From assembly GCA_000381605.1 (NCBI GenBank), contig KB906755.1, positions 248,001 through 312,000 on the forward strand: DNA of 64,000 nucleotides, written 5' to 3'. Under the pieces are notes generated by a model. It ran no database searches. It had not been told where the DNA came from and worked only from the letters and a program-made list of their open reading frames with translations. Shown piece after piece: positions 1 to 64,000 of the stretch. The position numbers were made by a program, and so were the translations under genes. Positions within the stretch are counted from its first letter, which is position 1, and every line of letters starts with the position of its first letter. The DNA comes from Acidobacteriaceae bacterium KBS 89 (lineage in GTDB: Bacteria > Acidobacteriota > Terriglobia > Terriglobales > Acidobacteriaceae).

Positions 1-2
1 CA

Positions 3-2756
3 GTCAACACGGCGACAACACAGTCGTTGACACTGACGTCAACCGGGACGTCGCCGGTGACGGTCAATTCAGCCTCGATTTCTGGAGCAGGATTTACGCT
101 GGTTGGGGGGAGTTTGCCGGTGACTCTGAGCCCAACTCAATCGGCGACTCTGCAAGTTCAGTTCAAGCCAACTGTAACTGGGGCCGCCAGCGGGCAGATA
201 ACGATCAGTAGCGACTCGTCTAGCGGAGGCACATCGCCGGTTGCTCTCAGTGGTACGGGCATTGCAGCAACGAGTCCGCAGCTGACGGTAAGTGCTGCCA
301 GTTTGAGCTTCGCAAGCGTGACAGTTAACACGGCGACAACACAGTCGTTAACGCTGACATCGACGGGGACGTCGCCTGTAACGGTCAATTCAGCCTCGAT
401 TTCTGGAGCAGGATTTACTCTGATTGGCGGCAGCTTGCCGGTGACACTGAACCCAACCCAGTCGGCCACCCTTCAGGTTCAGTTCAAGCCGACGGCCACC
501 GGGGCCGCCAGCGGGCAGATCACGATTAGTAGCGACTCGTCCAGCGGGGGCACATCGGTAGTTGCTCTCAGCGGCACGGGCATTGCCGCAACGAGTCCTC
601 AGTTGACGGTAAGCACTGCCAGTTTGAGCTTCGCGAGCGTGACAGCTAACACGGCGACAACGCAGTCGTTGACGCTCACATCGACGGGGACCGCGCCGGT
701 GACTGTCAACTCGGCATCGATCTCTGGGGCAGGATTTACTCTGATTGGCGGCAGCTTGCCGGTGACATTGAACCCAACGCAGTCGGTGACACTGCAGGTT
801 CAGTTCAAGCCGACGGCCACCGGGGCCGCCAGCGGGCAGATCACGATTAGCAGCGACTCGTCCAGCGGGGGCACATCGGTAGTTGCTCTCAGCGGTACGG
901 GCATTGCCGCAACGAGTCCTCAGTTGACGGTAAGCACTGCCAGTTTGACCTTCGCAAGCGTGACAGTCAACACAGCGACAACGCAGTCGTTGACACTCAC
1001 GTCGACGGGCACGGCGCCGGTGACTGTCAACTCGGCATCGATCGCTGGAGCAGGATTTACTCTGGTTGGCGGAAGTTTGCCGGTGACACTGAATCCAACG
1101 CAGTCGGTGACACTGCAGGTGCAGTTCAAGCCGACAGCAACCGGGGCAGCCAGCGGTCAGATCACGATTAGCAGCGACTCGTCCAGCGGGAGCACATCGG
1201 TAGTTGCTCTCAACGGTACAGGCATTGCGGCGACGAGCCCTCAGCTGACGGTAAGCACGGCCAGTTTGAGCTTCGCAAGTGTGACAGTCAACACAGCGAC
1301 AACGCAGTCGTTGACACTCACGTCGACGGGCACGGCGCCGGTGACTGTCAACTCGGCATCGATCGCTGGAGCAGGATTTACTCTACTTGGCGGAAGTTTG
1401 CCGGTGACACTGAATCCAACGCAGTCGGTGACATTGCAGGTTCAGTTCAAGCCGACGGCAAGCGGGGCCGCTAGCGGGCAGGTCACGATTAACAGCAACT
1501 CGTCAAGCGGCGGCACATCCGTAGTAGCGCTCAGTGGTACCGCCACAGCAGCGTCGAATCCGCAATTGACGGTAAGCATCGCCAGCCTGAGCTTCGGGAG
1601 CGTAACGGTGAATACGGCGACGACACAGTCGTTGACGCTCACATCAACGGGGACCACGCCCGTGACGGTTAGCTCGATAACGATTTCGGGAGCAGGGTAT
1701 ACCCTCGTCGGCGGCAGCTCACCGGTGACATTGAACCCATCGCAGTCAGTAACATTGCAGGTTCAGTTCAAGCCGACGGCAACCGGGGCGGCAAGTGGGC
1801 AGATCACGATAAGCAGTGACTCCTCGAGCGGGAGCACGTCGGTAGTTGCTCTGAGTGGTACGGGCGCCGCGGCAACGAATCCACAGTTGGCGGTAAGCGC
1901 TGCCAGCTTGAGCTTCGGAAGCGTGACAGTGAACACGTCTACGACGAAGTCGTTGACGCTGACATCGACGGGAACTTCACCTGTGACGGTGAACTCGGCT
2001 GCAATTACCGGGGCCGGCTTCATGATCGTCGCTCAGAGTTTCCCTGTGACATTGAACCCCACTCAGTCGGTGACGCTGCAGGTTCAGTTCGATCCAACAG
2101 CAGCTGGAGCAGCTAGTGGTCAGATCACAATCACCAGCAACTCAACCACGGGTGGCACCGCCGTAGTAGCTCTGAGTGGCACTGGTACGGCAGCAAATCC
2201 GCAATTGACGGTGAGTGCGGCGAGCCTGAGCTTTGGCAGCGTGGCGGTCAACACCGCGACGACATTGACGTTGACGCTTACATCCACCGGGGCTTCGCCC
2301 GTGACGGTCAACTCTGCGATAATCACCGGAGCCGGCTTTACCATTATCGGCGGGAGTTTTCCGGTAACGTTGAATCCAACGCAGGTTCTTACGCTGCAGC
2401 TACAATTTAAGCCAACTACAGCGGGCGCCCTCACAGGACAGATCACAATCAGCAGCAACTCGACCAGCGGCGGCACCGCAGTCGTTGGTCTGAGTGGTAC
2501 AGGGACGGCAGTCGCGCATGAGGTTGATCTGAGTTGGAGTGCACCGACCGGTGCGCCAGACGTGGCCGGATACAACATTTATCGAGCGGTAGGCAGCGGG
2601 GCACTTGTGCTCATGAACTCGTCGCTAGACACGTCGCTTACTTATGTGGATAAGACGGTCGTGAGTGGAACTTCTTATAGCTATGTGGCGAAGTCGGTGG
2701 ATTCCACAGGCATGGAGAGCGTTCCATCGAATCAGATAGCGGTGACCATCCCATAG
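3..2756 (+). CDS. Secreted ASH/choice-of-anchor-D repeat protein with C-terminal FN3 domain (5' partial)
   Basis: The frame is already open at base 3, so the start and any signal peptide lie outside the window. About 918 residues are visible. They form eight Ig-like repeats of about 107 residues, the first partial. Each repeat has the pattern SLSFxSVxVNT ... LTLTSTGTxPVTV ... LQVQFKPT ... GQITISS ... VALSGTG, typical of ASH/HYDIN-like 'choice-of-anchor D' domains. The last ~85 residues look like a fibronectin type III domain (HEVDLSW ... GYNIYR ... SYVAKSVDSTGMES). Such proteins are usually extracellular or surface adhesins, and no enzymatic motif is visible. A paralogue with the same architecture lies near 57.5-60.4 kb on the other strand. 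A hairpin terminator follows the stop. The surface role is inferred. Confidence 0.85.
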   Translation, partial: VNTATTQSLTLTSTGTSPVTVNSASISGAGFTLVGGSLPVTLSPTQSATLQVQFKPTVTGAASGQITISSDSSSGGTSPVALSGTGIAATSPQLTVSAASLSFASVTVNTATTQSLTLTSTGTSPVTVNSASISGAGFTLIGGSLPVTLNPTQSATLQVQFKPTATGAASGQITISSDSSSGGTSVVALSGTGIAATSPQLTVSTASLSFASVTANTATTQSLTLTSTGTAPVTVNSASISGAGFTLIGGSLPVTLNPTQSVTLQVQFKPTATGAASGQITISSDSSSGGTSVVALSGTGIAATSPQLTVSTASLTFASVTVNTATTQSLTLTSTGTAPVTVNSASIAGAGFTLVGGSLPVTLNPTQSVTLQVQFKPTATGAASGQITISSDSSSGSTSVVALNGTGIAATSPQLTVSTASLSFASVTVNTATTQSLTLTSTGTAPVTVNSASIAGAGFTLLGGSLPVTLNPTQSVTLQVQFKPTASGAASGQVTINSNSSSGGTSVVALSGTATAASNPQLTVSIASLSFGSVTVNTATTQSLTLTSTGTTPVTVSSITISGAGYTLVGGSSPVTLNPSQSVTLQVQFKPTATGAASGQITISSDSSSGSTSVVALSGTGAAATNPQLAVSAASLSFGSVTVNTSTTKSLTLTSTGTSPVTVNSAAITGAGFMIVAQSFPVTLNPTQSVTLQVQFDPTAAGAASGQITITSNSTTGGTAVVALSGTGTAANPQLTVSAASLSFGSVAVNTATTLTLTLTSTGASPVTVNSAIITGAGFTIIGGSFPVTLNPTQVLTLQLQFKPTTAGALTGQITISSNSTSGGTAVVGLSGTGTAVAHEVDLSWSAPTGAPDVAGYNIYRAVGSGALVLMNSSLDTSLTYVDKTVVSGTSYSYVAKSVDSTGMESVPSNQIAVTIP
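297..2540 (+). repeat. In-frame tandem repeats, ~321-bp unit
   Basis: Unit starts (the Ala-Ser-Leu codons) fall at about 297, 618, 939, 1260, 1581, 1902 and 2220, a period of 321 bp (107 codons) with one 318-bp unit. Units two to five are nearly identical at DNA level, while the last two are more diverged. The period is a multiple of three, so unit gain or loss would keep the frame. Confidence 0.9.
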
Positions 2757-2847
2757 ATTTCGGTGAAGTAGGTGTGGTACCCATCAGTAGCGAGCCAGTA
2801 CCGATAGGGATTGGCGACCTTAGATGTCTTTCAGTCATGACAAAGAA

Positions 2848-2873
2848 AAAGCTGCCTCCCAGGAGGCAGCTTT
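2848..2873. terminator. Bidirectional rho-independent terminator
   Basis: A perfect 12-bp inverted repeat, AAAGCTGCCTCC / GGAGGCAGCTTT, with a two-base centre (CA). It sits between the convergent stops of the repeat protein (2756) and the PIG-L gene (2901). On the minus strand the stem is followed by TTTTTCTTT, so the better U-tract serves the EPS operon. Confidence 0.85.
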
Positions 2874-2900
2874 GCGATGTTTTAATGCGCACTGATCGTT

Positions 2901-3551
2901 TCAGAGCACGAGCTTTCGGCAGTAAAAAGCTTCTGCAAAGCCACTGGGGGAATTGCACTCCATGCCGCGCAACCGCATGAGAGATTGAAATGTGGATTCT
3001 TCAAACCAGCTTTTGTTGCGCTGAGATTCGAAGGCATCCAAAAGATGGCGAACCTTCGTCTGGCAGACCTCCGGTTCCAGGGGCATAAAGACAGACGGCT
3101 GCCCTAGGTCCCCATCATACTTAGGAATTTCGTACTCTAGGATGAAGTGGTTCCGAAATGTATTCCAAGTCATCTCTGATAACAGGCGATGATCTTGATG
3201 ACCATCTCTGCGATTGTGAGTCAGGATGAGATCCGGCGAGACAGTCTGCTTCAGTTCTTCGAAGACGGCTTTCACATCAGAACCGACATATGGCATGAAA
3301 CCATCGCGGAAATCCTTCAACAGCAGACGTTCTAACCGGGAGCCGGCGAACGATTCAGCTCCTCGTTGAGCCTCGGTCTTGCGTACTCCAATGGCACTGA
3401 ATACCACCCAGTGAAACTTACACGCAGGATACTGTTCGATCAGACGGAGAATTGTCCCTCCGCAGCCGATTTCGATGTCATCGGAATGAGCGCCAAGGCA
3501 CAAGATACTTAAGGCTTCGTTTTTGCTCTTATCCAAATGTAATCTGATCAT
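2901..3551 (-). CDS. PIG-L/LmbE family N-acetylglucosaminyl deacetylase-like protein
   Basis: 216 residues from the ATG at 3551; a TTG two codons upstream is also open. Near the N-terminus is G-A-H-S-D-D, the AHPDD metal-binding signature of zinc-dependent PIG-L deacetylases with Pro replaced by Ser. A HQDH motif follows in mid-protein and supplies the HxxH ligand. Family members remove N-acetyl groups from GlcNAc-type sugars. As the last gene of the EPS run before a strong terminator, it probably deacetylates a sugar intermediate or precursor. No good ribosome-binding site is visible. A 14-bp tandem duplication lies directly upstream. The substrate is unknown. Confidence 0.8.
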   Translation of the reverse strand: MIRLHLDKSKNEALSILCLGAHSDDIEIGCGGTILRLIEQYPACKFHWVVFSAIGVRKTEAQRGAESFAGSRLERLLLKDFRDGFMPYVGSDVKAVFEELKQTVSPDLILTHNRRDGHQDHRLLSEMTWNTFRNHFILEYEIPKYDGDLGQPSVFMPLEPEVCQTKVRHLLDAFESQRNKSWFEESTFQSLMRLRGMECNSPSGFAEAFYCRKLVL

Positions 3552-3552
3552 A

Positions 3553-3580
3553 GGCAAAGCGCTATTGGCAAAGCGCTATT
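3553..3580. repeat. 14-bp perfect tandem duplication
   Basis: GGCAAAGCGCTATT occurs twice back-to-back (3553-3566 and 3567-3580) immediately upstream of the PIG-L start codon, overlapping the possible TTG start. Each copy contains the palindrome AGCGCT. Confidence 0.9.
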
Positions 3581-3625
3581 TCGTCTAACTCTGAGGGGAT
3601 TAGGTCTTTTTATCTGGCAGCTGCT

Positions 3626-4948
3626 TTAAATTGACGACACGACAGCTGACAGAGCGCGTTCGGCTGCCAGTTCTCCGCTCTTGAAGCTTTCGTCAGTCCA
3701 CATGTAACCCCAGTCTCCGTATCGCCCACAGTAAGCAATTCCAATATCGTCGAGATAGCCGTGCACTGTCTTTAGAGCGTCCGCACGTTCAAGGTCGAAG
3801 ATGATGTTGGCATATTTCAGCAACATTGCCTTGCTGCACAGGATCTGGTCGTCTTCACGAAGCAAGCCGCAACGACGGAGATCGCGGATGACGGGCTCGA
3901 TCCAGTCCTCAGGGGCGCCGGTGAGCGGCTTGTACTTGTCAGAGAAATAGACTTCTGCCTGAATATTTCCTGTTCCCGGAGGAGCGTTCTGTGCGGAGAG
4001 CATGTGCGGAAATCCAAGCCGAGTAAAGCAGATGTCTTCGTCGTAGAAGTAGGTCATGTGGGCATTGGAGAGGTCTTCTCGATTCACCCCGATGTTCACA
4101 AGAATGCAGGTCGAGCAAGCCAGGCGCCGAGCAGCGTCAACAACATCCTGTGGAGCGCCATCAATCATTCGAATGAGGTCCGGTAATGGTACTGAAGAAA
4201 CCAGAGAATCGTACTGCGTCACAGTACCGTTCGAGAACTTGAGTTCCCGCGTGCGAGGATCAACAGACGTCAACTCATGATTTAGTTTGATGTTTCCCAT
4301 CGGGACAAATTTATTCAGGTAGAGCCGAAACCCGCCGCCGCTGGGATAGCGGAAGTGGGTGATGTAATGGGTATGCGGCGCCGACGCCGACAAAGCCCCA
4401 CGAAGCACCTCTTCGAGACTTGGACGGTAAATGCGCGGTCCAAGCCAGTCGGTGCTCATGTTCTCTGCCGTCGTCAGGTGGTATTTCCGCGTGTATTGCA
4501 TGGGAAACGCCTCGGCAAATGTCTTGCCAAAGCTGGCATAAAGCCAGTCAGCATAGTTATTCACCGGCCGTTCCGGCGCGTAACGTTCCTCTACGAAATC
4601 GCTGATGACCTTCAAAATGGTCTCTTCAGGAAGCCCATGGAGGTGAAGTTGCACTGGGTGCAGGGGCCAGTAACCCTTCCAGTAGTTATTCAAAGAGATT
4701 TGGACGGTCTCATACTGCTGATCGACGCTCTCGGCAAAAAGATCTTGGATACGGCTGTCTTTGGTAAAGGAAATGTGCGGGCCGACGTCAAACAGGAAGC
4801 CGCTCTCATACCGAAATGACATCGTGTGACCGCCATAGTATGCGTTCTTGTCGTACATAACAGGAGCGATACCTTCCCGGTGCAACCGATGGGCCGCGCC
4901 GAAGCCGGCCATTCCAGTTCCGAGGACAACAATATTTGGCGTTGACAT
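3626..4948 (-). CDS. FAD-dependent amine-oxidase/protoporphyrinogen-oxidase-like protein
   Basis: 440 residues from the ATG at 4948, which has GGAGAAG about 8 nt upstream; an upstream TTG at 4990 lacks such a site. The N-terminus carries the dinucleotide-binding fingerprint VVLGTGMAGFGAA (residues 7-19). An acidic residue and YYGGHT follow, as in the NAD(P)-binding/amine oxidase and UDP-galactopyranose mutase superfamily. The C-terminal region (YCGRYGDWGYMWTDESF) resembles the second FAD-contact region. Such proteins in polysaccharide loci oxidise, reduce or isomerise sugar nucleotides. The exact reaction cannot be told. It lies between RfbG and the PIG-L gene in the same orientation, so it probably belongs to the CDP-sugar module. 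Confidence 0.75.
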   Translation of the reverse strand: MSTPNIVVLGTGMAGFGAAHRLHREGIAPVMYDKNAYYGGHTMSFRYESGFLFDVGPHISFTKDSRIQDLFAESVDQQYETVQISLNNYWKGYWPLHPVQLHLHGLPEETILKVISDFVEERYAPERPVNNYADWLYASFGKTFAEAFPMQYTRKYHLTTAENMSTDWLGPRIYRPSLEEVLRGALSASAPHTHYITHFRYPSGGGFRLYLNKFVPMGNIKLNHELTSVDPRTRELKFSNGTVTQYDSLVSSVPLPDLIRMIDGAPQDVVDAARRLACSTCILVNIGVNREDLSNAHMTYFYDEDICFTRLGFPHMLSAQNAPPGTGNIQAEVYFSDKYKPLTGAPEDWIEPVIRDLRRCGLLREDDQILCSKAMLLKYANIIFDLERADALKTVHGYLDDIGIAYCGRYGDWGYMWTDESFKSGELAAERALSAVVSSI

Positions 4949-5047
4949 TACAGGGTCTTCTCCGAAAAATTTGTGATCTGCGTTATTCAATACTTTTAAT
5001 GGGGAGAAATCAAAGACTTTCCAACCTCAGGCTCACGGGAAACCGAA

Positions 5048-6136
5048 TCAGTCTGAGTTCTGTGCTAAGGCTTCGTATTGTTCAATCTGTTTCAGTGTAA
5101 GCAGTTGGAGATCCGTCCCGCCTTGGAACGCTTGATACCATTCAACAATCCAAACGAGCGCTTGCTGCAGAGGGAGTACCGGACGCCAGTTTAGGTGAAT
5201 GCCAGCCTTAGAAGCGTCCAACTTGAGCGCACGGGCTTCCTCGGGGTGAACTCCGGAATCCAGACTCCACGAACTATGATTTCCCCACAACCGCGTCGCT
5301 TCGTCCGCGATCCAGGACACCGGCTTGACATCGGCATCGACGGGCCCAAAGTTCCATCCGGAGGCGAAACGAGAACTATCTTCCGAGAGCCGCTCCGCAA
5401 GCATCATGTATCCGCGCAACGGTTCGAGGACGAACTGCCATGGTCGGAAGGAAGAGGGGTTTCGTATCATGCAAGGTTGGCCGGCAAGAAAGGCCCGCAT
5501 GAGATCGGGGATGAGTTGGTGACTGGTCCAGTCGCCCCCGCCGATCGCATTGCCGGCACGGGCGCTTCCGAGAGCAACACCGTGCTCGGCGATCGCCTCG
5601 GGTGGAAAGAATGATTTTTGGTAAGCAGTGGTGATGAGTTCAGCGCAGCCCTTCGAGTTCGAGTAGGGATCTCGACCACCCATGGGCTCATTCTCACGGT
5701 ATCCCCAATCCCATTCTCGATTTTCATAACACTTGTCGCTGGTTACGTTCACGACGACACATGGTCGCTGCAGCTGTCGCACCGCTTCCAGCACATGCAC
5801 GGTCCCCATGACATTCGAAGAGTAATTCTCAATCGGATCCTCATAGCCGCGGCGCACAACCGATTGGGCCGCCATATGGATGACCACGTCGGGAACACAC
5901 TCGGAGATTGCACCTTTGAGGTGCGAGAAATCACGAATGTCTCCACGAATCGAGTGGATGACACTGGCAACTCGCGCCTGTTCGAATAGGTTCGGCCGTG
6001 TTGGTGGATCGAGGGCAAAGCCAGTGACTTCGGCTCCGAGCGCATTGAGCCATAACGATAACCAACTACCCTTAAAACCAGTGTGTCCAGTCAGGAACAC
6101 CTGACGGCCTTTCCAGAATGAGTGGTTTAACTTCAT
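5048..6136 (-). CDS. rfbG: CDP-glucose 4,6-dehydratase
   Basis: 362 residues from the ATG at 6136. This start overlaps the preceding gene's stop as ATGA, which argues against a longer 6202 start. It is a short-chain dehydrogenase of the extended type: FLTGHTGFKG (NAD-binding Rossmann loop) is at residues ~14-23 and the catalytic YxxxK appears as YSNSKGCAEL. The length matches RfbG/DdhB. It converts CDP-D-glucose to CDP-4-keto-6-deoxyglucose. The cytidylyltransferase RfbF lies one gene upstream in the same operon, which strongly supports CDP rather than dTDP specificity. Confidence 0.9.
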   Translation of the reverse strand: MKLNHSFWKGRQVFLTGHTGFKGSWLSLWLNALGAEVTGFALDPPTRPNLFEQARVASVIHSIRGDIRDFSHLKGAISECVPDVVIHMAAQSVVRRGYEDPIENYSSNVMGTVHVLEAVRQLQRPCVVVNVTSDKCYENREWDWGYRENEPMGGRDPYSNSKGCAELITTAYQKSFFPPEAIAEHGVALGSARAGNAIGGGDWTSHQLIPDLMRAFLAGQPCMIRNPSSFRPWQFVLEPLRGYMMLAERLSEDSSRFASGWNFGPVDADVKPVSWIADEATRLWGNHSSWSLDSGVHPEEARALKLDASKAGIHLNWRPVLPLQQALVWIVEWYQAFQGGTDLQLLTLKQIEQYEALAQNSD

Positions 6137-7470
6137 CGAACTCCTGCAACGAACAGTGGCTGTGGTGACAATTCCCGTGATGCGTTCGTCGTGGTCGGCC
6201 ACAACACGTTTTGTTCACGCCAAAGTGTTCCTGCAATCCCTTCGGGAATCGCGGCTACATCATCGAAGCAGATGACTTCGTCCTTCGAGACATCCCGGCG
6301 CAACACACAGCCTTCCGAAAGACCGATTGGAAGGGCATCCATCCCGCGAGCAGACGAAGTGTTATCAATCAGGCCATAAACGCAAAATCCCCCAATGCCG
6401 TCAAGACGGTCGCCCGCCTTCAGATCGCGCTTTGCAACGCTGACGACCTCACAAACGGGGCCTCCGATCGGTGCCACCGTCGCATCGCGATACACCACAG
6501 CGCGGCCAATCGTAGACGCGATCTGTAAGTGAGGAAGATGAAATGGCGTATAGAAGACATAGAAAGGGCCGTCTCCAAGTTTGTAGTACGCCAATTGAGC
6601 TTTCTTGAGCGGCGAATCTTCATGGACGATCACAAAGGCTCCCGTGTGGGGAGCTGCGCCTAAAGCGAAATCGACAAGACCGGTCTCCAGCATCTGTTCC
6701 GCTGGCAGCAGGTTCGCGACCTCCCGTACATAGCCGCAGGCGGGGCCGTACATGCCCCGGCGACCAACCTGGAATCCGGTTGCATTGGCGAGGACGGTCG
6801 CTTCCATCGACAACTTTGTGGAGTCAGCAAAGGAAGTTACTTTCTTGACATCCTGATCGTGTTTCTCCGCGAATGCCTGTTGAGTCTCCGGGTTTCGGTA
6901 GTAGTCAACCATGCCTTTGATGTTGCCTGCGGCGACGATACGGAGCCCCAACGTGCGCAGATAGCGCAGGAGCGTCATCGCGACCCCGGGTTCATCTCCA
7001 TCTGTATGCGTGAGAACAACCCCGGCTTCGTCGGCCTTGGCCTTGAGGATGGGGCCAACAAGGGAATCCAGTTCGGCGTTCACCAGAACGACATGCTTGC
7101 CATGGCTGAATGCATCCAGCACGACTCCGGCGGCTGCCTCGACTGTACCCGTCACCTCCAACAGAACGTCAATGGAGCCGCAAGCAGTCAGGACCAAAGG
7201 GTCGTCCGTAACAACCATCACTCCGCGAGCGATGTTTTCCGCTGCTTCGCGGGAAGAATCGACCCGCACCCACCTTGAGAAGCCTCCCTCCCGGAGCGCT
7301 CTCTCTGCATGCTCCGGTGTGCGATTCGCGATTGCTACGAGCCGCATTCCCGGAACCGGAGTTCCCAACTGGAGTGCAATAGCCCTTCCGGTTGCGCCCG
7401 CCCCAACCATTCCGACGCGAATTGGAGTACCTGCAGACTCAAGTTTTTGAAGAGCGACATCGACACTCAT
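6133..7470 (-). CDS. NAD(P)-dependent oxidoreductase with C-terminal SAF domain (homoserine dehydrogenase-like)
   Basis: 445 residues from the ATG at 7470, with AGGAG about 6 nt upstream; an upstream TTG at 7485 is less likely. The N-terminus has a Rossmann motif VGMVGAGATGR (residues 19-29). The middle has THTDGDEPGVAMTLL and a region typical of this homoserine-dehydrogenase-like group. The C-terminal ~100 residues (KRDLKAGDRLDGIGGFCVYG) look like an SAF domain. It is placed between rfbF and rfbG with a 4-nt overlap to rfbG. That implies a role in making a modified CDP-6-deoxy sugar, but the reaction is not established by the sequence. Confidence 0.75.
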   Translation of the reverse strand: MSVDVALQKLESAGTPIRVGMVGAGATGRAIALQLGTPVPGMRLVAIANRTPEHAERALREGGFSRWVRVDSSREAAENIARGVMVVTDDPLVLTACGSIDVLLEVTGTVEAAAGVVLDAFSHGKHVVLVNAELDSLVGPILKAKADEAGVVLTHTDGDEPGVAMTLLRYLRTLGLRIVAAGNIKGMVDYYRNPETQQAFAEKHDQDVKKVTSFADSTKLSMEATVLANATGFQVGRRGMYGPACGYVREVANLLPAEQMLETGLVDFALGAAPHTGAFVIVHEDSPLKKAQLAYYKLGDGPFYVFYTPFHLPHLQIASTIGRAVVYRDATVAPIGGPVCEVVSVAKRDLKAGDRLDGIGGFCVYGLIDNTSSARGMDALPIGLSEGCVLRRDVSKDEVICFDDVAAIPEGIAGTLWREQNVLWPTTTNASRELSPQPLFVAGVR

Positions 7471-7539
7471 ACCTATCTCCTGCAATTTGATCTGTCTTTG
7501 CTATTTCCGGAATTCCAGATGCCCCTTATACGTCAGAGG

Positions 7540-8439
7540 TCAGCTCACTTCTGCAATTGCCCTCCTAGGCACCCCCGGGCGGCTGACCCCCGAATTGCGA
7601 CGCTCAACAAATTCATACACCGGCGCCGAACCAGATGCCTTTGCGCCGTCCACTTCTTCGGCTTTTGTCTTCCATACTTGCCAGGGAGCGTCGCCGCTGC
7701 CCCACAAGTTATCTAACTCTTGTTTGTCCTTGAAGGTGTCCATTCCAGCCCAAAAGCCGTCGTGCTGGAAACCTACTAACTGGCGCTCTTGCATGAGTCT
7801 TTGGAAGGGCTCTATGACCAATTCTTCGTTGTCGCCCATGTAATTGAAGATTTCTTTTTTGAAGATGAAATAGCCGCCGTTGATCCGCACGCTCCCGTTC
7901 GTGATGGAGTGAACTCCCGAGACCAAGCTGCTGTCCGGCTCCAGTGACACAACGTGATAGCTGAGGTTCGGCAGAACGCACAAAAAGCTGGCGACCTTTC
8001 CGTGTTGATGAAAATGCTCAAGTTGATCCGGAAGAGAAAGGTCGGTGAGTCCATCGCTGTAGTTAGCCAGAAATTCCTCTTCTCCCTCCAGATACTTCTT
8101 TACTGCTCGCAATCGCTGACCGATGTTTGTATTAATCCCGGTGTCGGCGAAGGTGATCCGCCAGTCGTGGGTGTCGCTGTTATACAACTCCAGTTTCTTG
8201 CCTCCATGGGACAAAACAAAATCGTTCGATACACACTCGCTGTAGTCGAGGAAATACTTCTTGATTGCATCGGCGCCGTAGCCAAGGCACAAAATGAAGT
8301 CCTTATGTCCGTAGTGCGCGTAATACTTCATCAAATGCCAGAGAACCGGCCGATATCCAATCTGCACCAGCGGCTTCGGGATGTTCTCTGCGTCTCGAAT
8401 CCGCAATCCCAATCCACCGCAAAACAGAACGACTTTCAT
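7540..8439 (-). CDS. rfbF: Glucose-1-phosphate cytidylyltransferase
   Basis: 299 residues, ATG start with AAGGAG upstream. The nucleotidyltransferase signature at the N-terminus is FCGGLGLRIRD ... PKPLVQIG, then RPVLWHLMKYYAHYGH. Internal NGGYFIFKKEIFNY and LVIEPFQRLM are typical of RfbF. It makes CDP-glucose from CTP and glucose-1-phosphate. The usual protein ends near the APWQVWK motif (about 257 residues). Here about 40 further Ala/Ser/Arg-rich residues follow, an unusual extension. The usual Thr in GGLGTR is Leu. It heads the CDP-sugar genes. Confidence 0.9.
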   Translation of the reverse strand: MKVVLFCGGLGLRIRDAENIPKPLVQIGYRPVLWHLMKYYAHYGHKDFILCLGYGADAIKKYFLDYSECVSNDFVLSHGGKKLELYNSDTHDWRITFADTGINTNIGQRLRAVKKYLEGEEEFLANYSDGLTDLSLPDQLEHFHQHGKVASFLCVLPNLSYHVVSLEPDSSLVSGVHSITNGSVRINGGYFIFKKEIFNYMGDNEELVIEPFQRLMQERQLVGFQHDGFWAGMDTFKDKQELDNLWGSGDAPWQVWKTKAEEVDGAKASGSAPVYEFVERRNSGVSRPGVPRRAIAEVS

Positions 8440-8525
8440 AGGGTCTCTCCTTGTTCATCAACTGACTGGGTTTTAGGTGGAAGTGACTGCGATCTACACG
8501 GGTACGTGCTGTTCCGGGTGTTGGA

Positions 8526-9680
8526 TTAGGCTTCTGCAAGGTGTTGGTGCATGACATCCGCTGCGAGGTTCTGAAGAAGACCTTTCCTTTTAGCGAGTTG
8601 CGGCATCGGTTCGATGCCTGTCGCGTTCAGAATCGCTTCCCACCGATACACCCAATCATGCCGCATCAACGCTTGCTGCACATTAACACGGCGCATTCTA
8701 TCCGCCCTCTCTGGTTCACCATTCAGCATGTTCACGATCTTATCGATGTCCCCGGAATCATAAGGAACATCAATTACAGAATCAGGCCAATCGAAGAATT
8801 TCTCGAATTGGCCGTTGCTTGGACGCTCGCCCAGCATGATGGTCCCGGACGCCGCAGCTTCAAAATATCTATTGCCTATCTCAATCTGATCGGCTCGAAT
8901 ATCGGGCCGATCGATAAGCCCGGGATTCACAAGGAAATACCGGCTTCTTTTTAGGACATTGGCGAAGAGGTCCCGGTGTTCCGTTGGGTCGATTACCTGA
9001 TCGGCGGAAGTGCTGTCATACAAATAAAATAGACCCTTTTCGGCAGCCATTTTCAATAAAGTTCGGTGTGTTACCGCTGATCGGCGGCCAATACTATATA
9101 CGTCGACGACACGCTCTGGCGGATTCGGCCAAGGGTTAAAGCGAACCGTATCTACGCCGGGTGGCAGAAAAATGCATTTCTTCCCGATCCTCTCATTGAG
9201 AGGTGCAACGCTTTGACTGTAATAAAGGATTACAGTATCGAACTGCTCGAGCATGCGCAGGAAGTTGCTGTACGCGGCCATTTGCGTCACCCACAGCTCG
9301 TCGATCAGGCACACAGCCTTCTTGCAGTGCGACCTCCAATTGCTAAACGTGCTGACCCTCAGTAGGTCTGTTGGATCACCGCAAATCGCCAGAAATAAGT
9401 CATATTGTTCCTTGATTGGCGTCCACTCAATACCCGGATTTAGAACGAGAGGAGTGTGGTACGCGATTTGCTTTGCGACTGTATGTCCCCACCGGGTCGG
9501 GTCCAGACGAGGCGCAAGCAAGTCCACCGAATCAATCTGCGAGATTACGTCCTCAAATTCAAAGTGCGGACAGCGAAAGGGAAGCCTTTTGGACAAATTC
9601 CGTTGCGAGAAGATGAGGGTGCGTGGGTTTTGAGGCGGTTCGTTCGAGTATCCACCGCTCGTTGGGTTAGGGGTCGTCAT
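8526..9680 (-). CDS. Glycosyltransferase, CgeB/GT1-like
   Basis: 384 residues, ATG with GGAGG about 4 nt upstream. The C-terminal half has the nucleotide-sugar-binding layout of GT-B enzymes of the CgeB-like group: EIGNRYFEAAASGTIMLGER, then FDWPDSVIDVPYDSGD and a helical tail with RHDWVYRWEAIL. The N-terminal half is diverged. It probably adds one sugar of the EPS repeat unit from a cytoplasmic nucleotide donor. Donor and acceptor are unknown. Confidence 0.75.
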   Translation of the reverse strand: MTTPNPTSGGYSNEPPQNPRTLIFSQRNLSKRLPFRCPHFEFEDVISQIDSVDLLAPRLDPTRWGHTVAKQIAYHTPLVLNPGIEWTPIKEQYDLFLAICGDPTDLLRVSTFSNWRSHCKKAVCLIDELWVTQMAAYSNFLRMLEQFDTVILYYSQSVAPLNERIGKKCIFLPPGVDTVRFNPWPNPPERVVDVYSIGRRSAVTHRTLLKMAAEKGLFYLYDSTSADQVIDPTEHRDLFANVLKRSRYFLVNPGLIDRPDIRADQIEIGNRYFEAAASGTIMLGERPSNGQFEKFFDWPDSVIDVPYDSGDIDKIVNMLNGEPERADRMRRVNVQQALMRHDWVYRWEAILNATGIEPMPQLAKRKGLLQNLAADVMHQHLAEA

Positions 9681-9818
9681 AAACCTCCGTGTGATGTCCC
9701 GTAAATTCTCAGCATATTCCTAGAAGTACGACGCTTGGGCAGGCTCGAGCAATACCACTTAAAAGGCTTCGTAGATACAACGAGCAATTCAGTTGCCATA
9801 TCGTTGGCAGTGGGTGCC

Positions 9819-10358
9819 TCATCGAGAAAGTCGATCAACAAGCGACCAGTTTCGATCTTGCTCCGATACCACGGTAATTGTTTCAGGCCATTCTATGCCG
9901 AATGCAGGATCGTCAAATCTCACACCATTTGCGGCGTTCGGGGTATAGAACGCAGAGGAGATGTAGTGCATCTCCGTGGAATCCTCTAAGGTCTGGTATC
10001 CATGAGCACAATTCTCTGGCAAATACAGCGAGCGACCATTGTCTGCGCTTAATTCTGCACCGAACCATTGGCCGTAGGTCGGTGAATCGGGTCGGAGGTC
10101 GAGACCGACGTCAAACATAGCTCCTCTGGTGCATCGAACCAGTTTGGCTTCAAGCGCTGGTGCTACTTGGAAGTGCATTCCGCGAACGGTGCCCTTGCGC
10201 AAGCTGAACCCCATATTCGCTTGCACCGGTGCAAAGGCGATAGCGTTTTCCGCAAACTCTCTGACACACCAAGCTCGAAAAAAACGCCCGCGCTCATCCT
10301 CGTGAGAGTCCGGATCGATCGTCCAGACGCCAGGAATACTTGCTTGAGTGAAACGCAT
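9819..10358 (-). CDS. dTDP-4-dehydrorhamnose 3,5-epimerase-like (RmlC family) cupin
   Basis: 179 residues, the normal size for RmlC. It has the family landmarks: DERGRFFRAW near residue 25, the catalytic-His strand RKGTVRGMHFQ near 60, CTRGAMFDVGLDLRPDSPTYGQW near 85-105 and LYLPENCAHGYQTLED near 120. Its likely role is 3- and/or 5-epimerisation of a 4-keto-6-deoxy sugar nucleotide. No rmlA, rmlB or rmlD is present, but rfbF and rfbG are, so the substrate may be CDP-4-keto-6-deoxyglucose. That is inference from context. Confidence 0.85.
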   Translation of the reverse strand: MRFTQASIPGVWTIDPDSHEDERGRFFRAWCVREFAENAIAFAPVQANMGFSLRKGTVRGMHFQVAPALEAKLVRCTRGAMFDVGLDLRPDSPTYGQWFGAELSADNGRSLYLPENCAHGYQTLEDSTEMHYISSAFYTPNAANGVRFDDPAFGIEWPETITVVSEQDRNWSLVDRLSR

Positions 10359-10416
10359 ATCTTATGCCTATTCAAAGGAAGAGACCGCGACGTGGGCGAG
10401 AACGATTGACTAACAC

Positions 10417-11760
10417 TCAGGCATCGAGATCGGCCACGGTGGTGGGCTTGATTTCTATTGCTCTTTCGAACAGAATTGGGCGGGTTGACTCTTGCTGCAC
10501 CAGTCGTTGCCTGATCCAGTCAACCAGACGGCCCAAGAGGCTGCGTCCCACCCAGGGATTCCGCAGTTGCTGCACCAGATTGGGCTCTTCTGTCGGAATG
10601 TCGACAAAGCTGCTGCTCAAAATGGGATCGGGTGCACCTGGCGCGCTGAGTAATGCCTGCGGAAAATAAGCGATCCGGCTGTTGCCCGTCACGCTCAGAG
10701 TATGCGGCACAGGCTGCTCCTTCAGGTGGGACCAGAAAGCGGCAACTAGGTCCCGGCCTTCGCCCAGTGGCAACGGGCACGGGGGAGTGCACCGCGGATT
10801 CATCTCAATGAGGTATGTTTCGCCAGTGCGCTCTTCGATGACGAAATCGAGGCCGAAAAACCCTGAGAGCCGAAGGCGCCGCGCGATGCGCGCGGCTGCT
10901 CGCATCATTTCGTCGCCGGGAACCACCTCGACGATCGTGGCAGGCCCTGTCGGCCCCTGAGATTGGATGACCTCGACGGCGATCCCCGCCAACAATTCGC
11001 CTTCGCGACAAACAACAGCGCAATTCGCCGGGCGTCCCGAGATGAATGCCTGAGCGATCGCCGCCGGACGCGGACGGCTCCAATCCAGATAGACCCAGCC
11101 GCGGTCACGATTCAGGGACATTCGCTTCATTAACTCAAGCGCCCCGGGTCTACCTGTCAACTCACGGAAGCACTCCCCGGCTTCCGCGAGACTGTAAACC
11201 ACGCGGACGCCTCGGCCTCCCCACGTTCCGTCAGTCTTGAGGACCCAAGGCAGCGGGATCTCGGCGCTCAAATGGTCTAGATCTGAAACTTCTTCAATCC
11301 TATGGATCTTCGGCACTCGGACGCCTTCTTCGAGGGCGATCTGTAGCAGAGCATGGCGATTGGAAACAATAGAAAAGCTCTGCGGCGAACCGAGAGACCG
11401 CTCGATCAGCAGCGAGATCGCGAGCGCCGCGCCGCTTTCTGCCTGACAGGCCACATACAGTTCGTGTAGATGCTGCACGCTGCGATCGCATGCGGGAACA
11501 ATGATGTCCGGACGAAATGTCTCGACGGCCATGCGCAACGAAGACAGCGGCTGAAAACCGCTGTAGGGAAAGATCTGCACGCGCTCGCCGAGACTCTCCA
11601 CGGGATGACCGGGATTGGCGGACAACACTGCCACCTTGGCGCCGAGCCTATCAAACCGCATCGCTAGCCGGGGGACGACGGTCCAGCGATTAGTGTCGGT
11701 CAGAAGGATGCGCGGATTTGCTAATGAATCCCCGCGCGGATTCCGAAGTCTTTCTTGCAT
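10417..11760 (-). CDS. ATP-grasp domain ligase
   Basis: 447 residues. The N-terminal part (RILLTDTNRWTVVPRLAMRF) resembles a pre-ATP-grasp Rossmann domain. The nucleotide-binding loop is VLKTDGTWGGRGVRVV. The metal-binding segment is FGLDFVIEERTGETYLIEMN followed by PRCTPPCPLP. ATP-grasp enzymes activate a carboxylate as acyl-phosphate and join it to an amine or thiol. In an EPS cluster with a uronic-acid dehydrogenase, amide formation on a uronic acid, or ligation of an amino acid, is plausible but unproven. It lies between an FMO-like gene and an RmlC-like gene. Confidence 0.75.
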   Translation of the reverse strand: MQERLRNPRGDSLANPRILLTDTNRWTVVPRLAMRFDRLGAKVAVLSANPGHPVESLGERVQIFPYSGFQPLSSLRMAVETFRPDIIVPACDRSVQHLHELYVACQAESGAALAISLLIERSLGSPQSFSIVSNRHALLQIALEEGVRVPKIHRIEEVSDLDHLSAEIPLPWVLKTDGTWGGRGVRVVYSLAEAGECFRELTGRPGALELMKRMSLNRDRGWVYLDWSRPRPAAIAQAFISGRPANCAVVCREGELLAGIAVEVIQSQGPTGPATIVEVVPGDEMMRAAARIARRLRLSGFFGLDFVIEERTGETYLIEMNPRCTPPCPLPLGEGRDLVAAFWSHLKEQPVPHTLSVTGNSRIAYFPQALLSAPGAPDPILSSSFVDIPTEEPNLVQQLRNPWVGRSLLGRLVDWIRQRLVQQESTRPILFERAIEIKPTTVADLDA

Positions 11761-11795
11761 CTGAATTTCTCTGTCTTTCTTGCTTTTGAATTCTC

Positions 11796-13079
11796 TCAGT
11801 AAGAGGGTGTCAGGTTCGTCGGAAGATCTGGACTGTGCCCATTTTCCCTGCCTTTCAGCAAGGAATGGCCAAGCAAGCGGCCCAGGTGCGAGGAGAGATG
11901 ACGCGCGGCAAAATCGGAGCCGTAGGCAAAACGCATCAATGGACCGAAAGTGCTGGCGGCGCTCACGCCAACGAAATAGAGCCCGGGGACCGAGGATTCG
12001 AAGGTATCGGAGAGAGCGGGTGCTCGTTCGGTGGTCAAAATCCTGACCCGCAAGGCGGGGTCGAGAAATTGCAGGCGCTCCAAGTCGACTCGGTAGCCGG
12101 TGGCTGCAATAACATGGTCGGCCACCGCAGTCTGATTTCCGTTCTGACGGTCGGTCAAGCGCAGGGTGACCTGGTTCTGTTGCACAGTGGCACCCGAGAC
12201 CTCGACTCCGAGATGCAGAGGTACCTTTCCTACGACGCGATCGCGGACAAACCAGCCTGGAGCCGGTCCGAGCGTCTTTCGAAGACGATCAAGCCTGATC
12301 TTTCGCGGCAGAAGCCGGAAAACTCGTGGAGCCTTCACATAGAAAAGCAGTTGCATACCGGCGCCGAGGCCGGTAGTCGGCCGCAAAATGCGATCCCTCA
12401 GAGAGCGAGGCTGAGGCGGATCGTGAAAACGGATGACGGAAGTGCGGGCCACCACCTCTACATTCGCTCCAGCCTCGTGCAGCAAAGCCGCCAAGTCGAG
12501 AGCCGAAGACCCTCCGCCTACCACGATCACGTGCTGGCCGCGAAACTTCTCAACGTCGCTGTGCTCCGAGCTATGGCTGACAAAACCGCGCGGAAGTGTT
12601 GAAAACGGAGCTGGTATGTGCGCGTACGGAACGATGCCCGCGGCGACGATAACGCGGCGTGCAAAGAACGTTTCGCCATTGTCCAGATGCAATTCAAAGC
12701 CGGAGGCAGCTTGACGGATAGAAGCGACTGTCTTTGGTTCCAGAGCCGGCACAAATCGCTTCTGGAACTCGAGCCCATAACTAACGAATGTCTTCACAGG
12801 CACCGGGAGACCAGTGTCCGCGTACGGCAGTCCTCTTTCTTCGCAGAAGCCGCGAAGCGTAAATGCAGAATCCGGGTCTGATAGGGACGACGCAAACCCC
12901 TCCGATTTCAGGTGCATTCCTTTGGGCATCCGTTTCGACCAGGCGCTCATGGGATCACCAAAGATGCGAAACGGAATACCACGCGCACTGAGGTGGGCTG
13001 CGATAGACAGACCATACGGCCCGGCCCCAACTATGGCCACCTCGACGGCGTCAGTGGATGACAAGTTACCTTTCTTCAT
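11796..13079 (-). CDS. Flavin-dependent monooxygenase-like (FMO/lysine N-hydroxylase-like) oxidoreductase
   Basis: 427 residues. The FAD-binding GAGPYGLSIAAHL is at residues ~17-29. The NADPH-binding VVGGGSSALDLAALLHEAG is near 160-180. The ATGYRVD motif of flavin monooxygenases is near 315. This two-Rossmann order matches FMO, Baeyer-Villiger and N-hydroxylating enzymes. The ATG overlaps the upstream glycosyltransferase stop by 4 nt, and the next gene downstream encodes the ATP-grasp protein, so the pair is probably translated together. The substrate is unknown. An N-hydroxylation or sugar/amine oxidation is possible. Confidence 0.75.
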   Translation of the reverse strand: MKKGNLSSTDAVEVAIVGAGPYGLSIAAHLSARGIPFRIFGDPMSAWSKRMPKGMHLKSEGFASSLSDPDSAFTLRGFCEERGLPYADTGLPVPVKTFVSYGLEFQKRFVPALEPKTVASIRQAASGFELHLDNGETFFARRVIVAAGIVPYAHIPAPFSTLPRGFVSHSSEHSDVEKFRGQHVIVVGGGSSALDLAALLHEAGANVEVVARTSVIRFHDPPQPRSLRDRILRPTTGLGAGMQLLFYVKAPRVFRLLPRKIRLDRLRKTLGPAPGWFVRDRVVGKVPLHLGVEVSGATVQQNQVTLRLTDRQNGNQTAVADHVIAATGYRVDLERLQFLDPALRVRILTTERAPALSDTFESSVPGLYFVGVSAASTFGPLMRFAYGSDFAARHLSSHLGRLLGHSLLKGRENGHSPDLPTNLTPSY

Positions 13080-14332
13080 TGTGCGCTCTCAACCTGTTCC
13101 TTTCCCGAGGGTGGGGCGGCCGCGCCCCCTGCAATGTCTGCCCGACCCGTTTTGAAAATGGCTCGGTCATAGGCCTTCAACAGGTTAGGAACAGAAAATT
13201 CCCAAGCGAGTTGGGTTGCGACACGATCGCGCCCCACTCCGCCCATTCTGCTGCGTTCCTCGGGATGGTCGAGGAGCCACAGAATCTTAGCGGCGAAATC
13301 CTCAGCCCCGAGGTCGGCCCGTGCGTAAAGAGAAGCCTCGCCCGCACTGAAGCGTCCTTCTCGGAGATCAAACTGCACGATGGGCTTGCCTAAAGCCATG
13401 TACTCCATCACCTTGATCATCGTGGAGATATCGTTCATCTCGCAGGGCTTGTCGGGATTGACGCAAACATCGGCTGTGGACAGCACTCGCAGCAGATGCT
13501 CGTCCGGGATACGGCCCGTAAAATCCACCGTGTCTGCCAGATTCATTTGCGTGATCATCTGACGCAATCCTGTAAGGCCCGGGCCGCCGCCCACACATGT
13601 GAAATGTACATCGGTACGCCCCGATGCTTTGATACGAGCGGCCACCTCCAGCAGGATCTCGAGCCCGTCCTGTTCACTCATCGTTCCAACATAGCCGACG
13701 AGGAATTTCTTTCCATACCTCAGTGCAGGATCGGGAGGAACTAGACGGAACGTTTCCAGGTCGGGTCCATTGCGCACCACTAGCACGTCGTCCGGCTCCA
13801 TTCCTCCGCGAGACAGCGCCAGGTCTCGATAGCTGGAATTCGTTGCAATGACAACGTCGCTCGCCCGATACGTCAGACGTTCCAGCCAAACCTGAGCCTG
13901 GTAATAAGAGTCCTTTCTTTCATATTTGGAGTGATACAGTTCCGGGCCAGCATCATGTTGATCGAAAATGTACTTCACCCCAAACAGACGGAAGGGAAGA
14001 GCGACTAGAAAGATGTTGTCCGGCGGATTGCAGCCCTGAATCACGTGGAATCCACGCGTAAAAAATATCCACCAGGAAAATAAAAATTCCCAGAACAACG
14101 CACACCCATACTCCCACAGATAACCGAGAGGCCGGTTGGCCTCCTTCGGCATGGGATGTCGGTAGATGTGAATGCCCTCAAGGATTTCATGAGTCTGCCA
14201 ATAGCCCTTGCCCCGCGGACTGAGCACGCTCACTTCGTATCCGTGCTGATGAAGCGCGCGTGCTTCCTTCCACACGCGACTATCGAAGGGTACAGGCAAA
14301 TTTTCAACGATGATCAGTATTTTCTTTCCCAC
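13076..14332 (-). CDS. Glycosyltransferase family 4 (WcaI-like)
   Basis: 418 residues, GTG start with AAGGA about 6 nt upstream. The N-terminus is LIIVENLPVPFDSRVWKEAR, the acceptor-side motif of GT4 enzymes. The C-terminal donor-binding half has VGTMSEQDGLEILLEVA, the E-P-D-E-like segment and VMEYMALGKPIVQFDL. It transfers a sugar from a nucleotide donor to the lipid-linked EPS intermediate in the cytoplasm. It overlaps the FMO-like gene by 4 nt. Confidence 0.85.
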   Translation of the reverse strand: MGKKILIIVENLPVPFDSRVWKEARALHQHGYEVSVLSPRGKGYWQTHEILEGIHIYRHPMPKEANRPLGYLWEYGCALFWEFLFSWWIFFTRGFHVIQGCNPPDNIFLVALPFRLFGVKYIFDQHDAGPELYHSKYERKDSYYQAQVWLERLTYRASDVVIATNSSYRDLALSRGGMEPDDVLVVRNGPDLETFRLVPPDPALRYGKKFLVGYVGTMSEQDGLEILLEVAARIKASGRTDVHFTCVGGGPGLTGLRQMITQMNLADTVDFTGRIPDEHLLRVLSTADVCVNPDKPCEMNDISTMIKVMEYMALGKPIVQFDLREGRFSAGEASLYARADLGAEDFAAKILWLLDHPEERSRMGGVGRDRVATQLAWEFSVPNLLKAYDRAIFKTGRADIAGGAAAPPSGKEQVESAQ

Positions 14333-14341
14333 GGTTGATCC

Positions 14342-15559
14342 TTATATTGCGTTATACAAACCTGCCAGCGCACACAGCATAGTGGCTTGGCCCCAGTGGA
14401 GAGTGGGAGTTTTGTTGACAACCCAGCGTGAATAACGCCGGTAATAAAAGTGACCGTCATGATCCTGCATGTTGTCAATCGTCCACTCGGCGACCTTAAG
14501 AGCCAGCGCGATAGCCTCGTTGTCGTAATCGCGAAAAAAAACGAGTGTATCAATAGCTTGTGAGCAGCACTGGATATCAATCGGAAGTGTCTTGCCATCG
14601 TAGTATCTCGGTGTTCCGTTCGCTAAAAAGAATGTTTCCTTCCAATATCGATAGCCGAGCATCATGTGGCTCGTGAATTGCGTATCCCCGGTACTCTCCG
14701 TGTAGTGCTTGAAGCAATCCAATACATAGGCGGTGTGAAAGTTGTCGACCCAGTGCAGATTCTGCTTTTCGCCGTAGAACCAAGCTCCGTCAGCTCTCTG
14801 ATGCTGCGCCGTATACTGAATTGCCTTGCGCGCCAATTCCAAATACGCCGCATTGCGCGTGATCTTCCATGTGCGCGCGAGGAGGCTGGCGCCCAAAGTA
14901 TTGGCGTTGTGCACCTGACTATTCTTGCCTGGGACATACGCAATACAGGCCGCCTCTCCATCTGGGAATGTCTCTAAGTCGCGCAGAATATGCTCGCAAG
15001 AACTCTGTGCGATTTGAAGATATTCTTGCCGCCCGAAGTGTTCCCAGCCGTCCAGAAACGCATGGCCGATCAGAGAAGTCCAGACCACGGTCGGTGTTCC
15101 GGCTGGGAGGTAAAACGTACGCGATTGATAGTCAAAATGATTCCCCCAGCAGGCTCCGCTATATCCTGGCGACTGATTTTGGATAAGCCACTGTAGCGCC
15201 ATCAGGGCGTGGTCTGCCCAGGCGGGGTCGTCAGTGGCTTCGTGGAGGCGAATGAAGCCCCGGGCCAGAAAGCCCATGCCTTTGGTCGAGCGTTCTCGAG
15301 CTACCCCTAGGAGCGGACGAAGGTTCACCGGGAATCGGCGCATGCCCTGTTGGAGCACTGTCCGCAGCAGGACACTGTTGAATGTCAAGGGACGAACGTA
15401 GCGTGCGTTCAATCCATCGAACGTGTCATAACCACGGTAGTCGTGGATTTCGAGCCAGTGCGACAGCCGCCCTATCGAATCGAGCAGCACGGATTTTGCG
15501 CTTGCAGGCGGATCGGCCGATGCCGGGCTCTCAAGCGTAAGTGAGCGGGCTGCGATCAT
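14342..15559 (-). CDS. Alpha/alpha-toroid (six-hairpin-like) protein of unknown function
   Basis: 405 residues, ATG with GGAAGGG upstream. It is rich in repeating helical hairpins with aromatic residues (ADHALMALQWLIQNQSPGYS, WVDNFHTAYVLDCFKHY, WTIDNMQDHDGHFYYRRYS). These suggest an (alpha/alpha) barrel as in six-hairpin glycosidases and sugar epimerases. No catalytic residue can be assigned with confidence. There is no signal peptide, so it is probably cytoplasmic. Its 5' end overlaps the GDP-mannose dehydrogenase 3' end by ~29 nt, indicating coupled expression. Similar proteins occur in EPS loci, so a role in sugar processing is inferred. Confidence 0.65.
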   Translation of the reverse strand: MIAARSLTLESPASADPPASAKSVLLDSIGRLSHWLEIHDYRGYDTFDGLNARYVRPLTFNSVLLRTVLQQGMRRFPVNLRPLLGVARERSTKGMGFLARGFIRLHEATDDPAWADHALMALQWLIQNQSPGYSGACWGNHFDYQSRTFYLPAGTPTVVWTSLIGHAFLDGWEHFGRQEYLQIAQSSCEHILRDLETFPDGEAACIAYVPGKNSQVHNANTLGASLLARTWKITRNAAYLELARKAIQYTAQHQRADGAWFYGEKQNLHWVDNFHTAYVLDCFKHYTESTGDTQFTSHMMLGYRYWKETFFLANGTPRYYDGKTLPIDIQCCSQAIDTLVFFRDYDNEAIALALKVAEWTIDNMQDHDGHFYYRRYSRWVVNKTPTLHWGQATMLCALAGLYNAI

Positions 15560-16844
15560 ATTTCCCTTCCGGAGTGGTCATTCGGACAAAGTCGATCAAA
15601 CACTGATCTGCGCGGAGTTTCTGCGGCACCTTTTTGAATTCCGGATCGCTGTTGCCGATCACAATGGTCTGCGCCCAAGCCAAAACGTCTTCGGCCTCGG
15701 GAACCATGAGGCGCGAGATGTGGGGAATACGATTGAGAATAAACTCGCGATTGGCGCCCGTCAGCGCGGCGATGTTCACGTTGCGGTCGTAGATGCGGAG
15801 ATCATAGCCCTTGCCGATCAGACGCTCAATCACCTCGATCATCGGGCTCTCGCGCAGATCATCGGTTCCGGCTTTGAAGCTGAATCCAAGAACCCCAATG
15901 CGGGAGTTGCCGGTCTCCATCACCTGCTTTAGGCCGCGCACAATCTGCATCTCGTTACTGGGTAGAACGGAGTTAAGGATCGGGAGTTGCAAATCGTGCA
16001 TGCGCGCCTGGTATGAAAGCGCCCGCAGGTCCTTCGGAAGGCAGGATCCGCCGAAGGCGAATCCAGGGCGTAAATAGGCTGACGAGATATTCAGCTTGCG
16101 GTCTTCGCAAAAAATATCCATCACCTTCTGTGCGTCGATTTCCAACGAGTCGCACAAATTCCCGATCTCGTTGGCGAACCCGATTTTAAGAGCGTGCCAG
16201 CAATTATCAACGTACTTGATCATCTCGGCCGTGTGCAGATCTGTCCGAATGAGCGGCGCGGGAATCGCCTCGTAAAGAGATGCAACCAGGTCGCCGCTGA
16301 GACGGTCCATTTCGCCAATGACGGTCTTTGGGGGCTGCCGGAAATCGGCGACTGCCGTGCCCTCCCTTAGGAATTCGGGATTGTTGCAGACACCGAAATC
16401 CTTTCCGATTTTCTTGGCGGAAAATTCCTCGATAGTTGGAATCACAACCTTGTGCATCGTGCCTGGGAGAATTGTGCTGCGAATCACTACGGTGTGGTAT
16501 GCATCTTTCGTCCGAAGCGCTTCTCCGATCTGCTCACAAATGCGGCGGATGAATCGGAGGTCTAGATCGCCATTGGGTAAGCTGGGTGTGCCGACGCAGA
16601 CGAAAGACAAGTCGGATTCCATAACGGCCTGGAGCGGATCCGTTGTGGCCCGGATCCTGCCGGTCTTTGTGTGCCGGGCGATAATGCCATCAATCTCCGG
16701 TTCAATGATCGGCGAATGTCCTTGATTAATGAAGTCAACCTTGACCTGAACGGGGTCTACACCAACAATTTCATGGCCCTCAACTGCGAAACATCCGGCG
16801 CAAACTGTTCCAACGTATCCCAAACCAAACACACTTATTTTCAC
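15531..16844 (-). CDS. algD: GDP-mannose 6-dehydrogenase (UDP-glucose/GDP-mannose dehydrogenase family)
   Basis: 437 residues from the GTG at 16844, with AAGGA about 7 nt upstream; a TTG at 16850 is too close to that site. The N-terminus ISVFGLGYVGTVCAGCFAVE closely fits AlgD. The catalytic loop FAFGGSCLPKDLRAL contains the active-site Cys and is the GDP-mannose rather than UDP-glucose version. Length matches AlgD (about 436). It oxidises GDP-mannose to GDP-mannuronate with NAD. No alginate polymerase genes (Alg8/Alg44) are present, so the product is probably a precursor for a mannuronate-containing EPS. It is the first gene of the second minus-strand half. Confidence 0.85.
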   Translation of the reverse strand: MKISVFGLGYVGTVCAGCFAVEGHEIVGVDPVQVKVDFINQGHSPIIEPEIDGIIARHTKTGRIRATTDPLQAVMESDLSFVCVGTPSLPNGDLDLRFIRRICEQIGEALRTKDAYHTVVIRSTILPGTMHKVVIPTIEEFSAKKIGKDFGVCNNPEFLREGTAVADFRQPPKTVIGEMDRLSGDLVASLYEAIPAPLIRTDLHTAEMIKYVDNCWHALKIGFANEIGNLCDSLEIDAQKVMDIFCEDRKLNISSAYLRPGFAFGGSCLPKDLRALSYQARMHDLQLPILNSVLPSNEMQIVRGLKQVMETGNSRIGVLGFSFKAGTDDLRESPMIEVIERLIGKGYDLRIYDRNVNIAALTGANREFILNRIPHISRLMVPEAEDVLAWAQTIVIGNSDPEFKKVPQKLRADQCLIDFVRMTTPEGKYDRSPLTYA

Positions 16845-17241
16845 ACTCAATTCCTTTCTCCGCTCGTTGAGCGGAGGGGGCTGTGGGGAAGTAAGAAGAG
16901 AAATCTAGACTCGACCGCGAAGTTGCTTAAGCGCATGTTGGATAGCCACGGGATGCATACTTGAGAATCAGCGTGAAGATCGTTCGATATGAATACTTTA
17001 GCAGTGTTGATGCGGAAGGATTAAGCCTTTGTTTAGCACTGGTGTCGGCGGTCTACAACTTACGTGGTCTGGCATTAAACAGAGGTACAATAGTATCAAG
17101 ACTAAAGTAACGCATTATGCTCCGGATGCTTCAGATGGCCTAGTGTGTTGATCTTGTTTTCCTCGATTGAGGATTGAAGAATTGGCATCAAAAAGGCCGC
17201 GGTTTATGTTTCGTTATTTCAAATCGCATCCAGGAGTTTCC
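16845..17241. other. Divergent intergenic region
   Basis: About 400 bp between the divergently transcribed dehydrogenase and beta-helix genes. It must hold promoters for both. It is A+T-richer than its flanks in the middle. TACAAT near 17087 could be a -10 for the + strand, but no well-placed -35 is visible. No small gene or repeat was found. Confidence 0.5.
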
Positions 17242-19287
17242 ATGAATCACAGGTTTCTTGTATTTCTATTTTTGCTGACTGCGTTTAGTCAGAAGGCCCT
17301 CCCCCAGGCTTGGTCAACGTTTCTCGATCCTTCGCGGGCAATCGACTGGGGGAGCGCTGGTTTCACCATTCCCGCGTACAGCGTGGCCTGCACCACTCAA
17401 CCCTCGCTTTCAACAGGCTCAAGTGCGGCCTCTGCGAATGCGTCATCTATCCAGAACGCCCTCAATTCCTGCGACGCAAGCCATAACGTGGTCAACATCC
17501 CCGCCGGGATATGGTATGTAGCTGGAATTACCTACCCTTCGCACGGAATGCAGGTGCTACGCGGCGCCGGGCCAACAGCAACTAAACTCATCTCGACTGG
17601 GATGGCTGGATGCGAAGGATACAACGCCGGACTTTGCATGATCGATTCCGCTCCGGTGTATTCCGCCAGTCCTGAAGCATTACCCGGCGGATCGAGGGCG
17701 TGCTCTTGGACAGCTGGATATTCTCAAGGAACTAAAACCATTACTTTATCGAATTGCGGCAGCGCTCCTGCCAACAACCAGCTCATCATCCTCGATCAGA
17801 TCGTTGACCAAGCAGACACCGGAGGCGTTTATGCCTGCAACGAAACAACCCCCGCCAGTTGTAACTACGACGGCACTGGTGGAAGTTTCGGACGGCCAAA
17901 TAGAAATCAAACTCAGACAGCCTACGTGACGGGCGTTACTTCTTTGGGCGGCGGTTCGTACACCGTCACCATTGCACCGGGCGTCTACTTCACCAATATT
18001 CAATCCGGCAGAACTCCCGGTGCATGGTGGGCGGGCGGGACGACAACTCTCAACGGTCTGGAAAATCTCTCAATCGACGGAACCTTAGACTCCACCTACA
18101 CGCTGAATATGTACGACTGCTATAGGTGTTGGGTAAAGGGCGTCACTTTTCTCAACGGCGGCAGAGCGTCAGCAGCCATTATGCAAAGCGCGAACGTCGT
18201 GGTTCGAGACTCTTATTTCTATCAGGCGCAGAGTTCAGGAACCTCGGTCAGCTACAACATCGAAACCGAAATAAGTTCCGCCTTCCTCGTAGAAAACAAC
18301 ATCATGCAGCAGAGCGTCCTCCCAATGGTGGTCAACAACGGAACCGGAGGCGTGATCGATTACAACTTTGCCATCAATCAAAAAGCCTTCGCCTCCAACT
18401 ATCTTGGAGGATTGTTTTCTTCACATTCAGGCGGCAATCAATTCAATCTCTATGAAGGCAATAACGTTGGCTCGTTTGTAGCGGACGATGCATGGGGCTC
18501 GACTAATCAGCAAACCTATTTCCGCAATATGCTGAACGGCTGGAAAAACGGGGCCATCGGCGCAACGGCTCCCATTATCCACCGCAGCTACGTCCGTGGC
18601 ATGAACATCATTGGCAACGTCCTCGGCCAGCCGGGATACCACACGCAGTATCAGAGAGTGGCAACCGGCAACACCACAACCAGCGGCGGGTCAAGTGAAA
18701 CCCTCTCTATCTACTCGCTAGGTCAGGCATTTATTGATTCCTGCGGAACCGGAACAGCGCAAACCAGCCCTTTTTGCGACACGCTGACGAACACTACACT
18801 GATGCGCTGGGGGAACTATGACACGGTAAACGCCGCGGTGAAGTGGGATTCAACCGAAGCATCCCCAGGCGCTGTAACCTATCTTTCCGCAAACTTCTCA
18901 AGCGGTTACTTCGGCAGTCTCGCTCACACTCTCCCCGCATCGCTCTACTACTCCTCGCAGCCTTTGTGGTGGCCCTCCGGTAAAGCATGGCCTCCCATTG
19001 GACCTGACGTCTCTACTGGCAACGTGGGAACCTGCACAGGCACTTACTCCGGCGCTCAGGCGACTTCAAGCCAATGTACCGGAGGAACGAAGAACACGGC
19101 ATGGGCCTCACATGTGAACTCTATCCCCGCGCAGGACTGCTTTCTTAACGTGATGCATGGTCCTCCTGACGGGACAGGAAACGTGCTGAATTTTGATGCC
19201 AGCCAGTGCTACGTGTCTTCCGGGTCGACGCCCGGGAACCCCACGCCCCCCCCGCCTCCCACGGCACTTTCGGGGACAGTGATTTAA
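17242..19287 (+). CDS. Secreted right-handed beta-helix (pectate-lyase-like) protein
   Basis: 681 residues from the ATG at 17242, which has AGGAG 5-6 nt upstream and starts a clear signal peptide (hydrophobic stretch FLVFLFLLTAF, likely cut after LPQA). The start of the mature protein has NALNSCDASHNVVNIPAG and GMQVLRGAGPTATKL, the usual entry to pectate-lyase-like beta-helices. Repeated short strands with Asn ladders follow (VVRDSYFYQAQ, AFLVENNIMQQ, VIDYNFAIN). The C-terminus is a proline-rich tail. It is the only + strand gene inside the EPS locus, so a polymer lyase, epimerase or surface-binding role is plausible. Catalytic residues are not identifiable. Confidence 0.75.
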   Translation: MNHRFLVFLFLLTAFSQKALPQAWSTFLDPSRAIDWGSAGFTIPAYSVACTTQPSLSTGSSAASANASSIQNALNSCDASHNVVNIPAGIWYVAGITYPSHGMQVLRGAGPTATKLISTGMAGCEGYNAGLCMIDSAPVYSASPEALPGGSRACSWTAGYSQGTKTITLSNCGSAPANNQLIILDQIVDQADTGGVYACNETTPASCNYDGTGGSFGRPNRNQTQTAYVTGVTSLGGGSYTVTIAPGVYFTNIQSGRTPGAWWAGGTTTLNGLENLSIDGTLDSTYTLNMYDCYRCWVKGVTFLNGGRASAAIMQSANVVVRDSYFYQAQSSGTSVSYNIETEISSAFLVENNIMQQSVLPMVVNNGTGGVIDYNFAINQKAFASNYLGGLFSSHSGGNQFNLYEGNNVGSFVADDAWGSTNQQTYFRNMLNGWKNGAIGATAPIIHRSYVRGMNIIGNVLGQPGYHTQYQRVATGNTTTSGGSSETLSIYSLGQAFIDSCGTGTAQTSPFCDTLTNTTLMRWGNYDTVNAAVKWDSTEASPGAVTYLSANFSSGYFGSLAHTLPASLYYSSQPLWWPSGKAWPPIGPDVSTGNVGTCTGTYSGAQATSSQCTGGTKNTAWASHVNSIPAQDCFLNVMHGPPDGTGNVLNFDASQCYVSSGSTPGNPTPPPPPTALSGTVI

Positions 19288-19313
19288 GGCAGCGCTGATT
19301 CAATTCACAACGT

Positions 19314-19391
19314 GGGCGAGCGAGGCTTTTCCTCGCCCGCCTGCGAGCCAGCCGGCGGGTCCCACTCCATAGGGGAGTTGCCGGCTGGCTC
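19314..19391. terminator. Bidirectional terminator region with two hairpins
   Basis: Between the convergent beta-helix and flippase genes. The first stem is GCGAGG (19320-19325) / CCTCGC (19331-19336). The second is GAGCCAGCCGGC (19345-19356) / GCCGGCTGGCTC (19380-19391), with an inner ACTCC/GGAGT pairing. The second arm covers the flippase stop codon. A short T-rich run (ATTTGT) follows on the + strand. Confidence 0.65.
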
Positions 19392-20943
19392 ATTTGTATT
19401 CTCCCCCGACCTCGGCCACCGGTCTCGATAGCGGGGTCAATTCTTGCAGAAGACTGGTAAGCTGGCGCAGCGGCGCCAAGCCCCAATGAAGAAGGAGGAC
19501 TGTGCCTAAATAAAGCGTGACAAATAGGATTGAAATGATGACGATTGCCCCTCCCGCAGCGCCCGCGCCTGAAGGCGACTCCCACAGTTGCGTTCGCCGC
19601 ATGATAGCCGCGGTGACGAGGCCAGCTGCCAATGCCGCTGCAGTGTACCGCCAGACAGCGGAAACCAGTGCTGAAACGCGAAATCCGATCGGTCGGCCGG
19701 CATACCAGAAACTGGGAAGCAATAAGGCCCAGTACGAAATGCTCCATGCTGCCGCTATTCCAGAAGGTCCCCATTTCAGCCCTATAAGGAAGGCGAAAAC
19801 CGTCAGAGCCAACGAAACGATGCTCCAGCGGAGCAAGCGCCCTGGCTTGCCTATGGATAAATGGATCCAGCTGACAGTACTACCGAGCAGCATCGCGCCG
19901 ATGCCGGGACCGAACATCTCAAAGATGCTGCCTGCCTCGGACCATTTTGCCCCAAGGACCACTCTCACGACATCCTTACCAACCAGAGTAAGCTCTGCAC
20001 TGGCCGCCATACCCAGCAATGCAACAACTCCCAGGGAACTGGCGAGAGATCGCCTGAAGCGCTCATGATCCTGATGGAGCCGGCTCAAAGCTGCAAGTGC
20101 AACATTGTTCATTGGCGCGGTGAGTTGGCTGGCGGTCAACGCGAACAGATCGAATGCCTTTTTGTAGAAGCCAAGGGCCACCGCGTTGAATCGCCAGCCC
20201 ACCAGAAGATTGTCAATATTCCGTGTGAAATAGGCGACCGTGAACTGCCCATATACCTCCGCTGCAAACCGCACCATCGCGCCCGTTTTGCCGGTGCGTC
20301 GTGGCAGGCTCGGAATCCATGGACACATCATCCAGCCGCCGAGCGTAATGCTGAGCTGTTGCCCGACAATTCCCGCCACGAGTGCCCAATATCCCCAACC
20401 GTGCAGTGCAAGCGCAATGGCGAAAGCTGTGTTGACCGTACGTCCAGTGACATCGTTTATGGACGTGCCGACGAATCGCATAGCTCGCTGCAGGAGAGCC
20501 AAATGAACGACCGATAGCGCTGCAACGAATACGCCCACCGAAAGTCCCTTGCATACATCAGCGACTAAGGGATTTCCGTAGAACTTGGCCAGCAAAGATC
20601 CTGTTGCGGCGAGAGAGACGGCCAGCGCCAGTCCGATTCCTGAGTTGAGCCAAAACAGATTGCTTACTGTTTGGCGGTCAACCTCCTCGAACTGAATGAT
20701 GGCCTCAGTAAACCCGTTGAATCCGCAGCTGACCAACAAAAGGCTCAAAGTGGTGGCCATTGTGACGACCCCAAAATCGGCAGGGGTTAGCAATCGGGCC
20801 AGAATAATGGTACTGACCACTTGGGCAGCAAGGGCTAGTCCTGAGGCCGACACGGTAACGGCCGCCCCGCGCACGGCTAGGCGCCGTATTTCGTGACCTC
20901 CAGCTCTGGGGTGAAAGTTGCCATTGGCGTCAAATGGAATCAT
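19390..20943 (-). CDS. wzx: Polysaccharide flippase (Wzx/MATE superfamily, ExoT/WzxC-like)
   Basis: 517 residues from the ATG at 20943 (GGAG 6 nt upstream; a TTG at 20949 overlaps that site). It is very hydrophobic with about 12-14 membrane segments. The start of the transporter, VSTIILARLLTPADFGVVTM, is the signature of the ExoT/WzxC/polysaccharide_synt group. It moves the undecaprenyl-linked repeat unit across the inner membrane before polymerisation. It is the last gene of the right-hand minus-strand segment. Confidence 0.9.
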   Translation of the reverse strand: MIPFDANGNFHPRAGGHEIRRLAVRGAAVTVSASGLALAAQVVSTIILARLLTPADFGVVTMATTLSLLLVSCGFNGFTEAIIQFEEVDRQTVSNLFWLNSGIGLALAVSLAATGSLLAKFYGNPLVADVCKGLSVGVFVAALSVVHLALLQRAMRFVGTSINDVTGRTVNTAFAIALALHGWGYWALVAGIVGQQLSITLGGWMMCPWIPSLPRRTGKTGAMVRFAAEVYGQFTVAYFTRNIDNLLVGWRFNAVALGFYKKAFDLFALTASQLTAPMNNVALAALSRLHQDHERFRRSLASSLGVVALLGMAASAELTLVGKDVVRVVLGAKWSEAGSIFEMFGPGIGAMLLGSTVSWIHLSIGKPGRLLRWSIVSLALTVFAFLIGLKWGPSGIAAAWSISYWALLLPSFWYAGRPIGFRVSALVSAVWRYTAAALAAGLVTAAIMRRTQLWESPSGAGAAGGAIVIISILFVTLYLGTVLLLHWGLAPLRQLTSLLQELTPLSRPVAEVGGEYK

Positions 20944-21115
20944 TCGCAACTCCAGGACGCCCCACGCGCAATTGCTTTATTTGCAAATCGAACTGCCAAA
21001 GCACATCATGCACCAGGCCAACCTGTTAAAACTTCCGCGATTGTTTGCATATAAATCGTCTTCGTGCTTTAAAGCCGAACCAAAGGTGTTCATGAAAAAC
21101 TCACGGCCGCGTCTC

Positions 21116-22429
21116 TTAACTGGAACTTTCGCTCTTCATGTACAGCAGCTTTGGCGGCACCAGATCTGGTTTCGGAATTCGTCCCACGGCCCAATTGAGT
21201 ATTCGAGTCGTGATTTCAGCCTTTGCATCCCAAGTTAGCCGCTCTCTTGCGTAGGCCATACCTTCCACTCGCAGCCGATTTAGGAGATCCCGGTTGACAG
21301 CGAGTTCCAGCAGTATCGTTTGAATCCGCATAGCCATATCGGTTTCATCGGTTAGAGGCACCTTGCACCCTATCTCCGGAGTGACGATGTCGCCGGGGCC
21401 GCCAAAGTCCACAACGATCGGAACGGTTCCACTCGCCAGCGCTTCAAAAACCACTCCTCCGCCAAAATCGCGAACTGACGGAAACACGAGCGCATCAGCA
21501 GATTGCAGCCGATCGAGGACTTCCGGATGGCCAAGCCACCCGCAAAAAGTTACCGCCCTCTCCACCCCAAGAGAAATTGTCAGCTCCTGAAGGTTCTTTC
21601 GCTCCGGCCCATCGCCGACAACGGTAAAACGGGCAGAATTGTTCCGTAGGAGAGGAGCTGCAGCACGTATCGCAAGATCACACGCTTTGCGGGGAACGAG
21701 GGCGCCAACAAATATCAACTCAAGGGGTGCCCCGGCATCTTTGCCGCCCGAGCGCCCACGACAGATGGAAGGATCGATACCGTTTTCAGGCACAAAAAAA
21801 AGCTTGTCCGAAAATCTCGCAAATTCTGAATATGTTTGCGAGGATGCCACGATGATGGCTGAAGCGAGGCGAAATGTGGACCGGGCAAATGGAAGTATAC
21901 GGTACACCTTCCTCAGACCGGAAACCCACTCCCGCTGTTTCTTGAGTTGCGAGAAGCCGGATGGCCAGGGTAAACCGCCATTGAGCGGACCAAGCACAAA
22001 TGGTATCGGACCGTTTCGTAGGAAGAAAGCGAAGGGGCTGGGCAAGACTGCTGTCAACGGCACGATGCGGAGAACCACGTCAAACTCCCCGGCGAGAATT
22101 CGACCCCGCAATTGACGCCAGGCATACCATTCAAATGCAACTGCAAACGGATATCGAAACGCTGTCAACGCCTGACGATCAAAGTTGCTTTTGAAAATCC
22201 GGCGAAAACCCCAAGCGAAGATTCTGTCTAGCTGCGGCGTCCGAATCACCTCAATGCTGCGGAACGGCGCATTTGCGCGATGCAGAGATTCAACGTTTGC
22301 CGACCTGACAACCAAGGTAACATCGTGGAGTTTGGCGAGAGCTGCAGCATGAGAAAACGTAACAAGCGGGATACTGACTTGTTCAGGGTTGCACTCAGAG
22401 CCCAATATCAATACGCGCAAGCGATTCAT
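21116..22429 (-). CDS. Glycosyltransferase family 4
   Basis: 437 residues, ATG with a strong GGAGGAG site upstream. The donor-binding half shows ELIFVGALVPRKACDLAIRA, FTVVGDGPERKNLQ and VFEALASGTVPIVVDFGGPGD, all canonical GT4 motifs. The N-terminal half binds the acceptor. It is a cytoplasmic enzyme building the EPS repeat unit. Sugar and linkage are unknown. Confidence 0.85.
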   Translation of the reverse strand: MNRLRVLILGSECNPEQVSIPLVTFSHAAALAKLHDVTLVVRSANVESLHRANAPFRSIEVIRTPQLDRIFAWGFRRIFKSNFDRQALTAFRYPFAVAFEWYAWRQLRGRILAGEFDVVLRIVPLTAVLPSPFAFFLRNGPIPFVLGPLNGGLPWPSGFSQLKKQREWVSGLRKVYRILPFARSTFRLASAIIVASSQTYSEFARFSDKLFFVPENGIDPSICRGRSGGKDAGAPLELIFVGALVPRKACDLAIRAAAPLLRNNSARFTVVGDGPERKNLQELTISLGVERAVTFCGWLGHPEVLDRLQSADALVFPSVRDFGGGVVFEALASGTVPIVVDFGGPGDIVTPEIGCKVPLTDETDMAMRIQTILLELAVNRDLLNRLRVEGMAYARERLTWDAKAEITTRILNWAVGRIPKPDLVPPKLLYMKSESSS

Positions 22430-22603
22430 CGCTCCTCCAAAATAATTGCGGCACGTTCCGCCCGTGTCGCAGAGCAGCAGCCAGCCCAGTCAGAGCTTTC
22501 GTTTCAAGGTTGATTTTCGATTGATTATCACGCTCGCAACGCGCCTATTCGGCCGCGAGTTCGCATGCTGGGCATTTCTTCTCAATTTCCCCATCACTTC
22601 AGG

Positions 22604-23449
22604 TCATCTTGCAACAGGTACGGCTGATCTCCAGAACACTTCGACTGATTTCTCCCGACAACGATTAAAGAGTTGCCGGAATTCCGATGCATCAACCCAT
22701 TCGTTCAACGCCAGGCCCTGCTGGCAATCAACTATGTAGTTGAATCTCCCCCCTACGGCTAAATCTTCCAAGATCCTTACACACTCCAGCCCTTCAACTC
22801 TGAATTCAGGAAGATTCACCTCGAATGAAAGAAATGGGACGGGTCGCTTTAGCCCCCGAATCACGTTTATCTCATAGCCCTCAACGTCAACTTTAATGAA
22901 GTACGGAAGTCCATATGTTTCGATTAGCTCTTCGAGCGTGGTTGTCTCTATAACCTTGCTTTGCGCAAATTCCAAACCGAAGTTTCCGAACTCAAAGCTT
23001 TCTTTTTCGCTTTTCAGCGCCTCAGCCCACTTCTTACTAAGGGTATTCACTGCCGACCCTGGCCCATCGATAAACATTGTTTCGGTGGTGGTCGCATCAC
23101 TAAGTGCCTTGCCAATCACAACCACGGACCTCGGAGCAAACCTATAACGCAAGAAACGATCCCGAATAACTTTTTGATTCAGATCATCTGGATCCGCCGC
23201 CACGACTTTCGCTTTCAATCTCAAAAAGACGTCGGTTTTGCTCCCGTCGTTTGCGCCGACATCAAAAATCAAATCGCCGGGCTTCATCCCGGTTAGTACC
23301 TGACGGTAAAAATCGACTTCACCGTCTCGCACATCGATCCAACGTCTGTCCGTACTTCTCAAATAAAGATCGCGGAGAAACGAAGTTTTCAACCTCTGAT
23401 ACACAAAGGTGCTCTTTAGCATCGAACTGCGCTCCCATAACTTCGACAT
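22604..23449 (-). CDS. FkbM family methyltransferase
   Basis: 281 residues from the ATG at 23449 (AGAGG about 6 nt upstream). SAM-binding motif I is LIFDVGANDGSKTDVF near residue 60. The family hallmark near 180-195, LPYFIKVDVEGYEINVIRGL, is present, followed by FLSFEVNLPEF. FkbM enzymes O-methylate sugars and other hydroxyls. Its place among transferases suggests methylation of an EPS sugar, perhaps an end-cap. Confidence 0.85.
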   Translation of the reverse strand: MSKLWERSSMLKSTFVYQRLKTSFLRDLYLRSTDRRWIDVRDGEVDFYRQVLTGMKPGDLIFDVGANDGSKTDVFLRLKAKVVAADPDDLNQKVIRDRFLRYRFAPRSVVVIGKALSDATTTETMFIDGPGSAVNTLSKKWAEALKSEKESFEFGNFGLEFAQSKVIETTTLEELIETYGLPYFIKVDVEGYEINVIRGLKRPVPFLSFEVNLPEFRVEGLECVRILEDLAVGGRFNYIVDCQQGLALNEWVDASEFRQLFNRCREKSVEVFWRSAVPVAR

Positions 23450-23567
23450 ATACAACCTCTCGACAAAGTGCCCGCGCGAACGATCGCGGGAGCAATCCCC
23501 TAGATGAATGGCTTCGATCAGATTCCGCTACGCTTCGTAGAGATCCGGCTGGCCGGCGATTGATGTT

Positions 23568-24956
23568 TCAGTGAGCAGGTACGAGCGGAGACTCTGTTTG
23601 ATGCAACACACGGACTTTTGCATTTTTTTTAACTCCGCTCGCGCCGATGATAGCGAGCAATATGAATACCCAATTTGGACTCATTGTTCTGAATCCAGCT
23701 TCGGTACTGCTGTAAATCACACCGGTAATTATGTACACCAGGAACAGGCTTCCGAGTTCGGCATTACGCTGAAAAGCCCTGCATGCCGCCAGGTAACCGA
23801 TGATTAGGACGATAGCTATTATGCAAACCCCAATCCAGCCTAGATTTAAATACACCTCGATATACCCGTTGTGCGCTTCGTTCAGGCGCTCTGGATGATA
23901 AAAGCCCAACATTTTGAGGTTGTGCTGAAATATCGCCACGTTCGGACTATTCCAGAAGCTATCGAATCCAGTACCAATGATGGGACTCGACACCGCTGGA
24001 AACAGAGATGACCAGATGTCCGTCCGCCCAGAGAAGCTTGAGTCCCTGCCCATGGCGCCCGCGACATCTCCAGTGGCGCCAAAGAATACAGAGATTCCTC
24101 CGAAAGCGAACACCGCTATCCCAAACAGATGCACACGCGAGGGTTGATACCTGACTGCCCGCAGATGCGTCGCTAGCAAGAGCACAGATCCCAGGAGGAA
24201 GCATCCAAGGGACGTTGACGAACGCGCCATGTAGAGTAAAGCGAATCCGAACCCAAGGAGTATGCCCTGTGCCACTAACCGCCGACCGCGGTTAGGCTCG
24301 GTCCGATTCACAAGCAGCCATCGGAAGTTCCATAAGACTCCGAGTGAAATCACGAAGAGGGTGAGGCCGAGCGAATTCTTGTTTGTGGTTACACCGACAG
24401 AATACAAGAGGCCATCGTTATCGTAGGCGCGTCCGGTTTCTGTATAACGAATCAAAAAGAGTGAAAGCGGAAACAAAACGAAACCGACTCTCGAGTAGAG
24501 TCTTCGGATCGCTGCTAGCGGCTCAATATCCGTGAGAACAACCAATACCATGACAACATCGCCCACGTCCTTTATCCAGCGTTTCAGCGAAGGGACGGGC
24601 ACAGGGGACCAGCTTACGCTAATTAGACAATATGCAAAATAGATGATTATTGGCCCCATCACTCCCAGGTAGCGGCGTGACTTCTTCCATCGAGTCAGGA
24701 GGACAATAACACCAATAGCAATCAGCGCCGCGAAGATGGCAGCATCAAATGGGCTCCCTTCCAGGTCCGAATTTGCAGCGTATGTAGGCCCCCCAGTTAG
24801 CCCGAACCACATCGATACAGGCCGCGAGCCAATAAGTCCAACCCAAATGGCCGTTAGCCAAAGCGCATTCGAATTTTGAACAGAATCGTCCTTGTTCAAA
24901 TAGAAAAGGATTGCGATCCCGATAATACAAAGCAGAAAGGCGATTGGCGGCGGCAT
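23568..24956 (-). CDS. wzy: O-antigen ligase/polymerase-like membrane protein (Wzy-like)
   Basis: 462 residues with about 11-12 hydrophobic segments. A large periplasmic loop contains SFSGRTDIWSSLFP and GTGFDSFWN ... EAHNGYIEVYLNLG. This is the characteristic Wzy_C/WaaL pattern (RxxxW and HNxxL-like motifs). It probably polymerises EPS repeat units in the periplasm, with the Wzx flippase two genes downstream and the Wzz regulator upstream in the locus. Ligase and polymerase activities cannot be separated by sequence, but only one such gene is seen. Confidence 0.8.
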   Translation of the reverse strand: MPPPIAFLLCIIGIAILFYLNKDDSVQNSNALWLTAIWVGLIGSRPVSMWFGLTGGPTYAANSDLEGSPFDAAIFAALIAIGVIVLLTRWKKSRRYLGVMGPIIIYFAYCLISVSWSPVPVPSLKRWIKDVGDVVMVLVVLTDIEPLAAIRRLYSRVGFVLFPLSLFLIRYTETGRAYDNDGLLYSVGVTTNKNSLGLTLFVISLGVLWNFRWLLVNRTEPNRGRRLVAQGILLGFGFALLYMARSSTSLGCFLLGSVLLLATHLRAVRYQPSRVHLFGIAVFAFGGISVFFGATGDVAGAMGRDSSFSGRTDIWSSLFPAVSSPIIGTGFDSFWNSPNVAIFQHNLKMLGFYHPERLNEAHNGYIEVYLNLGWIGVCIIAIVLIIGYLAACRAFQRNAELGSLFLVYIITGVIYSSTEAGFRTMSPNWVFILLAIIGASGVKKNAKVRVLHQTESPLVPAH

Positions 24957-25015
24957 TCTAGGCTCTCTCGAAAATTCTACGATCCATCCGGCCCAGACGG
25001 CAGGGTCTAGTGCTT

Positions 25016-26299
25016 TTATGAAGCACGTTTGAGCATTTTCGTGTACACATCCCTCGTCATGCCGGCTACTGTCTCCCAGGAGTGTCCGGCAATAGTAAAG
25101 TCTCGGATCTCCGGACGCCGTTGGGCGAGCTCCCGATACAAATCGCTTTCAAAATATTTCTCAATCGTTTTGGCCAGATCATCTGAATCACATGGCCTGC
25201 AGACAAGGCCAGTTTTGTCCTCAACGATATCGTGTGAAAAAGATCCCACATCTGTTGCTATTACAGGCAGGCCATAATTAAATGCCACGAACAAAATCCC
25301 ACTCTGAAAGATATCTGTGTAGGGCAAAACCGCAACGTCCGCCGCCTTGAAGTACGCCTCGGTTTCGGCGTCCGGGATGAATTGGATCTTTTGCATAATC
25401 TTGTCCCGGCTCGGATGGCTATCGATGGCCTGCTGGATCGATCGCCAGTACTCTTCGTGTCCCTTTTTCCGCTCACCTGCGATAATCAGCCGATAATCTC
25501 CCCGCTCAGCAATCTGTTGAAATGCAGCCACCAAATACTCAAGGCCCTTGTATTGCTTGATCGCACCGAAACAAAGCAGGACCCTCTCGTGATTCTGCAG
25601 TCCGAACTGCTGACGGGCTACTTCACAATTAAGTTCGGTAAATGGCACCGCATTATTGATGCCGTAAGGGATGACGGTGACCTTCTGCGCTCTAACATCG
25701 AAGACGCCGACGAGTTCATCTTTCATCTTCGTTGTGTGGACGAAGATATGATCCGAAAGTGCGTACTGGCACCTTAAAGTGATGCGGTTCAGCCAGGAAT
25801 CGCTTCGATCGCGCTTTCCCGCGTTAATGTTGTGCGCCGTAAAGACGACCTTCTTTCCTCCCAACTTGTAAAACAACATGATTGCCGTTCTATCAAGAAT
25901 CTGAAGTTTGTTATTCCACAGGATGTGAAATACCTTTGGTTTCGCAGTCAATGTAAAGCGAAGTAGACGAGCGTAGAATGCGAGAATTCTGATGATCTTT
26001 TTCGCTGGATTCGCGTGCCTCTGCGTTCCATGCAGATTGTGAAAGCTTGCCCGCGGATTTCCTTTGAACGCCGGCAAGTCGATTTCATCGCCGCCGATTA
26101 CATCCAGCAAGACATTCTGCCCCATCAACGCGGTGCCAAGTCCGACCGTATAATGCGGATCCTGTCCACCCGTCAGCAATGCGATATTTATCGGCGGCAA
26201 GCAACGCGCGCTATCCGCGTAAAGTTGTGTAGGCGCCGGATCGGCGGGCTCGCATGCAACAACTCCTACGCTTCGGTCTCGGCTCGCCCCCGTCTGCAT
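25016..26299 (-). CDS. Glycosyltransferase family 4
   Basis: 427 residues. Its ATG overlaps the upstream AsnB-like stop as TGATG, implying translational coupling. GT4 features: TAHNINAGKRDR near the acceptor site, LLCFGAIKQYKGLEYLVAAF, YRLIIAGERKKG and ADVAVLPYTDIFQSGILFVAFNYGLPVIATDVG. The first ~35 residues are variable, so the true start could be later. It acts on the cytoplasmic face in repeat-unit assembly. Confidence 0.85.
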   Translation of the reverse strand: MQTGASRDRSVGVVACEPADPAPTQLYADSARCLPPINIALLTGGQDPHYTVGLGTALMGQNVLLDVIGGDEIDLPAFKGNPRASFHNLHGTQRHANPAKKIIRILAFYARLLRFTLTAKPKVFHILWNNKLQILDRTAIMLFYKLGGKKVVFTAHNINAGKRDRSDSWLNRITLRCQYALSDHIFVHTTKMKDELVGVFDVRAQKVTVIPYGINNAVPFTELNCEVARQQFGLQNHERVLLCFGAIKQYKGLEYLVAAFQQIAERGDYRLIIAGERKKGHEEYWRSIQQAIDSHPSRDKIMQKIQFIPDAETEAYFKAADVAVLPYTDIFQSGILFVAFNYGLPVIATDVGSFSHDIVEDKTGLVCRPCDSDDLAKTIEKYFESDLYRELAQRRPEIRDFTIAGHSWETVAGMTRDVYTKMLKRAS

Positions 26300-28155
26300 C
26301 AGACTGCCCTTGCGGTCGTTTGGGGAGCGGCTGGCTCAAAGCTCTCGCTCGATTGAGCGTCGAAGAATTGACGAAAAATCAGTTCCATCGTCAGCAGCTT
26401 GTGGATGGCAGTCGTCGAGTTTCGATTGCCTTTAACGTGCCCACTAACCATCGCTTCAACATTCGTACGGTTTAAGAACGGCCGCGAAAGAGTGCGGGGA
26501 TCGAGCAGTGTCTCCTGAATGTAGCCGGCCAGAGCATCGCGGTACCACTCCCGGTAGTGCAGAAATTTATGGCGCCCCAGGAATATTCGGTCCGGGTGTA
26601 GCGGAGCGAACCAATTATTGATCTGCGCTGCCCATTGCGGCATTCCATAGTCGCATGCGTATTCGGCCTTAAACGTGAACTCCCGAAATCCCCGCGACAG
26701 CAGAGATCCGCCCACACCGCGGTCGGATCCGATGCGGCCCAACTCGGGGTTACCGTCGCGAATGAGCCGCAGTCGAACGTCTGCGCTAGATCCGTTGTTT
26801 CGAGGAGCAAGATAAACCATTCGGACAAACTCATTGTCCATAAAGGGCGACCGCACGGTCAGCTGGCTCTGCTCAAGAACCAGGATTCCTTGGTGATACC
26901 AGGGCGACTGGCTAAACGCGGCAAAAGTTACCGGATGCTGCTTCCGCAATGCCGTGTAGGTTTCCCCTGCGACGCGGATATGCTTCAGGAATTCCTCCCT
27001 GAACAGGCCTGGTATCGGTTCCACGGCCTTGAACATAACGGCATGACAAACGATTTCGCTACCGTAGGTCCCTACAATTTTAGCGGGGGCAATCTGGCGT
27101 GCCTTGCTGCTGACGTATAGATCCGAAGCACGGTAGACATCGACGGTGCCTTCTGTTAACCAAATGCTCCGCTCCGCATATCCACCAAACCCATTCAGAA
27201 ATTCCTTCCCAACCTCGATCGTCTGGTAGGGCTGGTCAAGAATACCTGCGATCTTTCGCCCAACTCGGACATCGTAGGAATCGCGTATTGGACCACTGAA
27301 TGTATAACTGGGCAGCGAGCCTGGTGCAGTTGCGTGATTGGAGAGGATCACTCTTGTATCCAGTCCGCCGGTCATTGCGATCCCCAACTGTTGGCGGCCG
27401 GAAAAATACCGAGGCAACACGTTGTTTACTGTTGCGCGAAGCTGCTGGTAGTATCCTTCCGGATCGAGCGCCGACTCCTCCTCCCATTCACTGGGTCGGA
27501 AATAGGTTCGTTTGCCGTTGCAGTGGGTACCGCGAAAGGTCCAGATAGATCCACCAGGTAGCACGTGGATGTCTTTGAAGATCGTCCGGTTTTCCAGAAC
27601 GCAGCTGCAGGCAACAAACTCGCCCAGCCCGCGCGAATCGGCCTCGCGCAAATCTGGCCGAATCGCCAGAATCGCCTTGGCTTCGCCTGCGAAGCAGAAC
27701 TCATCTTTACCCACGTGATAATAGAGTCGGTGCATCCCATAGCGGTCATTGAACAACGTGACCGAATTCTGAGACCGGTCTGCTATCAGGCCATGAAACA
27801 TGCCATTCAGACTGACTACGAACTCCGGATCCTTTTCGCGCATGTTCAGCAAATACCCAGATTCGGGTGCGGAAGAAGAGGAAGGGCATCTTTGCCACTC
27901 CTGTCGAACGGCAGTATCGCTGTAATCTTCTCCCGAAAAGATCAGGCACGTGCCGCTGTTCTCGTTCCTCAGCGGCATTCCGTCGGAGAATGATCCCTTC
28001 AGTGCCGTCCACCCGACGTAAACGCCTAACGACTCGTCCACGAATGTTCCCTGAGAGTAGAACTCTTCGTGGGTGACAGCATCCAGCATCTTCCGCAGCC
28101 GCAGTTCTGCACGTGAGCGAGGTTCTGCCGTAATCAAACCGACAATACATGGCAT
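26299..28155 (-). CDS. AsnB-like (asparagine synthase-related) protein
   Basis: 618 residues. An N-terminal Ntn glutaminase-like domain (about 1-200) includes SLNGMFHGLIADRSQNSVTLFNDRYGMHRLYY. A PP-loop ATP-binding domain follows, with GIAMTGGLDTRVIL in place of the usual SGGLDS. The start reads M-P-C-I-V-G. Residue 2, where the glutaminase nucleophile Cys should be, is Pro; Cys is at residue 3. Authentic glutamine hydrolysis is therefore doubtful, and free ammonia or another amine may be the nucleophile. In EPS loci AsnB relatives amidate uronic acids. It is coupled to the downstream GT4 gene. Confidence 0.8.
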   Translation of the reverse strand: MPCIVGLITAEPRSRAELRLRKMLDAVTHEEFYSQGTFVDESLGVYVGWTALKGSFSDGMPLRNENSGTCLIFSGEDYSDTAVRQEWQRCPSSSSAPESGYLLNMREKDPEFVVSLNGMFHGLIADRSQNSVTLFNDRYGMHRLYYHVGKDEFCFAGEAKAILAIRPDLREADSRGLGEFVACSCVLENRTIFKDIHVLPGGSIWTFRGTHCNGKRTYFRPSEWEEESALDPEGYYQQLRATVNNVLPRYFSGRQQLGIAMTGGLDTRVILSNHATAPGSLPSYTFSGPIRDSYDVRVGRKIAGILDQPYQTIEVGKEFLNGFGGYAERSIWLTEGTVDVYRASDLYVSSKARQIAPAKIVGTYGSEIVCHAVMFKAVEPIPGLFREEFLKHIRVAGETYTALRKQHPVTFAAFSQSPWYHQGILVLEQSQLTVRSPFMDNEFVRMVYLAPRNNGSSADVRLRLIRDGNPELGRIGSDRGVGGSLLSRGFREFTFKAEYACDYGMPQWAAQINNWFAPLHPDRIFLGRHKFLHYREWYRDALAGYIQETLLDPRTLSRPFLNRTNVEAMVSGHVKGNRNSTTAIHKLLTMELIFRQFFDAQSSESFEPAAPQTTARAV

Positions 28156-28161
28156 TGTTTT

Positions 28162-29058
28162 TCAGACCTCGCTTCTCGTGTAGTGATGCCGACTATGCCA
28201 TGCGGTGCGCCATTCCCGCAACTTAGCGGCAACGGTTTCGGGAATACGGTCGGAGAGTCGATGATGCAGGCCAAGTGGCAGTGCTAGCCGGCCCAGCGGA
28301 GTCAGCGGCACAAAGTAGCGCGGGATGTCCACGCGTTCGAACCCATTCACTTCTTTGAAGTGCGAAAGGCTATCTCCTACTTTATTTCCATAGGTGAAGT
28401 GCTCGTACACGAGGTAAGGAATTTGCCGGTCGGCGCAAGATCGCACAGCCTGGGCGATCAGCGCGTTGGTAGGTGCCTTATCTTTGTGTTCCGCCATCGA
28501 GAGGATATGTACTAGACAAGCCTGCGTGCGGCTTTCATCAAACACCAGCTTTGCAAAGCCGATAATCTTCGACCCGAGGAATGCTCCGATGTAGACCGTG
28601 CGATCCAAGAAAGTCCCTGCATATTTCCGTGCGCCCTCCGCGGTCATTCCAAAATGTGGAAAGCGCTTGCCTTGGCGGATCGGTGTCTCGTTGTAGATCC
28701 CACAAATACCCTGGATGAGTTCCTCACCAAAAGGGATTTCGCGCAGTTCAACACCCCGTTTCGTTGCCTGACGAGCCCGGTTTCTCGGATACGAGCGAAT
28801 TTGATTGTTCCACCAGTTCTCGAAAGTCGTAACCCGGAGCACGGCGAGATTGTCCATCTCCATGGGATATGGATACTGAGGTGCCGATTCCGGCAGCTTC
28901 TGGAGAAATGTGAAGAGATCGACACGTCTTCCGCAGGTACGCAGCCCGGCCAGAAACTTCTCTGGATCTTCCGGAAATGTGTACTTGTCGCCTTCAGGAC
29001 GAGCGATTCTGACGAGGCGGCCGTGAATCATGACGTCTTTGCCGCAGATTTTGATCAC
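28162..29058 (-). CDS. GNAT/FemAB-like acyltransferase
   Basis: 298 residues, GTG start with AGGAG about 9 nt upstream. The central region has RNRARQATKRGVELREIPF, then VYIGAFLGSKIIGFAKLVFDE and QAVRSCADRQIPYLVYEHFTYG. This is the fold order of FemAB-like acetyl/aminoacyl transferases. Such enzymes attach acyl or aminoacyl groups to amino sugars. It lies just upstream of the AsnB-like gene (6-nt gap), consistent with sugar N-acylation. The acyl donor is unknown. Confidence 0.65.
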   Translation of the reverse strand: MIKICGKDVMIHGRLVRIARPEGDKYTFPEDPEKFLAGLRTCGRRVDLFTFLQKLPESAPQYPYPMEMDNLAVLRVTTFENWWNNQIRSYPRNRARQATKRGVELREIPFGEELIQGICGIYNETPIRQGKRFPHFGMTAEGARKYAGTFLDRTVYIGAFLGSKIIGFAKLVFDESRTQACLVHILSMAEHKDKAPTNALIAQAVRSCADRQIPYLVYEHFTYGNKVGDSLSHFKEVNGFERVDIPRYFVPLTPLGRLALPLGLHHRLSDRIPETVAAKLREWRTAWHSRHHYTRSEV

Positions 29059-29286
29059 TGTATAGAACTCCTGCCTGTAAGCCCGAAGTCAATACTGACT
29101 AACGAGCAAGGTATGCAATTGCTTCCCGCGTCCGGTCCGTGTGGCCGGCCGAATATTTCGGGCACACATTAGTCACGTAGGATGGTCGGAACTCGGAAGA
29201 TCGTTCTCTTCCAGCAGAGAACATTCGATCTCCACAACGTGAACAATGGTCGATGAGCAGTGCCTAGGATGGCCTGACCTCACCTA

Positions 29287-30117
29287 CTATGCGCTGAACT
29301 TTCTGAAACCTTTAGCAATTTGAAGATCGCCCTTTCTGCGCATAATCTCGCCACCTGTCAGAAACCGGAATTCCTCTGGGTTCACCGGATGGGTCTCAAG
29401 TTCCACAATTGAGCGCCGAGCAATCGAAAAGACTTCATCGATACCTTTTTGCGGCTCGACAGGCAGGAGAGCGAAGAAGCAGTCGGTTAGCAGGTATCGC
29501 TTAGCCAGCACACGATCAATCGTTGCCCGATAGAGCCGGTTCATACGACTCTTCTCGCCCGGTCGGAAGGAAAAATTCCTTCGCACCTTCGTGCCCGCAG
29601 GTAGCAGCCTGCCAAACAGCACATTGGCGCAGAGGTGCATGTGGTGATGGCCGTCAAGGCGGTCGGGTTCACGCCCGTGGAGCCGAGCGAATTCGTCACG
29701 CTGAGCCTCAACGACATATTCGAAAGAGACGATCAGACCTGGGTGAAACACAACTTGGGAGAAACGATTCCGGAGCAAGTACTGCGACACGCGCTCCTGA
29801 TGCTCGCGGAGTTGTGATGGAACTCCCGACCCCGAGAAGACTGATGTGAAGTTGAGGTGGAGGCCGGCGTCGATTCCGTGGTCTTGAGCAATTCCCGCAG
29901 AGCGCGCGGAATCCTCCATGAAGACCATGGCGCTGACGGACGAAACCGTACCGCAACGGAGACAGTCCAGCGTTCGATCCGTCGTCTCGCGATCACGCCC
30001 CCAGTCATCAGCATTGACGATGAGGCAACCGGTTTGAGGTGGATTTCCTCCCACGCCAATAGGCTGCGCTGCCGGCTCTGTCCCAACAACGTTGGACGTG
30101 AACATGGTCGACTTCAA
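29287..30117 (-). CDS. ChbG/YdjC family carbohydrate deacetylase
   Basis: 276 residues. It has the family metal motifs: LIVNADDWGRD near the N-terminus, GLHLNFT about 60 residues later and LDGHHHMHL near mid-protein. These enzymes deacetylate N-acetylated (oligo)saccharides. The predicted TTG start overlaps the upstream GT2 stop as TTGA; an ATG at 30105 is an alternative. It probably acts on an N-acetyl sugar in the EPS pathway and is a second deacetylase besides the PIG-L protein. Confidence 0.85.
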   Translation of the reverse strand: MKSTMFTSNVVGTEPAAQPIGVGGNPPQTGCLIVNADDWGRDRETTDRTLDCLRCGTVSSVSAMVFMEDSARSAGIAQDHGIDAGLHLNFTSVFSGSGVPSQLREHQERVSQYLLRNRFSQVVFHPGLIVSFEYVVEAQRDEFARLHGREPDRLDGHHHMHLCANVLFGRLLPAGTKVRRNFSFRPGEKSRMNRLYRATIDRVLAKRYLLTDCFFALLPVEPQKGIDEVFSIARRSIVELETHPVNPEEFRFLTGGEIMRRKGDLQIAKGFRKFSA

Positions 30118-31052
30118 TCCGCTGTCCCCTTCCCAATGTTAGGTTCGCCTGCCCACGGAATCTCTTTCGAAGAGCTCGTTCTCCGCTGGAGGAAGCTAAA
30201 AAGCCGATGCATTTGCTCGCCCCGATGAAACTCGATCAGTTCGGGTGGGACCGGGCGCTTTGTCCGTCGGAGAAGAGCCCAGACGTAACCCGCTCCCAAA
30301 GCCAGTCCACCGACGCAGCGCGGAGGCAAAGCCATCTGTCGTGCCACTCTGCACAATTCCCAAACAGGATGGTTGCCGACAGCATAATCTTTTAGACCCA
30401 CTCGGAATCTGGCAGCCATCGGGTTATGGCCGGCCGTGCCTATCGGCCGGTGATGAATACAATGCTTCTCCGTGAAGGTGCGCGTCTTCCAGCCCTTCAT
30501 TCTGGCGGTAATCACCGCGACGTGGTCGATGGACCCGCCCCGGATCGGAACGTAACCTCCAATCGCGTCGAAGCAACTCCGCCGAAAAACCTGGCAAGCT
30601 CCGGAAACATGCTCAATGCTCACGAAGCGATAGTCGTAGCTTTCTCCTGATATCTCGCGAAAGGGCGTGCCGACTAAGCCTAGTTCCGGATGCGCCGCGA
30701 GCTTTTCCAGCAAAAACGCAAAGTAATCCGATTCGAAGCTGATGTCTGCATCCAGGCTAACTACAGCCTCGTAAGGTACTGCGGTGAGCCGCTCAAGACC
30801 GGCGTTGAACGCCATTACCTTTCCAGCGAAGTGCCGTTCCTTGCGCTGGGGTCGACGTACCAGGTCGATCCACGGATGCTCAGCAGAATATCGAGCAACA
30901 ATATCATCCGTATCATCCGTTGAACCGTCACTGACGATGACCCATCGGATCGGTTTATGGGTTTGCGCAATCATCGAACGAAGCGTCAGCTCGATGTATT
31001 GCGCTTCATTCCTTGCCGGAGTGATGAGGACGTAACTTAATCTTGTCGTCAT
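30114..31052 (-). CDS. Glycosyltransferase family 2
   Basis: 312 residues. The GT-A fold is clear: ITPARNEAQYIELTLRSM at the N-terminus, VIVSDGSTDDTDDIV, the DxD metal site as VSLDADISFES, and an acceptor-side GGSIDHVAVITARMKGWKT. It is a single-domain cytoplasmic or membrane-associated transferase with a short hydrophobic stretch near the C-terminus. It overlaps the YdjC-like gene by 4 nt. Confidence 0.85.
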   Translation of the reverse strand: MTTRLSYVLITPARNEAQYIELTLRSMIAQTHKPIRWVIVSDGSTDDTDDIVARYSAEHPWIDLVRRPQRKERHFAGKVMAFNAGLERLTAVPYEAVVSLDADISFESDYFAFLLEKLAAHPELGLVGTPFREISGESYDYRFVSIEHVSGACQVFRRSCFDAIGGYVPIRGGSIDHVAVITARMKGWKTRTFTEKHCIHHRPIGTAGHNPMAARFRVGLKDYAVGNHPVWELCRVARQMALPPRCVGGLALGAGYVWALLRRTKRPVPPELIEFHRGEQMHRLFSFLQRRTSSSKEIPWAGEPNIGKGTAD

Positions 31053-31096
31053 AACGATGCGATAAGTGGGAAGGGAATTATACAGAGCGCCAATTG

Positions 31097-32356
31097 TTAG
31101 ACGACCAGGGTCTGAGGTTCGTTAAGATCCGGAACTGATTCCGGTTGTATGCAATGCGTTTCTGCCGCGAACGCACAGATCTCTGCGACGACACGAGCCT
31201 GTTGCTCTGCGGTTAGCTGAGGGAACATCGGAAGCGAAACGATTTCGGCGGCGGCGCATTCCGTGACGGGGAAGTCTCCCCGCTGATACCCGAACGAACG
31301 GTATGCCTGCTGCAGGTGCAGCGGTACCGGATAGTGAATGCCCGTGCCTATGCGCGCGTCGTTCAGACGGCGAATCAACTCGTCGCGCTCGGCGCTGCGC
31401 ACCACGTACAGATGGTAAACTCCGCGCGACCAGGAGGGCTCCGAGGGACAGACCACGCCCTCAGCATCCGACAGCAGGCGGTTGTACTCTACTGCATGAT
31501 TTCGCCGGAGAGCGTTCCACTCAGAGAGGTGGCGCAGCTTGATCTCCAGCAGTCCAGCTTGGATCGCATCCAGTCGCCCGTTATAGCCTTCTACATCGTG
31601 GTAATACTTCTTCGCCTGGCCATGATCTCGTAGCATCTTGATTTTGTCTGCAATGCAGTCATCGTTCGTAGTTGCTGCACCGGCTTCACCACAAGCTCCC
31701 AGATTTTTGCCGGGGTAGAAGCTAAATGCAGCTGCCCGCCCCATCGAACCAGCCTTCATCCAACGGTTAAGTTTCTTTGAGAAGTATTCTGCACCGTGTG
31801 CCTGACAGGCATCTTCAATCACTGTGAGCCCGTACTCGTCGGCGAGACTCAAGATAGAATCCATGTCGGCCATCTGACCATAGAGGTGTACCGGCACCAC
31901 TGCGGTTACAGGCCGTCCACTTCGCTGGCTAATCAACCTTCCTGACTCATCAAGGGAGCACTGCTCTTCTAGGTACTTTCGCAGCTTCTCAACCGACATG
32001 TTGTACGTGTCACCGTCGATGTCGACGAATTCTGGCAGCGCACCGGCCTGCGAGATTGCCTCCGTAGTAGCAATAAACGTGTGAGGCACAGTGATTACAA
32101 CGTCTCCGGGTTGAACTCCACAAGTCATGATCGCGAAACGGAGGGCATCCGTGCCACTACTTATAGCAATGGAATGGCGGGTATCACAGAACGTTGCAAA
32201 TGCTTTCTCAAAGTCCTCCACCATCGGGCCGCCGATAAAACCTGCCGTATGCAGAGCTTGAAGAAATACACCGGTGAGCTCTTGCTCGAGCTCAACGTGC
32301 GGAGTAATTAGATCAAGAAAAGGGATGTTATTTGGAGCACCACTAAACATGGACAT
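31097..32356 (-). CDS. DegT/DnrJ/EryC1/StrS sugar aminotransferase (WbpE/WlbC-like)
   Basis: 419 residues, ATG with AAGGA upstream. PLP-enzyme features: AISSGTDALRFAIMTCGVQPGDVVI, EDACQAHGAEY and the Schiff-base lysine in AFSFYPGKNLGACGEAGA. C-terminal GIGTGIHYPVPLHLQQAY is typical of the VioA/WbpE/FdtB group. It converts a 3-keto or 4-keto sugar nucleotide to an amino sugar using glutamate. Its two upstream neighbours are a Gfo/Idh/MocA dehydrogenase and a left-handed beta-helix acetyltransferase. That is the gene set of 3-acetamido-sugar synthesis, so a 3-aminotransferase is favoured. Confidence 0.85.
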   Translation of the reverse strand: MSMFSGAPNNIPFLDLITPHVELEQELTGVFLQALHTAGFIGGPMVEDFEKAFATFCDTRHSIAISSGTDALRFAIMTCGVQPGDVVITVPHTFIATTEAISQAGALPEFVDIDGDTYNMSVEKLRKYLEEQCSLDESGRLISQRSGRPVTAVVPVHLYGQMADMDSILSLADEYGLTVIEDACQAHGAEYFSKKLNRWMKAGSMGRAAAFSFYPGKNLGACGEAGAATTNDDCIADKIKMLRDHGQAKKYYHDVEGYNGRLDAIQAGLLEIKLRHLSEWNALRRNHAVEYNRLLSDAEGVVCPSEPSWSRGVYHLYVVRSAERDELIRRLNDARIGTGIHYPVPLHLQQAYRSFGYQRGDFPVTECAAAEIVSLPMFPQLTAEQQARVVAEICAFAAETHCIQPESVPDLNEPQTLVV

Positions 32357-32849
32357 CGTGTCCTTTCACAGTCTGTGCTATATAACGCAGGATCTTAGCG
32401 GGGTTTCCGGCAACGATTGAGTTAGGCGGAACATCTTTAGTGACGACGCTGCCGGCACCCACGATTGCGTTTTCGCCGATGGTCGTTTTGGATAGAATCG
32501 TGGCGCCTGAGCCGATAGACGCGCCCTTCCTTATCACGGTACGTTCGATTTTCCAGTCGGCTTCGGTTTGCAGGCTACCTTCAGTAGTCGTAGCGCGGGG
32601 ATAACTGTCGTTTACGAACGTCACTCCATGCCCAATGAACACATTATCTTCGATGATGACGCCTTCACAGATAAACGTGTGACTCGAGATTTTGCAGCGT
32701 CTTCCGACGCTCGCGTTTTTCTGGATTTCCACAAATGTGCCGATTTTTGTCTCATCTCCCACTTCGCACCCGTACAGATTTATGAATTTCGCAAGTCGAA
32801 CATTTTCTCCTAGTTTCACGTCGTCAGTGATGCAGTTGTAGGAATTCAT
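32343..32849 (-). CDS. Left-handed beta-helix N-acetyltransferase (WbpD/WlbB-like)
   Basis: 168 residues made of hexapeptide repeats (IEDNVFIGHGVTFVND, IGENAIVGAGSVVTKDV, IVAGNPAKI). The pattern SHTFICEGVIIEDNVFIGHGV and the overall size fit WbpD/WlbB, which N-acetylates UDP-3-amino-sugar uronates. The ATG overlaps the upstream dehydrogenase stop (ATGA), and its 3' end overlaps the aminotransferase by 14 nt, so the three genes are tightly coupled. Confidence 0.85.
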   Translation of the reverse strand: MNSYNCITDDVKLGENVRLAKFINLYGCEVGDETKIGTFVEIQKNASVGRRCKISSHTFICEGVIIEDNVFIGHGVTFVNDSYPRATTTEGSLQTEADWKIERTVIRKGASIGSGATILSKTTIGENAIVGAGSVVTKDVPPNSIVAGNPAKILRYIAQTVKGHDVHV

Positions 32850-33844
32850 AGGTAGACTAACGAGCCTTTCTTGCTAAGTGATTCACTAGCAGCCTCCAAC
32901 ATTTTGACCACTCGGAGCCCCGCGTGGCCATCGTTGATTGGTTGTTGCCCACTCGAAATGCAGTCCACGAAGTAAGACAACTCTTGACGCAGAGCCTCTA
33001 CTTGTTCCAGCTGCGGGGCCCACATATCGCCAGACCGATAGTTGACCAAAAGTTCATAGACGCCTTCGCGGTTTGTAACGTCAACTCCTTTGTCGTAGAC
33101 TTTTACCTTTTCGTCCGCCTCGAGGTCGTTCCATAGCAGCATGCGCTTCTCTCCGCCCAGGAGTGTCGTCCTGATCTTTACTGGCGAGAGCCAGTTAACA
33201 TTGATATGTGCGATGACCTTCTCGGGGAAGTAGAGCGTCATGTAGGCCACATCTTCGTGACTGTTCAGATGTTTTTGCCCGGTCGCGACGATTGCCTCCG
33301 GACTCGCCTTCAAAAGGTAATCCATGATGGACAGATCGTGTGGGGCAAGGTCCCAGAGAACATTGATATCATGCTGGAAAAGGCCCAGGTTGACACGCGT
33401 CGAATCGTAGTAATAGAGCTTGCCAAGGGTCCCCTCGTTGAGAAGCTCCGAGATTTTCTTCACGGCACCGGTGAACAGGAACGTATGGTCCACCATAATT
33501 GTGAGATTCTTCCGCTCGGCGAGATTGATTAGCTCCTCACCCTCAGCCGTATTGCTGGTAAATGGCTTCTCCACGAAGACATGCTTGCCGTTTTCCAGTG
33601 CGGCTTTTGCAAGTTCGTAGTGCGTCCAGACCGGAGTGATGACCGCGATAGCGTCTATGTCATGTGATGAGATCACCTCCGCTGCGTCTGACGTAACGTT
33701 GATTCCCGGGTAAGCCTTTTGAGCGCGCTTCCGCGCCGCGGCACTTATCTCCGCGATTGTAAGGACTTGGGAGTCTTCGAGACTTGTCAGGTTGCGGACG
33801 ACGTTCGGTCCCCAATAGCCATAACCGATTACACCAAAATTCAC
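32846..33844 (-). CDS. Gfo/Idh/MocA oxidoreductase (WbpB/WlbA-like)
   Basis: 332 residues, GTG start. The N-terminal Rossmann motif is VIGYGYWGPNVVRN. The EKP motif in KHVFVEKPFTSNTAEGEEL is typical of the family. A C-terminal mixed sheet domain has WDLAPHDLSIMDYLL and VNWLSPVKIRT. The next two genes (acetyltransferase, aminotransferase) make oxidation of a sugar C3 hydroxyl (WbpB/WlbA role) the best guess. Confidence 0.85.
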   Translation of the reverse strand: MNFGVIGYGYWGPNVVRNLTSLEDSQVLTIAEISAAARKRAQKAYPGINVTSDAAEVISSHDIDAIAVITPVWTHYELAKAALENGKHVFVEKPFTSNTAEGEELINLAERKNLTIMVDHTFLFTGAVKKISELLNEGTLGKLYYYDSTRVNLGLFQHDINVLWDLAPHDLSIMDYLLKASPEAIVATGQKHLNSHEDVAYMTLYFPEKVIAHINVNWLSPVKIRTTLLGGEKRMLLWNDLEADEKVKVYDKGVDVTNREGVYELLVNYRSGDMWAPQLEQVEALRQELSYFVDCISSGQQPINDGHAGLRVVKMLEAASESLSKKGSLVYL

Positions 33845-33958
33845 CGTCTTACCACCTTTTATGACTAGTTATGGTTGGAGCAATTGGCCTGGGGGAGGGT
33901 CGTTCGGCAGGAAGGAACCAACAGCATCATCGATTAATACACGGCCACAATGCGAAGT

Positions 33959-35107
33959 TCAGCATGCGCCCCGAAACACAGCACCAGGGGTGCGCATGAG
34001 GATCTTCACGTCGAGCCAGGGAGACCACGACTTCGCGTATTGCAGATCCAGCCTAACCATTTCGTCGAACTTGATACGGTTTCGACCGTTCACCTGCCAC
34101 AAACCAGTGATTCCCGGTTTGACTTCCAATACCCGCCGCCGGTGCCACGTCTGATACGCGGCCAATTCGTATGGAATCGGAGGACGGGGGCCGACAAGCG
34201 ACATATCGCCCTTCAAAACGTTCATCAGCTGAGGCAGTTCATCGAGACTGGTTTTGCGCAAGAACTTCCCGATTCGCGTCACCCTCTTATCGTTCGTAAG
34301 CTTATATACGCCCTCACCGTTCTCGTCGAACAGTTTATGCTCGGCCTTCCCCGAAATCAACTTAGTCACGTACTCTCTATGGACGCTATTGTCGTTGTCG
34401 GTCTGCATCGATCGGAACTTCAGAAAGGTAAAATTCTGCCCGTACTGTCCGACCCGTTGTTGTCGGTAAAGCACAGGGCCTTTCGATGACAGTTTGATCG
34501 CCAGCGCAATAATCAAAAGTAGAGGTGCGCAAAGAATCAGAATCACTGCGCTGCCGACGGCATCCATTACTTGCTTCGTACGCAAAAGATAATGTTTGTT
34601 CTTGTCCGGGGTCAACAAATCCGGATATAGAGAAGGATTGCTTGGGCGCCCCGAATTGTCATGGTCCCAGTCATCTGGAAAGAAGTGGAAGGAGATCTTC
34701 ACTTGACTGAGCTGTTCGGAGGGCAGTTGCGCCTTGAGCGCAGTACTCACCTTGTTCAGGATTACGTTGAGGGTCGAAGCTTTCTCGTCGCGCGGGAGTC
34801 CTGTAAACATCACTCCGACGATGGCACGGTCTTTGTACCAGCCGATGACGTCGGTTTCCCTGATGGATAACAGCAGTACAGACAGCATATCGTCGAGGAC
34901 CTTACCGTTCCTTTCTGAGCTCTGGGGACTACCGCCTTCCAGTAGCATGAGCAGGAACGGTTCTTGGGAACGCTCTGTTCTTTTGCGCTCGATTGCAATC
35001 ATCCGCCTGAAGGTTTCTTCGTTCAGGACCTCGCGTGCTCCTGCGGATAACCAATCGAGTAAAGGGTCGGCGGGAGTTGAAATTTTATCCATACGTAGCA
35101 AAGTCAC
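33959..35107 (-). CDS. Initiating sugar-1-phosphate transferase with degenerate GGDEF-like N-terminal domain
   Basis: 382 residues from the GTG at 35107, with AGAGGAG about 6 nt upstream; the frame is open further up but no better start is seen. The C-terminal ~200 residues are a bacterial sugar transferase: one membrane segment (AVILILCAPLLLIIALAI), then KGPVLYRQQRVGQYGQNFTF, FLRKTSLDELPQLMNVLKG and MSLVGPRPPIPYE. It loads the first sugar-phosphate onto undecaprenyl phosphate. The N-terminal ~160 residues lack the usual membrane helices. They resemble a degenerate GGDEF domain (FRRMIAIERKRTERSQEPFL ... DVIGWYKDRAIVGVMF), with the GGDEF site lost. Confidence 0.8.
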   Translation of the reverse strand: MTLLRMDKISTPADPLLDWLSAGAREVLNEETFRRMIAIERKRTERSQEPFLLMLLEGGSPQSSERNGKVLDDMLSVLLLSIRETDVIGWYKDRAIVGVMFTGLPRDEKASTLNVILNKVSTALKAQLPSEQLSQVKISFHFFPDDWDHDNSGRPSNPSLYPDLLTPDKNKHYLLRTKQVMDAVGSAVILILCAPLLLIIALAIKLSSKGPVLYRQQRVGQYGQNFTFLKFRSMQTDNDNSVHREYVTKLISGKAEHKLFDENGEGVYKLTNDKRVTRIGKFLRKTSLDELPQLMNVLKGDMSLVGPRPPIPYELAAYQTWHRRRVLEVKPGITGLWQVNGRNRIKFDEMVRLDLQYAKSWSPWLDVKILMRTPGAVFRGAC

Positions 35108-35285
35108 GAATAACTCCTCTCTCAAACATTCACAATTTCTAGTTGCCGGTGGGGCGCGCAATTCATGGCCCATGGCCCACTCTTGTCCCGTCTCCTTTGT
35201 AGAGTGAGGGAAGAGAGCTCATTCACTTATTCGGGTAACCGGGGAACTTTCAGATAAGAACGACAAAAGCTAGATTCGACCAGAA

Positions 35286-36269
35286 TCAATCATTGTGCTG
35301 GCCTGACGAAGGACCGTAATAATAGTCGCTGTCCGCCGCGTTCTTGGAACTGTTCACCAAGGCGCCAATCAGCTTCTTAGGCTCGATCGCGTCCAGCCCT
35401 TTCTGTAACTGTCGCTTCATCGTGATTCCTTGACGCGTAGTTAGAAGGACTCCGTCTGCCAGTCGCATCCAGACGCTCGTGTCGGCCAAGGGCAGCACAG
35501 GAGGAGAGTCGATGATGATCCAATCAAACCATGTCGTTAGCTGATCCATCATCTTGGACAATTTTCCTGATTGCAGCAGCTCCAGTGCATTGCTGGGAGC
35601 TCTGCCTGCCGGCATGATCCAGAGACCAGGTTCTGCGAGATGGTAGATACCAGATTCCAAACGACGTTCGCCCTCCAGCCATTCGCAAAGCCCCGGGTTC
35701 TTTCCGATCCCGAACATCTTCGACAACGTTGGGCGTCGCACGTCACCTTCTAATATCAAAATCTTCTGCTGCGTCTTTTGAGCGAGCGTGCAGGCTAGGT
35801 TGCCGGCAACCATGCTCTTGCCTTCCTGCGGGATTGTGCTTGTAATCACTAGTTTCTTCAGCGTTCGATCGCGTCGGAGATGTCGCAGTCGCACCCCTAG
35901 GAGACGGAAAGCTTCTGCCGCCGGAGTCTCGCGATTCGTAACGCTTACAAGATGACTTTGAGGAGTAATCGAGACCTGTAGAGATTGGAACTGCTCGAAC
36001 GGGTCCAGGCGTTCTTCTACCTGTGGCAACTCGGCTATCGCGGAGATTGCAGGTGTTTCCGCAACCGGTGATTGCTCGGGTAGGGCGAATGAAACGTCGT
36101 CATCTGCGCTTTTCACAACATCAGGCTGCTCAGCCAGAACGGCGGCTTGCCACCTCGATGCTGCGCGACGTTCGGCGCGCTGAAGGATTTCAGTCGCTTC
36201 CTCAAGCGATGGCAAATCACTGGAGCGCTCTGCTTCCGATCTTTGTAAGGCCTCAAATATACGGCTCAT
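35286..36269 (-). CDS. CpsD/CapB-type tyrosine autokinase (BY-kinase)
   Basis: 327 residues. Walker A is STIPQEGKSMVAGNLA, Walker A' is ILILEGDVRRPTLSKMF and Walker B is WIIIDSPPVLPLAD, as in bacterial tyrosine kinases. The C-terminal tail has three adjacent Tyr (DYYYG), a short autophosphorylation cluster. The N-terminal ~110 residues are a poorly conserved acidic linker starting MSRIFEALQRSEAE. It controls polymer length and export with the Wzz protein encoded directly upstream as a separate polypeptide, i.e. the split CpsC/CpsD-like arrangement. Confidence 0.85.
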   Translation of the reverse strand: MSRIFEALQRSEAERSSDLPSLEEATEILQRAERRAASRWQAAVLAEQPDVVKSADDDVSFALPEQSPVAETPAISAIAELPQVEERLDPFEQFQSLQVSITPQSHLVSVTNRETPAAEAFRLLGVRLRHLRRDRTLKKLVITSTIPQEGKSMVAGNLACTLAQKTQQKILILEGDVRRPTLSKMFGIGKNPGLCEWLEGERRLESGIYHLAEPGLWIMPAGRAPSNALELLQSGKLSKMMDQLTTWFDWIIIDSPPVLPLADTSVWMRLADGVLLTTRQGITMKRQLQKGLDAIEPKKLIGALVNSSKNAADSDYYYGPSSGQHND

Positions 36270-36378
36270 GTTTTGCTCGCTTCAACGGCTAACGCCGTGC
36301 TCCAGATCTAGGATAGGACGTGAGGTCGAGTGGATTACGCGTGAGATTGAAGAACGTTTAGCCATTGTGAAAGTAGAA

Positions 36379-37971
36379 CTAACCACGCAGAAAGCTGAAT
36401 GCAGAACCTGCCAGGATGGTGATCAAAATCACTGCAGCCATCGCCCATCCAAACATCAGCTTCTTCTTGTTGTTTAGTTCGTCCACCGGACTCACAACCT
36501 CCGGGATCTCAGATAAGATCGCTATCGGAAGCAGGACTTTGATCTCCTTTTCGCTGTGCAGCCGCTGGTCTATGAATTCAAGTCCACCCACTAGCGCGAA
36601 GGCCAACGCGAGACCCACAGCCAGTCCGATTCCACAAAATTTGAGCCGGTTGGGAAAATCGGGCTTTGGTGGCAAACTCGGAGGATCAAGCATAGTGAAC
36701 CGCTCACCCTGCTGCATCTGTTCCATGCTGGTAGCCATCGCCGAATCGTTTTGCTTTTTCAACAAGTCGTCGTAGTTGGCCTTGGTCTGGTCATAACCAC
36801 GGTTCAGATCTGCCAACTGCTGCTCGTAAGCGGGTGCCGCGTTCAAACGGTCTTGGTAGTTGTTGACTCGCGCCTTTAGCGTGTTAATTGCCTGTTCCCG
36901 ATTCGCGATCTCTACCTGGTTTGCCTGAAGCTGGCCTTGCAATTGGAGCAGCGGCTGGTTCTGTATCGGATCGATAACCTCTTCGGCCGGTCTCCCACTA
37001 TTGGATCGCGTCTTCAACTCGGCGATGAGAGCGGTCCTCGCCTTTTCGGTCTTGGCTATTTCATCCTTCAGATTTTCGACTTCGGGATAATGCTCAGTGT
37101 AGCGAGAGCTGAGTTCGGCCAGCTTCGCCTTTTGTCGACTGAGTTCCTGATCAATCGCTCCCAAACCCGTCGGCGTCCCGTCTGCAGTTCGGCTCGCCGT
37201 ATGGGCGGATCGGTATTGCTCGATCAATGTCTGGAGATACACCCGCTGTTGTTTCGCCGTGTTGAGAGTGTCCTGCTCATTCTGTAGCTGCGATTGAAGC
37301 CCGCTCAGGATTTGGAGGTTACTCGCTTCCTGGGAGGGCAATTGGCCTTCGTGCTGGCCTTTGAACTCCCGAACCTTCGCCTCCTGCTCGGCCAGACTAG
37401 CTCGCGCATTCTCCAACTGCCCCCCGATGAACTTAGTAGTGTCTTCGGATTGTTGCTGGCGCACCTTCAGATTTTCGTTGATGAACAGGTCGGTCAATTC
37501 GCTCGTCACCCGTTGGGCAATATGGGGATCGTGTGCCGAATAATAAATCTTGAACGCTGTGATCTGATTTTCGCGAGCGTCACGCACGAGTTCGATGTCG
37601 ATGTCCTTACGCATCCGCTCAACCTTTTCATCCTGGGTGAGCTGGCGGTGACCGTCGTCATAGAGATGCAGCTTGTCGATGATCAAAAGAAGTCGGGTGC
37701 GGCTCAGGATCTGCTGCGTGATACTTTGCAAACGATTCTGCAAGTCATCCGTGACGTTTGGCGTAACATAGTTCTTCGGCATCGTCGGCTGCTCAACAAG
37801 GATCAGCGTGCCCGATTTATAGCGCACGGGAAGAACCCAGCTGGCTCCCCAGACCACCAGCCACCCTAGAAACAGCGGTATGAGGAACTGGACGTGACGA
37901 CGACGCACTACCTCCAAGTAATGCTGAATGTCGGGGAGTTCAGAGCGTTGTTCTTCGAAGATTTCTTCCAT
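36379..37971 (-). CDS. wzz: Wzz/GumC-type chain-length determinant
   Basis: 530 residues. A first membrane segment is near residues 33-50 (LIPLFLGWLVVWGASWV). A long periplasmic coiled-coil region (about 180-420) is rich in Gln/Glu/Lys/Ala. A Pro-rich PSLPPKPDFPNRL precedes a second membrane segment near 435-455, with a third hydrophobic stretch at the C-terminus (WAMAAVILITILAGSAFSFL). This is the GumC/Wzc N-terminal architecture without a fused kinase. It sets polymer length and links the inner membrane to the Wza-like exporter. Confidence 0.85.
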   Translation of the reverse strand: MEEIFEEQRSELPDIQHYLEVVRRRHVQFLIPLFLGWLVVWGASWVLPVRYKSGTLILVEQPTMPKNYVTPNVTDDLQNRLQSITQQILSRTRLLLIIDKLHLYDDGHRQLTQDEKVERMRKDIDIELVRDARENQITAFKIYYSAHDPHIAQRVTSELTDLFINENLKVRQQQSEDTTKFIGGQLENARASLAEQEAKVREFKGQHEGQLPSQEASNLQILSGLQSQLQNEQDTLNTAKQQRVYLQTLIEQYRSAHTASRTADGTPTGLGAIDQELSRQKAKLAELSSRYTEHYPEVENLKDEIAKTEKARTALIAELKTRSNSGRPAEEVIDPIQNQPLLQLQGQLQANQVEIANREQAINTLKARVNNYQDRLNAAPAYEQQLADLNRGYDQTKANYDDLLKKQNDSAMATSMEQMQQGERFTMLDPPSLPPKPDFPNRLKFCGIGLAVGLALAFALVGGLEFIDQRLHSEKEIKVLLPIAILSEIPEVVSPVDELNNKKKLMFGWAMAAVILITILAGSAFSFLRG

Positions 37972-37973
37972 GA

Positions 37974-39329
37974 TTATCTTCCCAGTGGTCGTGAGAATTG
38001 ATAAGAAAGCGAGATGTATTCGCGGTTAGTATCAGGAGCGTTGGAGATCACCGCGATGCCGCTATAACTCTGGTGCAGGCGTGAATATCCAAGTTCCGCC
38101 CGGAAGTGCTCGCCCATCGAGTGCTGCACCCAGACGTTCCCTGTGATAGTGTGGCCTCCGGGGTTCGATGGAGTGAAGGACGGAGTCAGGCTCTTGTTGA
38201 GAAAGTAGCTACCCGCAGCTCCCGTGTTCCAGGTGCGTGCAATTTGCCATCGGGCACTTCCATTGGTGGTGTTGGTCTCGAAAGCTCCGGGCAGTCCCAC
38301 ACTCCCAGCCACGGTTCGTGCATAGCTGGCAACAAGATTCGTATGCCTTTTTTGCCAGCCAATGCTCGCCATTGCCGCCGGCGTCCACGCGCGAACGGAT
38401 TGCGACGGAGATTGCGAGGCATCATAGTACTGCGGACCGCCTGATATCGAGATGGAGAGTGTTGGGTTCAAATAGATTGTGTAAAAGGGAAGCACGGTCT
38501 GCGTCTGGACCTCAGTCGAGGCATTCACCGGATTGGTCTGTGCAAGGACAGGATCAGCCTGACTTCTTAGATATTGGTACGTCACGCCGATGTACTGTCT
38601 GCTGGATAAGCGCTGGCTGTAGAAAATCGAGCCGCCGGGCCCGTTGGAGTTGTAGAGCTCAGGAGCCTGGGCGGGATTGGGGTAATTACTCAGGGCAAAA
38701 ACTGCATCGGCGCCAACCATGCGATTCCTGCTGAATTGATAGCTGAACCCCGCGTTCGCAAGATTGTTTAGCTGATCAGCGTAGGGAACGACTAGTTGCC
38801 CTGATGGAGCCTGCGTCGAACCAGAGATTCCCGCTCCCGCAACAGGGTAAAGCTGGTTGAACGCGTTTGAACTTTTTTGAAAGGAATCGCTCAAGGAGAT
38901 GGTCGTATGTTCGCTGAGGCGGTATTGAAAACTAAACGCTGCGCTCTGGGCTGCTGCGTTGAGTGAGGTGGTCTTCTGATAGAACGTGAAGCCTGGGCTA
39001 TAGATCAGCGACAAATGTTGCCGAGGCGTGGTCTGGTCGAGCGAAATCGTGGGTAAAATCGAGTAAACAACATCGCCAACTGGATGGGTGCCGTCTGTCG
39101 TCACGTTGTCGTTGTAGGCGGTAGTGAAGATCAAACCGGCACCCAGAAAATTGGACCGCATTTGAGATCCGACAATTGCTGGATAAGCTTGAGCGCTCAC
39201 CGGTGGCGGTGTCAGCATTCGAGATTCATCGGTTGGCGTTTCAGGCGTTTCGAAGGGGGTCGCTTGCAACTGAGACCGAGCCGGCGTGGCCACGAGCAGG
39301 ACAAGACCGAGATAAACAAGTCTAAGCAT
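37974..39329 (-). CDS. Outer-membrane beta-barrel protein of the EPS export system
   Basis: 451 residues from the ATG at 39329 (AAGG 6 nt upstream); a TTG at 39341 overlaps the upstream stop and is an alternative. A signal peptide (LRLVYLGLVLLVATPARSQ) is followed by many short amphipathic strands with aromatic ends (HLSLIYSPGFTFYQ, YIGVTYQYLRSQ, HFRAELGYSRLHQ, YISLSYQFSRPLG). The last residues before the stop are consistent with an outer-membrane barrel. It lies between wza-like and wzz genes, so it probably aids export or surface retention. No specific family is recognised. Confidence 0.7.
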   Translation of the reverse strand: MLRLVYLGLVLLVATPARSQLQATPFETPETPTDESRMLTPPPVSAQAYPAIVGSQMRSNFLGAGLIFTTAYNDNVTTDGTHPVGDVVYSILPTISLDQTTPRQHLSLIYSPGFTFYQKTTSLNAAAQSAAFSFQYRLSEHTTISLSDSFQKSSNAFNQLYPVAGAGISGSTQAPSGQLVVPYADQLNNLANAGFSYQFSRNRMVGADAVFALSNYPNPAQAPELYNSNGPGGSIFYSQRLSSRQYIGVTYQYLRSQADPVLAQTNPVNASTEVQTQTVLPFYTIYLNPTLSISISGGPQYYDASQSPSQSVRAWTPAAMASIGWQKRHTNLVASYARTVAGSVGLPGAFETNTTNGSARWQIARTWNTGAAGSYFLNKSLTPSFTPSNPGGHTITGNVWVQHSMGEHFRAELGYSRLHQSYSGIAVISNAPDTNREYISLSYQFSRPLGR

Positions 39330-39337
39330 AAGCGCCT

Positions 39338-39985
39338 TCAAGGCACGACGACGGTGTCGTGCGGCTCTAGCTTGATGTTTGGAATTTTGCCTTTGAGGAA
39401 GTCCTTATAGTTGAAGACAATTCGAGTCTGACTACCACCGGCCCCCTGCCGGAGAATGTAAATTGCTTTCTGCTTCGCGAAGTCCTTCGGGCCGCCGGCA
39501 AGCGCAATTGCATCCACAACTGTCGGTGCAAGGGTGAGTGAATAGGATCCTGGTTTTGTCACCTGTCCAAGGATGTTGAACTTCTTGCTGTTAGTCTGCT
39601 CGACCATCACCGTAACTTGAGGCTTGGTGATGTAGTTTTGCAATCTGGTCGTAAGATCGTGTTCGAGTTGCGAAGGTGTCAGGCCCGCAGCCTGAACCTC
39701 TCCCAGCAGGGGCAACGAAATCTTTCCGTCCGATCGAACTTGGATCGACCGAGTAAAATCAGGTTCCTTCCAGACGTTGATCGCCAGCACGTCATCGTTG
39801 CCGATGACAAAGCTGTCATCGCTCGATTTATTGGTAGATGCTGGCGGAAGCTGTGCGGACGAAGCCGCTCCGGTTGCTCCCGGGCGATCAGCCTGAGTCG
39901 GGGCTGGCATTTGACCCAATAGAGAACCGGAAAGAACAATCAGGAGCAATCCTGATCCGATCGGGTTATATGCTCTGCTTTTCAA
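39338..39985 (-). CDS. Polysaccharide export protein (Wza-like, poly_export and SLBB)
   Basis: 215 residues from the TTG at 39985, which has AGGAG 5 nt upstream and gives a compact signal peptide; an upstream TTG at 40000 lacks it. The poly_export domain has VIGNDDVLAINVWKEPDFTR and VRSDGKISLPLLGEVQAAGL. One SLBB-like segment follows (KFNILGQVTKPGSYSLT). It is shorter than E. coli Wza and has no visible lipobox or C-terminal membrane helix, like many acidobacterial and cyanobacterial versions. It forms the outer-membrane or periplasmic exit path. Confidence 0.85.
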   Translation of the reverse strand: MKSRAYNPIGSGLLLIVLSGSLLGQMPAPTQADRPGATGAASSAQLPPASTNKSSDDSFVIGNDDVLAINVWKEPDFTRSIQVRSDGKISLPLLGEVQAAGLTPSQLEHDLTTRLQNYITKPQVTVMVEQTNSKKFNILGQVTKPGSYSLTLAPTVVDAIALAGGPKDFAKQKAIYILRQGAGGSQTRIVFNYKDFLKGKIPNIKLEPHDTVVVP

Positions 39986-40082
39986 GATGACTCCTGTCAA
40001 GGATCGTGGAGAGATTCAGTTCTTCGTCCCGCGCATTCTGTGCTGCTGGATCTGCCTCTCGCCTCTGAGCCTATTGATTTCT

Positions 40083-40715
40083 TTAAACGCTCATTATTTG
40101 TCGGTTGCCATAAAGTAACGTTTCACCGAATCTTCCAGTTTCCGCCGCAGGCCGCACGATCGGGCTTGTGTCCTCGAAGCCTAGTCCTGGCGCGGGTTCC
40201 ACATCAGTAGCGTCGATTTCCACTGCCACGGACTTCGCCATCATGTCCACGGAAAGGACCAGTCGATACAGGTTCTTCTTGCGAACCAGAACCCCCTCGA
40301 CACCCTCGAGGGAACCGCGAATGACGCGAACTCGCTCGCCGCATTTCAGGAAGGGATGCGGTTCTACCCGAAAAGGCCCCTCAACTGCCCGTCGAATCGC
40401 CTGAATCTGAACTTCCGGAATGATTGCAATGTGCTCGCCGTGGAACAGAATCATGTGAACCCCTGGGGTCGTCACAACCTGCAATCGGCGGGTGACCGCT
40501 CCTTGAACGAAGACGTAGCCGGGAAACAGGGGCAACGTCAGCATCTTGGTTCTGTCTTTCCAACGCCGTATTGACTCGTACAGCGGCAGGAAAACTTCGA
40601 AGCCCTTCGACGAAAGCATCTCGGCCACTGCCTTCTCGTGCTGATGGCGGGTGTAAAGGACGCACCAAGCCGAGTCTTCGCAAGACCCGATTCCGTTACT
40701 CTGCGAGGTCAGCAT
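40083..40715 (-). CDS. NusG/RfaH-like transcription antiterminator (UpxY family)
   Basis: 210 residues, ATG start. An N-terminal NGN domain (about 15-110) has WCVLYTRHQHEKAVAEML and LFPGYVFVQ. A KOW motif is near 128-150 (GERVRVIRGSLEGVEGVLV). UpxY-type proteins are usually the first gene of capsule/EPS operons and help RNA polymerase traverse the long operon. Here the gene precedes about 38 kb of EPS genes, matching that role. A short hairpin in its own leader could be a recruitment site (inference). Confidence 0.85.
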   Translation of the reverse strand: MLTSQSNGIGSCEDSAWCVLYTRHQHEKAVAEMLSSKGFEVFLPLYESIRRWKDRTKMLTLPLFPGYVFVQGAVTRRLQVVTTPGVHMILFHGEHIAIIPEVQIQAIRRAVEGPFRVEPHPFLKCGERVRVIRGSLEGVEGVLVRKKNLYRLVLSVDMMAKSVAVEIDATDVEPAPGLGFEDTSPIVRPAAETGRFGETLLYGNRQIMSV

Positions 40716-40779
40716 TTTGCCTGCCTTTCTTTGGATTGGGCGGCGCCTGTTGTTGTCAGCCGAACGTAGCTTCGCCCTG

Positions 40780-40793
40780 TGAGCTACAGCTCA
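40780..40793 (-). promoter_or_regulatory. Short hairpin in the UpxY leader (possible ops-like element)
   Basis: TGAGCTACAGCTCA on the + strand, i.e. TGAGCTGTAGCTCA on the transcribed-sense minus strand. Arms TGAGC/GCTCA enclose a four-base loop TGTA. It contains the core GTAGC also found in the E. coli ops element bound by RfaH and lies about 65-78 nt upstream of the UpxY start. The role is inferred. Confidence 0.35.
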
Positions 40794-40969
40794 TGCTTTT
40801 ACAAGGAGCTCAAAGTTCGAGCGTTTTCTGGGCCCGCACACCCTATATGCACGATAATGGCCATAACGCAAATGACTCGATAAAGTCATGTTGACTGCGT
40901 TTAATGGGGGTTTCGAGGCAATAATCGACTTGTGAAACCACCGATTCTCTACCGTCCCGTCCTTGGTAT

Positions 40970-40981
40970 GCAAATATTTGC
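40970..40981. promoter_or_regulatory. Perfect 12-bp palindrome
   Basis: GCAAATATTTGC lies in an A+T-rich patch about 255 bp upstream of UpxY and could be an operator. No known factor was matched. Confidence 0.4.
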
Positions 40982-41611
40982 CTATCTATGTAAGAAAAAT
41001 ATCGCACTTTCTGTCGACGAGACCGTGCGTTTCGCAGTCCAAAGGCGATGATTCCCTTTGAACTTCACCACACTGGGTAAATATTTCGAGCCCGTTAATT
41101 ATCCCGGTAGCCGGAGTCGTCTAAAGGACTTTGCTAGCGAGGTCAGTCCTGTAGAAAGTTTTGCCGTGATGAAATCGGCCTGAGAATCGGATCAGTACCA
41201 TCCTTCGGTTCCGGCGGACCCGAAACGCTTTTCCCTCGGTGGACGGCATTTTCTCCAAACGATGGGTGATGGAGCCGACGGAGGATCCGTTAACAGCGTC
41301 ATAGGAAGCGGTGTAACCTGCCGGATACTGGATGGGGTCTGATGTGTAAACGGCGGGAAACCCGCGGATAAACCCCTAACTTCACAAGCATCTGTGTTCA
41401 ATATCTGTTCGAATTGTCGCGTCCGGAACTGCCGTACTTCGTAGGCTACGATTGACACCGAAGGGCCTCACCGGAAAACAGGTTCTTCGCGATCCAATAA
41501 TTCTGGTGGAAGTATCGAATGCGTTGGATTGATTACACTCAGGTTCGCTCTGCTCCGCATCCTGCCTCCTAGGCACGATTCGAGAGTCGCCAACGATGGA
41601 GACCTGCATCT

Positions 41612-42028
41612 ATGAAACGAAGGCCGGCTAAGCAACTGCTGAAGGGGGCTTTTGACATTGTCAGGAAGGTGGGGCTCGGGTTGCCGGGCGTCGAAGCAAC
41701 TGCGAAGTACGACGGATCACCCATGCTGAAAGTTGACGGCATGTTTTTGGCTGGCCTTGCAATGCATCCATCCGCCGAACCAGACACTCTCGTGGTCAGA
41801 GCCCAGCTGGAAGACCGCGAACGGCTCGTGGAGGATGCGCCCGAGATTTACTACCTTACGGACTACTATCGAAGTTATCCCCTAGTTCTCGTCCGTCTGT
41901 CGCGCGTCGAACCAGACGCTCTGCACGACTTGCTGTCTGTGTCGTGGCGTATGACGACGGCGAAAGCACGAAGGCGTCGCCCGGACGAAATGGCACGCGA
42001 AGGCCCCCGAATAGATCTGGCGAACTGA
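41612..42028 (+). CDS. MmcQ/YjbR family protein
   Basis: 138 residues, ATG with GGAG about 10 nt upstream. It follows the family pattern: N-terminal ALPGVEA-like segment (LGLPGVEATAKYDGSPMLKV), GMFLAGL and a C-terminal DALHDLLSVSWRMTTAK. YjbR-fold proteins are small, often called DNA-binding, with no firmly assigned biochemical function. It is transcribed with the following oxidoreductase. Confidence 0.7.
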   Translation: MKRRPAKQLLKGAFDIVRKVGLGLPGVEATAKYDGSPMLKVDGMFLAGLAMHPSAEPDTLVVRAQLEDRERLVEDAPEIYYLTDYYRSYPLVLVRLSRVEPDALHDLLSVSWRMTTAKARRRRPDEMAREGPRIDLAN

Positions 42029-42184
42029 CCGCCCGAACCCTAACAGCCATAGCCCGTGACCTTCTGCTACTCCGATTTCCCGGAGTACAACGCTGGAGTA
42101 AATTCGAGTGGATGGGGATTTGGTTCGGATCACATGCTACAGAATACAAACGTGCCGGAAAATAGTCCGCGAACAGGGTCTGTG

Positions 42185-43159
42185 ATGCCTGGAGTGGTGA
42201 CGTGGGGTGTGATCGGCGGAGGCGATTCCGCAAGGCGTTTTGCGGCCGGACTCAGGTATGTGACTGGAGCAATGCTCACCTCTGTATGGACACGCAAGCG
42301 GGAGGTGGCCGAGGCTTTTGCTTCGCACTTCGGCGGAGCGACCACTTGCACACTCGAGCAGCTGTTGAGCGGCCCTGTCGACGCCGTGTACATTGCCACT
42401 CACCCAGACAGTCATCATTCCTACGCCTTAGCTGCCCTCGCAGCCGGGAAGCACGTGCTCTGCGAGAAGCCGTCCATGCTGAATGGACAACAGTTGGAGG
42501 AGGTGTTGGTCGCCGCGAGTATACGGGGCCTGCTCTTCATGGAGGCAATGAAGCCTCCATTCTTCCCTCTTTACCGCAAGCTCCGGGAACATCTTGAGCG
42601 GGATCCAATCGGACAAGTTGCCTTCGTCCGTGCAGGGTCCTCTATCGCCGATATCCCGCCGAACCATCCGATCTACAACCTGGATGTGGGTGGCGGCAGC
42701 CTCCTCGGCATTGGCCCCTATGAAGCCTTCCTCGCGCTCGACTGGCTGGGGCCCGTAGAAAGAGTCCAGACCTTCGGCCAAATAGGCCCAACGGGCGTCG
42801 ACACGTTTGCCACACTCCAGACCAAGCACCTTAACGGGATGGCCCAGCTTTATTGCGGTCTTGGGCTCCACGGCGAGGGCGACGCTTTGCTCGCCGGGCC
42901 ATTAGGAAATGTCGCAATCCCGAGCAAGTGGTGGAACCCTGTCCATGCAACCATCAGGTACGTCGATAGACGCACCGTGGAACTTGACGAGCCCTTTGAA
43001 TCCACTGGCTTCAACTATGAAGTTGGTCACTTCTGCGATCTCCTCCGCAGCAGCCGCACAGAGAGCCCAATCATTACACACGACATGTCGCGCCAGATGA
43101 TGAGCATCTTCGATCATGCCCGAATTGCAATCGGCCTTGTGTATCCCCAGGAACTCTAG
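42185..43159 (+). CDS. Gfo/Idh/MocA family oxidoreductase
   Basis: 324 residues from the ATG at 42185, which sits just before the Rossmann motif VTWGVIGGGDSARRF; in-frame ATGs at 42134 and 42056 would add ~17 and ~43 poorly conserved residues. The EKP motif appears as KHVLCEKPSMLNGQQL. The C-terminal substrate domain has GGGSLLGIGPYEAFLALDWL, typical of dihydrodiol/xylose-dehydrogenase-like members. The substrate is probably a sugar or a cyclic diol. Confidence 0.8.
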   Translation: MPGVVTWGVIGGGDSARRFAAGLRYVTGAMLTSVWTRKREVAEAFASHFGGATTCTLEQLLSGPVDAVYIATHPDSHHSYALAALAAGKHVLCEKPSMLNGQQLEEVLVAASIRGLLFMEAMKPPFFPLYRKLREHLERDPIGQVAFVRAGSSIADIPPNHPIYNLDVGGGSLLGIGPYEAFLALDWLGPVERVQTFGQIGPTGVDTFATLQTKHLNGMAQLYCGLGLHGEGDALLAGPLGNVAIPSKWWNPVHATIRYVDRRTVELDEPFESTGFNYEVGHFCDLLRSSRTESPIITHDMSRQMMSIFDHARIAIGLVYPQEL

Positions 43160-43241
43160 AAAAGTCTCTTCAATGATTAACTCAGTGCCTGCCCAGTCCG
43201 AGCATTGTTGATGCGCGCAATGCGATGCTTGCATTCGCGAT

Positions 43242-43967
43242 CTATCGAAAGTGCGCACTCCCAATCATTGAGACAGCGATCCTGACCAATTGCGCATTGC
43301 TCTCAGCCTCGTGGCCGTCAGGGAGTACGGTCACATCCTCAAGGCCCGTGCGAATCCCATGTCCTCTCTTGATCGCTCGTTGATTGACTGCCCAGGACGC
43401 GATGCCGTATCCGTGATGTACTTGTTCCAGCGTAAAACCTGCGGCTAATACGATGTCTTCTATCTCGGCCGCATGACGAACAGCCTGATCGGGATCAGCA
43501 TCGAGCGGTTCGATAAGCACCCGGCGCCAGCGAAGATGACTTGGTGTAGCTACAAACTTTCTGGCATCATCAACGCTCAACAGACCTGCTTCGATTTCCA
43601 CTCCGCGCGACATCAGCAGCTCGCATAGCGGGATGATCCCTTCCTCGCCCTGATTCGCAGTAACTAAGTCCGGCAATTCGGTCCACGACGAAACGAGCCC
43701 TAGACGCCGCGCTGGGTCCTCCACGATCGCCGCCGATGTCGTGAGAGATATCGGGATGCCGGGGCATTCACGTCGAGTAGCACGCAGCGTTTTGGCGCAA
43801 GCATCGCTATCAAGGGTCTCAGCGCCATCATCATTGAAGGCGTGAATGTGGACGGATTGAGCTCCGGCGGCTACGGCAGACTTGGTGTCCTGCGCAATCC
43901 GGTCGGCTGTGCGAGGAACCCCCGGATGCTTACGGTCGCCATTGAGGGCCGCTTGGACGAACAACAT
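43242..43967 (-). CDS. BKACE-family (beta-keto acid cleavage enzyme, DUF849) protein
   Basis: 241 residues from the ATG at 43967 (GGAG 8 nt upstream). The zinc-binding HxH lies in GAQSVHIHAFNDDGAETL. LDSDACAKTLRATRRECPGI, VEIEAGLLSVDDARKF and RTGLEDVTVLPDG fit the family that splits beta-keto acids with acetyl-CoA. It is shorter than many members (~270-300 residues) but internally complete. It converges on the Gfo/Idh/MocA gene with ~80 nt between stops. Confidence 0.75.
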   Translation of the reverse strand: MLFVQAALNGDRKHPGVPRTADRIAQDTKSAVAAGAQSVHIHAFNDDGAETLDSDACAKTLRATRRECPGIPISLTTSAAIVEDPARRLGLVSSWTELPDLVTANQGEEGIIPLCELLMSRGVEIEAGLLSVDDARKFVATPSHLRWRRVLIEPLDADPDQAVRHAAEIEDIVLAAGFTLEQVHHGYGIASWAVNQRAIKRGHGIRTGLEDVTVLPDGHEAESNAQLVRIAVSMIGSAHFR

Positions 43968-44305
43968 GCTCACGACTCCACTTCAACCAGGGTGGTTCCT
44001 TTTCGCTAAAGAGTATCAGTTGGATAGTCGAGAACCGTTAGCGTACGTTTATTTGACGTTTGCATAGTGACCCCGCATGCGAATCAAGTATGACAATTCA
44101 ACACGCTCCACCGCCGCCTTTGCATAGGTGAGCCCTGGCGTCTACCCTCTAAGCGAGATGAGAGAGGCACTTTTTGACACACCATTGCGCACTTTTGAGA
44201 TAGTTTTGCGGTGTATAGGCAGCCCAAGACTATGCCAGCCATGGTCAGGATGTATCAAGAATCGGGCATCTAACCGTGTTGTAATGTTCCAGCGAACGAA
44301 GGCCC
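43968..44305. other. Intergenic region
   Basis: About 340 bp between the BKACE-like (-) and DedA (+) genes. A TTGACA hexamer is at 44174-44179 with no convincing -10 at the right distance. No small gene is supported. Confidence 0.4.
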
Positions 44306-44935
44306 ATGGCTGAGCGACTCTTTGACCTCCTGCGGCAGTTCCTCGATGCGTACGGCTACTGGACGCTGGTCGTCGTCCTGCTGCTGGAGAACGCTGGCAT
44401 TCCCGCGCCTGGTGAGACCATTCTGCTGTTCGTCAGCTTCCTTGCCTGGAGCGAGCACGAGCTGCATCTTGGCTACATCATCCTGGTCGGTATCGCCGCA
44501 TGCACCGTGGGTGACAACCTCGGCTACGCCATTGGATACCGTGGCGGACGCCCGCTGCTCGACCGCTATCAGCGCTTCCTCCACATCCCCGCGCACACTA
44601 TCGCGCGTGGCGAGCACCTCTTCGAGCGCTATGGCTCTGTCACAATCTTTTTTGCGCGCTTCGTCTTTGGCATACGGATCATCGCCGGGCCTCTGGCGGG
44701 CGTTCTGCGGATGCCGTGGAAGAAGTTCCTTCTCTTCAACTTCCTTGGTGCCTCCGTCTGGGTCTCGGTTATTTCTCTGGTCGGCTATTTCTTCGGCAGC
44801 CGGTGGGACCGATTGCTCCACTGGATGAAGCGTTTCAACATCGGCGTCGCGGTACTCGCGGTACTCGTCGTCGTGCTGGGGTGGTGGTGGCGGCGCCGGA
44901 AGAGAAGGGATGCCGGCGAAGAAGACAGAAATTAA
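44306..44935 (+). CDS. DedA family membrane protein
   Basis: 209 residues with four to five membrane segments. Family motifs: LENAGIPAPGETILLFVSFLAW (E and G conserved), GYAIGYRGGRPLLDRYQRF, and FFARFVFGIRIIAGPLAGVLRMPWKKFLLFNFLGA with the essential Arg and the GxxRxxxGPLAG-type motif. DedA proteins act in lipid (undecaprenyl-phosphate or phospholipid) flipping and envelope stability. The C-terminus is strongly basic (WWWRRRKRRD). Confidence 0.9.
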   Translation: MAERLFDLLRQFLDAYGYWTLVVVLLLENAGIPAPGETILLFVSFLAWSEHELHLGYIILVGIAACTVGDNLGYAIGYRGGRPLLDRYQRFLHIPAHTIARGEHLFERYGSVTIFFARFVFGIRIIAGPLAGVLRMPWKKFLLFNFLGASVWVSVISLVGYFFGSRWDRLLHWMKRFNIGVAVLAVLVVVLGWWWRRRKRRDAGEEDRN

Positions 44936-45089
44936 AACAGCGACGATGTGGTAAGCGGCTTCAGATCCAGACCGCGGTCAATGTAAAGAAGACCACCAGT
45001 TGCGCGGCGCGGAAGCATCTCGCACCTGCAGGATGCCAGTTCTCGCGTTCGCAGAGGCCATCCTGTTTCTTAGTCGAACGCGGCGGCGG

Positions 45090-45293
45090 TTAGTTGCCGG
45101 CTAGGCCGGGAGTCTCTTCATCCATCGCCTCCACTACGCTATCGTCAGTTGAAGGACGAGTGTCTCGCACGCTCTCGGCACCAAGCGAGTTCTCACTGCC
45201 GGCAGGGGCATTGCGGTCGATCTTTGTGGGATCAGATGCTGCGGGCGTGCCCTTGGGGATATTTTGGGTTGTCTCCTTCTGAGTTGTAGCCAT
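45090..45293 (-). CDS. Small acidic, probably disordered protein
   Basis: 67 residues from the ATG at 45293, chosen because AGGAGGAG lies about 8 nt upstream; a start at 45329 lacks this. The product is polar and rich in Ser/Thr/Glu/Asp/Pro/Gly with no hydrophobic core, so it is probably intrinsically disordered. No family was recognised. The strong ribosome site argues that it is real. Confidence 0.55.
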   Translation of the reverse strand: MATTQKETTQNIPKGTPAASDPTKIDRNAPAGSENSLGAESVRDTRPSTDDSVVEAMDEETPGLAGN

Positions 45294-45417
45294 GATGCAC
45301 TCTCCTCCTACCTCAAAGGTTTGATGCAAGAAATAAAGCCCTGGTGAAGGCCGGCAAGGAATTGAGCCTAGCGATAACCGGGCTTTTGAGAAGCTTTATA
45401 TAACATAGAATGGCTCA

Positions 45418-46491
45418 GTGACCCGTCCCCGCCCTGCCGTTGTCGCCACCGCTGCCACGGTTGCCGTCCTCTGCCTCTGTTGCCTCTTCTGGTATTCGAG
45501 GTCTAAGCCTTCCGCTCCCCCGCCATCCTCTTCGGTCGGGGCTCTCGGCCCTGTCAGCTTGACCGACACTTCCTCCGCTGATGATCTCGCCCCCACCTTG
45601 GTCTACGCGCACAATCTGCTCCTCCGCAAAGGCCCGAATTTCCGCATTTACGTCCGCTGGATTCGTGGACAGATGGTCCGCACCCGCCGGCAGGACAACC
45701 CGTCGTTCGACGATCCAGAGTCCTTCGTTCTTCAAATCCAGAAAGGTGTCATCCACGCCAACATAGGAGACATCAGCAACTACCTTAACGCCAGCTCTCC
45801 GCCCAACGCCCCGCTCAAGAACATCTCGATTCAGCCTGAGGGCGACCAACTCAGGCTGCACGGCACTATCCACAAAATCTTTTCTCTTCCCATTGAGCTT
45901 GTCGGCAGCCTCACTCCCACTCCGGATGGTCGCGTACAGTTTCACGTCACAAAACTGAACGTGCTGAAGATCCCATTGAAAGGGCTCCTCGGTGGCTTCC
46001 ATGTCGAACTATCCGACCTTGTTCACGCAAGTAATATTCCAGGCGTTCAGATCGTAGATAACGACATCATCTTCGACACTCAGAAATTGCTCCCCCCGCC
46101 GCACATCCACGGTCAACTCACCTCCGTGCGGGTCAGCCCACCGGATATCAAAGTTATCTACGGCAACGCGGGCAACGACGAGACCCGCCTTGCACAGTGG
46201 CACAACTTTCTCCGCCTGAGCGGCGGCACGCTCGACTTCGGGAAGCTCACCATGCACCATGTCGATCTCACGATGATCGACGCCTCCCAGGATCCCTGGT
46301 TTGACCTCGACCTCGTCAACTACCAAGCTCAACTCGTTAACGGCTACACTCGCATGACCGCACAGGCTGGCCTCGAGATCTTCATGCCTGATCTCGATGA
46401 GCAGACTCCCAAAAAGGCCAGCGAGAGCATCACACTCGAATGGCTCAGAGACCGTAACCGTTCGCTGCCGCTTGACGTTCCAATCAAGTAG
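45418..46491 (+). CDS. Membrane-anchored protein of unknown function
   Basis: 357 residues, GTG start with no good ribosome site. An N-terminal anchor (VVATAATVAVLCLCCLFWYS) is followed by a Ser/Pro linker. The soluble part alternates beta strands (KNISIQPEGDQLRLHGTIHK, LVGSLTPTPDGRVQFHVTKL, GVQIVDNDIIFD). That pattern is reminiscent of LmeA/DUF2993-like or AsmA-like lipid-interacting domains. This is a guess from the strand pattern only. It probably faces the periplasm. Confidence 0.6.
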   Translation: MTRPRPAVVATAATVAVLCLCCLFWYSRSKPSAPPPSSSVGALGPVSLTDTSSADDLAPTLVYAHNLLLRKGPNFRIYVRWIRGQMVRTRRQDNPSFDDPESFVLQIQKGVIHANIGDISNYLNASSPPNAPLKNISIQPEGDQLRLHGTIHKIFSLPIELVGSLTPTPDGRVQFHVTKLNVLKIPLKGLLGGFHVELSDLVHASNIPGVQIVDNDIIFDTQKLLPPPHIHGQLTSVRVSPPDIKVIYGNAGNDETRLAQWHNFLRLSGGTLDFGKLTMHHVDLTMIDASQDPWFDLDLVNYQAQLVNGYTRMTAQAGLEIFMPDLDEQTPKKASESITLEWLRDRNRSLPLDVPIK

Positions 46492-46600
46492 CGCTTACCG
46501 ATCGGCGTAAGAGCCATTTCACATCTTGGCCTCGAAGCGCCACCGAAGCAGTGGATTGGGGAACTCGCAGAGCAGGAAACGGGAACCACGTCTACACTAG

Positions 46601-47386
46601 CTATTCGGCGCCGACCAGGTCGCCCGACCCGTACAGTTTGCCAATAATGCCAAGTGTCCAGCCGATGACGTAAAGCACGACGCTCACAATGTCCGCGAGA
46701 TCAGAGTGACGTTTGTTTCTTTCTTTCGTGAATTGTGCGTCCTCATTGATCTCTCTGGCGTGTTTAACGAGACTCACATAGAGCTTATCTTCGTCGTTAA
46801 TTGCGTGATCGATTTTCTGTAGCTCTGCCTGAATCTCTTTCTTGCCATAGCCTCTTGGAGTGTCGTGCATCTTGGCGACGGCTTGGATGGCCCATATGGC
46901 AGGCTCACAGTCTGTAAAGATGTTGTGAAGTTCTTGCGCCTTTTGTCTCGCGGCGGAAAGTTCTTCCTTGCGCTGTTTGTCGGCACCGAGCGACTCGTCA
47001 AGAACCTGCAGGCTTGCGTAGTCCGAATCAAAGAGCGTCACCCGCACGTCGGCGTCCCTGCAAAAGCCTCCCACGATCGAAAGCGGACCTCGCGAAACCC
47101 AGTTTCCCTCGACCTCGGGAGGATCCTTCTCCTTATCCTTCATATCCCAATACAGCTGCGACACATTGGCACCCACTATGAAAGAGGAGTTTCCCTTCAT
47201 GTTTGTGTTCATTTGAATCGAATAGATGTATTGCGCCAGTTCGATGGCAGTTGTCTTCTCTCTCCATCGGTCACGGAGATTCTCCTTGACGACGAATGTC
47301 GCGAACACGATCAGGGCTCCGAGAATTGTGAAGCCGGTTCTATGGCGCTTAATAAATGAGTTGGTCGGGGCCGCTGTCTCTCGCAC
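46601..47386 (-). CDS. Membrane protein of unknown function
   Basis: 261 residues, GTG with GGAGGA upstream. Hydrophobic segments are near residues 16-30 (GFTILGALIVFATFVV) and near the C-terminus (IVSVVLYVIGWTLGIIGKLYG). A charged, helical middle lies between them (KQRKEELSAARQKAQELHN). No family was recognised. It has the topology of a two-helix membrane protein with a large domain between. Confidence 0.6.
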   Translation of the reverse strand: MRETAAPTNSFIKRHRTGFTILGALIVFATFVVKENLRDRWREKTTAIELAQYIYSIQMNTNMKGNSSFIVGANVSQLYWDMKDKEKDPPEVEGNWVSRGPLSIVGGFCRDADVRVTLFDSDYASLQVLDESLGADKQRKEELSAARQKAQELHNIFTDCEPAIWAIQAVAKMHDTPRGYGKKEIQAELQKIDHAINDEDKLYVSLVKHAREINEDAQFTKERNKRHSDLADIVSVVLYVIGWTLGIIGKLYGSGDLVGAE

Positions 47387-47595
47387 GCATTCCTCCCCAC
47401 AGATTCGTTGACGTAATCGGCCAGAATTGTACGATTAACCTACAGACTTTTCCCCATGCCACACTTCAGCCACTTCGGCGAGTCATGCAGCGCAACCAGC
47501 ACCAAGATTGCGAAAGCACCGTGTTCCGCAGGGAATGGTACAAGTCCACTAATTTCTTGCATTGAGTTGATTTGTAAGGGTTTTAGACAAAGGTA

Positions 47596-47683
47596 TGGCG
47601 GAGAGACAGGGATTCGAACCCTGGATACCTTGCGGTATACACGCTTTCCAAGCGTGCGCCTTCAGCCACTCGGCCATCTCTCC
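47596..47683 (-). tRNA. tRNA-Ser (GGA)
   Basis: Reading the minus strand: acceptor GGAGAGA pairs with TCTCTCC, the D-arm is GGCCGAGTGGC, and the anticodon stem-loop ACGCT-TTGGAAA-AGCGT has anticodon GGA (Ser, UCC/UCU). A long variable arm of the serine type (TATACCGCAAGGTAT) and the T-arm CAGGGTTCGAATCCCTG follow. CCA is encoded at the 3' end. Confidence 0.95.
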
Positions 47684-47753
47684 GCGGTATTGCGGGCCTT
47701 TTTGAATCTAACACAGTTGGGCTTCTCTTAAGGCGGACCGCGCCGCTCCCGAC

Positions 47754-49520
47754 TCAAGGAGCCTGCGCCGTGATGTTCTGTTTCAAGATCGCGGACGATT
47801 TCAGCTCAACGGGAACCCCCTGCATCAGATACCGGCGCAGCGTGGATGGATCTCCCCAGTTGATCTGCCAACCATGGTCGATGGCGACCAGAATGTACTG
47901 TCCCGGAATAATATTTGTCAGCTCGAAGCTGCCATCCGTATTCGTCTGGTCCTGGACCAGGAAAGTAATCGAACTCGGGTCTTCAATCGTAATCGGCACT
48001 AGCAACACCATGGCCCCAACGCACGGTCTCCCATCCATCGTCGCGAAGCCGCTCAAGCTCGCGCGGCCGCTCGCCACATGCATCGTCAGCGTCGACTCGC
48101 CCGCACCCACACTGACATATCGCCCCGAGGTCTCAGCTCCTTTGGCCGTCAATCCCGTAAGAAACAGATTCGGTCGACCCTGCAATACAACCTCATATCG
48201 CCCCGGCGGAACCTCCAGTATGCGTTCCGCGTCAGGGTCTCTCTGGTCCCGGCGTCCGAGAGCGGGGCGAAGAGCACCGCCACCACCTTCTGCACCGTTC
48301 GAAGAAAAGCTTCCGCGTTTCGTGTCCCGGTCGATCAGCGTCACCTGCACCTGACCATTACGTTCTGGTCGACTCCCGGAATCCTGTTCCGGTACGCCGT
48401 CGAACTTCAGCGTAATTCTGGCCATGTCACGCGAAGGCGCACTCAAATCCAGCGTTCGTGTTGAATTGGCGTTCACCTCGACCAGCGCAGCGTGGCCTTC
48501 CTGCCCGGGGCCGCCCGCCAGCCTGATCTGGTACACCCCTGGTGTCAGCCCTCCGACATCGATTCCTTGCCCGTCAATACGTGTCGTCACCTGCGCGAAG
48601 TTCTGCCCGCCGACACCCGAGCTGACCTGCTGAACAATCGGAAAAATCGGTGCAGGAGGAGCATTCGATCCATTGTTGACTCGTGGCGGTGTCAGGATTC
48701 GCATGTGAATCGACGGTATCGGAACCATATGAAAATCCGCCTGTCGCGTGTCACCAGCGTGCAGAGTGATGGTCTCCGCAAGCGCCGAATCGCTCACCCC
48801 GGGAAACCATGTCGTCGGATAGGCGAAGTCGAGAGATGGATCGAGCGAAGTATCCGTATTGGCCCCCCGTACAGTTTGGCCGCCAGCGGCATACCACGGC
48901 TGGGCATGCACGCTCAGGTGATAGTCTCCCGGCGAAAGATTGGCCAGTTCATACATGCCGCGGTCATCGGTACGCCCAGCGGCTCGAGTGCCTCCAATAG
49001 GTTGAGGCCCCCCGGGGGTCGGCGGTGGCACCGTCTGCACAGTCACCTGAGCGTTGCGTACCGGCTCACCCGCCTCATCAAGAACCTGCCCAACGATAGT
49101 CGCCTCAGGACTCAGTCGAAACTCAAGCTCCTTCGTCGGTGCCTCTGCTGTCAGAACAATCGCCGACGAGAAAAACTGGTGCTCATCGTAGGCCTGGCTG
49201 ACGTATCCACGTGCGCTCGCGGTCAGACGCCATGATCCGGCTGAAGGAACCGTGACCGTAAAATGTCCGCGCGCATCGCAATCGAACCCGTTACTCGGGG
49301 CAGGGAACTGGCGGTTCCCGAAGCCTCCGCGTCCATTGAGGCTCGCAGAAAGGTGACAACGCGGTACAGGACTTTTATCAACGCTGTTGATGACCACGCC
49401 AGTAATCTCAAAGCGCTTCGTCTGGGCCGTCGATTGAGCATGCACGAAACAACCACAAAGGCCGGCCATGACTACGAGGATCGCCGCCAAATTCGCCCCC
49501 AATCGAGCGCCCCGCCTCAC
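47754..49520 (-). CDS. Secreted carboxypeptidase-regulatory-like domain protein
   Basis: 588 residues, GTG start with GGAGGTGA about 4 nt upstream. A signal peptide (NLAAILVVMAGLCGCFVHA) is followed by several Ig/CarboxypepD_reg-like units (EITGVVINSVDKSPVPRC, VGQVLDEAGEPVRNAQVTV, TDDRGMYELANLSPGDYHL, LSGFATMDGRPCVGAMVLLV). Such proteins are abundant in acidobacteria and are thought to be periplasmic or secreted binding modules. The start overlaps the upstream paralogue's stop by 4 nt. Confidence 0.8.
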   Translation of the reverse strand: MRRGARLGANLAAILVVMAGLCGCFVHAQSTAQTKRFEITGVVINSVDKSPVPRCHLSASLNGRGGFGNRQFPAPSNGFDCDARGHFTVTVPSAGSWRLTASARGYVSQAYDEHQFFSSAIVLTAEAPTKELEFRLSPEATIVGQVLDEAGEPVRNAQVTVQTVPPPTPGGPQPIGGTRAAGRTDDRGMYELANLSPGDYHLSVHAQPWYAAGGQTVRGANTDTSLDPSLDFAYPTTWFPGVSDSALAETITLHAGDTRQADFHMVPIPSIHMRILTPPRVNNGSNAPPAPIFPIVQQVSSGVGGQNFAQVTTRIDGQGIDVGGLTPGVYQIRLAGGPGQEGHAALVEVNANSTRTLDLSAPSRDMARITLKFDGVPEQDSGSRPERNGQVQVTLIDRDTKRGSFSSNGAEGGGGALRPALGRRDQRDPDAERILEVPPGRYEVVLQGRPNLFLTGLTAKGAETSGRYVSVGAGESTLTMHVASGRASLSGFATMDGRPCVGAMVLLVPITIEDPSSITFLVQDQTNTDGSFELTNIIPGQYILVAIDHGWQINWGDPSTLRRYLMQGVPVELKSSAILKQNITAQAP

Positions 49521-51169
49521 GGTGTCACCTCCGCGACTGGGACGGCGTCCAGATTCAACGTCGGCTTATCGCCCGTGCTGATCGTCACCGTATGAATTCT
49601 GCTGCTGAACGGAGCAAGACTCGCGGGATCCCGGTAGTTCGCCGAATGGCGGCGTTCGAAGGCGATCGCCTGGTAAGTTCCTGGCGGCAGATACGCCGCC
49701 GAATAGCTCCCCGTACTATTACTACGCACCGAGATAACAGGCTGTGCATTGGGGCCACTCGGAATTAGGTAGATCCAGCAAGCCGCAGGACTGCCGTTCA
49801 GATCCACGGTGCCTTGCAGGCTACCGGTCTGATTACTGACCGTAACGCGGATCGGCGTTCCCGCAGCACCAGGAACCACGACAAGGTCATCCTGCAGCAA
49901 GTCCGAGTCCCCATAACTGACCGACTTGATGAACCACGTGCCGGTGTTCCGCCCCTGCAGCCGATAGCTTCCAGGTGGCGCCGTAAACACAAAGCTCTGA
50001 TCCCGCCGGTTCGTCGGCCGGATCGTCAGATCGCCGCGTTCCGAATCCGCTGCCTGATCGTTCTGCAGGGCGAGCGCCAACTGAGGCAGGGTCGGAGCCT
50101 GAGTATTATCGGACGTTAAAGTAGCGTCAGGAACCAACTCCACCGGAATCGACGGAACCGGAGAAAACCTCAAAACAACGCCCGAGATATCGTGGTCTGG
50201 TACCGTCACAGTCGTCTCGGCCTGCTCCGGGTTCTCGGGATTATTCCTCGTAGCAGTCAAAGTGTAGGTGCCTTGGGGAAGCTGTATCTTCGTCTCCCCG
50301 GTCACTCCGCTCATCTGCGGATTCACCTGCAACGTGCTCCCATTGCTCGACCTCGCCGAGATCCTCAGAAAATCGCGCCCACCAGAAGACTGTGTCATCA
50401 AAGTCACATTGTGGGTCGGACTAACAGCTGGCCGAAGCTCAAAGTGCTGCTCCTCACCCCCATGGATTCGAATACCCTGTGAAGTATTGGATGAACCTTC
50501 GCTCGAAATAGTAACAGGTAAAACAGCTTGGCCCGTCGTCCGATCCAGAGGAGTATATCGGGTCTGTAGTCGGTACTCTCCCGCAGGTACCGGCAATCGG
50601 AAGTTGCCATGAGAGTCAGTTTGGTCCTGGCCAACGGTCATCCACCGGTGGCCCGCATCGTCGTAGTAGCTCCGGAGTGCGCTCACCGAAATCCGAGGCA
50701 ACGGAGTGCCGTCCGGAGCGATCACAGTCCCGGTCAGCAGCGCCTCCGGATAAAGCCGAAGCTCCAGCGGGACGGCCAGTTGGGCCGCCTGCAAGTACAG
50801 ATTTCCGGGCTCCTGCACCTCAGTACTCGCCGAGAACCCGGGCTTCGTTACCAGGACGTTGGCGCTGCTGTCCGTGTTCTGATCGAACCGGAACTTGCCC
50901 TCATGGTCGGTCAGTACGGCCCGATTATTCAGGCGGACCAGGGCGCGTGGCACTGGTGCGCCCGTGCTCGCATTAATGACCTGACCCAGGACTGTGCTCG
51001 GTACGGTTGTAGTCGCCAGTGACGTCCCCATGGCCGAACTCCCGCTCTGGAGAGTGCCGGTTGACTGTCCGACAAGCCGCCTGGGCGGAGCCAGCGCAAT
51101 GCAAGCAATCAGATAGGGAACGAGTAGGCCGGAGTGTTGAAATCGGCATACTTTCCACGCTGGCAACAC
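49517..51169 (-). CDS. Secreted carboxypeptidase-regulatory-like domain protein
   Basis: 550 residues from the GTG at 51169 (GAGGTG 6 nt upstream); a GTG three codons upstream overlaps that site. An N-terminal hydrophobic signal (LLVPYLIACIALAPP) precedes repeated beta-sandwich units (VLGQVINASTGAPVPRALVRL, TDHEGKFRF, GTVIAPDGTPLPRISVSAL, DSHGNFRLPVPAGEYRLQ). It is a paralogue of the next gene and they form an operon. The function is unknown beyond probable extracytoplasmic binding. Confidence 0.8.
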   Translation of the reverse strand: MLPAWKVCRFQHSGLLVPYLIACIALAPPRRLVGQSTGTLQSGSSAMGTSLATTTVPSTVLGQVINASTGAPVPRALVRLNNRAVLTDHEGKFRFDQNTDSSANVLVTKPGFSASTEVQEPGNLYLQAAQLAVPLELRLYPEALLTGTVIAPDGTPLPRISVSALRSYYDDAGHRWMTVGQDQTDSHGNFRLPVPAGEYRLQTRYTPLDRTTGQAVLPVTISSEGSSNTSQGIRIHGGEEQHFELRPAVSPTHNVTLMTQSSGGRDFLRISARSSNGSTLQVNPQMSGVTGETKIQLPQGTYTLTATRNNPENPEQAETTVTVPDHDISGVVLRFSPVPSIPVELVPDATLTSDNTQAPTLPQLALALQNDQAADSERGDLTIRPTNRRDQSFVFTAPPGSYRLQGRNTGTWFIKSVSYGDSDLLQDDLVVVPGAAGTPIRVTVSNQTGSLQGTVDLNGSPAACWIYLIPSGPNAQPVISVRSNSTGSYSAAYLPPGTYQAIAFERRHSANYRDPASLAPFSSRIHTVTISTGDKPTLNLDAVPVAEVTP

Positions 51170-51263
51170 GAACAGCACCTCACACGGACTTGGCAGATAA
51201 GACGTCCCAGACTGATATTAGTGAGAGCAAGGCCCTTTGCGTTCAACTCGCAGTAGAATTGTT

Positions 51264-51279
51264 ATGTCCGATAACACAT
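51264..51279. promoter_or_regulatory. ATGT-N8-ACAT inverted repeat (PadR-type operator candidate)
   Basis: ATGTCCGATAACACAT matches the ATGT-N8-ACAT pattern known for some PadR regulators. It is overlapped by TGTTAT-N5-ATAACA (51260-51276) and followed by ACATATTATGT. It lies ~95 bp upstream of the carboxypeptidase-like operon start, and a PadR gene is ~0.7 kb away. Binding is inferred. Confidence 0.4.
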
Positions 51280-51445
51280 ATTATGTATAGTGCAAGCTGC
51301 TGAAGTGCCTTGCCTTCTCCTCGACGACCGTCACTCCACGCTTCACCGTCGCGTGCCCCTTCGATCAACTTCGAGGTTGGATCTGCTTGCAGATCTCTCG
51401 ACTCCCGAGAGCTCTTCTGGATTCGTCGTGGAAGAAAGAGTGAAT

Positions 51446-51481
51446 CTCCTGTTGTTTTCCAAAAGGAACCGTGCCATATTG
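51446..51481 (+). promoter_or_regulatory. Promoter-like repeat, copy 1
   Basis: TCTCCTGTTGTTTTCCAA and the following ~18 bases recur at 51926. TTGTTT is followed 17 bp later by CATATT, a weak sigma70-like pair. The element ends just before the RidA-like start. Confidence 0.35.
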
Positions 51482-51486
51482 ACGGC

Positions 51487-51867
51487 ATGACAATCAAACA
51501 CCTTACCCTTTTGACAGTCGTGCTGATCGGTTCCCTCACGGCTTCAGCACAAAACATAAAACGAATTCCGCTGCCGGCCAGTCAAAACCCCACGACAGTC
51601 GTGCTGATCGGTTCCCTCACGGCTTCAGCACAAAACATAAAACGAATTCCGCTGCCGGCCAGTCAAAACCCCACGGGTGCTGACCTTCCTATTGCCGCGG
51701 CAGTGTGGGTTGGAGACACGCTCTATGTGAGCGGGTGGCTCGATCCAGACATTAAGACACACTCCGACACCACCTCACAGACCGTGGGGCTACTCAAGGA
51801 CATCCAAAAGTTCCTCGAAGCGCAAAAACTGACGTTGGCCGATTTCGTCGCAGCGCGTTCAAAGTAG
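51487..51867 (+). pseudogene. Truncated RidA-like gene with duplicated signal-peptide segment
   Basis: Encodes 126 residues. MTIKHLTLLTVVLIGSLTASA is a signal peptide. The segment of 27 codons that follows occurs twice, perfectly and in frame (51513-51593, 51594-51674). The rest (GDTLYVSGWLDPDI ... LLKDIQKFLEAQKLTLADFV) is the front half of a YjgF/RidA fold. The back half, with the usual conserved Arg and the final strands, is missing, so the gene is probably inactive. No ribosome site is strong. Confidence 0.65.
51513..51674 (+). repeat. Perfect 81-bp tandem duplication
   Basis: Two identical 81-bp units (51513-51593 and 51594-51674), each 27 codons long, duplicating the signal-peptide end and the start of the mature region of the RidA-like gene. 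Confidence 0.95.
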
Positions 51868-51925
51868 CGGCCCAATTGCCTTTGTCTGATTGCTAATCAC
51901 AGATCTTCCAAAAGAAAGTTCAAAG

Positions 51926-51961
51926 TCTCCTGTTGTTTTCCAATAGGACCCATGCCATTAT
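51926..51961 (+). promoter_or_regulatory. Promoter-like repeat, copy 2
   Basis: Thirty of the first 33 bases match the copy at 51446. It carries TTGTTT and CATTAT separated by 17 bp, about 30 bp upstream of the ATG at 51992, so it may drive the PadR-permease pair. Confidence 0.4.
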
Positions 51962-51991
51962 TCCTGTAGGAAACCCAAAAGTGTACTCACC

Positions 51992-52338
51992 ATGAAAGAA
52001 AACCCGACGTCCGGCAAGGAACACTGGCGCTGATGGTCCTCAAGACACTCAATGTCTTGGGATCGCAGCATGGCTGGGGCATCGCCCGGCGCATCGAGCA
52101 GATCAGCGGAGACCTTCTCGCTGTCAACCAGGGCACGCTGTATCCCCTGCTGCTCAGGCTGGAGCATGAAGGCTCGATCGCCTCCGAGTGGGGCGTATCA
52201 GAGAACAACCGCCGCGCGCGCTTCTATCGGCTCACCGCGGCCGGCCGCAAGCAGCTCCAGACAGAAACCCGTGAATGGGAACAAATCGCGGCGATCATCG
52301 AGCGCTTCCTCAACGTCAAGTCGGAGGATCTATCATGA
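51992..52338 (+). CDS. PadR family transcriptional regulator (apparent 5' frameshift)
   Basis: The winged-helix domain of PadR is clear: TLALMVLKTLNVLGSQHGWG, then ISGDLLAVNQGTLYPLLLRLE, GSIASEWG and RFYRLTAAGRKQL. The conserved N-terminus VRQGTLALM is encoded from 52009, but its frame has a stop at 51967 and no start before the ATG at 52033. The ATG at 51992 is in another frame and would read MKENP. One missing C in the AACCCGAC run (51999-52008) would join them. So either a frameshift has inactivated the start or translation begins at 52033. The stop overlaps the permease start (ATGA). Confidence 0.75.
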
Positions 52339-55058
52339 AATTCCTGCGACGCTTCTTCATCCGCTTTTCGAATCTCGCCACAGGGCGGAGTGCAGACCAA
52401 CGCCTGCAGGAAGAGATTGCCGAACATCTCGCGCTTCAGGCAGAAGAGAACATGCGCGCCGGTATGTCGCCGGCCGAGGCGCGGCGGCAGGCGGCACTCA
52501 AGCTTGGCATCACCCAGGCGATCCGGGAACACCATCACGCCGAGCAAAGCCTTCCCTTCATCGAGAATCTGCTCTTTGATCTGCGCTACGCGGTCCGCAT
52601 GCTTCTCCGGTCTCCCGGATTCTCTTTCATTGCAATCGCCACCATCGCGCTGGGTGTCGGAGCTACCACCGCTATCTATAGCGTGATCGACGCCACGCTG
52701 CTGCATCCTTTGCCGTATCCCAATCCTGCGGAGCTGGTCTGCGTTGTGGACGACCTTCCCGGAGTAGGCGCACATCGCGTCGGCATCTCCGTCCCTGAGT
52801 GGAGAGACCTCGAGAGTTCCGGAATATTCCAGTCCGTGTCGATTACCGGCACCGGCGCAAACGTGAACCTCACCGGCAGTGCACAGCCCCTGCGTCTCAG
52901 CTTCAAGCAGGTTATGCCGAACTACTTCGCGGTCCTCGGTGTCGGCGCGCAGTTGGGCCGCACCTTTGATGCGAATGACGCCACTCCCGGCTACAACCTG
53001 GAGGTCGTGATTAGCGACGGGCTCTGGCGGAGGGAGTTCGGAGCCGACCCGCACATTCTGGGCAAAGTTCTGCGCTTGGACAACGACGAGTATCACGTTG
53101 TGGGCGTCATGCCGCGCGGATTTCGTGATCAGGGCTCAACCAGCGAGGAGCAGAACGTGGAACTTTGGCTGGGAGCCGGTTTTGCCGGTGTGCCGTTTCC
53201 GGCCCCTCAGCGCGGTACACGTCTGCGGAGTCGAGCCGTCATCGCGCGCTTGAAGCCCGGTCTCTCGATTGCAGCCGCGCAGGGACACCTCAATGCACTG
53301 GTTGAATCTCTGAAAAAGCAATATCCAGGAGACTATCCGCCACAGACCGAATGGACGATACGCCTGGTTCCGCTCAGCGAAACCGTGGTTGGCAGCGTTC
53401 GCCAATCACTCATTCTGCTCTTCGGCGCGGTAGGATTGGTGCTGCTGATCAGTTGCGTCAACGTTGCCAATCTGCTGTTAGCCAGAGCCAGTGTGCGAGG
53501 TCGTGAGATCGCGGTTCGACAGGCGCTGGGAGCGCAAAAGACCCGCCTCATCCGCCAGCTTCTCACCGAGAGCCTGCTGCTCTTTCTGCTGGGTGGAATT
53601 GCCGGTTCCGCCCTCCTCTTATGCACCCAGCATTTACTGCTGAGGCTTATTCCGGAGAGCCTCCCGCACCTCAACGACATATCGATCAACTGGGGCGTGC
53701 TAGGATTTGCCGTGGCTGTCTCCGTCGCAGCCGGAACCATCTTTGGGCTTACTCCGGCATGGATTACGAGCGGTGTCGATTTGATCGGTACGCTCAGGCA
53801 GGAAGGACGTGGCTCCGGCGGATCACGGCAACGCTCGCGCGTCCGTCAAATTCTGGTCATCAGCGAACTGGCGCTTTCCCTGGTGCTCATGGTCTCCGCG
53901 GGCCTTCTGCTGCGCAGTTTCTGGGACTTGTTTGCGGTGCAGCCCGGCTTCAATCCTGACCGCGTGATTGCCATTCAAACCTGGCTGCCGGGGCCCAACG
54001 ATCCCAATGTGGATATGTACCGAACCGCCACCCAGGAATCGGTCTTGGTGCGCGAGATTCTTCGCCGCAGCCGAACCCTGCCGGGCGTGGAAGAAGCGGC
54101 CATCGGCGACGAGGCCTCTCTTCCCCTGGGCCACAGAGATCCCGGCGGGCTGCCATTGATCCGCGAAGGCATCGAGACGATGGAGAATCAGGCTCCAGTG
54201 ATCGACAGTCCGATCGTTTCACCCGAATACTTTCACCTGTTGGGCATGCCGCTCGAGCGCGGACGCCTTTTCAGCGACGAGGACCTTGAGGATACGCCCC
54301 AAGTTGCGATCATCAATCAGGCCGCGGCTCGCACCTACTGGTTAAACCAGGATCCGCTTGGCAAACGCGTCCGTTTACGCTTGGATACCCGCGGTCTGCC
54401 GGGCTCGGCCAAGCCGGCCTGGACCACGATCGTCGGCGTGATTGCGGATGCCCGCACAGAATCGCTGGCGGACGCGGCAATTCCGCAGATTTACCGCAGC
54501 GTGTACCAGCGCTCCGCCAAAGACCTGGCCATCTTTCTTCGCGGACAGCTCGATCCCAGCACCATCTCCACACAAGTGCGCACGCAGGTGCGGTCCATCG
54601 ATCCAACACTTCCCGTCTTCCACGCGGAGACCCTCGATGAGGTGCTCTACACCTCGCTTGCCGTGAGGCGATTCTCGATGGAGATGGTGGCCTTTTTTGC
54701 AGCCACTGCCCTGTTGCTCGCCGGGCTTGGAATCTACGGAACGATCTCCTACCTCGTCAACGAACAAAGGCGTGAGATCGCCATTCGCCTCGCTCTGGGA
54801 GCTCAAAGAGGAAGCATCCTCAACATGGTCCTGCGCCGGGGGCTTGGCATGGCCGCTGCGGGCGCCGGGGTAGGTGTGGCCGGCGCGCTCATCGTCTCTC
54901 ACCTCATGGCCGGACTGCTCTACGGCGTTTCGGCGACCGATCTGCCCACCTTCGCCGGCGTCACCCTTGTCCTTACCATGGTCGCGCTCGCCGCCAGTTC
55001 TATTCCGGCGCTGCGCGCCATGCGCCTCGATCCAATCGCTACGCTCCACGCTGAATGA
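52335..55058 (+). CDS. Duplicated MacB/FtsX-type permease without ATPase (ADOP family)
   Basis: 907 residues from the ATG at 52335, overlapping the PadR stop as ATGA. An N-terminal helical prefix (RSADQRLQEEIAEHLALQ) is followed by DLRYAVRMLLRSPGFSFIAI, the first membrane helix, a periplasmic MacB core domain, and an FtsX unit near 350-480 (RASVRGREIAVRQALGAQKT). A second core domain and FtsX unit end the protein (EQRREIAIRLALGAQRGS). No ATP-binding domain is encoded. Such fused orphan permeases, usually paired with PadR, are a feature of acidobacteria. Substrates are unknown. Confidence 0.85.
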   Translation: MKFLRRFFIRFSNLATGRSADQRLQEEIAEHLALQAEENMRAGMSPAEARRQAALKLGITQAIREHHHAEQSLPFIENLLFDLRYAVRMLLRSPGFSFIAIATIALGVGATTAIYSVIDATLLHPLPYPNPAELVCVVDDLPGVGAHRVGISVPEWRDLESSGIFQSVSITGTGANVNLTGSAQPLRLSFKQVMPNYFAVLGVGAQLGRTFDANDATPGYNLEVVISDGLWRREFGADPHILGKVLRLDNDEYHVVGVMPRGFRDQGSTSEEQNVELWLGAGFAGVPFPAPQRGTRLRSRAVIARLKPGLSIAAAQGHLNALVESLKKQYPGDYPPQTEWTIRLVPLSETVVGSVRQSLILLFGAVGLVLLISCVNVANLLLARASVRGREIAVRQALGAQKTRLIRQLLTESLLLFLLGGIAGSALLLCTQHLLLRLIPESLPHLNDISINWGVLGFAVAVSVAAGTIFGLTPAWITSGVDLIGTLRQEGRGSGGSRQRSRVRQILVISELALSLVLMVSAGLLLRSFWDLFAVQPGFNPDRVIAIQTWLPGPNDPNVDMYRTATQESVLVREILRRSRTLPGVEEAAIGDEASLPLGHRDPGGLPLIREGIETMENQAPVIDSPIVSPEYFHLLGMPLERGRLFSDEDLEDTPQVAIINQAAARTYWLNQDPLGKRVRLRLDTRGLPGSAKPAWTTIVGVIADARTESLADAAIPQIYRSVYQRSAKDLAIFLRGQLDPSTISTQVRTQVRSIDPTLPVFHAETLDEVLYTSLAVRRFSMEMVAFFAATALLLAGLGIYGTISYLVNEQRREIAIRLALGAQRGSILNMVLRRGLGMAAAGAGVGVAGALIVSHLMAGLLYGVSATDLPTFAGVTLVLTMVALAASSIPALRAMRLDPIATLHAE

Positions 55059-55188
55059 CGTTTTCGCAAGCTTCAATCCAACTAATGTGACGCGCGCAAG
55101 CAGCAACTCCCTGTTTCAGGTTGCAGATGCAAAACATGTTGGATGCAATGAGCTGTAAAAATCCAACTAGTTACTAAAACCAAACAGC

Positions 55189-55422
55189 TTACGCTTCAGC
55201 GCGATTGAGCCCACCACCGACAAAGTGGACTACCTCCAGGCGATCCCCGCCATTCAGTAAGGTCTCGGCCCAGCCCGACCGTGGGACAATCTCGCCGTTA
55301 TGCTCAACAGCCACCCGATCACCCTTCAGCCCAAGTTCACCGATAAGCTGTTCCAGGCTGGCTGGCTGTGGGAGGGACTCAAAAGCGCGCGTCTGGCCAT
55401 TAAGAATCAGAGTCAAGGACAT
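55189..55422 (-). CDS. thiS: Sulfur carrier protein ThiS with C-terminal extension
   Basis: 77 residues from the ATG at 55422 (GGAG 5 nt upstream). It has the beta-grasp pattern [33 protein letters not shown] and [13 protein letters not shown]. Active ThiS ends with Gly-Gly, where ThiF adenylates it and ThiG takes the thiocarboxylate sulfur. Here six residues (LNRAEA) follow VGGG, so the tail would need trimming or the protein is not functional as written. It sits downstream of thiD on the same strand. Confidence 0.8.
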
Positions 55423-55488
55423 CACAACTCCAGATTAGCAGGCCGCCTCCCCACCCGACAGTAGCGGATTATCAGACATCGCACGGCC

Positions 55489-55848
55489 CTACTCGAACAG
55501 CCGCACCGCCCGCTCAACCAACCAATCCTGGAATCGCTGATGCAAAGTTCTTTGCTCTGCAAACTCCTCGAAGACGCTTCGACTAAGGCCCATGAGGAGA
55601 TGAATCGCCTCCACCTCAGCCGCATGATCGAACCTCCCCGTCGAATACCTCCGGGAGTTTGCCAGATACTCCGCCGCTCGCCCCAGCGTCAGCAGCGTTC
55701 GCCCATGGTGCGTGTTCGTAATGCGATGGATCGTCAGGTCGCCGACGTTCGATGAGGCCCTGCCCCCTGAGAGGCTCGGAAACGATCGTGCCTTCCGCGA
55801 TGGAACCAGTACAGGGCGATTTGGCCCCGGAAAAACTGCTGTTGCCAT
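55489..55848 (-). CDS. Conserved-looking hypothetical protein between thiD and thiS
   Basis: 119 residues. The first ~45 residues look low-complexity and the true start could be later. The remainder is helical and charged (RTLLTLGRAAEYLANSRRY, AEVEAIHLLMGLSRSVFEEF). GGAGGA occurs about 12 nt before the ATG. It is not a known thi enzyme by motif. Confidence 0.45.
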   Translation of the reverse strand: MATAVFPGPNRPVLVPSRKARSFPSLSGGRASSNVGDLTIHRITNTHHGRTLLTLGRAAEYLANSRRYSTGRFDHAAEVEAIHLLMGLSRSVFEEFAEQRTLHQRFQDWLVERAVRLFE

Positions 55849-55963
55849 GGACGTTAATTCCTCCGTCCACCTTCCTATCGGCTCAACAATCCTCGCCTTT
55901 ATTGGAAATCTCCCGACCAGTGTGCAACGCCCATCACTTTAGTTCACCCTGGGTCGTGAGTCG

Positions 55964-56767
55964 TTAGTCATCACCCAGCGGCCACAGATGATTCACTGGC
56001 CCCTCACCATGACCGATCGGCGTCGCCGTTCTTATCGCCTCCGCCACATATTGCTTCGCAATCACAGCAGCATCCCTGCCCGCATCCCCAAGCACAATCC
56101 TGCTCAGCAGCGCGCTCGAAAATGCACACCCCGTCCCATGCGTCGAATGGCTCGCAATCTTCTCCCCGTGCAGCCACAACACCTCACCCGCAGTTGTCAG
56201 CAACAAGTCGTCGGGCGGATCCAGATGCCCACCCGTCGCCACCACATTCAACTCCGTACCCATCTTCTGCAACACCCGAGCAGCATCGAGCATCTCGTCC
56301 CGCCGCCCAACCACATGCCCGGTCAATATCCCTAACTCCTCAAGGTTCGGCGTCGCCCAGTCCACCAGTGGCAGCAGCCTCCTCCGCAACATCGCCACTC
56401 CCTCAGGATCCAGCAGTTCCCTTCCCGAACTCGATCGCACCACTGGGTCAAGCACCACCGGCACTCGTCGCTCATCCGCGCGCAACATCTCCAGAAACTC
56501 AGCCACCATCCCCACATTAGCCGCTGTCGCGAGCATGCCGATCTTGATTCCCGCCAGCGGCAGATCGCTTTGCAGGCAATCCAGCGTATCGTGCACGATA
56601 TCCGCTGAAACCGGCATAGTCGCCCTCACCCCCATCGTCGACTGCACCGTCAGCCCTGTAATGCACGACGTCCCAAACAGCCCATGCGCCGCAAATACCA
56701 TCAGGTCCGCCGTCACTCCCGCACCTGACGACGGATCGAAGCCCGCTATTGTCAGTACTGTCTGCAT
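55964..56767 (-). CDS. thiD: Hydroxymethylpyrimidine/phosphomethylpyrimidine kinase
   Basis: 267 residues from the ATG at 56767 (GGAG about 8 nt upstream; ATG at 56773 and GTG at 56776 are also open). It is a ribokinase-like enzyme with VLTIAGFDPSSGAGVTADL at the N-terminus. VVLDPVVRSSSGRELLDPEGV is near mid-protein and the anion-hole/catalytic motif HSTHGTGCAFSSAL is near the C-terminus. It phosphorylates HMP and HMP-P in thiamine synthesis. The start overlaps the upstream gene's stop, so it is translated with that unknown membrane protein. Confidence 0.9.
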   Translation of the reverse strand: MQTVLTIAGFDPSSGAGVTADLMVFAAHGLFGTSCITGLTVQSTMGVRATMPVSADIVHDTLDCLQSDLPLAGIKIGMLATAANVGMVAEFLEMLRADERRVPVVLDPVVRSSSGRELLDPEGVAMLRRRLLPLVDWATPNLEELGILTGHVVGRRDEMLDAARVLQKMGTELNVVATGGHLDPPDDLLLTTAGEVLWLHGEKIASHSTHGTGCAFSSALLSRIVLGDAGRDAAVIAKQYVAEAIRTATPIGHGEGPVNHLWPLGDD

Positions 56768-56772
56768 ACGCA

Positions 56773-57420
56773 TCACTCCGGATGCGCCGCAAGAAACTTC
56801 TTGTACTCGCTATCCAACCCCTTGATCAACGACTCCAGAAAAATCAGCTGACCTTGAAGCACCTCGATACGGTCTTTGATCTTCACCGCCTCCTCCCCGC
56901 TAGGGTTCGGATCTCCCGCCTTCGAATTCAAAAATGGAGCCACGCTCAGCACGGTATCCCGAACCGCCTGATGCTCGGCCGCAGTAATCTCGTTCTGTGT
57001 GTTGTAAATATCCGAATACTCCTGCGCTCGTGCGTAAGGCATATACGAAAGTGCGCCGGTCGACTGCGCCGTCTTCCAGCTCACATCGTCAAAGGTGCGA
57101 ATCCGAAAATTGATCGTCATGTTCTCGCGGTTCGACACCTTCGGATTGGCGATGATCTTCGTCATCACAGCAACATCCTGTCTCAACAGCTCCTGTTCTT
57201 TTTTCAAATCCTCAAGCACACCCTGCAATCCCCTCGCATTGCCTTGAATCTCTCGCTGCAGACTTGCCTCCGCCTCATGCACCAGATGCCGGTGGTGCCA
57301 CACTTCGACGCAGCCCTCCAGCGCCAGGGCGATCAGCAGTCCCAGCGTGATCATGAACATATGGATAAAGAACTCGCGCACGCCATGCACCGGTTCGCTG
57401 GGAGGATGAACTTCGATCAC
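56773..57420 (-). CDS. Membrane protein of unknown function upstream of thiD
   Basis: 215 residues. One membrane segment near residues 17-35 (FFIHMFMITLGLLIALALE) is followed by a long charged, helical region (EAEASLQREIQGNARGL, GEEAVKIKDRIEVLQGQL) with coiled-coil character. No family function is known to me. Its stop overlaps the possible thiD starts (TGATG). No TPP riboswitch was found upstream. Confidence 0.65.
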   Translation of the reverse strand: MIEVHPPSEPVHGVREFFIHMFMITLGLLIALALEGCVEVWHHRHLVHEAEASLQREIQGNARGLQGVLEDLKKEQELLRQDVAVMTKIIANPKVSNRENMTINFRIRTFDDVSWKTAQSTGALSYMPYARAQEYSDIYNTQNEITAAEHQAVRDTVLSVAPFLNSKAGDPNPSGEEAVKIKDRIEVLQGQLIFLESLIKGLDSEYKKFLAAHPE

Positions 57421-57533
57421 TGGTCTGTCGTCTCCTGTCGTCGATACCGCCTAGCCTACCAAATTCAAGGCGAGGTGTTCGACGACAAGAGACTTCGTCT
57501 TCCAGTGCACCACGGCGACCCATCGCGACAGCT

Positions 57534-60350
57534 CTACGGAACCGTCACCGTGATCTCGTTCGATGGCGTGCTCTCCATACCGCTGGAATCGACCGACTTG
57601 ACGACATAGCTGTAGGTACCAGTCGAGACCGCTTTATCTACGTAAGTAAGCGTCACATCCAGCGACGAGTTCAACAGCACAAGAGATCCGCTGCCTGCCG
57701 CTCGATAGATGTTGTATCCGGCCACGTCGGGCGCATTGGTCGGTGCAATCCAGCTCAGATCGACCTCATGCGCGACTGCCGTCCCTGTGCCACTCAAGCC
57801 AACGACTGCCGTGCCTCCACTGGTCGAGTTGCTGCTGACCGTGATCTGACCGGTGAGAGCTCCAGTCGTGGCTGGCTTGAATTGCAGCGTCAACGTCACC
57901 GTCTGCGTGGGATTGAGCGTCACCGGAAAACTTCCGCCAATAAGGGTAAATCCAGCCCCGGTAATCGTGGCCGAGTTCACCGTCACCGGCGTCGTCCCGG
58001 TGGATGTAAGGGTCAACGACTGCGTCGCTGTAGAGTTTACCGCGAGACTGCCGAAGCTCAGGCTCGTAGTGCTTATCGACAACTGTGCGCTACCGGCCGC
58101 CGTACCGGTTCCACCTAAAGCCACCACGGCCGTGCCTCCCGTAGCCGAGTTGCTGCTGATTGCGATCTGACCGCTTGCTGCCCCCGCAGCTGTCGGCAGG
58201 AACTGGATCTGCAGCGTCACCGACTGTGTGGGGTTCAGAGTCATCGGGAAGCTCTGAGCCACAATCGTAAAGCCAGCGCCAGTGATTGCCGCAGAGTTCA
58301 CGGTTACCGGAGCCGTACCAGTCGACGTCAGCGTCAGCGACCGCGTCGACGGAGTATTCACCGTCACGCTGCCAAAACCCAGACTCGACGCACTGACACC
58401 CAGTTGAGGACTCGTCGGTGAACCAGGCGGTGTTGGTGTTCCTGACCCAGTCGTCCCGGTCCCGGTCAGAGCCACCGCCGCCGGGCTACCGCTCGCCGAA
58501 TTGCTGACGATCGAAATTTGACCACTGGCTGCCCCAGCAGATGTTGGATTGAACTGCACCTGCAAGGTCGTTGTCTGCTGAGGATTCAACGTCATCGGCA
58601 GGCTGGCGCCAACAATCGTGAAACCGGTACCTGTAGCCGTTACCGAGTTGACCGTTACCGGCGCAGTCCCAGTCGACGTCAGCGTTAGCGACTGCGTCGA
58701 CGGCGTATTGAGCGTCACGCTGCCAAAACTCACGCTCGAAGAACTCACCGCCAGTTGTGGACTCGTCTGCGGCCCAGGTGCTGCTGTTGTACCAGTCCCG
58801 GCCAGAGCCACAAACGCTTGGCTCCCGTTTACCGAATTACTGACGATCGCGATCTGCCCACTCGCGGCTCCAGCCGATGTCGGATTGAACTGCACCTGCA
58901 GTGTCGTTGTCTGCTGAGGATTTAAAGTCATCGGCAGGCTGGCTCCAGCAATAGTGAAACCGCTACCTGTAGCCGCAACAGACGTGACGGTCACCGGTGC
59001 CGTCCCAGTCGAGGTTAGCGTCAGCGACTGTTTCGATGGCGTATTCAACGTCACGCTGCCAAAACTCAGACTCGAAGCACTCACCGCCAGCTGTGGACTC
59101 GTCTGCGGCCCAGGTGCTGTTGTTCCAGTCCCCGTCAGAGCCACCATCGCTGGGCTGCCGCTCGCAGAATCGCTGACGATCGCAACTTGACCTGTCGCCG
59201 CACCGGGCGCTGTCGGATTGAACTGTATTTGTATCGTCGCAGCCTGCTGCGGATTCAGTGTCATCGGCAGGCTGGCGCCAACAATGGTAAAGCCGGCACC
59301 TGTAGCCGTAATCGAGGTGACCGTCACTGGTGCTGTTCCGGTTGACGTCAGCGTCAACGACTGCGTCGTCGTCGTGTTCACTGTTGCACTGCCAAAACTC
59401 AGGCTTGAAGCACTGACCGCCAGTTGCGGACTCGTCTGTGGCCCCGATGATTCCGATGTTCCCGTCCCCGACAGAGCTACCATTGCCGGGTTGCCGGACG
59501 CCGAATCGCTGACGATCGAGACTTGTCCACTGGCCGCTCCAGCTGATGTTGGATTGAACTGTATCTTCAGCGTCGCCGTTTGAAGAGGGTTCAGCGTCAT
59601 CGGCAGGCTGGCGCCCACAATCGTAAAGCCGGCGCCTGAAACCGCAGCCGAGCTGACCGTCACCGGCGCTGTCCCGGTCGACGTCAGCGTCAACGACTGC
59701 GTCGTCGGTGTATTCACCGTTGCGCTGCCAAAACTCAGACTCGAAGTGTTCACTGCCAATTGAGGGCTCGTCTGTGGCCCCGACGGCGCTGCTGCCCCCG
59801 TCCCGGTTAGAGCCACCATCGCTGGGCTACCGGTCGCGGAATTGCTGACAATCGCGATCTGCCCACTGGCTGCACCAGCTGATGCTGGATTGAACTGTAC
59901 CTGCAGCGTCGCTGCCTGAAGCGGATTCAGAGTCATCGGGAGGGTCGCGCCCACAACCGTAAAGCCGGCACCTGTAACCGCAGCCGAGCTGACCGTCACC
60001 GGTGCTGTCCCGGTCGACGTTAGCGTCAACGACTGCATCGTCGGTGTATTCACCGCTGCGCTGCCAAAACTCAGGCTCGCAGTGCTTACTGTTAACTGGG
60101 GCGAACTCTGTGGCGACGCCTCACCTGCGCCGACCGCGATGCTGTTGGCTGCTCCGCAACCCGACGCAACTATCGTCAAACAGCTGGCTAGAGAAAAGAG
60201 GAGAACTCTTCCCCATCCGTTGAACCAAAGACGCTTCGCTCCGGACCGGATTCGATTCTGTGATCCCTTCGAGGAGTCGTCACTAAAATCGGCTACTGAA
60301 ATTGACAGAACTTCGCAAAAATACCTGGGAAAAGAATAGATGCCTGACAC
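57534..60350 (-). CDS. Secreted ASH/choice-of-anchor-D repeat protein with C-terminal FN3 domain
   Basis: 938 residues from the GTG at 60350, placed 5-6 nt after AGAGGTG; the frame is open to a GTG at 60359. A late hydrophobic segment (RVLLFSLASCLTIVASGCG) ending in Cys could be a lipoprotein signal, with a 40-residue charged lead before it. Seven Ig-like repeats (SLSFGSxTVNT ... LTSTGTAPVTV ... LQVQFNPT) follow, then an FN3 domain nearly identical to that of the repeat protein at the left edge. It is probably a surface or cell-envelope adhesin-like protein. Confidence 0.85.
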   Translation of the reverse strand: MSGIYSFPRYFCEVLSISVADFSDDSSKGSQNRIRSGAKRLWFNGWGRVLLFSLASCLTIVASGCGAANSIAVGAGEASPQSSPQLTVSTASLSFGSAAVNTPTMQSLTLTSTGTAPVTVSSAAVTGAGFTVVGATLPMTLNPLQAATLQVQFNPASAGAASGQIAIVSNSATGSPAMVALTGTGAAAPSGPQTSPQLAVNTSSLSFGSATVNTPTTQSLTLTSTGTAPVTVSSAAVSGAGFTIVGASLPMTLNPLQTATLKIQFNPTSAGAASGQVSIVSDSASGNPAMVALSGTGTSESSGPQTSPQLAVSASSLSFGSATVNTTTTQSLTLTSTGTAPVTVTSITATGAGFTIVGASLPMTLNPQQAATIQIQFNPTAPGAATGQVAIVSDSASGSPAMVALTGTGTTAPGPQTSPQLAVSASSLSFGSVTLNTPSKQSLTLTSTGTAPVTVTSVAATGSGFTIAGASLPMTLNPQQTTTLQVQFNPTSAGAASGQIAIVSNSVNGSQAFVALAGTGTTAAPGPQTSPQLAVSSSSVSFGSVTLNTPSTQSLTLTSTGTAPVTVNSVTATGTGFTIVGASLPMTLNPQQTTTLQVQFNPTSAGAASGQISIVSNSASGSPAAVALTGTGTTGSGTPTPPGSPTSPQLGVSASSLGFGSVTVNTPSTRSLTLTSTGTAPVTVNSAAITGAGFTIVAQSFPMTLNPTQSVTLQIQFLPTAAGAASGQIAISSNSATGGTAVVALGGTGTAAGSAQLSISTTSLSFGSLAVNSTATQSLTLTSTGTTPVTVNSATITGAGFTLIGGSFPVTLNPTQTVTLTLQFKPATTGALTGQITVSSNSTSGGTAVVGLSGTGTAVAHEVDLSWIAPTNAPDVAGYNIYRAAGSGSLVLLNSSLDVTLTYVDKAVSTGTYSYVVKSVDSSGMESTPSNEITVTVP

Positions 60351-60362
60351 CAACTTCACCTC

Positions 60363-60773
60363 TTTGAACTTGAATTCGTGAATCAGAGGCAGAAAAGAGG
60401 ATCAGGCTAACTACTGCTAAATTCCTTATGCGTGCATCCTCAAACACAGAGTTGCATCTACAAGGGGCACACGCAATAACACCAATTAGGTATCTACCTA
60501 ATTTGAACTTGCAATTCGTGATTCGAGGCAGAAAAGAAGATCAGGCTAGCTACTGCTAAATTCCTTATGCGTGCATCCTGAAATACAGAGTTGCATCTAC
60601 AAGGCACACACAATCACACCAATTGGATATCTACCTAATGGAACGTGCAATTCGTGAAACAGAGGCAGAAAAGAGGATCAGGCTAGCTACGCTAAGTTCC
60701 CTATGCGTGCATCCTGAAATACAAAGTTGCATCTACAAGGCACACGCAATCACACCAATTGGGTATCTAACTT
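60363..60773. repeat. Three tandem 137-139-bp repeats
   Basis: Copies at about 60363-60501, 60502-60638 and 60639-60773. Each has GAGGCAGAAAAGARGATCAG near its start (60386, 60525, 60662), then CTATGCGTGCATCC-like and GTTGCATCTACAAGG segments. The third copy is the most diverged. They fill the space between the divergently transcribed repeat-protein and pyrF genes. Confidence 0.9.
60484..60503. promoter_or_regulatory. Near-perfect palindrome at the repeat junction
   Basis: AATTAGGTA-TC-TACCTAATT, 9-bp arms around a 2-bp centre, at the end of repeat copy 1. The corresponding sites in copies 2 and 3 are degenerate. An operator or small hairpin is possible. Confidence 0.4.
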
Positions 60774-60815
60774 AAAATGGTATATGCGATAGGCCATCAT
60801 TGCTAGACTCAAGTT

Positions 60816-61559
60816 ATGCACATCCCCGCAACGCTTACCACACCCAGGGACCACCTCGCAATAGCGCTCGACTTCGCTGAGGAACGCGACGCCATGCAAC
60901 TTGTAGAACGTCTTGGCCAAACCTGTCATTGGTACAAAATTGGTCTGGAACTCTACTATGCCGCCGGAAACGGCATCGTTCAAAAACTACGCGACCGCGG
61001 CTTCAACATCTTCCTCGATCTGAAGCTGCACGACATTCCCAACACAGTCGCTGGCGCAGTCCGCTCCGCTACGCAGGCGGGAGCATCGCTCCTCACTATC
61101 CACGCCGGTGGCGGCTCCGCCATGATGAGCGCCGCAGCCGAAGCCGCGGCAGCCCCTGGTTCGCCTCGCCTCCTTGCAGTCACGGTCCTCACCAGCATGG
61201 ACGCGAACGAACTCGCTGGAATCGGAATCACGTCGTCCCCGGCGGAACAGGTCCTTCGTCTTGCCAGACTGGCCCAGGCCTCGGGAATCGACGGCATGGT
61301 CTGCTCCCCCGAAGAGGTTACGCTACTCCGCAGGGAGACCCGTCCTGACACCCTGTTAGTCATCCCCGGAATCCGCCCCGCCGGAAGCGCAGTCGGAGAC
61401 CAGAAGCGCGTCGCCACGCCCGCACGAGCGATCGCCGACGGAGCCTCGATGCTCGTCGTAGGCCGGCCGATTACCCGCGCCGCCGACCCTGTAGCCGCCG
61501 CGGAGGCGATCTTGCAAGAGATCGAAATCGCCAGCTCAATCTCCAGTATCAATAATTGA
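60816..61559 (+). CDS. pyrF: Orotidine 5'-phosphate decarboxylase
   Basis: 247 residues. Family motifs: LAIALDFAEERDAMQLVERL at the N-terminus and the catalytic DxKxxD site IFLDLKLHDIPNTVAGAV near residue 70. MVCSPEEVTLLRRE, LVIPGIRPAGSAVGDQKR and SMLVVGRPITRAADP supply the phosphate-binding end. It decarboxylates OMP to UMP, the last step of pyrimidine synthesis. It stands alone, without other pyr genes. Confidence 0.95.
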   Translation: MHIPATLTTPRDHLAIALDFAEERDAMQLVERLGQTCHWYKIGLELYYAAGNGIVQKLRDRGFNIFLDLKLHDIPNTVAGAVRSATQAGASLLTIHAGGGSAMMSAAAEAAAAPGSPRLLAVTVLTSMDANELAGIGITSSPAEQVLRLARLAQASGIDGMVCSPEEVTLLRRETRPDTLLVIPGIRPAGSAVGDQKRVATPARAIADGASMLVVGRPITRAADPVAAAEAILQEIEIASSISSINN

Positions 61560-61735
61560 AAAAATAATTCGAAAAAGTGGCGTGTTTTTCAGACCGCAAA
61601 AACATGGTGTCAACGCACCACGTTTCACCATCAATCCACCACAAATTCACCACAAAAAAACCACGTTCAGGACGCGCATTTTCGCAAAACCCCCTGCAAA
61701 AACGCCCCTCCACCACGCAGAAAAAAAACTAAACA
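61560..61735. other. Low-complexity CCAC-rich intergenic stretch
   Basis: About 175 bp between pyrF and the DDAH-like gene, with recurring CCACAAA/CACCA motifs and A-runs. A 65-codon open frame crosses it, but its His/Pro/Lys/Thr composition is not convincing. It may be a recurrent intergenic element. Confidence 0.4.
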
Positions 61736-62653
61736 CTAAACCTGCGCCGCCAACCCCAGCGTTCCTGTGCCATGGGTAACGTCCATATCGCTCAACCGCA
61801 GTGCCAGTGCCTTTGCCGACCCGCCGCCGCGCTGGAACTCGCTAAGCTGAAGTTCCGCCACATCAAACCCTCGCTCAGTCAACCGTTTAGCCAGATCCGT
61901 CTCCACCGCGCCCATCAGAATGTCCCGCCCGGCATTGATAACATTGCAGCTAAACTGAGTCGCCTCCAACTCACTGACAGCAATACGCTTATCCACCCCA
62001 TACGCGGCTTCAATCTTCACCAGCGAAGCAGCATCGAATGCCCCCGGGAAATAAAGCAGATACCCCCCGCTAAGTGGCGCAAAACAAAGATCTAGATGGT
62101 AAAACCGCGGATCCACCAGATGCAGCGACGTCACCGGCGTATGCCAAGCATCCGCCACATGCCGATGGCTGATCTTGCACGTCCTCACCCCATGCGCAGC
62201 CCACAGATGCCCGCCATTCGCGTCAAACAGCGCATCCCCTTCGCCCTCGAACGAAGTCTCGCGAGGCGTCGCCCACAGCAGAAAGCCTGCGCCCTCCAAC
62301 CACCGCCGCACATGCCGCTCTTCAGCCTGACGCTGTGGATGGGTAAAGCTCGAAACAGCCGCGACTCCATGTTGCACCAGCGCCGCATGGGCCACAAACA
62401 CCATGTCCGGTGCGCCCTCGCGCGCATGTAGCAGCCGCACATCCGCAATTCGCTGCAACTCCTGATACAGGCCCTTCCATTGCATGAACGCGGTATCGCG
62501 CGATGGCCGATGCAGATTCCCTGCCATCCACGGGTTGATGACGTAGTCGACGTCATACCACTCCGGCGGGCACATTAGATAAGTGGGGCGATTGAAATGG
62601 GGTAATGAGGCAAGTGGTGCGGCAAGAGAAGATGCAAGCGGCGTGGTGATCAT
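61736..62653 (-). CDS. DDAH/arginine-deiminase-fold protein lacking the nucleophilic Cys
   Basis: 305 residues from the ATG at 62653; a TTG at 62698 is also open. It belongs to the guanidine-group-modifying superfamily: MCPPEWYDVDYVINPWMAG at the N-terminus, FEGEGDALFDANGGHLW for the acidic residues, and YHLDLCFAPLSGGYLLYFP with the catalytic His. The C-terminal nucleophile segment, normally GGG..KCLTL, reads GGGSAKALAL, so Cys is Ala. Known relatives hydrolyse dimethylarginine, arginine or transfer amidino groups. This one may be inactive or have another role. Confidence 0.75.
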   Translation of the reverse strand: MITTPLASSLAAPLASLPHFNRPTYLMCPPEWYDVDYVINPWMAGNLHRPSRDTAFMQWKGLYQELQRIADVRLLHAREGAPDMVFVAHAALVQHGVAAVSSFTHPQRQAEERHVRRWLEGAGFLLWATPRETSFEGEGDALFDANGGHLWAAHGVRTCKISHRHVADAWHTPVTSLHLVDPRFYHLDLCFAPLSGGYLLYFPGAFDAASLVKIEAAYGVDKRIAVSELEATQFSCNVINAGRDILMGAVETDLAKRLTERGFDVAELQLSEFQRGGGSAKALALRLSDMDVTHGTGTLGLAAQV

Positions 62654-62795
62654 AAAACGGGGTTCCCTACTTTCCAGCGTAGAGTCTGCCCGTCCCAACT
62701 GACGATCGTCAAGTGCTTGCCGGTAAATTATTTGTACAACTTTGGTGCATCGCGTTGCGGGGTGATTTGGCCCTGTAAATCAAACGCTTGCACCT

Positions 62796-62824
62796 GACAA
62801 AGGGCCCATTACTGGGCCCTTGTC
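62796..62824. terminator. Strong hairpin, possible terminator
   Basis: GGGCCCA-TTAC-TGGGCCC, extended by GACAA/TTGTC with one bulged A. It lies just downstream of the zinc-ribbon-like gene. A weak U-tract makes factor-independent termination uncertain. Confidence 0.55.
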
Positions 62825-62848
62825 GGGTTACATACGAGCCGAAATTAG

Positions 62849-63028
62849 TTAGAGCTTTTCGAAGAAATCACACGCCGAGCAGGAGATATACACTCCGCCA
62901 GGAGTTCCGCGCTCGCGGTCTTTGACGCGCTTGACGATTCGGGTGGGTTTCGAGCACTTCGGACAGTCGGTGCTCTTGTTGGTGTCCATGACCTTCTTAC
63001 GGTCGCCGGTTTTGGCAATCTTCGCCAT
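62849..63028 (-). CDS. Small zinc-ribbon-like protein (59 residues)
   Basis: 59 residues, ATG with AGGGAG about 10 nt upstream. It is highly charged, with two Cys pairs, CPKC (residues 22-25) and CSAC (50-53), spaced as in a zinc ribbon. GGVYISCSACDFFEKL ends it. It could bind zinc and nucleic acid, but no family name can be given. It is too short for automatic detection yet has a plausible start and composition. Confidence 0.65.
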   Translation of the reverse strand: MAKIAKTGDRKKVMDTNKSTDCPKCSKPTRIVKRVKDRERGTPGGVYISCSACDFFEKL

Positions 63029-63222
63029 AATTCATGTTCTCCCTGATACGAATATTGCGGCTCGCGCGCTGGATGTCTTGATCAGCCACTGCCCTTGCAG
63101 GCAAGCAGAATCGAACCATCCGGAACTTCTCGTAAAGATTGTCCGGGACTCGTCCACGGTGGGAATCGGATGGAGAAGAACTGCGATTGAGGCTCTTCTA
63201 CAAGTCTACACGACAGTCGCCG

Positions 63223-64000
63223 CTAGAAGAGCTTGGGAGCTGATCCAGATGACGATGTCGTGGGAGGAGGCGGAATCGGGGCAGCCGGGTCGGTGGGAAA
63301 CTGCACTTTGCCTGGACCTCCAGTAGGCGCGGCCTCTCCAGGCAGACGCAGCGTCGGTGGCGCCGGAGCTTTGTTCTCCTCCCCACCTTGCTGTTGATCG
63401 CCCATCGCAACTTCGCGTGTGGGGGGAGCCGGATTGAGGCCGCCCATCTCGTCTTTGTCATGGACTTCGATTGGCTTACCGAGCGCAGCGATTTGGACCA
63501 TCGTGACTCGATCTCCGACGAACCGGACGAAGCGAATGGTCTGCGGCACGTGCCCGTAAATCCACTCTTCATAGTGACCGCCACCCGGATCGCCACTCGT
63601 CTGCTCGCGCAACTTGTTCTCCGGAGCACCCAGTGCTGCGAGCACCATCCGGCGATTCATTCCCACCAGGACCTCGTGGGCCGCAATAGCATCCTTCAGC
63701 ATCGGCGGGAGCGTATCGGCATAGGCCTCATGGGAAGTCTTTACACTGAAGTCAACCAGCGGTTGGAGAAGAGCTTTGACCTCAGGGCCAGAGATCTCCG
63801 GAATTCCGCCTTCAAAGACGAGTGTTATGCGCGAACCGGTCGCTACCTCTCCGTTGTCTGGAGTTACCTGGTTGCCGTTGAGTTCGATGTGGCGCAGGAA
63901 GCGGTGTTTCGCATAGGGACCGCCGTTGAAGTCGAATACGATGCGATCTCCTTTGAACTCCATCGAGGTGATGACGACACGATCGCCGGGTGCTGCGGAT
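63223..64000 (-). CDS. Proline-rich protein with SmpA/BamE-like segment (5' partial)
   Basis: The minus-strand frame runs past the window edge without a stop (reading APGDRVVITSMEFKG), so the start is outside; an ATG at 63963 is probably internal. Residues ~95-165 of the visible part (VLVGMNRRMVLAALGAPENK ... EEWIYG ... VRFVGDRVTMVQI) resemble the SmpA/OmlA repeat. The C-terminal ~60 residues are Pro/Gly/Gln-rich and disordered. The function is unknown; an envelope role is possible. Confidence 0.6.
   Translation of the reverse strand, partial: SAAPGDRVVITSMEFKGDRIVFDFNGGPYAKHRFLRHIELNGNQVTPDNGEVATGSRITLVFEGGIPEISGPEVKALLQPLVDFSVKTSHEAYADTLPPMLKDAIAAHEVLVGMNRRMVLAALGAPENKLREQTSGDPGGGHYEEWIYGHVPQTIRFVRFVGDRVTMVQIAALGKPIEVHDKDEMGGLNPAPPTREVAMGDQQQGGEENKAPAPPTLRLPGEAAPTGGPGKVQFPTDPAAPIPPPPTTSSSGSAPKLF

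Follow-up and report, generated by a model that had tools for sequence, protein, structure and literature searches.

Gene content of the locus

The window, i.e., the whole 64-kb stretch of DNA analysed here, carries a Wzx/Wzy-type exopolysaccharide (EPS) locus of an acidobacterium (Terriglobia), with the features listed in Table 1. The genes named in a first-pass annotation of this DNA are intact open reading frames on the minus strand, located where it had placed them, and an Rfam search returned a single tRNA. Five genes follow one another in the order AlgD-like dehydrogenase, C5-epimerase-like protein, GT4 glycosyltransferase, flavoprotein and ATP-grasp ligase, with gaps of -29, 9, -4 and 35 bases; thus, the GT4 and flavoprotein genes have 4 bases in common, and the ATP-grasp gene starts 35 bases past the flavoprotein gene. 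Because of these gaps, and since flavoprotein and ATP-grasp genes adjoin (<600 bases) in 49 of 80 flavoprotein loci (the best 80 of at least 570 confirmed candidates), the coupling of the five genes goes beyond chance. The downstream CDP-sugar genes were rejected as a constant partner, as they vary: locus L072 has a GDP-mannose dehydratase, and L055 other NAD epimerases and a C-methyltransferase.

Table 1. Features of the locus, ordered by position in the window.
Feature	Position	Strand	Basis
Downstream CDP-deoxysugar genes	2901..10358	-	RmlC, GT, glucose-1-P cytidylyltransferase-like, DRL_cat/SAF oxidoreductase, CDP-glucose 4,6-dehydratase, amine-oxidase-like, PIG-L
ATP-grasp ligase (P0001), predicted carboxylate-amine ligase	10417..11760	-	Pfam, residues, predicted structure
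FAD/NADPH flavoprotein, N-hydroxylating monooxygenase fold (P0002)	11796..13079	-	Pfam, predicted structure, motifs
GT4 glycosyltransferase (P0009)	13076..14332	-	Pfam
Weakly C5-epimerase-like protein (P0003)	14342..15559	-	D-glucuronyl C5-epimerase family PF06662, 19.6 bits, below the gathering score of 23.3
AlgD-like GDP-mannose 6-dehydrogenase (P0004)	15531..16850	-	1mfz match, 524.5 bits
Wzx-type flippase	19390..20949	-	Pfam, NCBIfam
Wzy/O-antigen ligase-type polymerase	23568..24956	-	Pfam
Glycosyltransferase gene sharing one base with the AsnB-like gene	25016..26299
AsnB-like protein (P0005), subfamily without glutaminase Cys2	26299..28155	-	Pfam, NCBIfam, motif comparison
Possible GNAT/FemAB-like acyltransferase (P0006), weak assignment	28162..29058	-	Pfam matches of relatives
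YdjC-family carbohydrate deacetylase-like protein	29287..30117	-	Pfam
DegT/DnrJ aminotransferase, WbpE-like in kind	31097..32356	-	Pfam, NCBIfam
Hexapeptide acetyltransferase, WbpD-like in kind	32343..32849	-	Pfam, NCBIfam
Gfo/Idh dehydrogenase, WbpB-like in kind	32846..33844	-	Best NCBIfam match archaeal UDP-GlcNAc 3-dehydrogenase, 163 bits, below the cut-off of 450
Polyprenyl-phosphate sugar-phosphate transferase, first step of the Wzx/Wzy pathway	33959..35173	-	Pfam, NCBIfam
Wza-type polysaccharide export protein	39338..40000	-

The claim that the locus encodes a GDP-mannose 6-dehydrogenase held up: the best solved relative of the AlgD-like protein is the GDP-mannose dehydrogenase of P. aeruginosa (1mfz), matched over residues 4-423 of 439 with 524.5 bits, the top-scoring UDP-glucose dehydrogenase reaching 228.3 bits. 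NDP-sugDHase is the sole NCBIfam subfamily above cut-off, and the predicted product is GDP-D-mannuronic acid. The protein is the only PF00984 nucleotide-sugar dehydrogenase within the 64-kb window, where no WbpA-type gene was found. Its clade (67-89% identity, the 67% limit having been placed once the identities were seen to drop from 67-68% to 56%) is present in 19 of the 398 other genomes of a class sample. This sample holds 399 genomes including our own, drawn evenly from a larger group, and counts of 398 omit our own; judging from identical contig positions and lengths, some genomes are apparently present twice (G102 = G351, G105 = G291, G104 = G161, G018 = G108).

A relative of the GT4 protein occurs in all 13 fetched stretches with an AlgD of this clade, and we consider it a candidate mannuronyltransferase and companion of the clade. 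Relatives of the C5-epimerase-like protein occur in 12 of the same 13 stretches, their adjacency not being constant. PF06662 gave no match at E 0.01 in the window's own genome, and genome G102 holds two above-cut-off members elsewhere; like the C5-epimerase family, the protein is presumably an alpha/alpha toroid. The GT4, flavoprotein and ATP-grasp genes are consecutive in the window and also in G423 (locus L176), G313 (L186) and G272 (L185).

The flavoprotein and its ATP-grasp partner

The first-pass annotation had labelled the flavoprotein FMO/N-hydroxylase-like, of which the second half stood (PF13434, 50.5 bits, cut-off 21.3) and the first did not (PF00743, 18.4 bits, cut-off 22). Its top Pfam score is to the generic Pyr_redox_3 (91.6 bits), and its best NCBIfam match is YpdA, far below cut-off. 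Structural prediction, a check proposed beforehand for this protein and the ligase, gave a model (pLDDT 94) closest to N-hydroxylating monooxygenases, with PvdA first (Z 35.0, rmsd 2.7, 366 residues). The first 16 matches are PvdA, KtzI, SsDesB, putrescine N-hydroxylase, DfoA and SidA (Z 35.0 to 30.6), followed by FMO (Z 30.6, rmsd 3.8) and YpdA (Z 30.5, 310 residues), which are tied with the lowest N-hydroxylases; the ranking covers families in the VIA-align list, and families outside it may also match. Moreover, the motifs GxGxS[AG] and [AGS]TGY are present in 61 of 61 family members. A disulfide reductase, as the YpdA match might suggest, was rejected: CxxC occurs in two of the 61 members and the invariant columns contain no Cys, C79 being a single Cys conserved at 90%. 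The protein is thus predicted to be a flavoprotein with the fold and cofactor motifs of N-hydroxylating monooxygenases, a fold that does not show the substrate. It resembles PvdA, KtzI, DesB and SidA in these respects, but identity in the first 16 structural alignments is 13-18%, and its partner is an ATP-grasp enzyme whereas theirs is a siderophore assembly system.

The ATP-grasp label was borne out by a match to PF02655 (40.9 bits, cut-off 23.2). Among 48 sequences, K175, D305, E319, N321 and R323 either show no variation or are conserved to 90% or more, and the exact string ExNPR is found in 39. The predicted structure has a fold of the PurK/PurT/amino-acid-ligase type, matching the carboxylating PurK and biotin carboxylase and also amino-acid ligases, and the protein is predicted to be an amide-forming carboxylate-amine ligase. 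A precedent for amidation of a capsule uronic acid by an ATP-grasp enzyme is the TupA-like amidoligase Cj1438C of Campylobacter jejuni, which, according to the available part of the report, produces serinol and ethanolamine glucuronamides of the HS:2 capsule (PMC11800379). Both enzymes belong to polysaccharide loci, and Cj1438C acts on the uronic acid carboxyl; however, its TupA-like domain is fused to a glycosyltransferase, and that part of the report mentions no flavoprotein (PMC11800379). Our ligase, in turn, matches no TupA family at E 0.01 and has a PurK-like fold.

Other amidated polysaccharides are known. In the Vibrio cholerae VPS, a glycine amide of 2-acetamido-2-deoxy-guluronic acid (GulNAcA) has been described; its cluster has a UDP-glucose/GDP-mannose dehydrogenase gene and C5 inversion was proposed, while the text available reports neither N-oxygenase nor ATP-grasp (PMC3901696). 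Likewise, the amidotransferases WbpS and WbqG make uronamides, as recounted in the accessible sections on the Wbp/Vim pathway of Porphyromonas gingivalis and Tannerella forsythia (PMC7468200). These precedents, together with the glucuronamides of C. jejuni, favour an explanation in which our polymer bears ordinary uronamides or amino-acid amides without an N-O bond: the ATP-grasp ligase would form an amide of mannuronate and an amine, just as Cj1438C amidates glucuronate, and the flavoprotein would have some other job, e.g., S-oxidation or oxidation of an amine carbon. The FMO and YpdA folds, which trail the best N-hydroxylase by less than 5 Z units, and the YpdA match in NCBIfam would agree with it. 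We nevertheless hold this to be quite unlikely, as the flavoprotein passes PF13434 and fails PF00743, the 16 leading structural matches are all N-hydroxylases, and, counted from the ligase side, the flavoprotein accompanies the ATP-grasp in 32 of 35 genomes.

Genomic associations of the pair

The flavoprotein and the ATP-grasp ligase constitute a widespread, portable two-gene module. In the class sample, the flavoprotein (cut-off E 1e-50) is present in 32 of the 35 genomes with the ligase, as compared to 75 of all 398; the ligase count is low, since more diverged ATP-grasps, such as the neighbours of the L051, L053 and L189 flavoproteins, miss the cut-off of E 1e-40 with P0001. Among the 32 genomes with both, the two genes are at most 1.5 kb apart in 17 and at most 7 kb apart in another four; in the other 11 they are distant or lie on separate contigs. 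Within the best 80 flavoprotein loci, some of them 3-10 kb long, all 25 opposed pairs are divergent; here, home-made HMMs called ATP-grasp above 25 bits, and AlgD or AsnB above 300 bits. The genes adjoin in other phyla too.

The co-occurrence analysis that the first-pass annotation had suggested gave a divided answer: the widespread occurrence of the pair counts against a tie to uronic acid genes, but AlgDs of the clade found here do co-occur with the flavoprotein. In the class sample, 17 of 19 genomes with this clade have the flavoprotein, as compared to 58 of 379 without it, and for other AlgDs the link is not significant (17 of 89 versus 41 of 290); by genus, our own included, the figures are 12 of 12 versus 28 of 135, the Fisher and hypergeometric figures for such co-occurrence ignoring shared ancestry. 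In addition, G062 (L053) and G063 (L051) carry a flavoprotein of a second lineage at a distance of 2-6 kb from an AlgD of the clade, and G307 (L189) a 37% identical flavoprotein 3 kb away from one. The idea that pair and AlgD are unrelated was therefore overturned for this clade by the class-wide table. The opposite idea, of a pair restricted to AlgD loci, was also rejected, as just one of the 80 scanned flavoprotein loci (the best 80 of at least 570 candidates) has an AlgD; moreover, 58 of the 75 flavoprotein genomes lack the clade. Sister EPS loci of G100, G101 and G104 retain both pair genes (3.2 kb apart in G104) along with Wzx/Wzy/AsnB genes of the kind seen here, and the stretches read contain no AlgD.

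The pair might instead make a small, freely diffusing N-hydroxylated amide, perhaps one for metal binding or signalling, and merely sit in an EPS locus, with the polymer not being its substrate. Fewer than two polysaccharide genes were detected within approximately 10 kb of 38 of 52 adjoining pairs; one of two pairs on Granulicella tundricola plasmids stands alone, the other abutting an EPS operon; and a second pair in the window's own genome, on C4, had no EPS genes detected in its surroundings. In G105/G291, no EPS gene was found on the 8.7-kb contig that carries the pair, although AlgD is present elsewhere. Recurrent neighbours are likewise missing: among 77 flanking open reading frames from 21 loci outside EPS loci (searched with Pfam, out of 129 picked by a crude base-composition rule), no family occurs in more than three. 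However, iron-uptake names are absent from the 17 Pfam families found in two or three neighbours (25 of 92 families listed), the flavoprotein gene overlaps a glycosyltransferase gene, and two flavoprotein lineages show strong co-occurrence with, and repeated closeness to, one AlgD clade. On balance, we regard a diffusible product as unlikely.

Amino-sugar genes and the proposed function

An AsnB-like enzyme coupled to a glycosyltransferase had also been annotated. Its AsnB likeness and its coupling, by one shared base, stand, but the glutaminase Cys2 is absent: in all six loci of the subfamily, position 2 is Pro (M-P-C/G-I-V-G), whereas Cys2 is kept in 8 of 8 AsnBs from other flavoprotein loci. 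The ATP-binding SGGxDS loop is present as TGGLDT, or TGGxD(T/S). As the nucleophile is replaced in the subfamily, the protein is no ordinary glutamine amidotransferase, and a uronamide step by AsnB does not follow. It scores 81.4 bits against TIGR03108, the WbpS-type/XrtA amidotransferase family (cut-off 816.9), and its best PDB match is the hydroxyamidotransferase 7ylz (41.9 bits). In this last respect it recalls the Streptomyces TsnB6/7/9 cassette, in which an AsnB-like enzyme and an N-oxygenase yield hydroxamic acids; however, that N-oxygenase bears the annotation amidooxygenase, along with an accessory subunit, and in the portion of the source at hand is not named as a flavoprotein of our type (PMC13418202), and the AsnB-like match of our protein is weak and its Cys2 lost. 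The FemAB/GNAT label of the next gene is faint. Out of six family members, three hit the GNAT family PF13480 (best E 1.6e-4) and three PF02388 (best E 0.14), but for the protein itself Pfam gave nothing at E 0.01 (FemAB/GNAT: none at E 1), NCBIfam nothing at 0.001 and the PDB only chance-level matches; an hhalign profile comparison with two Pfam-positive FemAB proteins gave no support (3.9%).

Grouped WbpB/D/E-like, deacetylase, FemAB/GNAT-like and AsnB-like genes also characterize the Wbp/Vim pathway, as far as the accessible sections go (PMC7468200), and the amide chemistry could thus reside in such a branch at 26-34 kb, where the WbpB/D/E-like enzymes, the deacetylase and the GNAT/FemAB-like transferase would make an N-aminoacyl diamino-sugar and the AsnB-like protein would act on this branch, with AlgD supplying plain mannuronic acid. 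In agreement, a nucleotide-sugar dehydrogenase elsewhere in the genome (L003) is nearest to UDP-ManNAc/UDP-GlcNAc enzymes, all below cut-off. Nevertheless, AlgD is the only nucleotide-sugar dehydrogenase of its family in the window, with no WbpA-type gene, the AsnB-like protein lies far below TIGR03108 and lacks Cys2, YdjC replaces the CE4 deacetylase, and flavoprotein and ATP-grasp would be left unexplained; we find this account of the amide chemistry doubtful. A Sphingomonas promonan locus with an exosortase-associated amidotransferase also combines nucleotide-sugar dehydrogenase, AsnB-type amidotransferase, PLP aminotransferase, acetyltransferase and MviM-type dehydrogenase; its isolated polymer consists of Glc/GlcA/Gal, and neither ATP-grasp nor flavoprotein is mentioned for it in the text available (PMC11340318). 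The AsnB-like, FemAB/GNAT-like, YdjC and WbpB/D/E-like genes more likely form a separate amino-sugar branch than a uronamide step.

The locus had been read as specifying a polymer whose uronic acids carry amide or N-hydroxy-amide groups, which the N-hydroxylase fold, the ligase residues and the AlgD-clade co-occurrence support, while the commonness of the pair without AlgD and the AsnB without Cys2 speak against it. Such an EPS had not been recognised as a described one; amidated uronic acids have already been described, but an N-oxygenated one would be new. Our literature searches found no N-oxygenated amide on a bacterial-polysaccharide uronic acid and nothing combining an N-hydroxylating enzyme with an ATP-grasp; those on ATP-grasp/FAD oxidoreductase and asparagine synthase in EPS, hydroxamate and O-antigen, and CDP-glucose and SAF domain gave nothing useful.

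We propose that the AlgD, C5-epimerase-like and GT4 genes, as a three-gene module for mannuronic acid, have been joined to the portable flavoprotein/ATP-grasp module. The flavoprotein would N-oxygenate a small amine or a compound resembling an amino acid; the ATP-grasp ligase would then attach this compound, via the nitrogen, to a carboxylate, giving a product that would decorate the repeat unit ahead of export. That the pair acts jointly as N-oxygenase plus amide ligase seems to us somewhat probable. Its recruitment to decorate EPS, with mannuronate as favoured acceptor, is plausible, if short of probable, and in the window's version of the locus the mannuronate carboxyl is a tentative choice of acceptor. 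The full reading, i.e., an undescribed, apparently horizontally shared hydroxamate module, occurring in many soil bacteria alone and in EPS loci, that here converts mannuronic acid into N-hydroxy-amides of a polymer-bound, metal-chelating slime, we judge decidedly improbable. If the pair does so, abundant soil bacteria could have a slime that captures iron or other metals via polymer-fixed hydroxamates. An N-oxygenase-like flavoprotein and an ATP-grasp, together in 32 of 398 class genomes and adjoining in other phyla, are in any event a clear enzymological target.

The pair within the polysaccharide locus

The window is a 64 kb piece of contig 2 in a host genome of 6.0 Mb, and its minus strand, from approximately 40 kb down to 2.9 kb, looks like a single Wzx/Wzy-type polysaccharide locus. 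Five of its genes, encoding the GDP-mannose 6-dehydrogenase-like protein (AlgD), a weakly C5-epimerase-like protein, a GT4, the flavoprotein and the ATP-grasp ligase, follow one another in this order, with successive gaps of -29, 9, -4 and 35 bases.

Features of the exopolysaccharide (EPS) locus and its surroundings, in window coordinates
Feature	Position	Strand
NusG-family gene	40083-40715	
Wza-type export	39338	minus
Three genes, likely chain length control and an ATPase	35286-39341	minus
Sugar-phosphate transferase	33959	minus
FemAB/GNAT-like protein	28162-29058	
AsnB-like protein	26299-28155	
Wzy	23568	minus
Wzx	19390	minus
Several glycosyltransferases	within locus	minus
Right-handed beta-helix-like protein	17167-19287	plus
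AlgD-like protein	15531-16850	
Weakly C5-epimerase-like protein	14342-15559	
Flavoprotein	11796-13079	minus
ATP-grasp ligase	10417-11760	minus
CDP-sugar-related genes	5048-8439	

The first-pass annotation had described an ATP-grasp ligase beside an FMO/N-hydroxylase-like flavoprotein. The adjacency holds, the ligase exceeds the PF02655 cut-off, and the flavoprotein passes the Pfam lysine/ornithine N-monooxygenase family, with the generic Pyr_redox_3 scoring above that family, and fails the FMO-like one. Structural prediction, which had been proposed for both proteins, places the flavoprotein nearest to N-hydroxylating enzymes. Its AlphaFold2 model, built on 61 sequences (mean pLDDT 94), was matched by a second-look structural aligner to PvdA at the top (Z 35.0, rmsd 2.7, 366 residues), and rows 1-16 were N-hydroxylating enzymes, namely PvdA, KtzI, SsDesB (which we take to be of this type), putrescine N-hydroxylase, DfoA and SidA; FMO (30.6, rmsd 3.8) and YpdA (30.5, 310 residues) came next, level with the lowest SidA rows. 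The top 13 Foldseek rows were likewise of the N-hydroxylating type. For the ATP-grasp ligase, the model (pLDDT 89.5) is similar to PurK, PurT, biotin carboxylase and amino-acid ligases alike, so the fold does not single out a substrate; the ligase's catalytic residues are conserved across 48 sequences.

The naming of AlgD as a GDP-mannose 6-dehydrogenase was also borne out, as its closest solved relative is the P. aeruginosa GDP-mannose dehydrogenase (524.5 bits, residues 4-423), versus 228.3 bits for the nearest UDP-glucose enzyme. Of 13 stretches fetched with the window's AlgD clade, 12 also carry the weakly C5-epimerase-like protein; its score did not reach PF06662 membership, and no signal peptide was seen by eye.

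Other genes of the region were recorded as well. The NusG-family gene lies immediately upstream of the export gene heading the EPS operon and is possibly an operon-specific antiterminator. The beta-helix-like protein, encoded opposite the EPS operon, is probably secreted, judging from a signal peptide found by eye, and is not tied to mannuronate, since sister loci encode relatives of it whether or not they have AlgD. The CDP-sugar-related genes comprise a CDP-glucose 4,6-dehydratase (TIGR02622, 465 bits, cut-off 278), a gene resembling a cytidylyltransferase (219 bits, cut-off 300) and an oxidoreductase of the DRL_cat/SAF kind (PF21135, 151.5 bits), DRL_cat being presumably linked to DXR-like reductoisomerases; a possible role for them is an unusual CDP-deoxysugar route.

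The AsnB-like protein and a probable amino-sugar branch

The AsnB-like gene is coupled to the adjoining glycosyltransferase gene, as had been noted, by an overlap of a single base. Its label stands only in part: the ATP loop TGGxD(T/S) is kept in this subfamily, but the glutaminase nucleophile is lost in 6/6 loci, a count that leaves out, on account of its N-terminus, the copy in G423, another genome of the class sample. The aligned N-terminus reads M-P-C-I-V-G in the window and M-P-G-I-V-G in five relatives from other genomes, at the place of the M-C-G of AsnB enzymes, and eight AsnBs from other flavoprotein loci carry M-C-G and SGGxDS in 8/8. Against the XrtA/WbpS-type family the protein reaches 81.4 bits, below the cut-off of 816.9. 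Loss of the nucleophile makes nitrogen supply from glutamine by the usual AsnB route impossible; the protein may activate a carboxylate. The FemAB/GNAT label of the neighbouring protein is faintly supported.

The genes at 26-34 kb (WbpB-, WbpD- and WbpE-like, a deacetylase, GNAT/FemAB-like and AsnB-like) are like the published Wbp/Vim pathway in kind, as far as the available text describes it (PMC7468200), and the accessible part of a report on a Sphingomonas EPS locus (PMC11340318) describes an exosortase-associated amidotransferase that lies next to amino-sugar genes of a similar kind. AlgD is the only PF00984 dehydrogenase found in the window; another, on contig 4, has UDP-ManNAc and UDP-GlcNAc dehydrogenases as its closest matches, none of which reaches its cut-off. 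The amino-sugar branch, rather than mannuronate, is the more likely home of the AsnB-like and GNAT-like enzymes.

Association of the pair with AlgD

Of the 398 other genomes in the class sample, 35 encode the ATP-grasp ligase, 75 the flavoprotein and 32 both. In these 32, the two genes are at most 1.5 kb apart in 17 cases, at most 7 kb apart in a further 4, and widely separated or on separate contigs in the remaining 11. An AlgD relative is present in 108 of the 398, 19 of which hold the window's clade (67-89% identity). The flavoprotein goes with that clade, being present in 17/19 such genomes vs 58/379 others (Fisher 1e-11); genomes with other AlgDs gave 17/89 vs 41/290 (p 0.17), and a genus-level count including the own genus gave 12/12 vs 28/135, shared ancestry being ignored in all three comparisons. 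In 10 of the 17 genomes AlgD and flavoprotein share a contig, within approximately 35 kb, and in 7 they lie on different contigs. GT4, flavoprotein and ATP-grasp genes are consecutive in the window, G423, G313 and G272, with AlgD approximately 5 kb further off in G423 and on another contig in G272. The G423 locus is close to that of the window, at 85-89% identity for AlgD, the flavoprotein and the ATP-grasp ligase. In addition, G062 and G063 carry, 2-6 kb from the window's AlgD clade, a second flavoprotein lineage that branches separately from the window flavoprotein in the tree, and G307 has a 37% identical flavoprotein, outside the tree, 3 kb from that clade. The strongest indication that the link is functional is the presence of two pair lineages beside one AlgD clade.

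The association is nevertheless not exclusive. G100, G101 and G104 have an EPS locus of this kind, in which FemAB-like, AsnB-like (Pro2), Wzy, Wzx and RmlC-like genes occur together with both flavoprotein and ATP-grasp ligase (3.2 kb apart in G104, where a second pair adjoins elsewhere in the genome), with no AlgD in the stretches read. A genome-wide search of G104 at 1e-60 found no AlgD, and the only one in G100 and G101 is a 49% one on another contig. Conversely, G105/G291, apparently a single genome under two handles, carries AlgD in the EPS locus and the pair on a separate small contig, on which no EPS gene was found. Pair and AlgD therefore look like parts of one locus family that were gained and lost separately, and in the AlgD-free versions the pair must use another acceptor, or mannuronate was never its acceptor.

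Spread of the pair and its possible acceptors

A flavoprotein-alignment scan of one genome per species (84,980 species) yielded 570 confirmed candidates, the best 80 of which were analyzed. In these best 80 of 570 loci, an ATP-grasp gene lies less than 600 bases from the flavoprotein in 49 and anywhere in the fetched stretch in 57. The 49 adjoining pairs are 24 tandem and 25 opposed, all 25 divergent; going by record titles, 48 of them come from 30 Pseudomonadota, 12 Acidobacteriota, 5 Actinomycetota and 1 Myxococcales, many of these being metagenome bins that are possibly misassigned. AlgD was detected in 1/80 and AsnB in 6/80 of these loci, and at least two polysaccharide genes lie within approximately 10 kb of 21/84 flavoprotein genes, or 14/52 of those with an adjoining ATP-grasp; these counts err on the low side, since the HMMs were custom-built and some contigs are short. 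A Bradyrhizobium plasmid has the flavoprotein and an ATP-grasp flanked by two AsnB genes in a glycan locus, and of two divergent Granulicella tundricola plasmid pairs, that of pACIX904 is isolated, whereas that of pACIX902 directly adjoins an EPS operon. The pair is thus widespread, and no assigned function, unrelated or otherwise, was found for it.

Further settings were observed. The lone Granulicella plasmid pair has a mobF relaxase and a HipA gene in its vicinity. The window's own genome has a second, divergent pair (G000:C4:378352-380958; 53% and 39% identical), around which no EPS genes were detected. In Acidobacteria bins (L062, L065, L067, L073, L078, L082, L083, L092, L108, L112), flavoprotein relatives that lack an adjacent ATP-grasp lie with MetY-like (O-acetylhomoserine sulfhydrylase) genes; many such loci, whose neighbour gene names were read by eye, also contain genes resembling those for a homoserine acyltransferase, an AMP-ligase, a TPP enzyme or a carrier protein, which suggests the same flavoprotein family with another product. 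A conserved cysteine-containing protein (cluster 7) occurs near the flavoprotein in EPS-type and MetY-type loci alike (L055, L058, L060, L062, L064, L082, L083).

Amidated uronic acids are established in bacterial polysaccharides. According to the portions of the sources available, Vibrio VPS has a GulNAcA carrying a glycine amide (PMC3901696), an ATP-grasp domain of C. jejuni puts serinol or ethanolamine on glucuronate (PMC11800379), WbpS/WbqG form uronamides (PMC7468200), and a Streptomyces AsnB-like enzyme forms hydroxamates (PMC13418202). Two published Granulicella EPS contain carboxyl groups and glucuronic acid; the available text mentions neither mannuronic acid, absent from its standards, nor amide (PMC5259719). 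Our literature search found no report uniting an N-hydroxylating monooxygenase, an ATP-grasp and a gene cluster.

Altogether, the first-pass observations were largely right, and the proposal of EPS uronic acids bearing amide or N-hydroxy-amide groups survives in part: it gains from the link with the AlgD clade, but loses from the missing AsnB glutaminase and from the AlgD-free loci. Mannuronate is the favoured acceptor, though less likely than not to be the actual one. On the best reading, the flavoprotein and ATP-grasp ligase would form a portable N-oxygenase/amide-ligase module recruited into the EPS locus.
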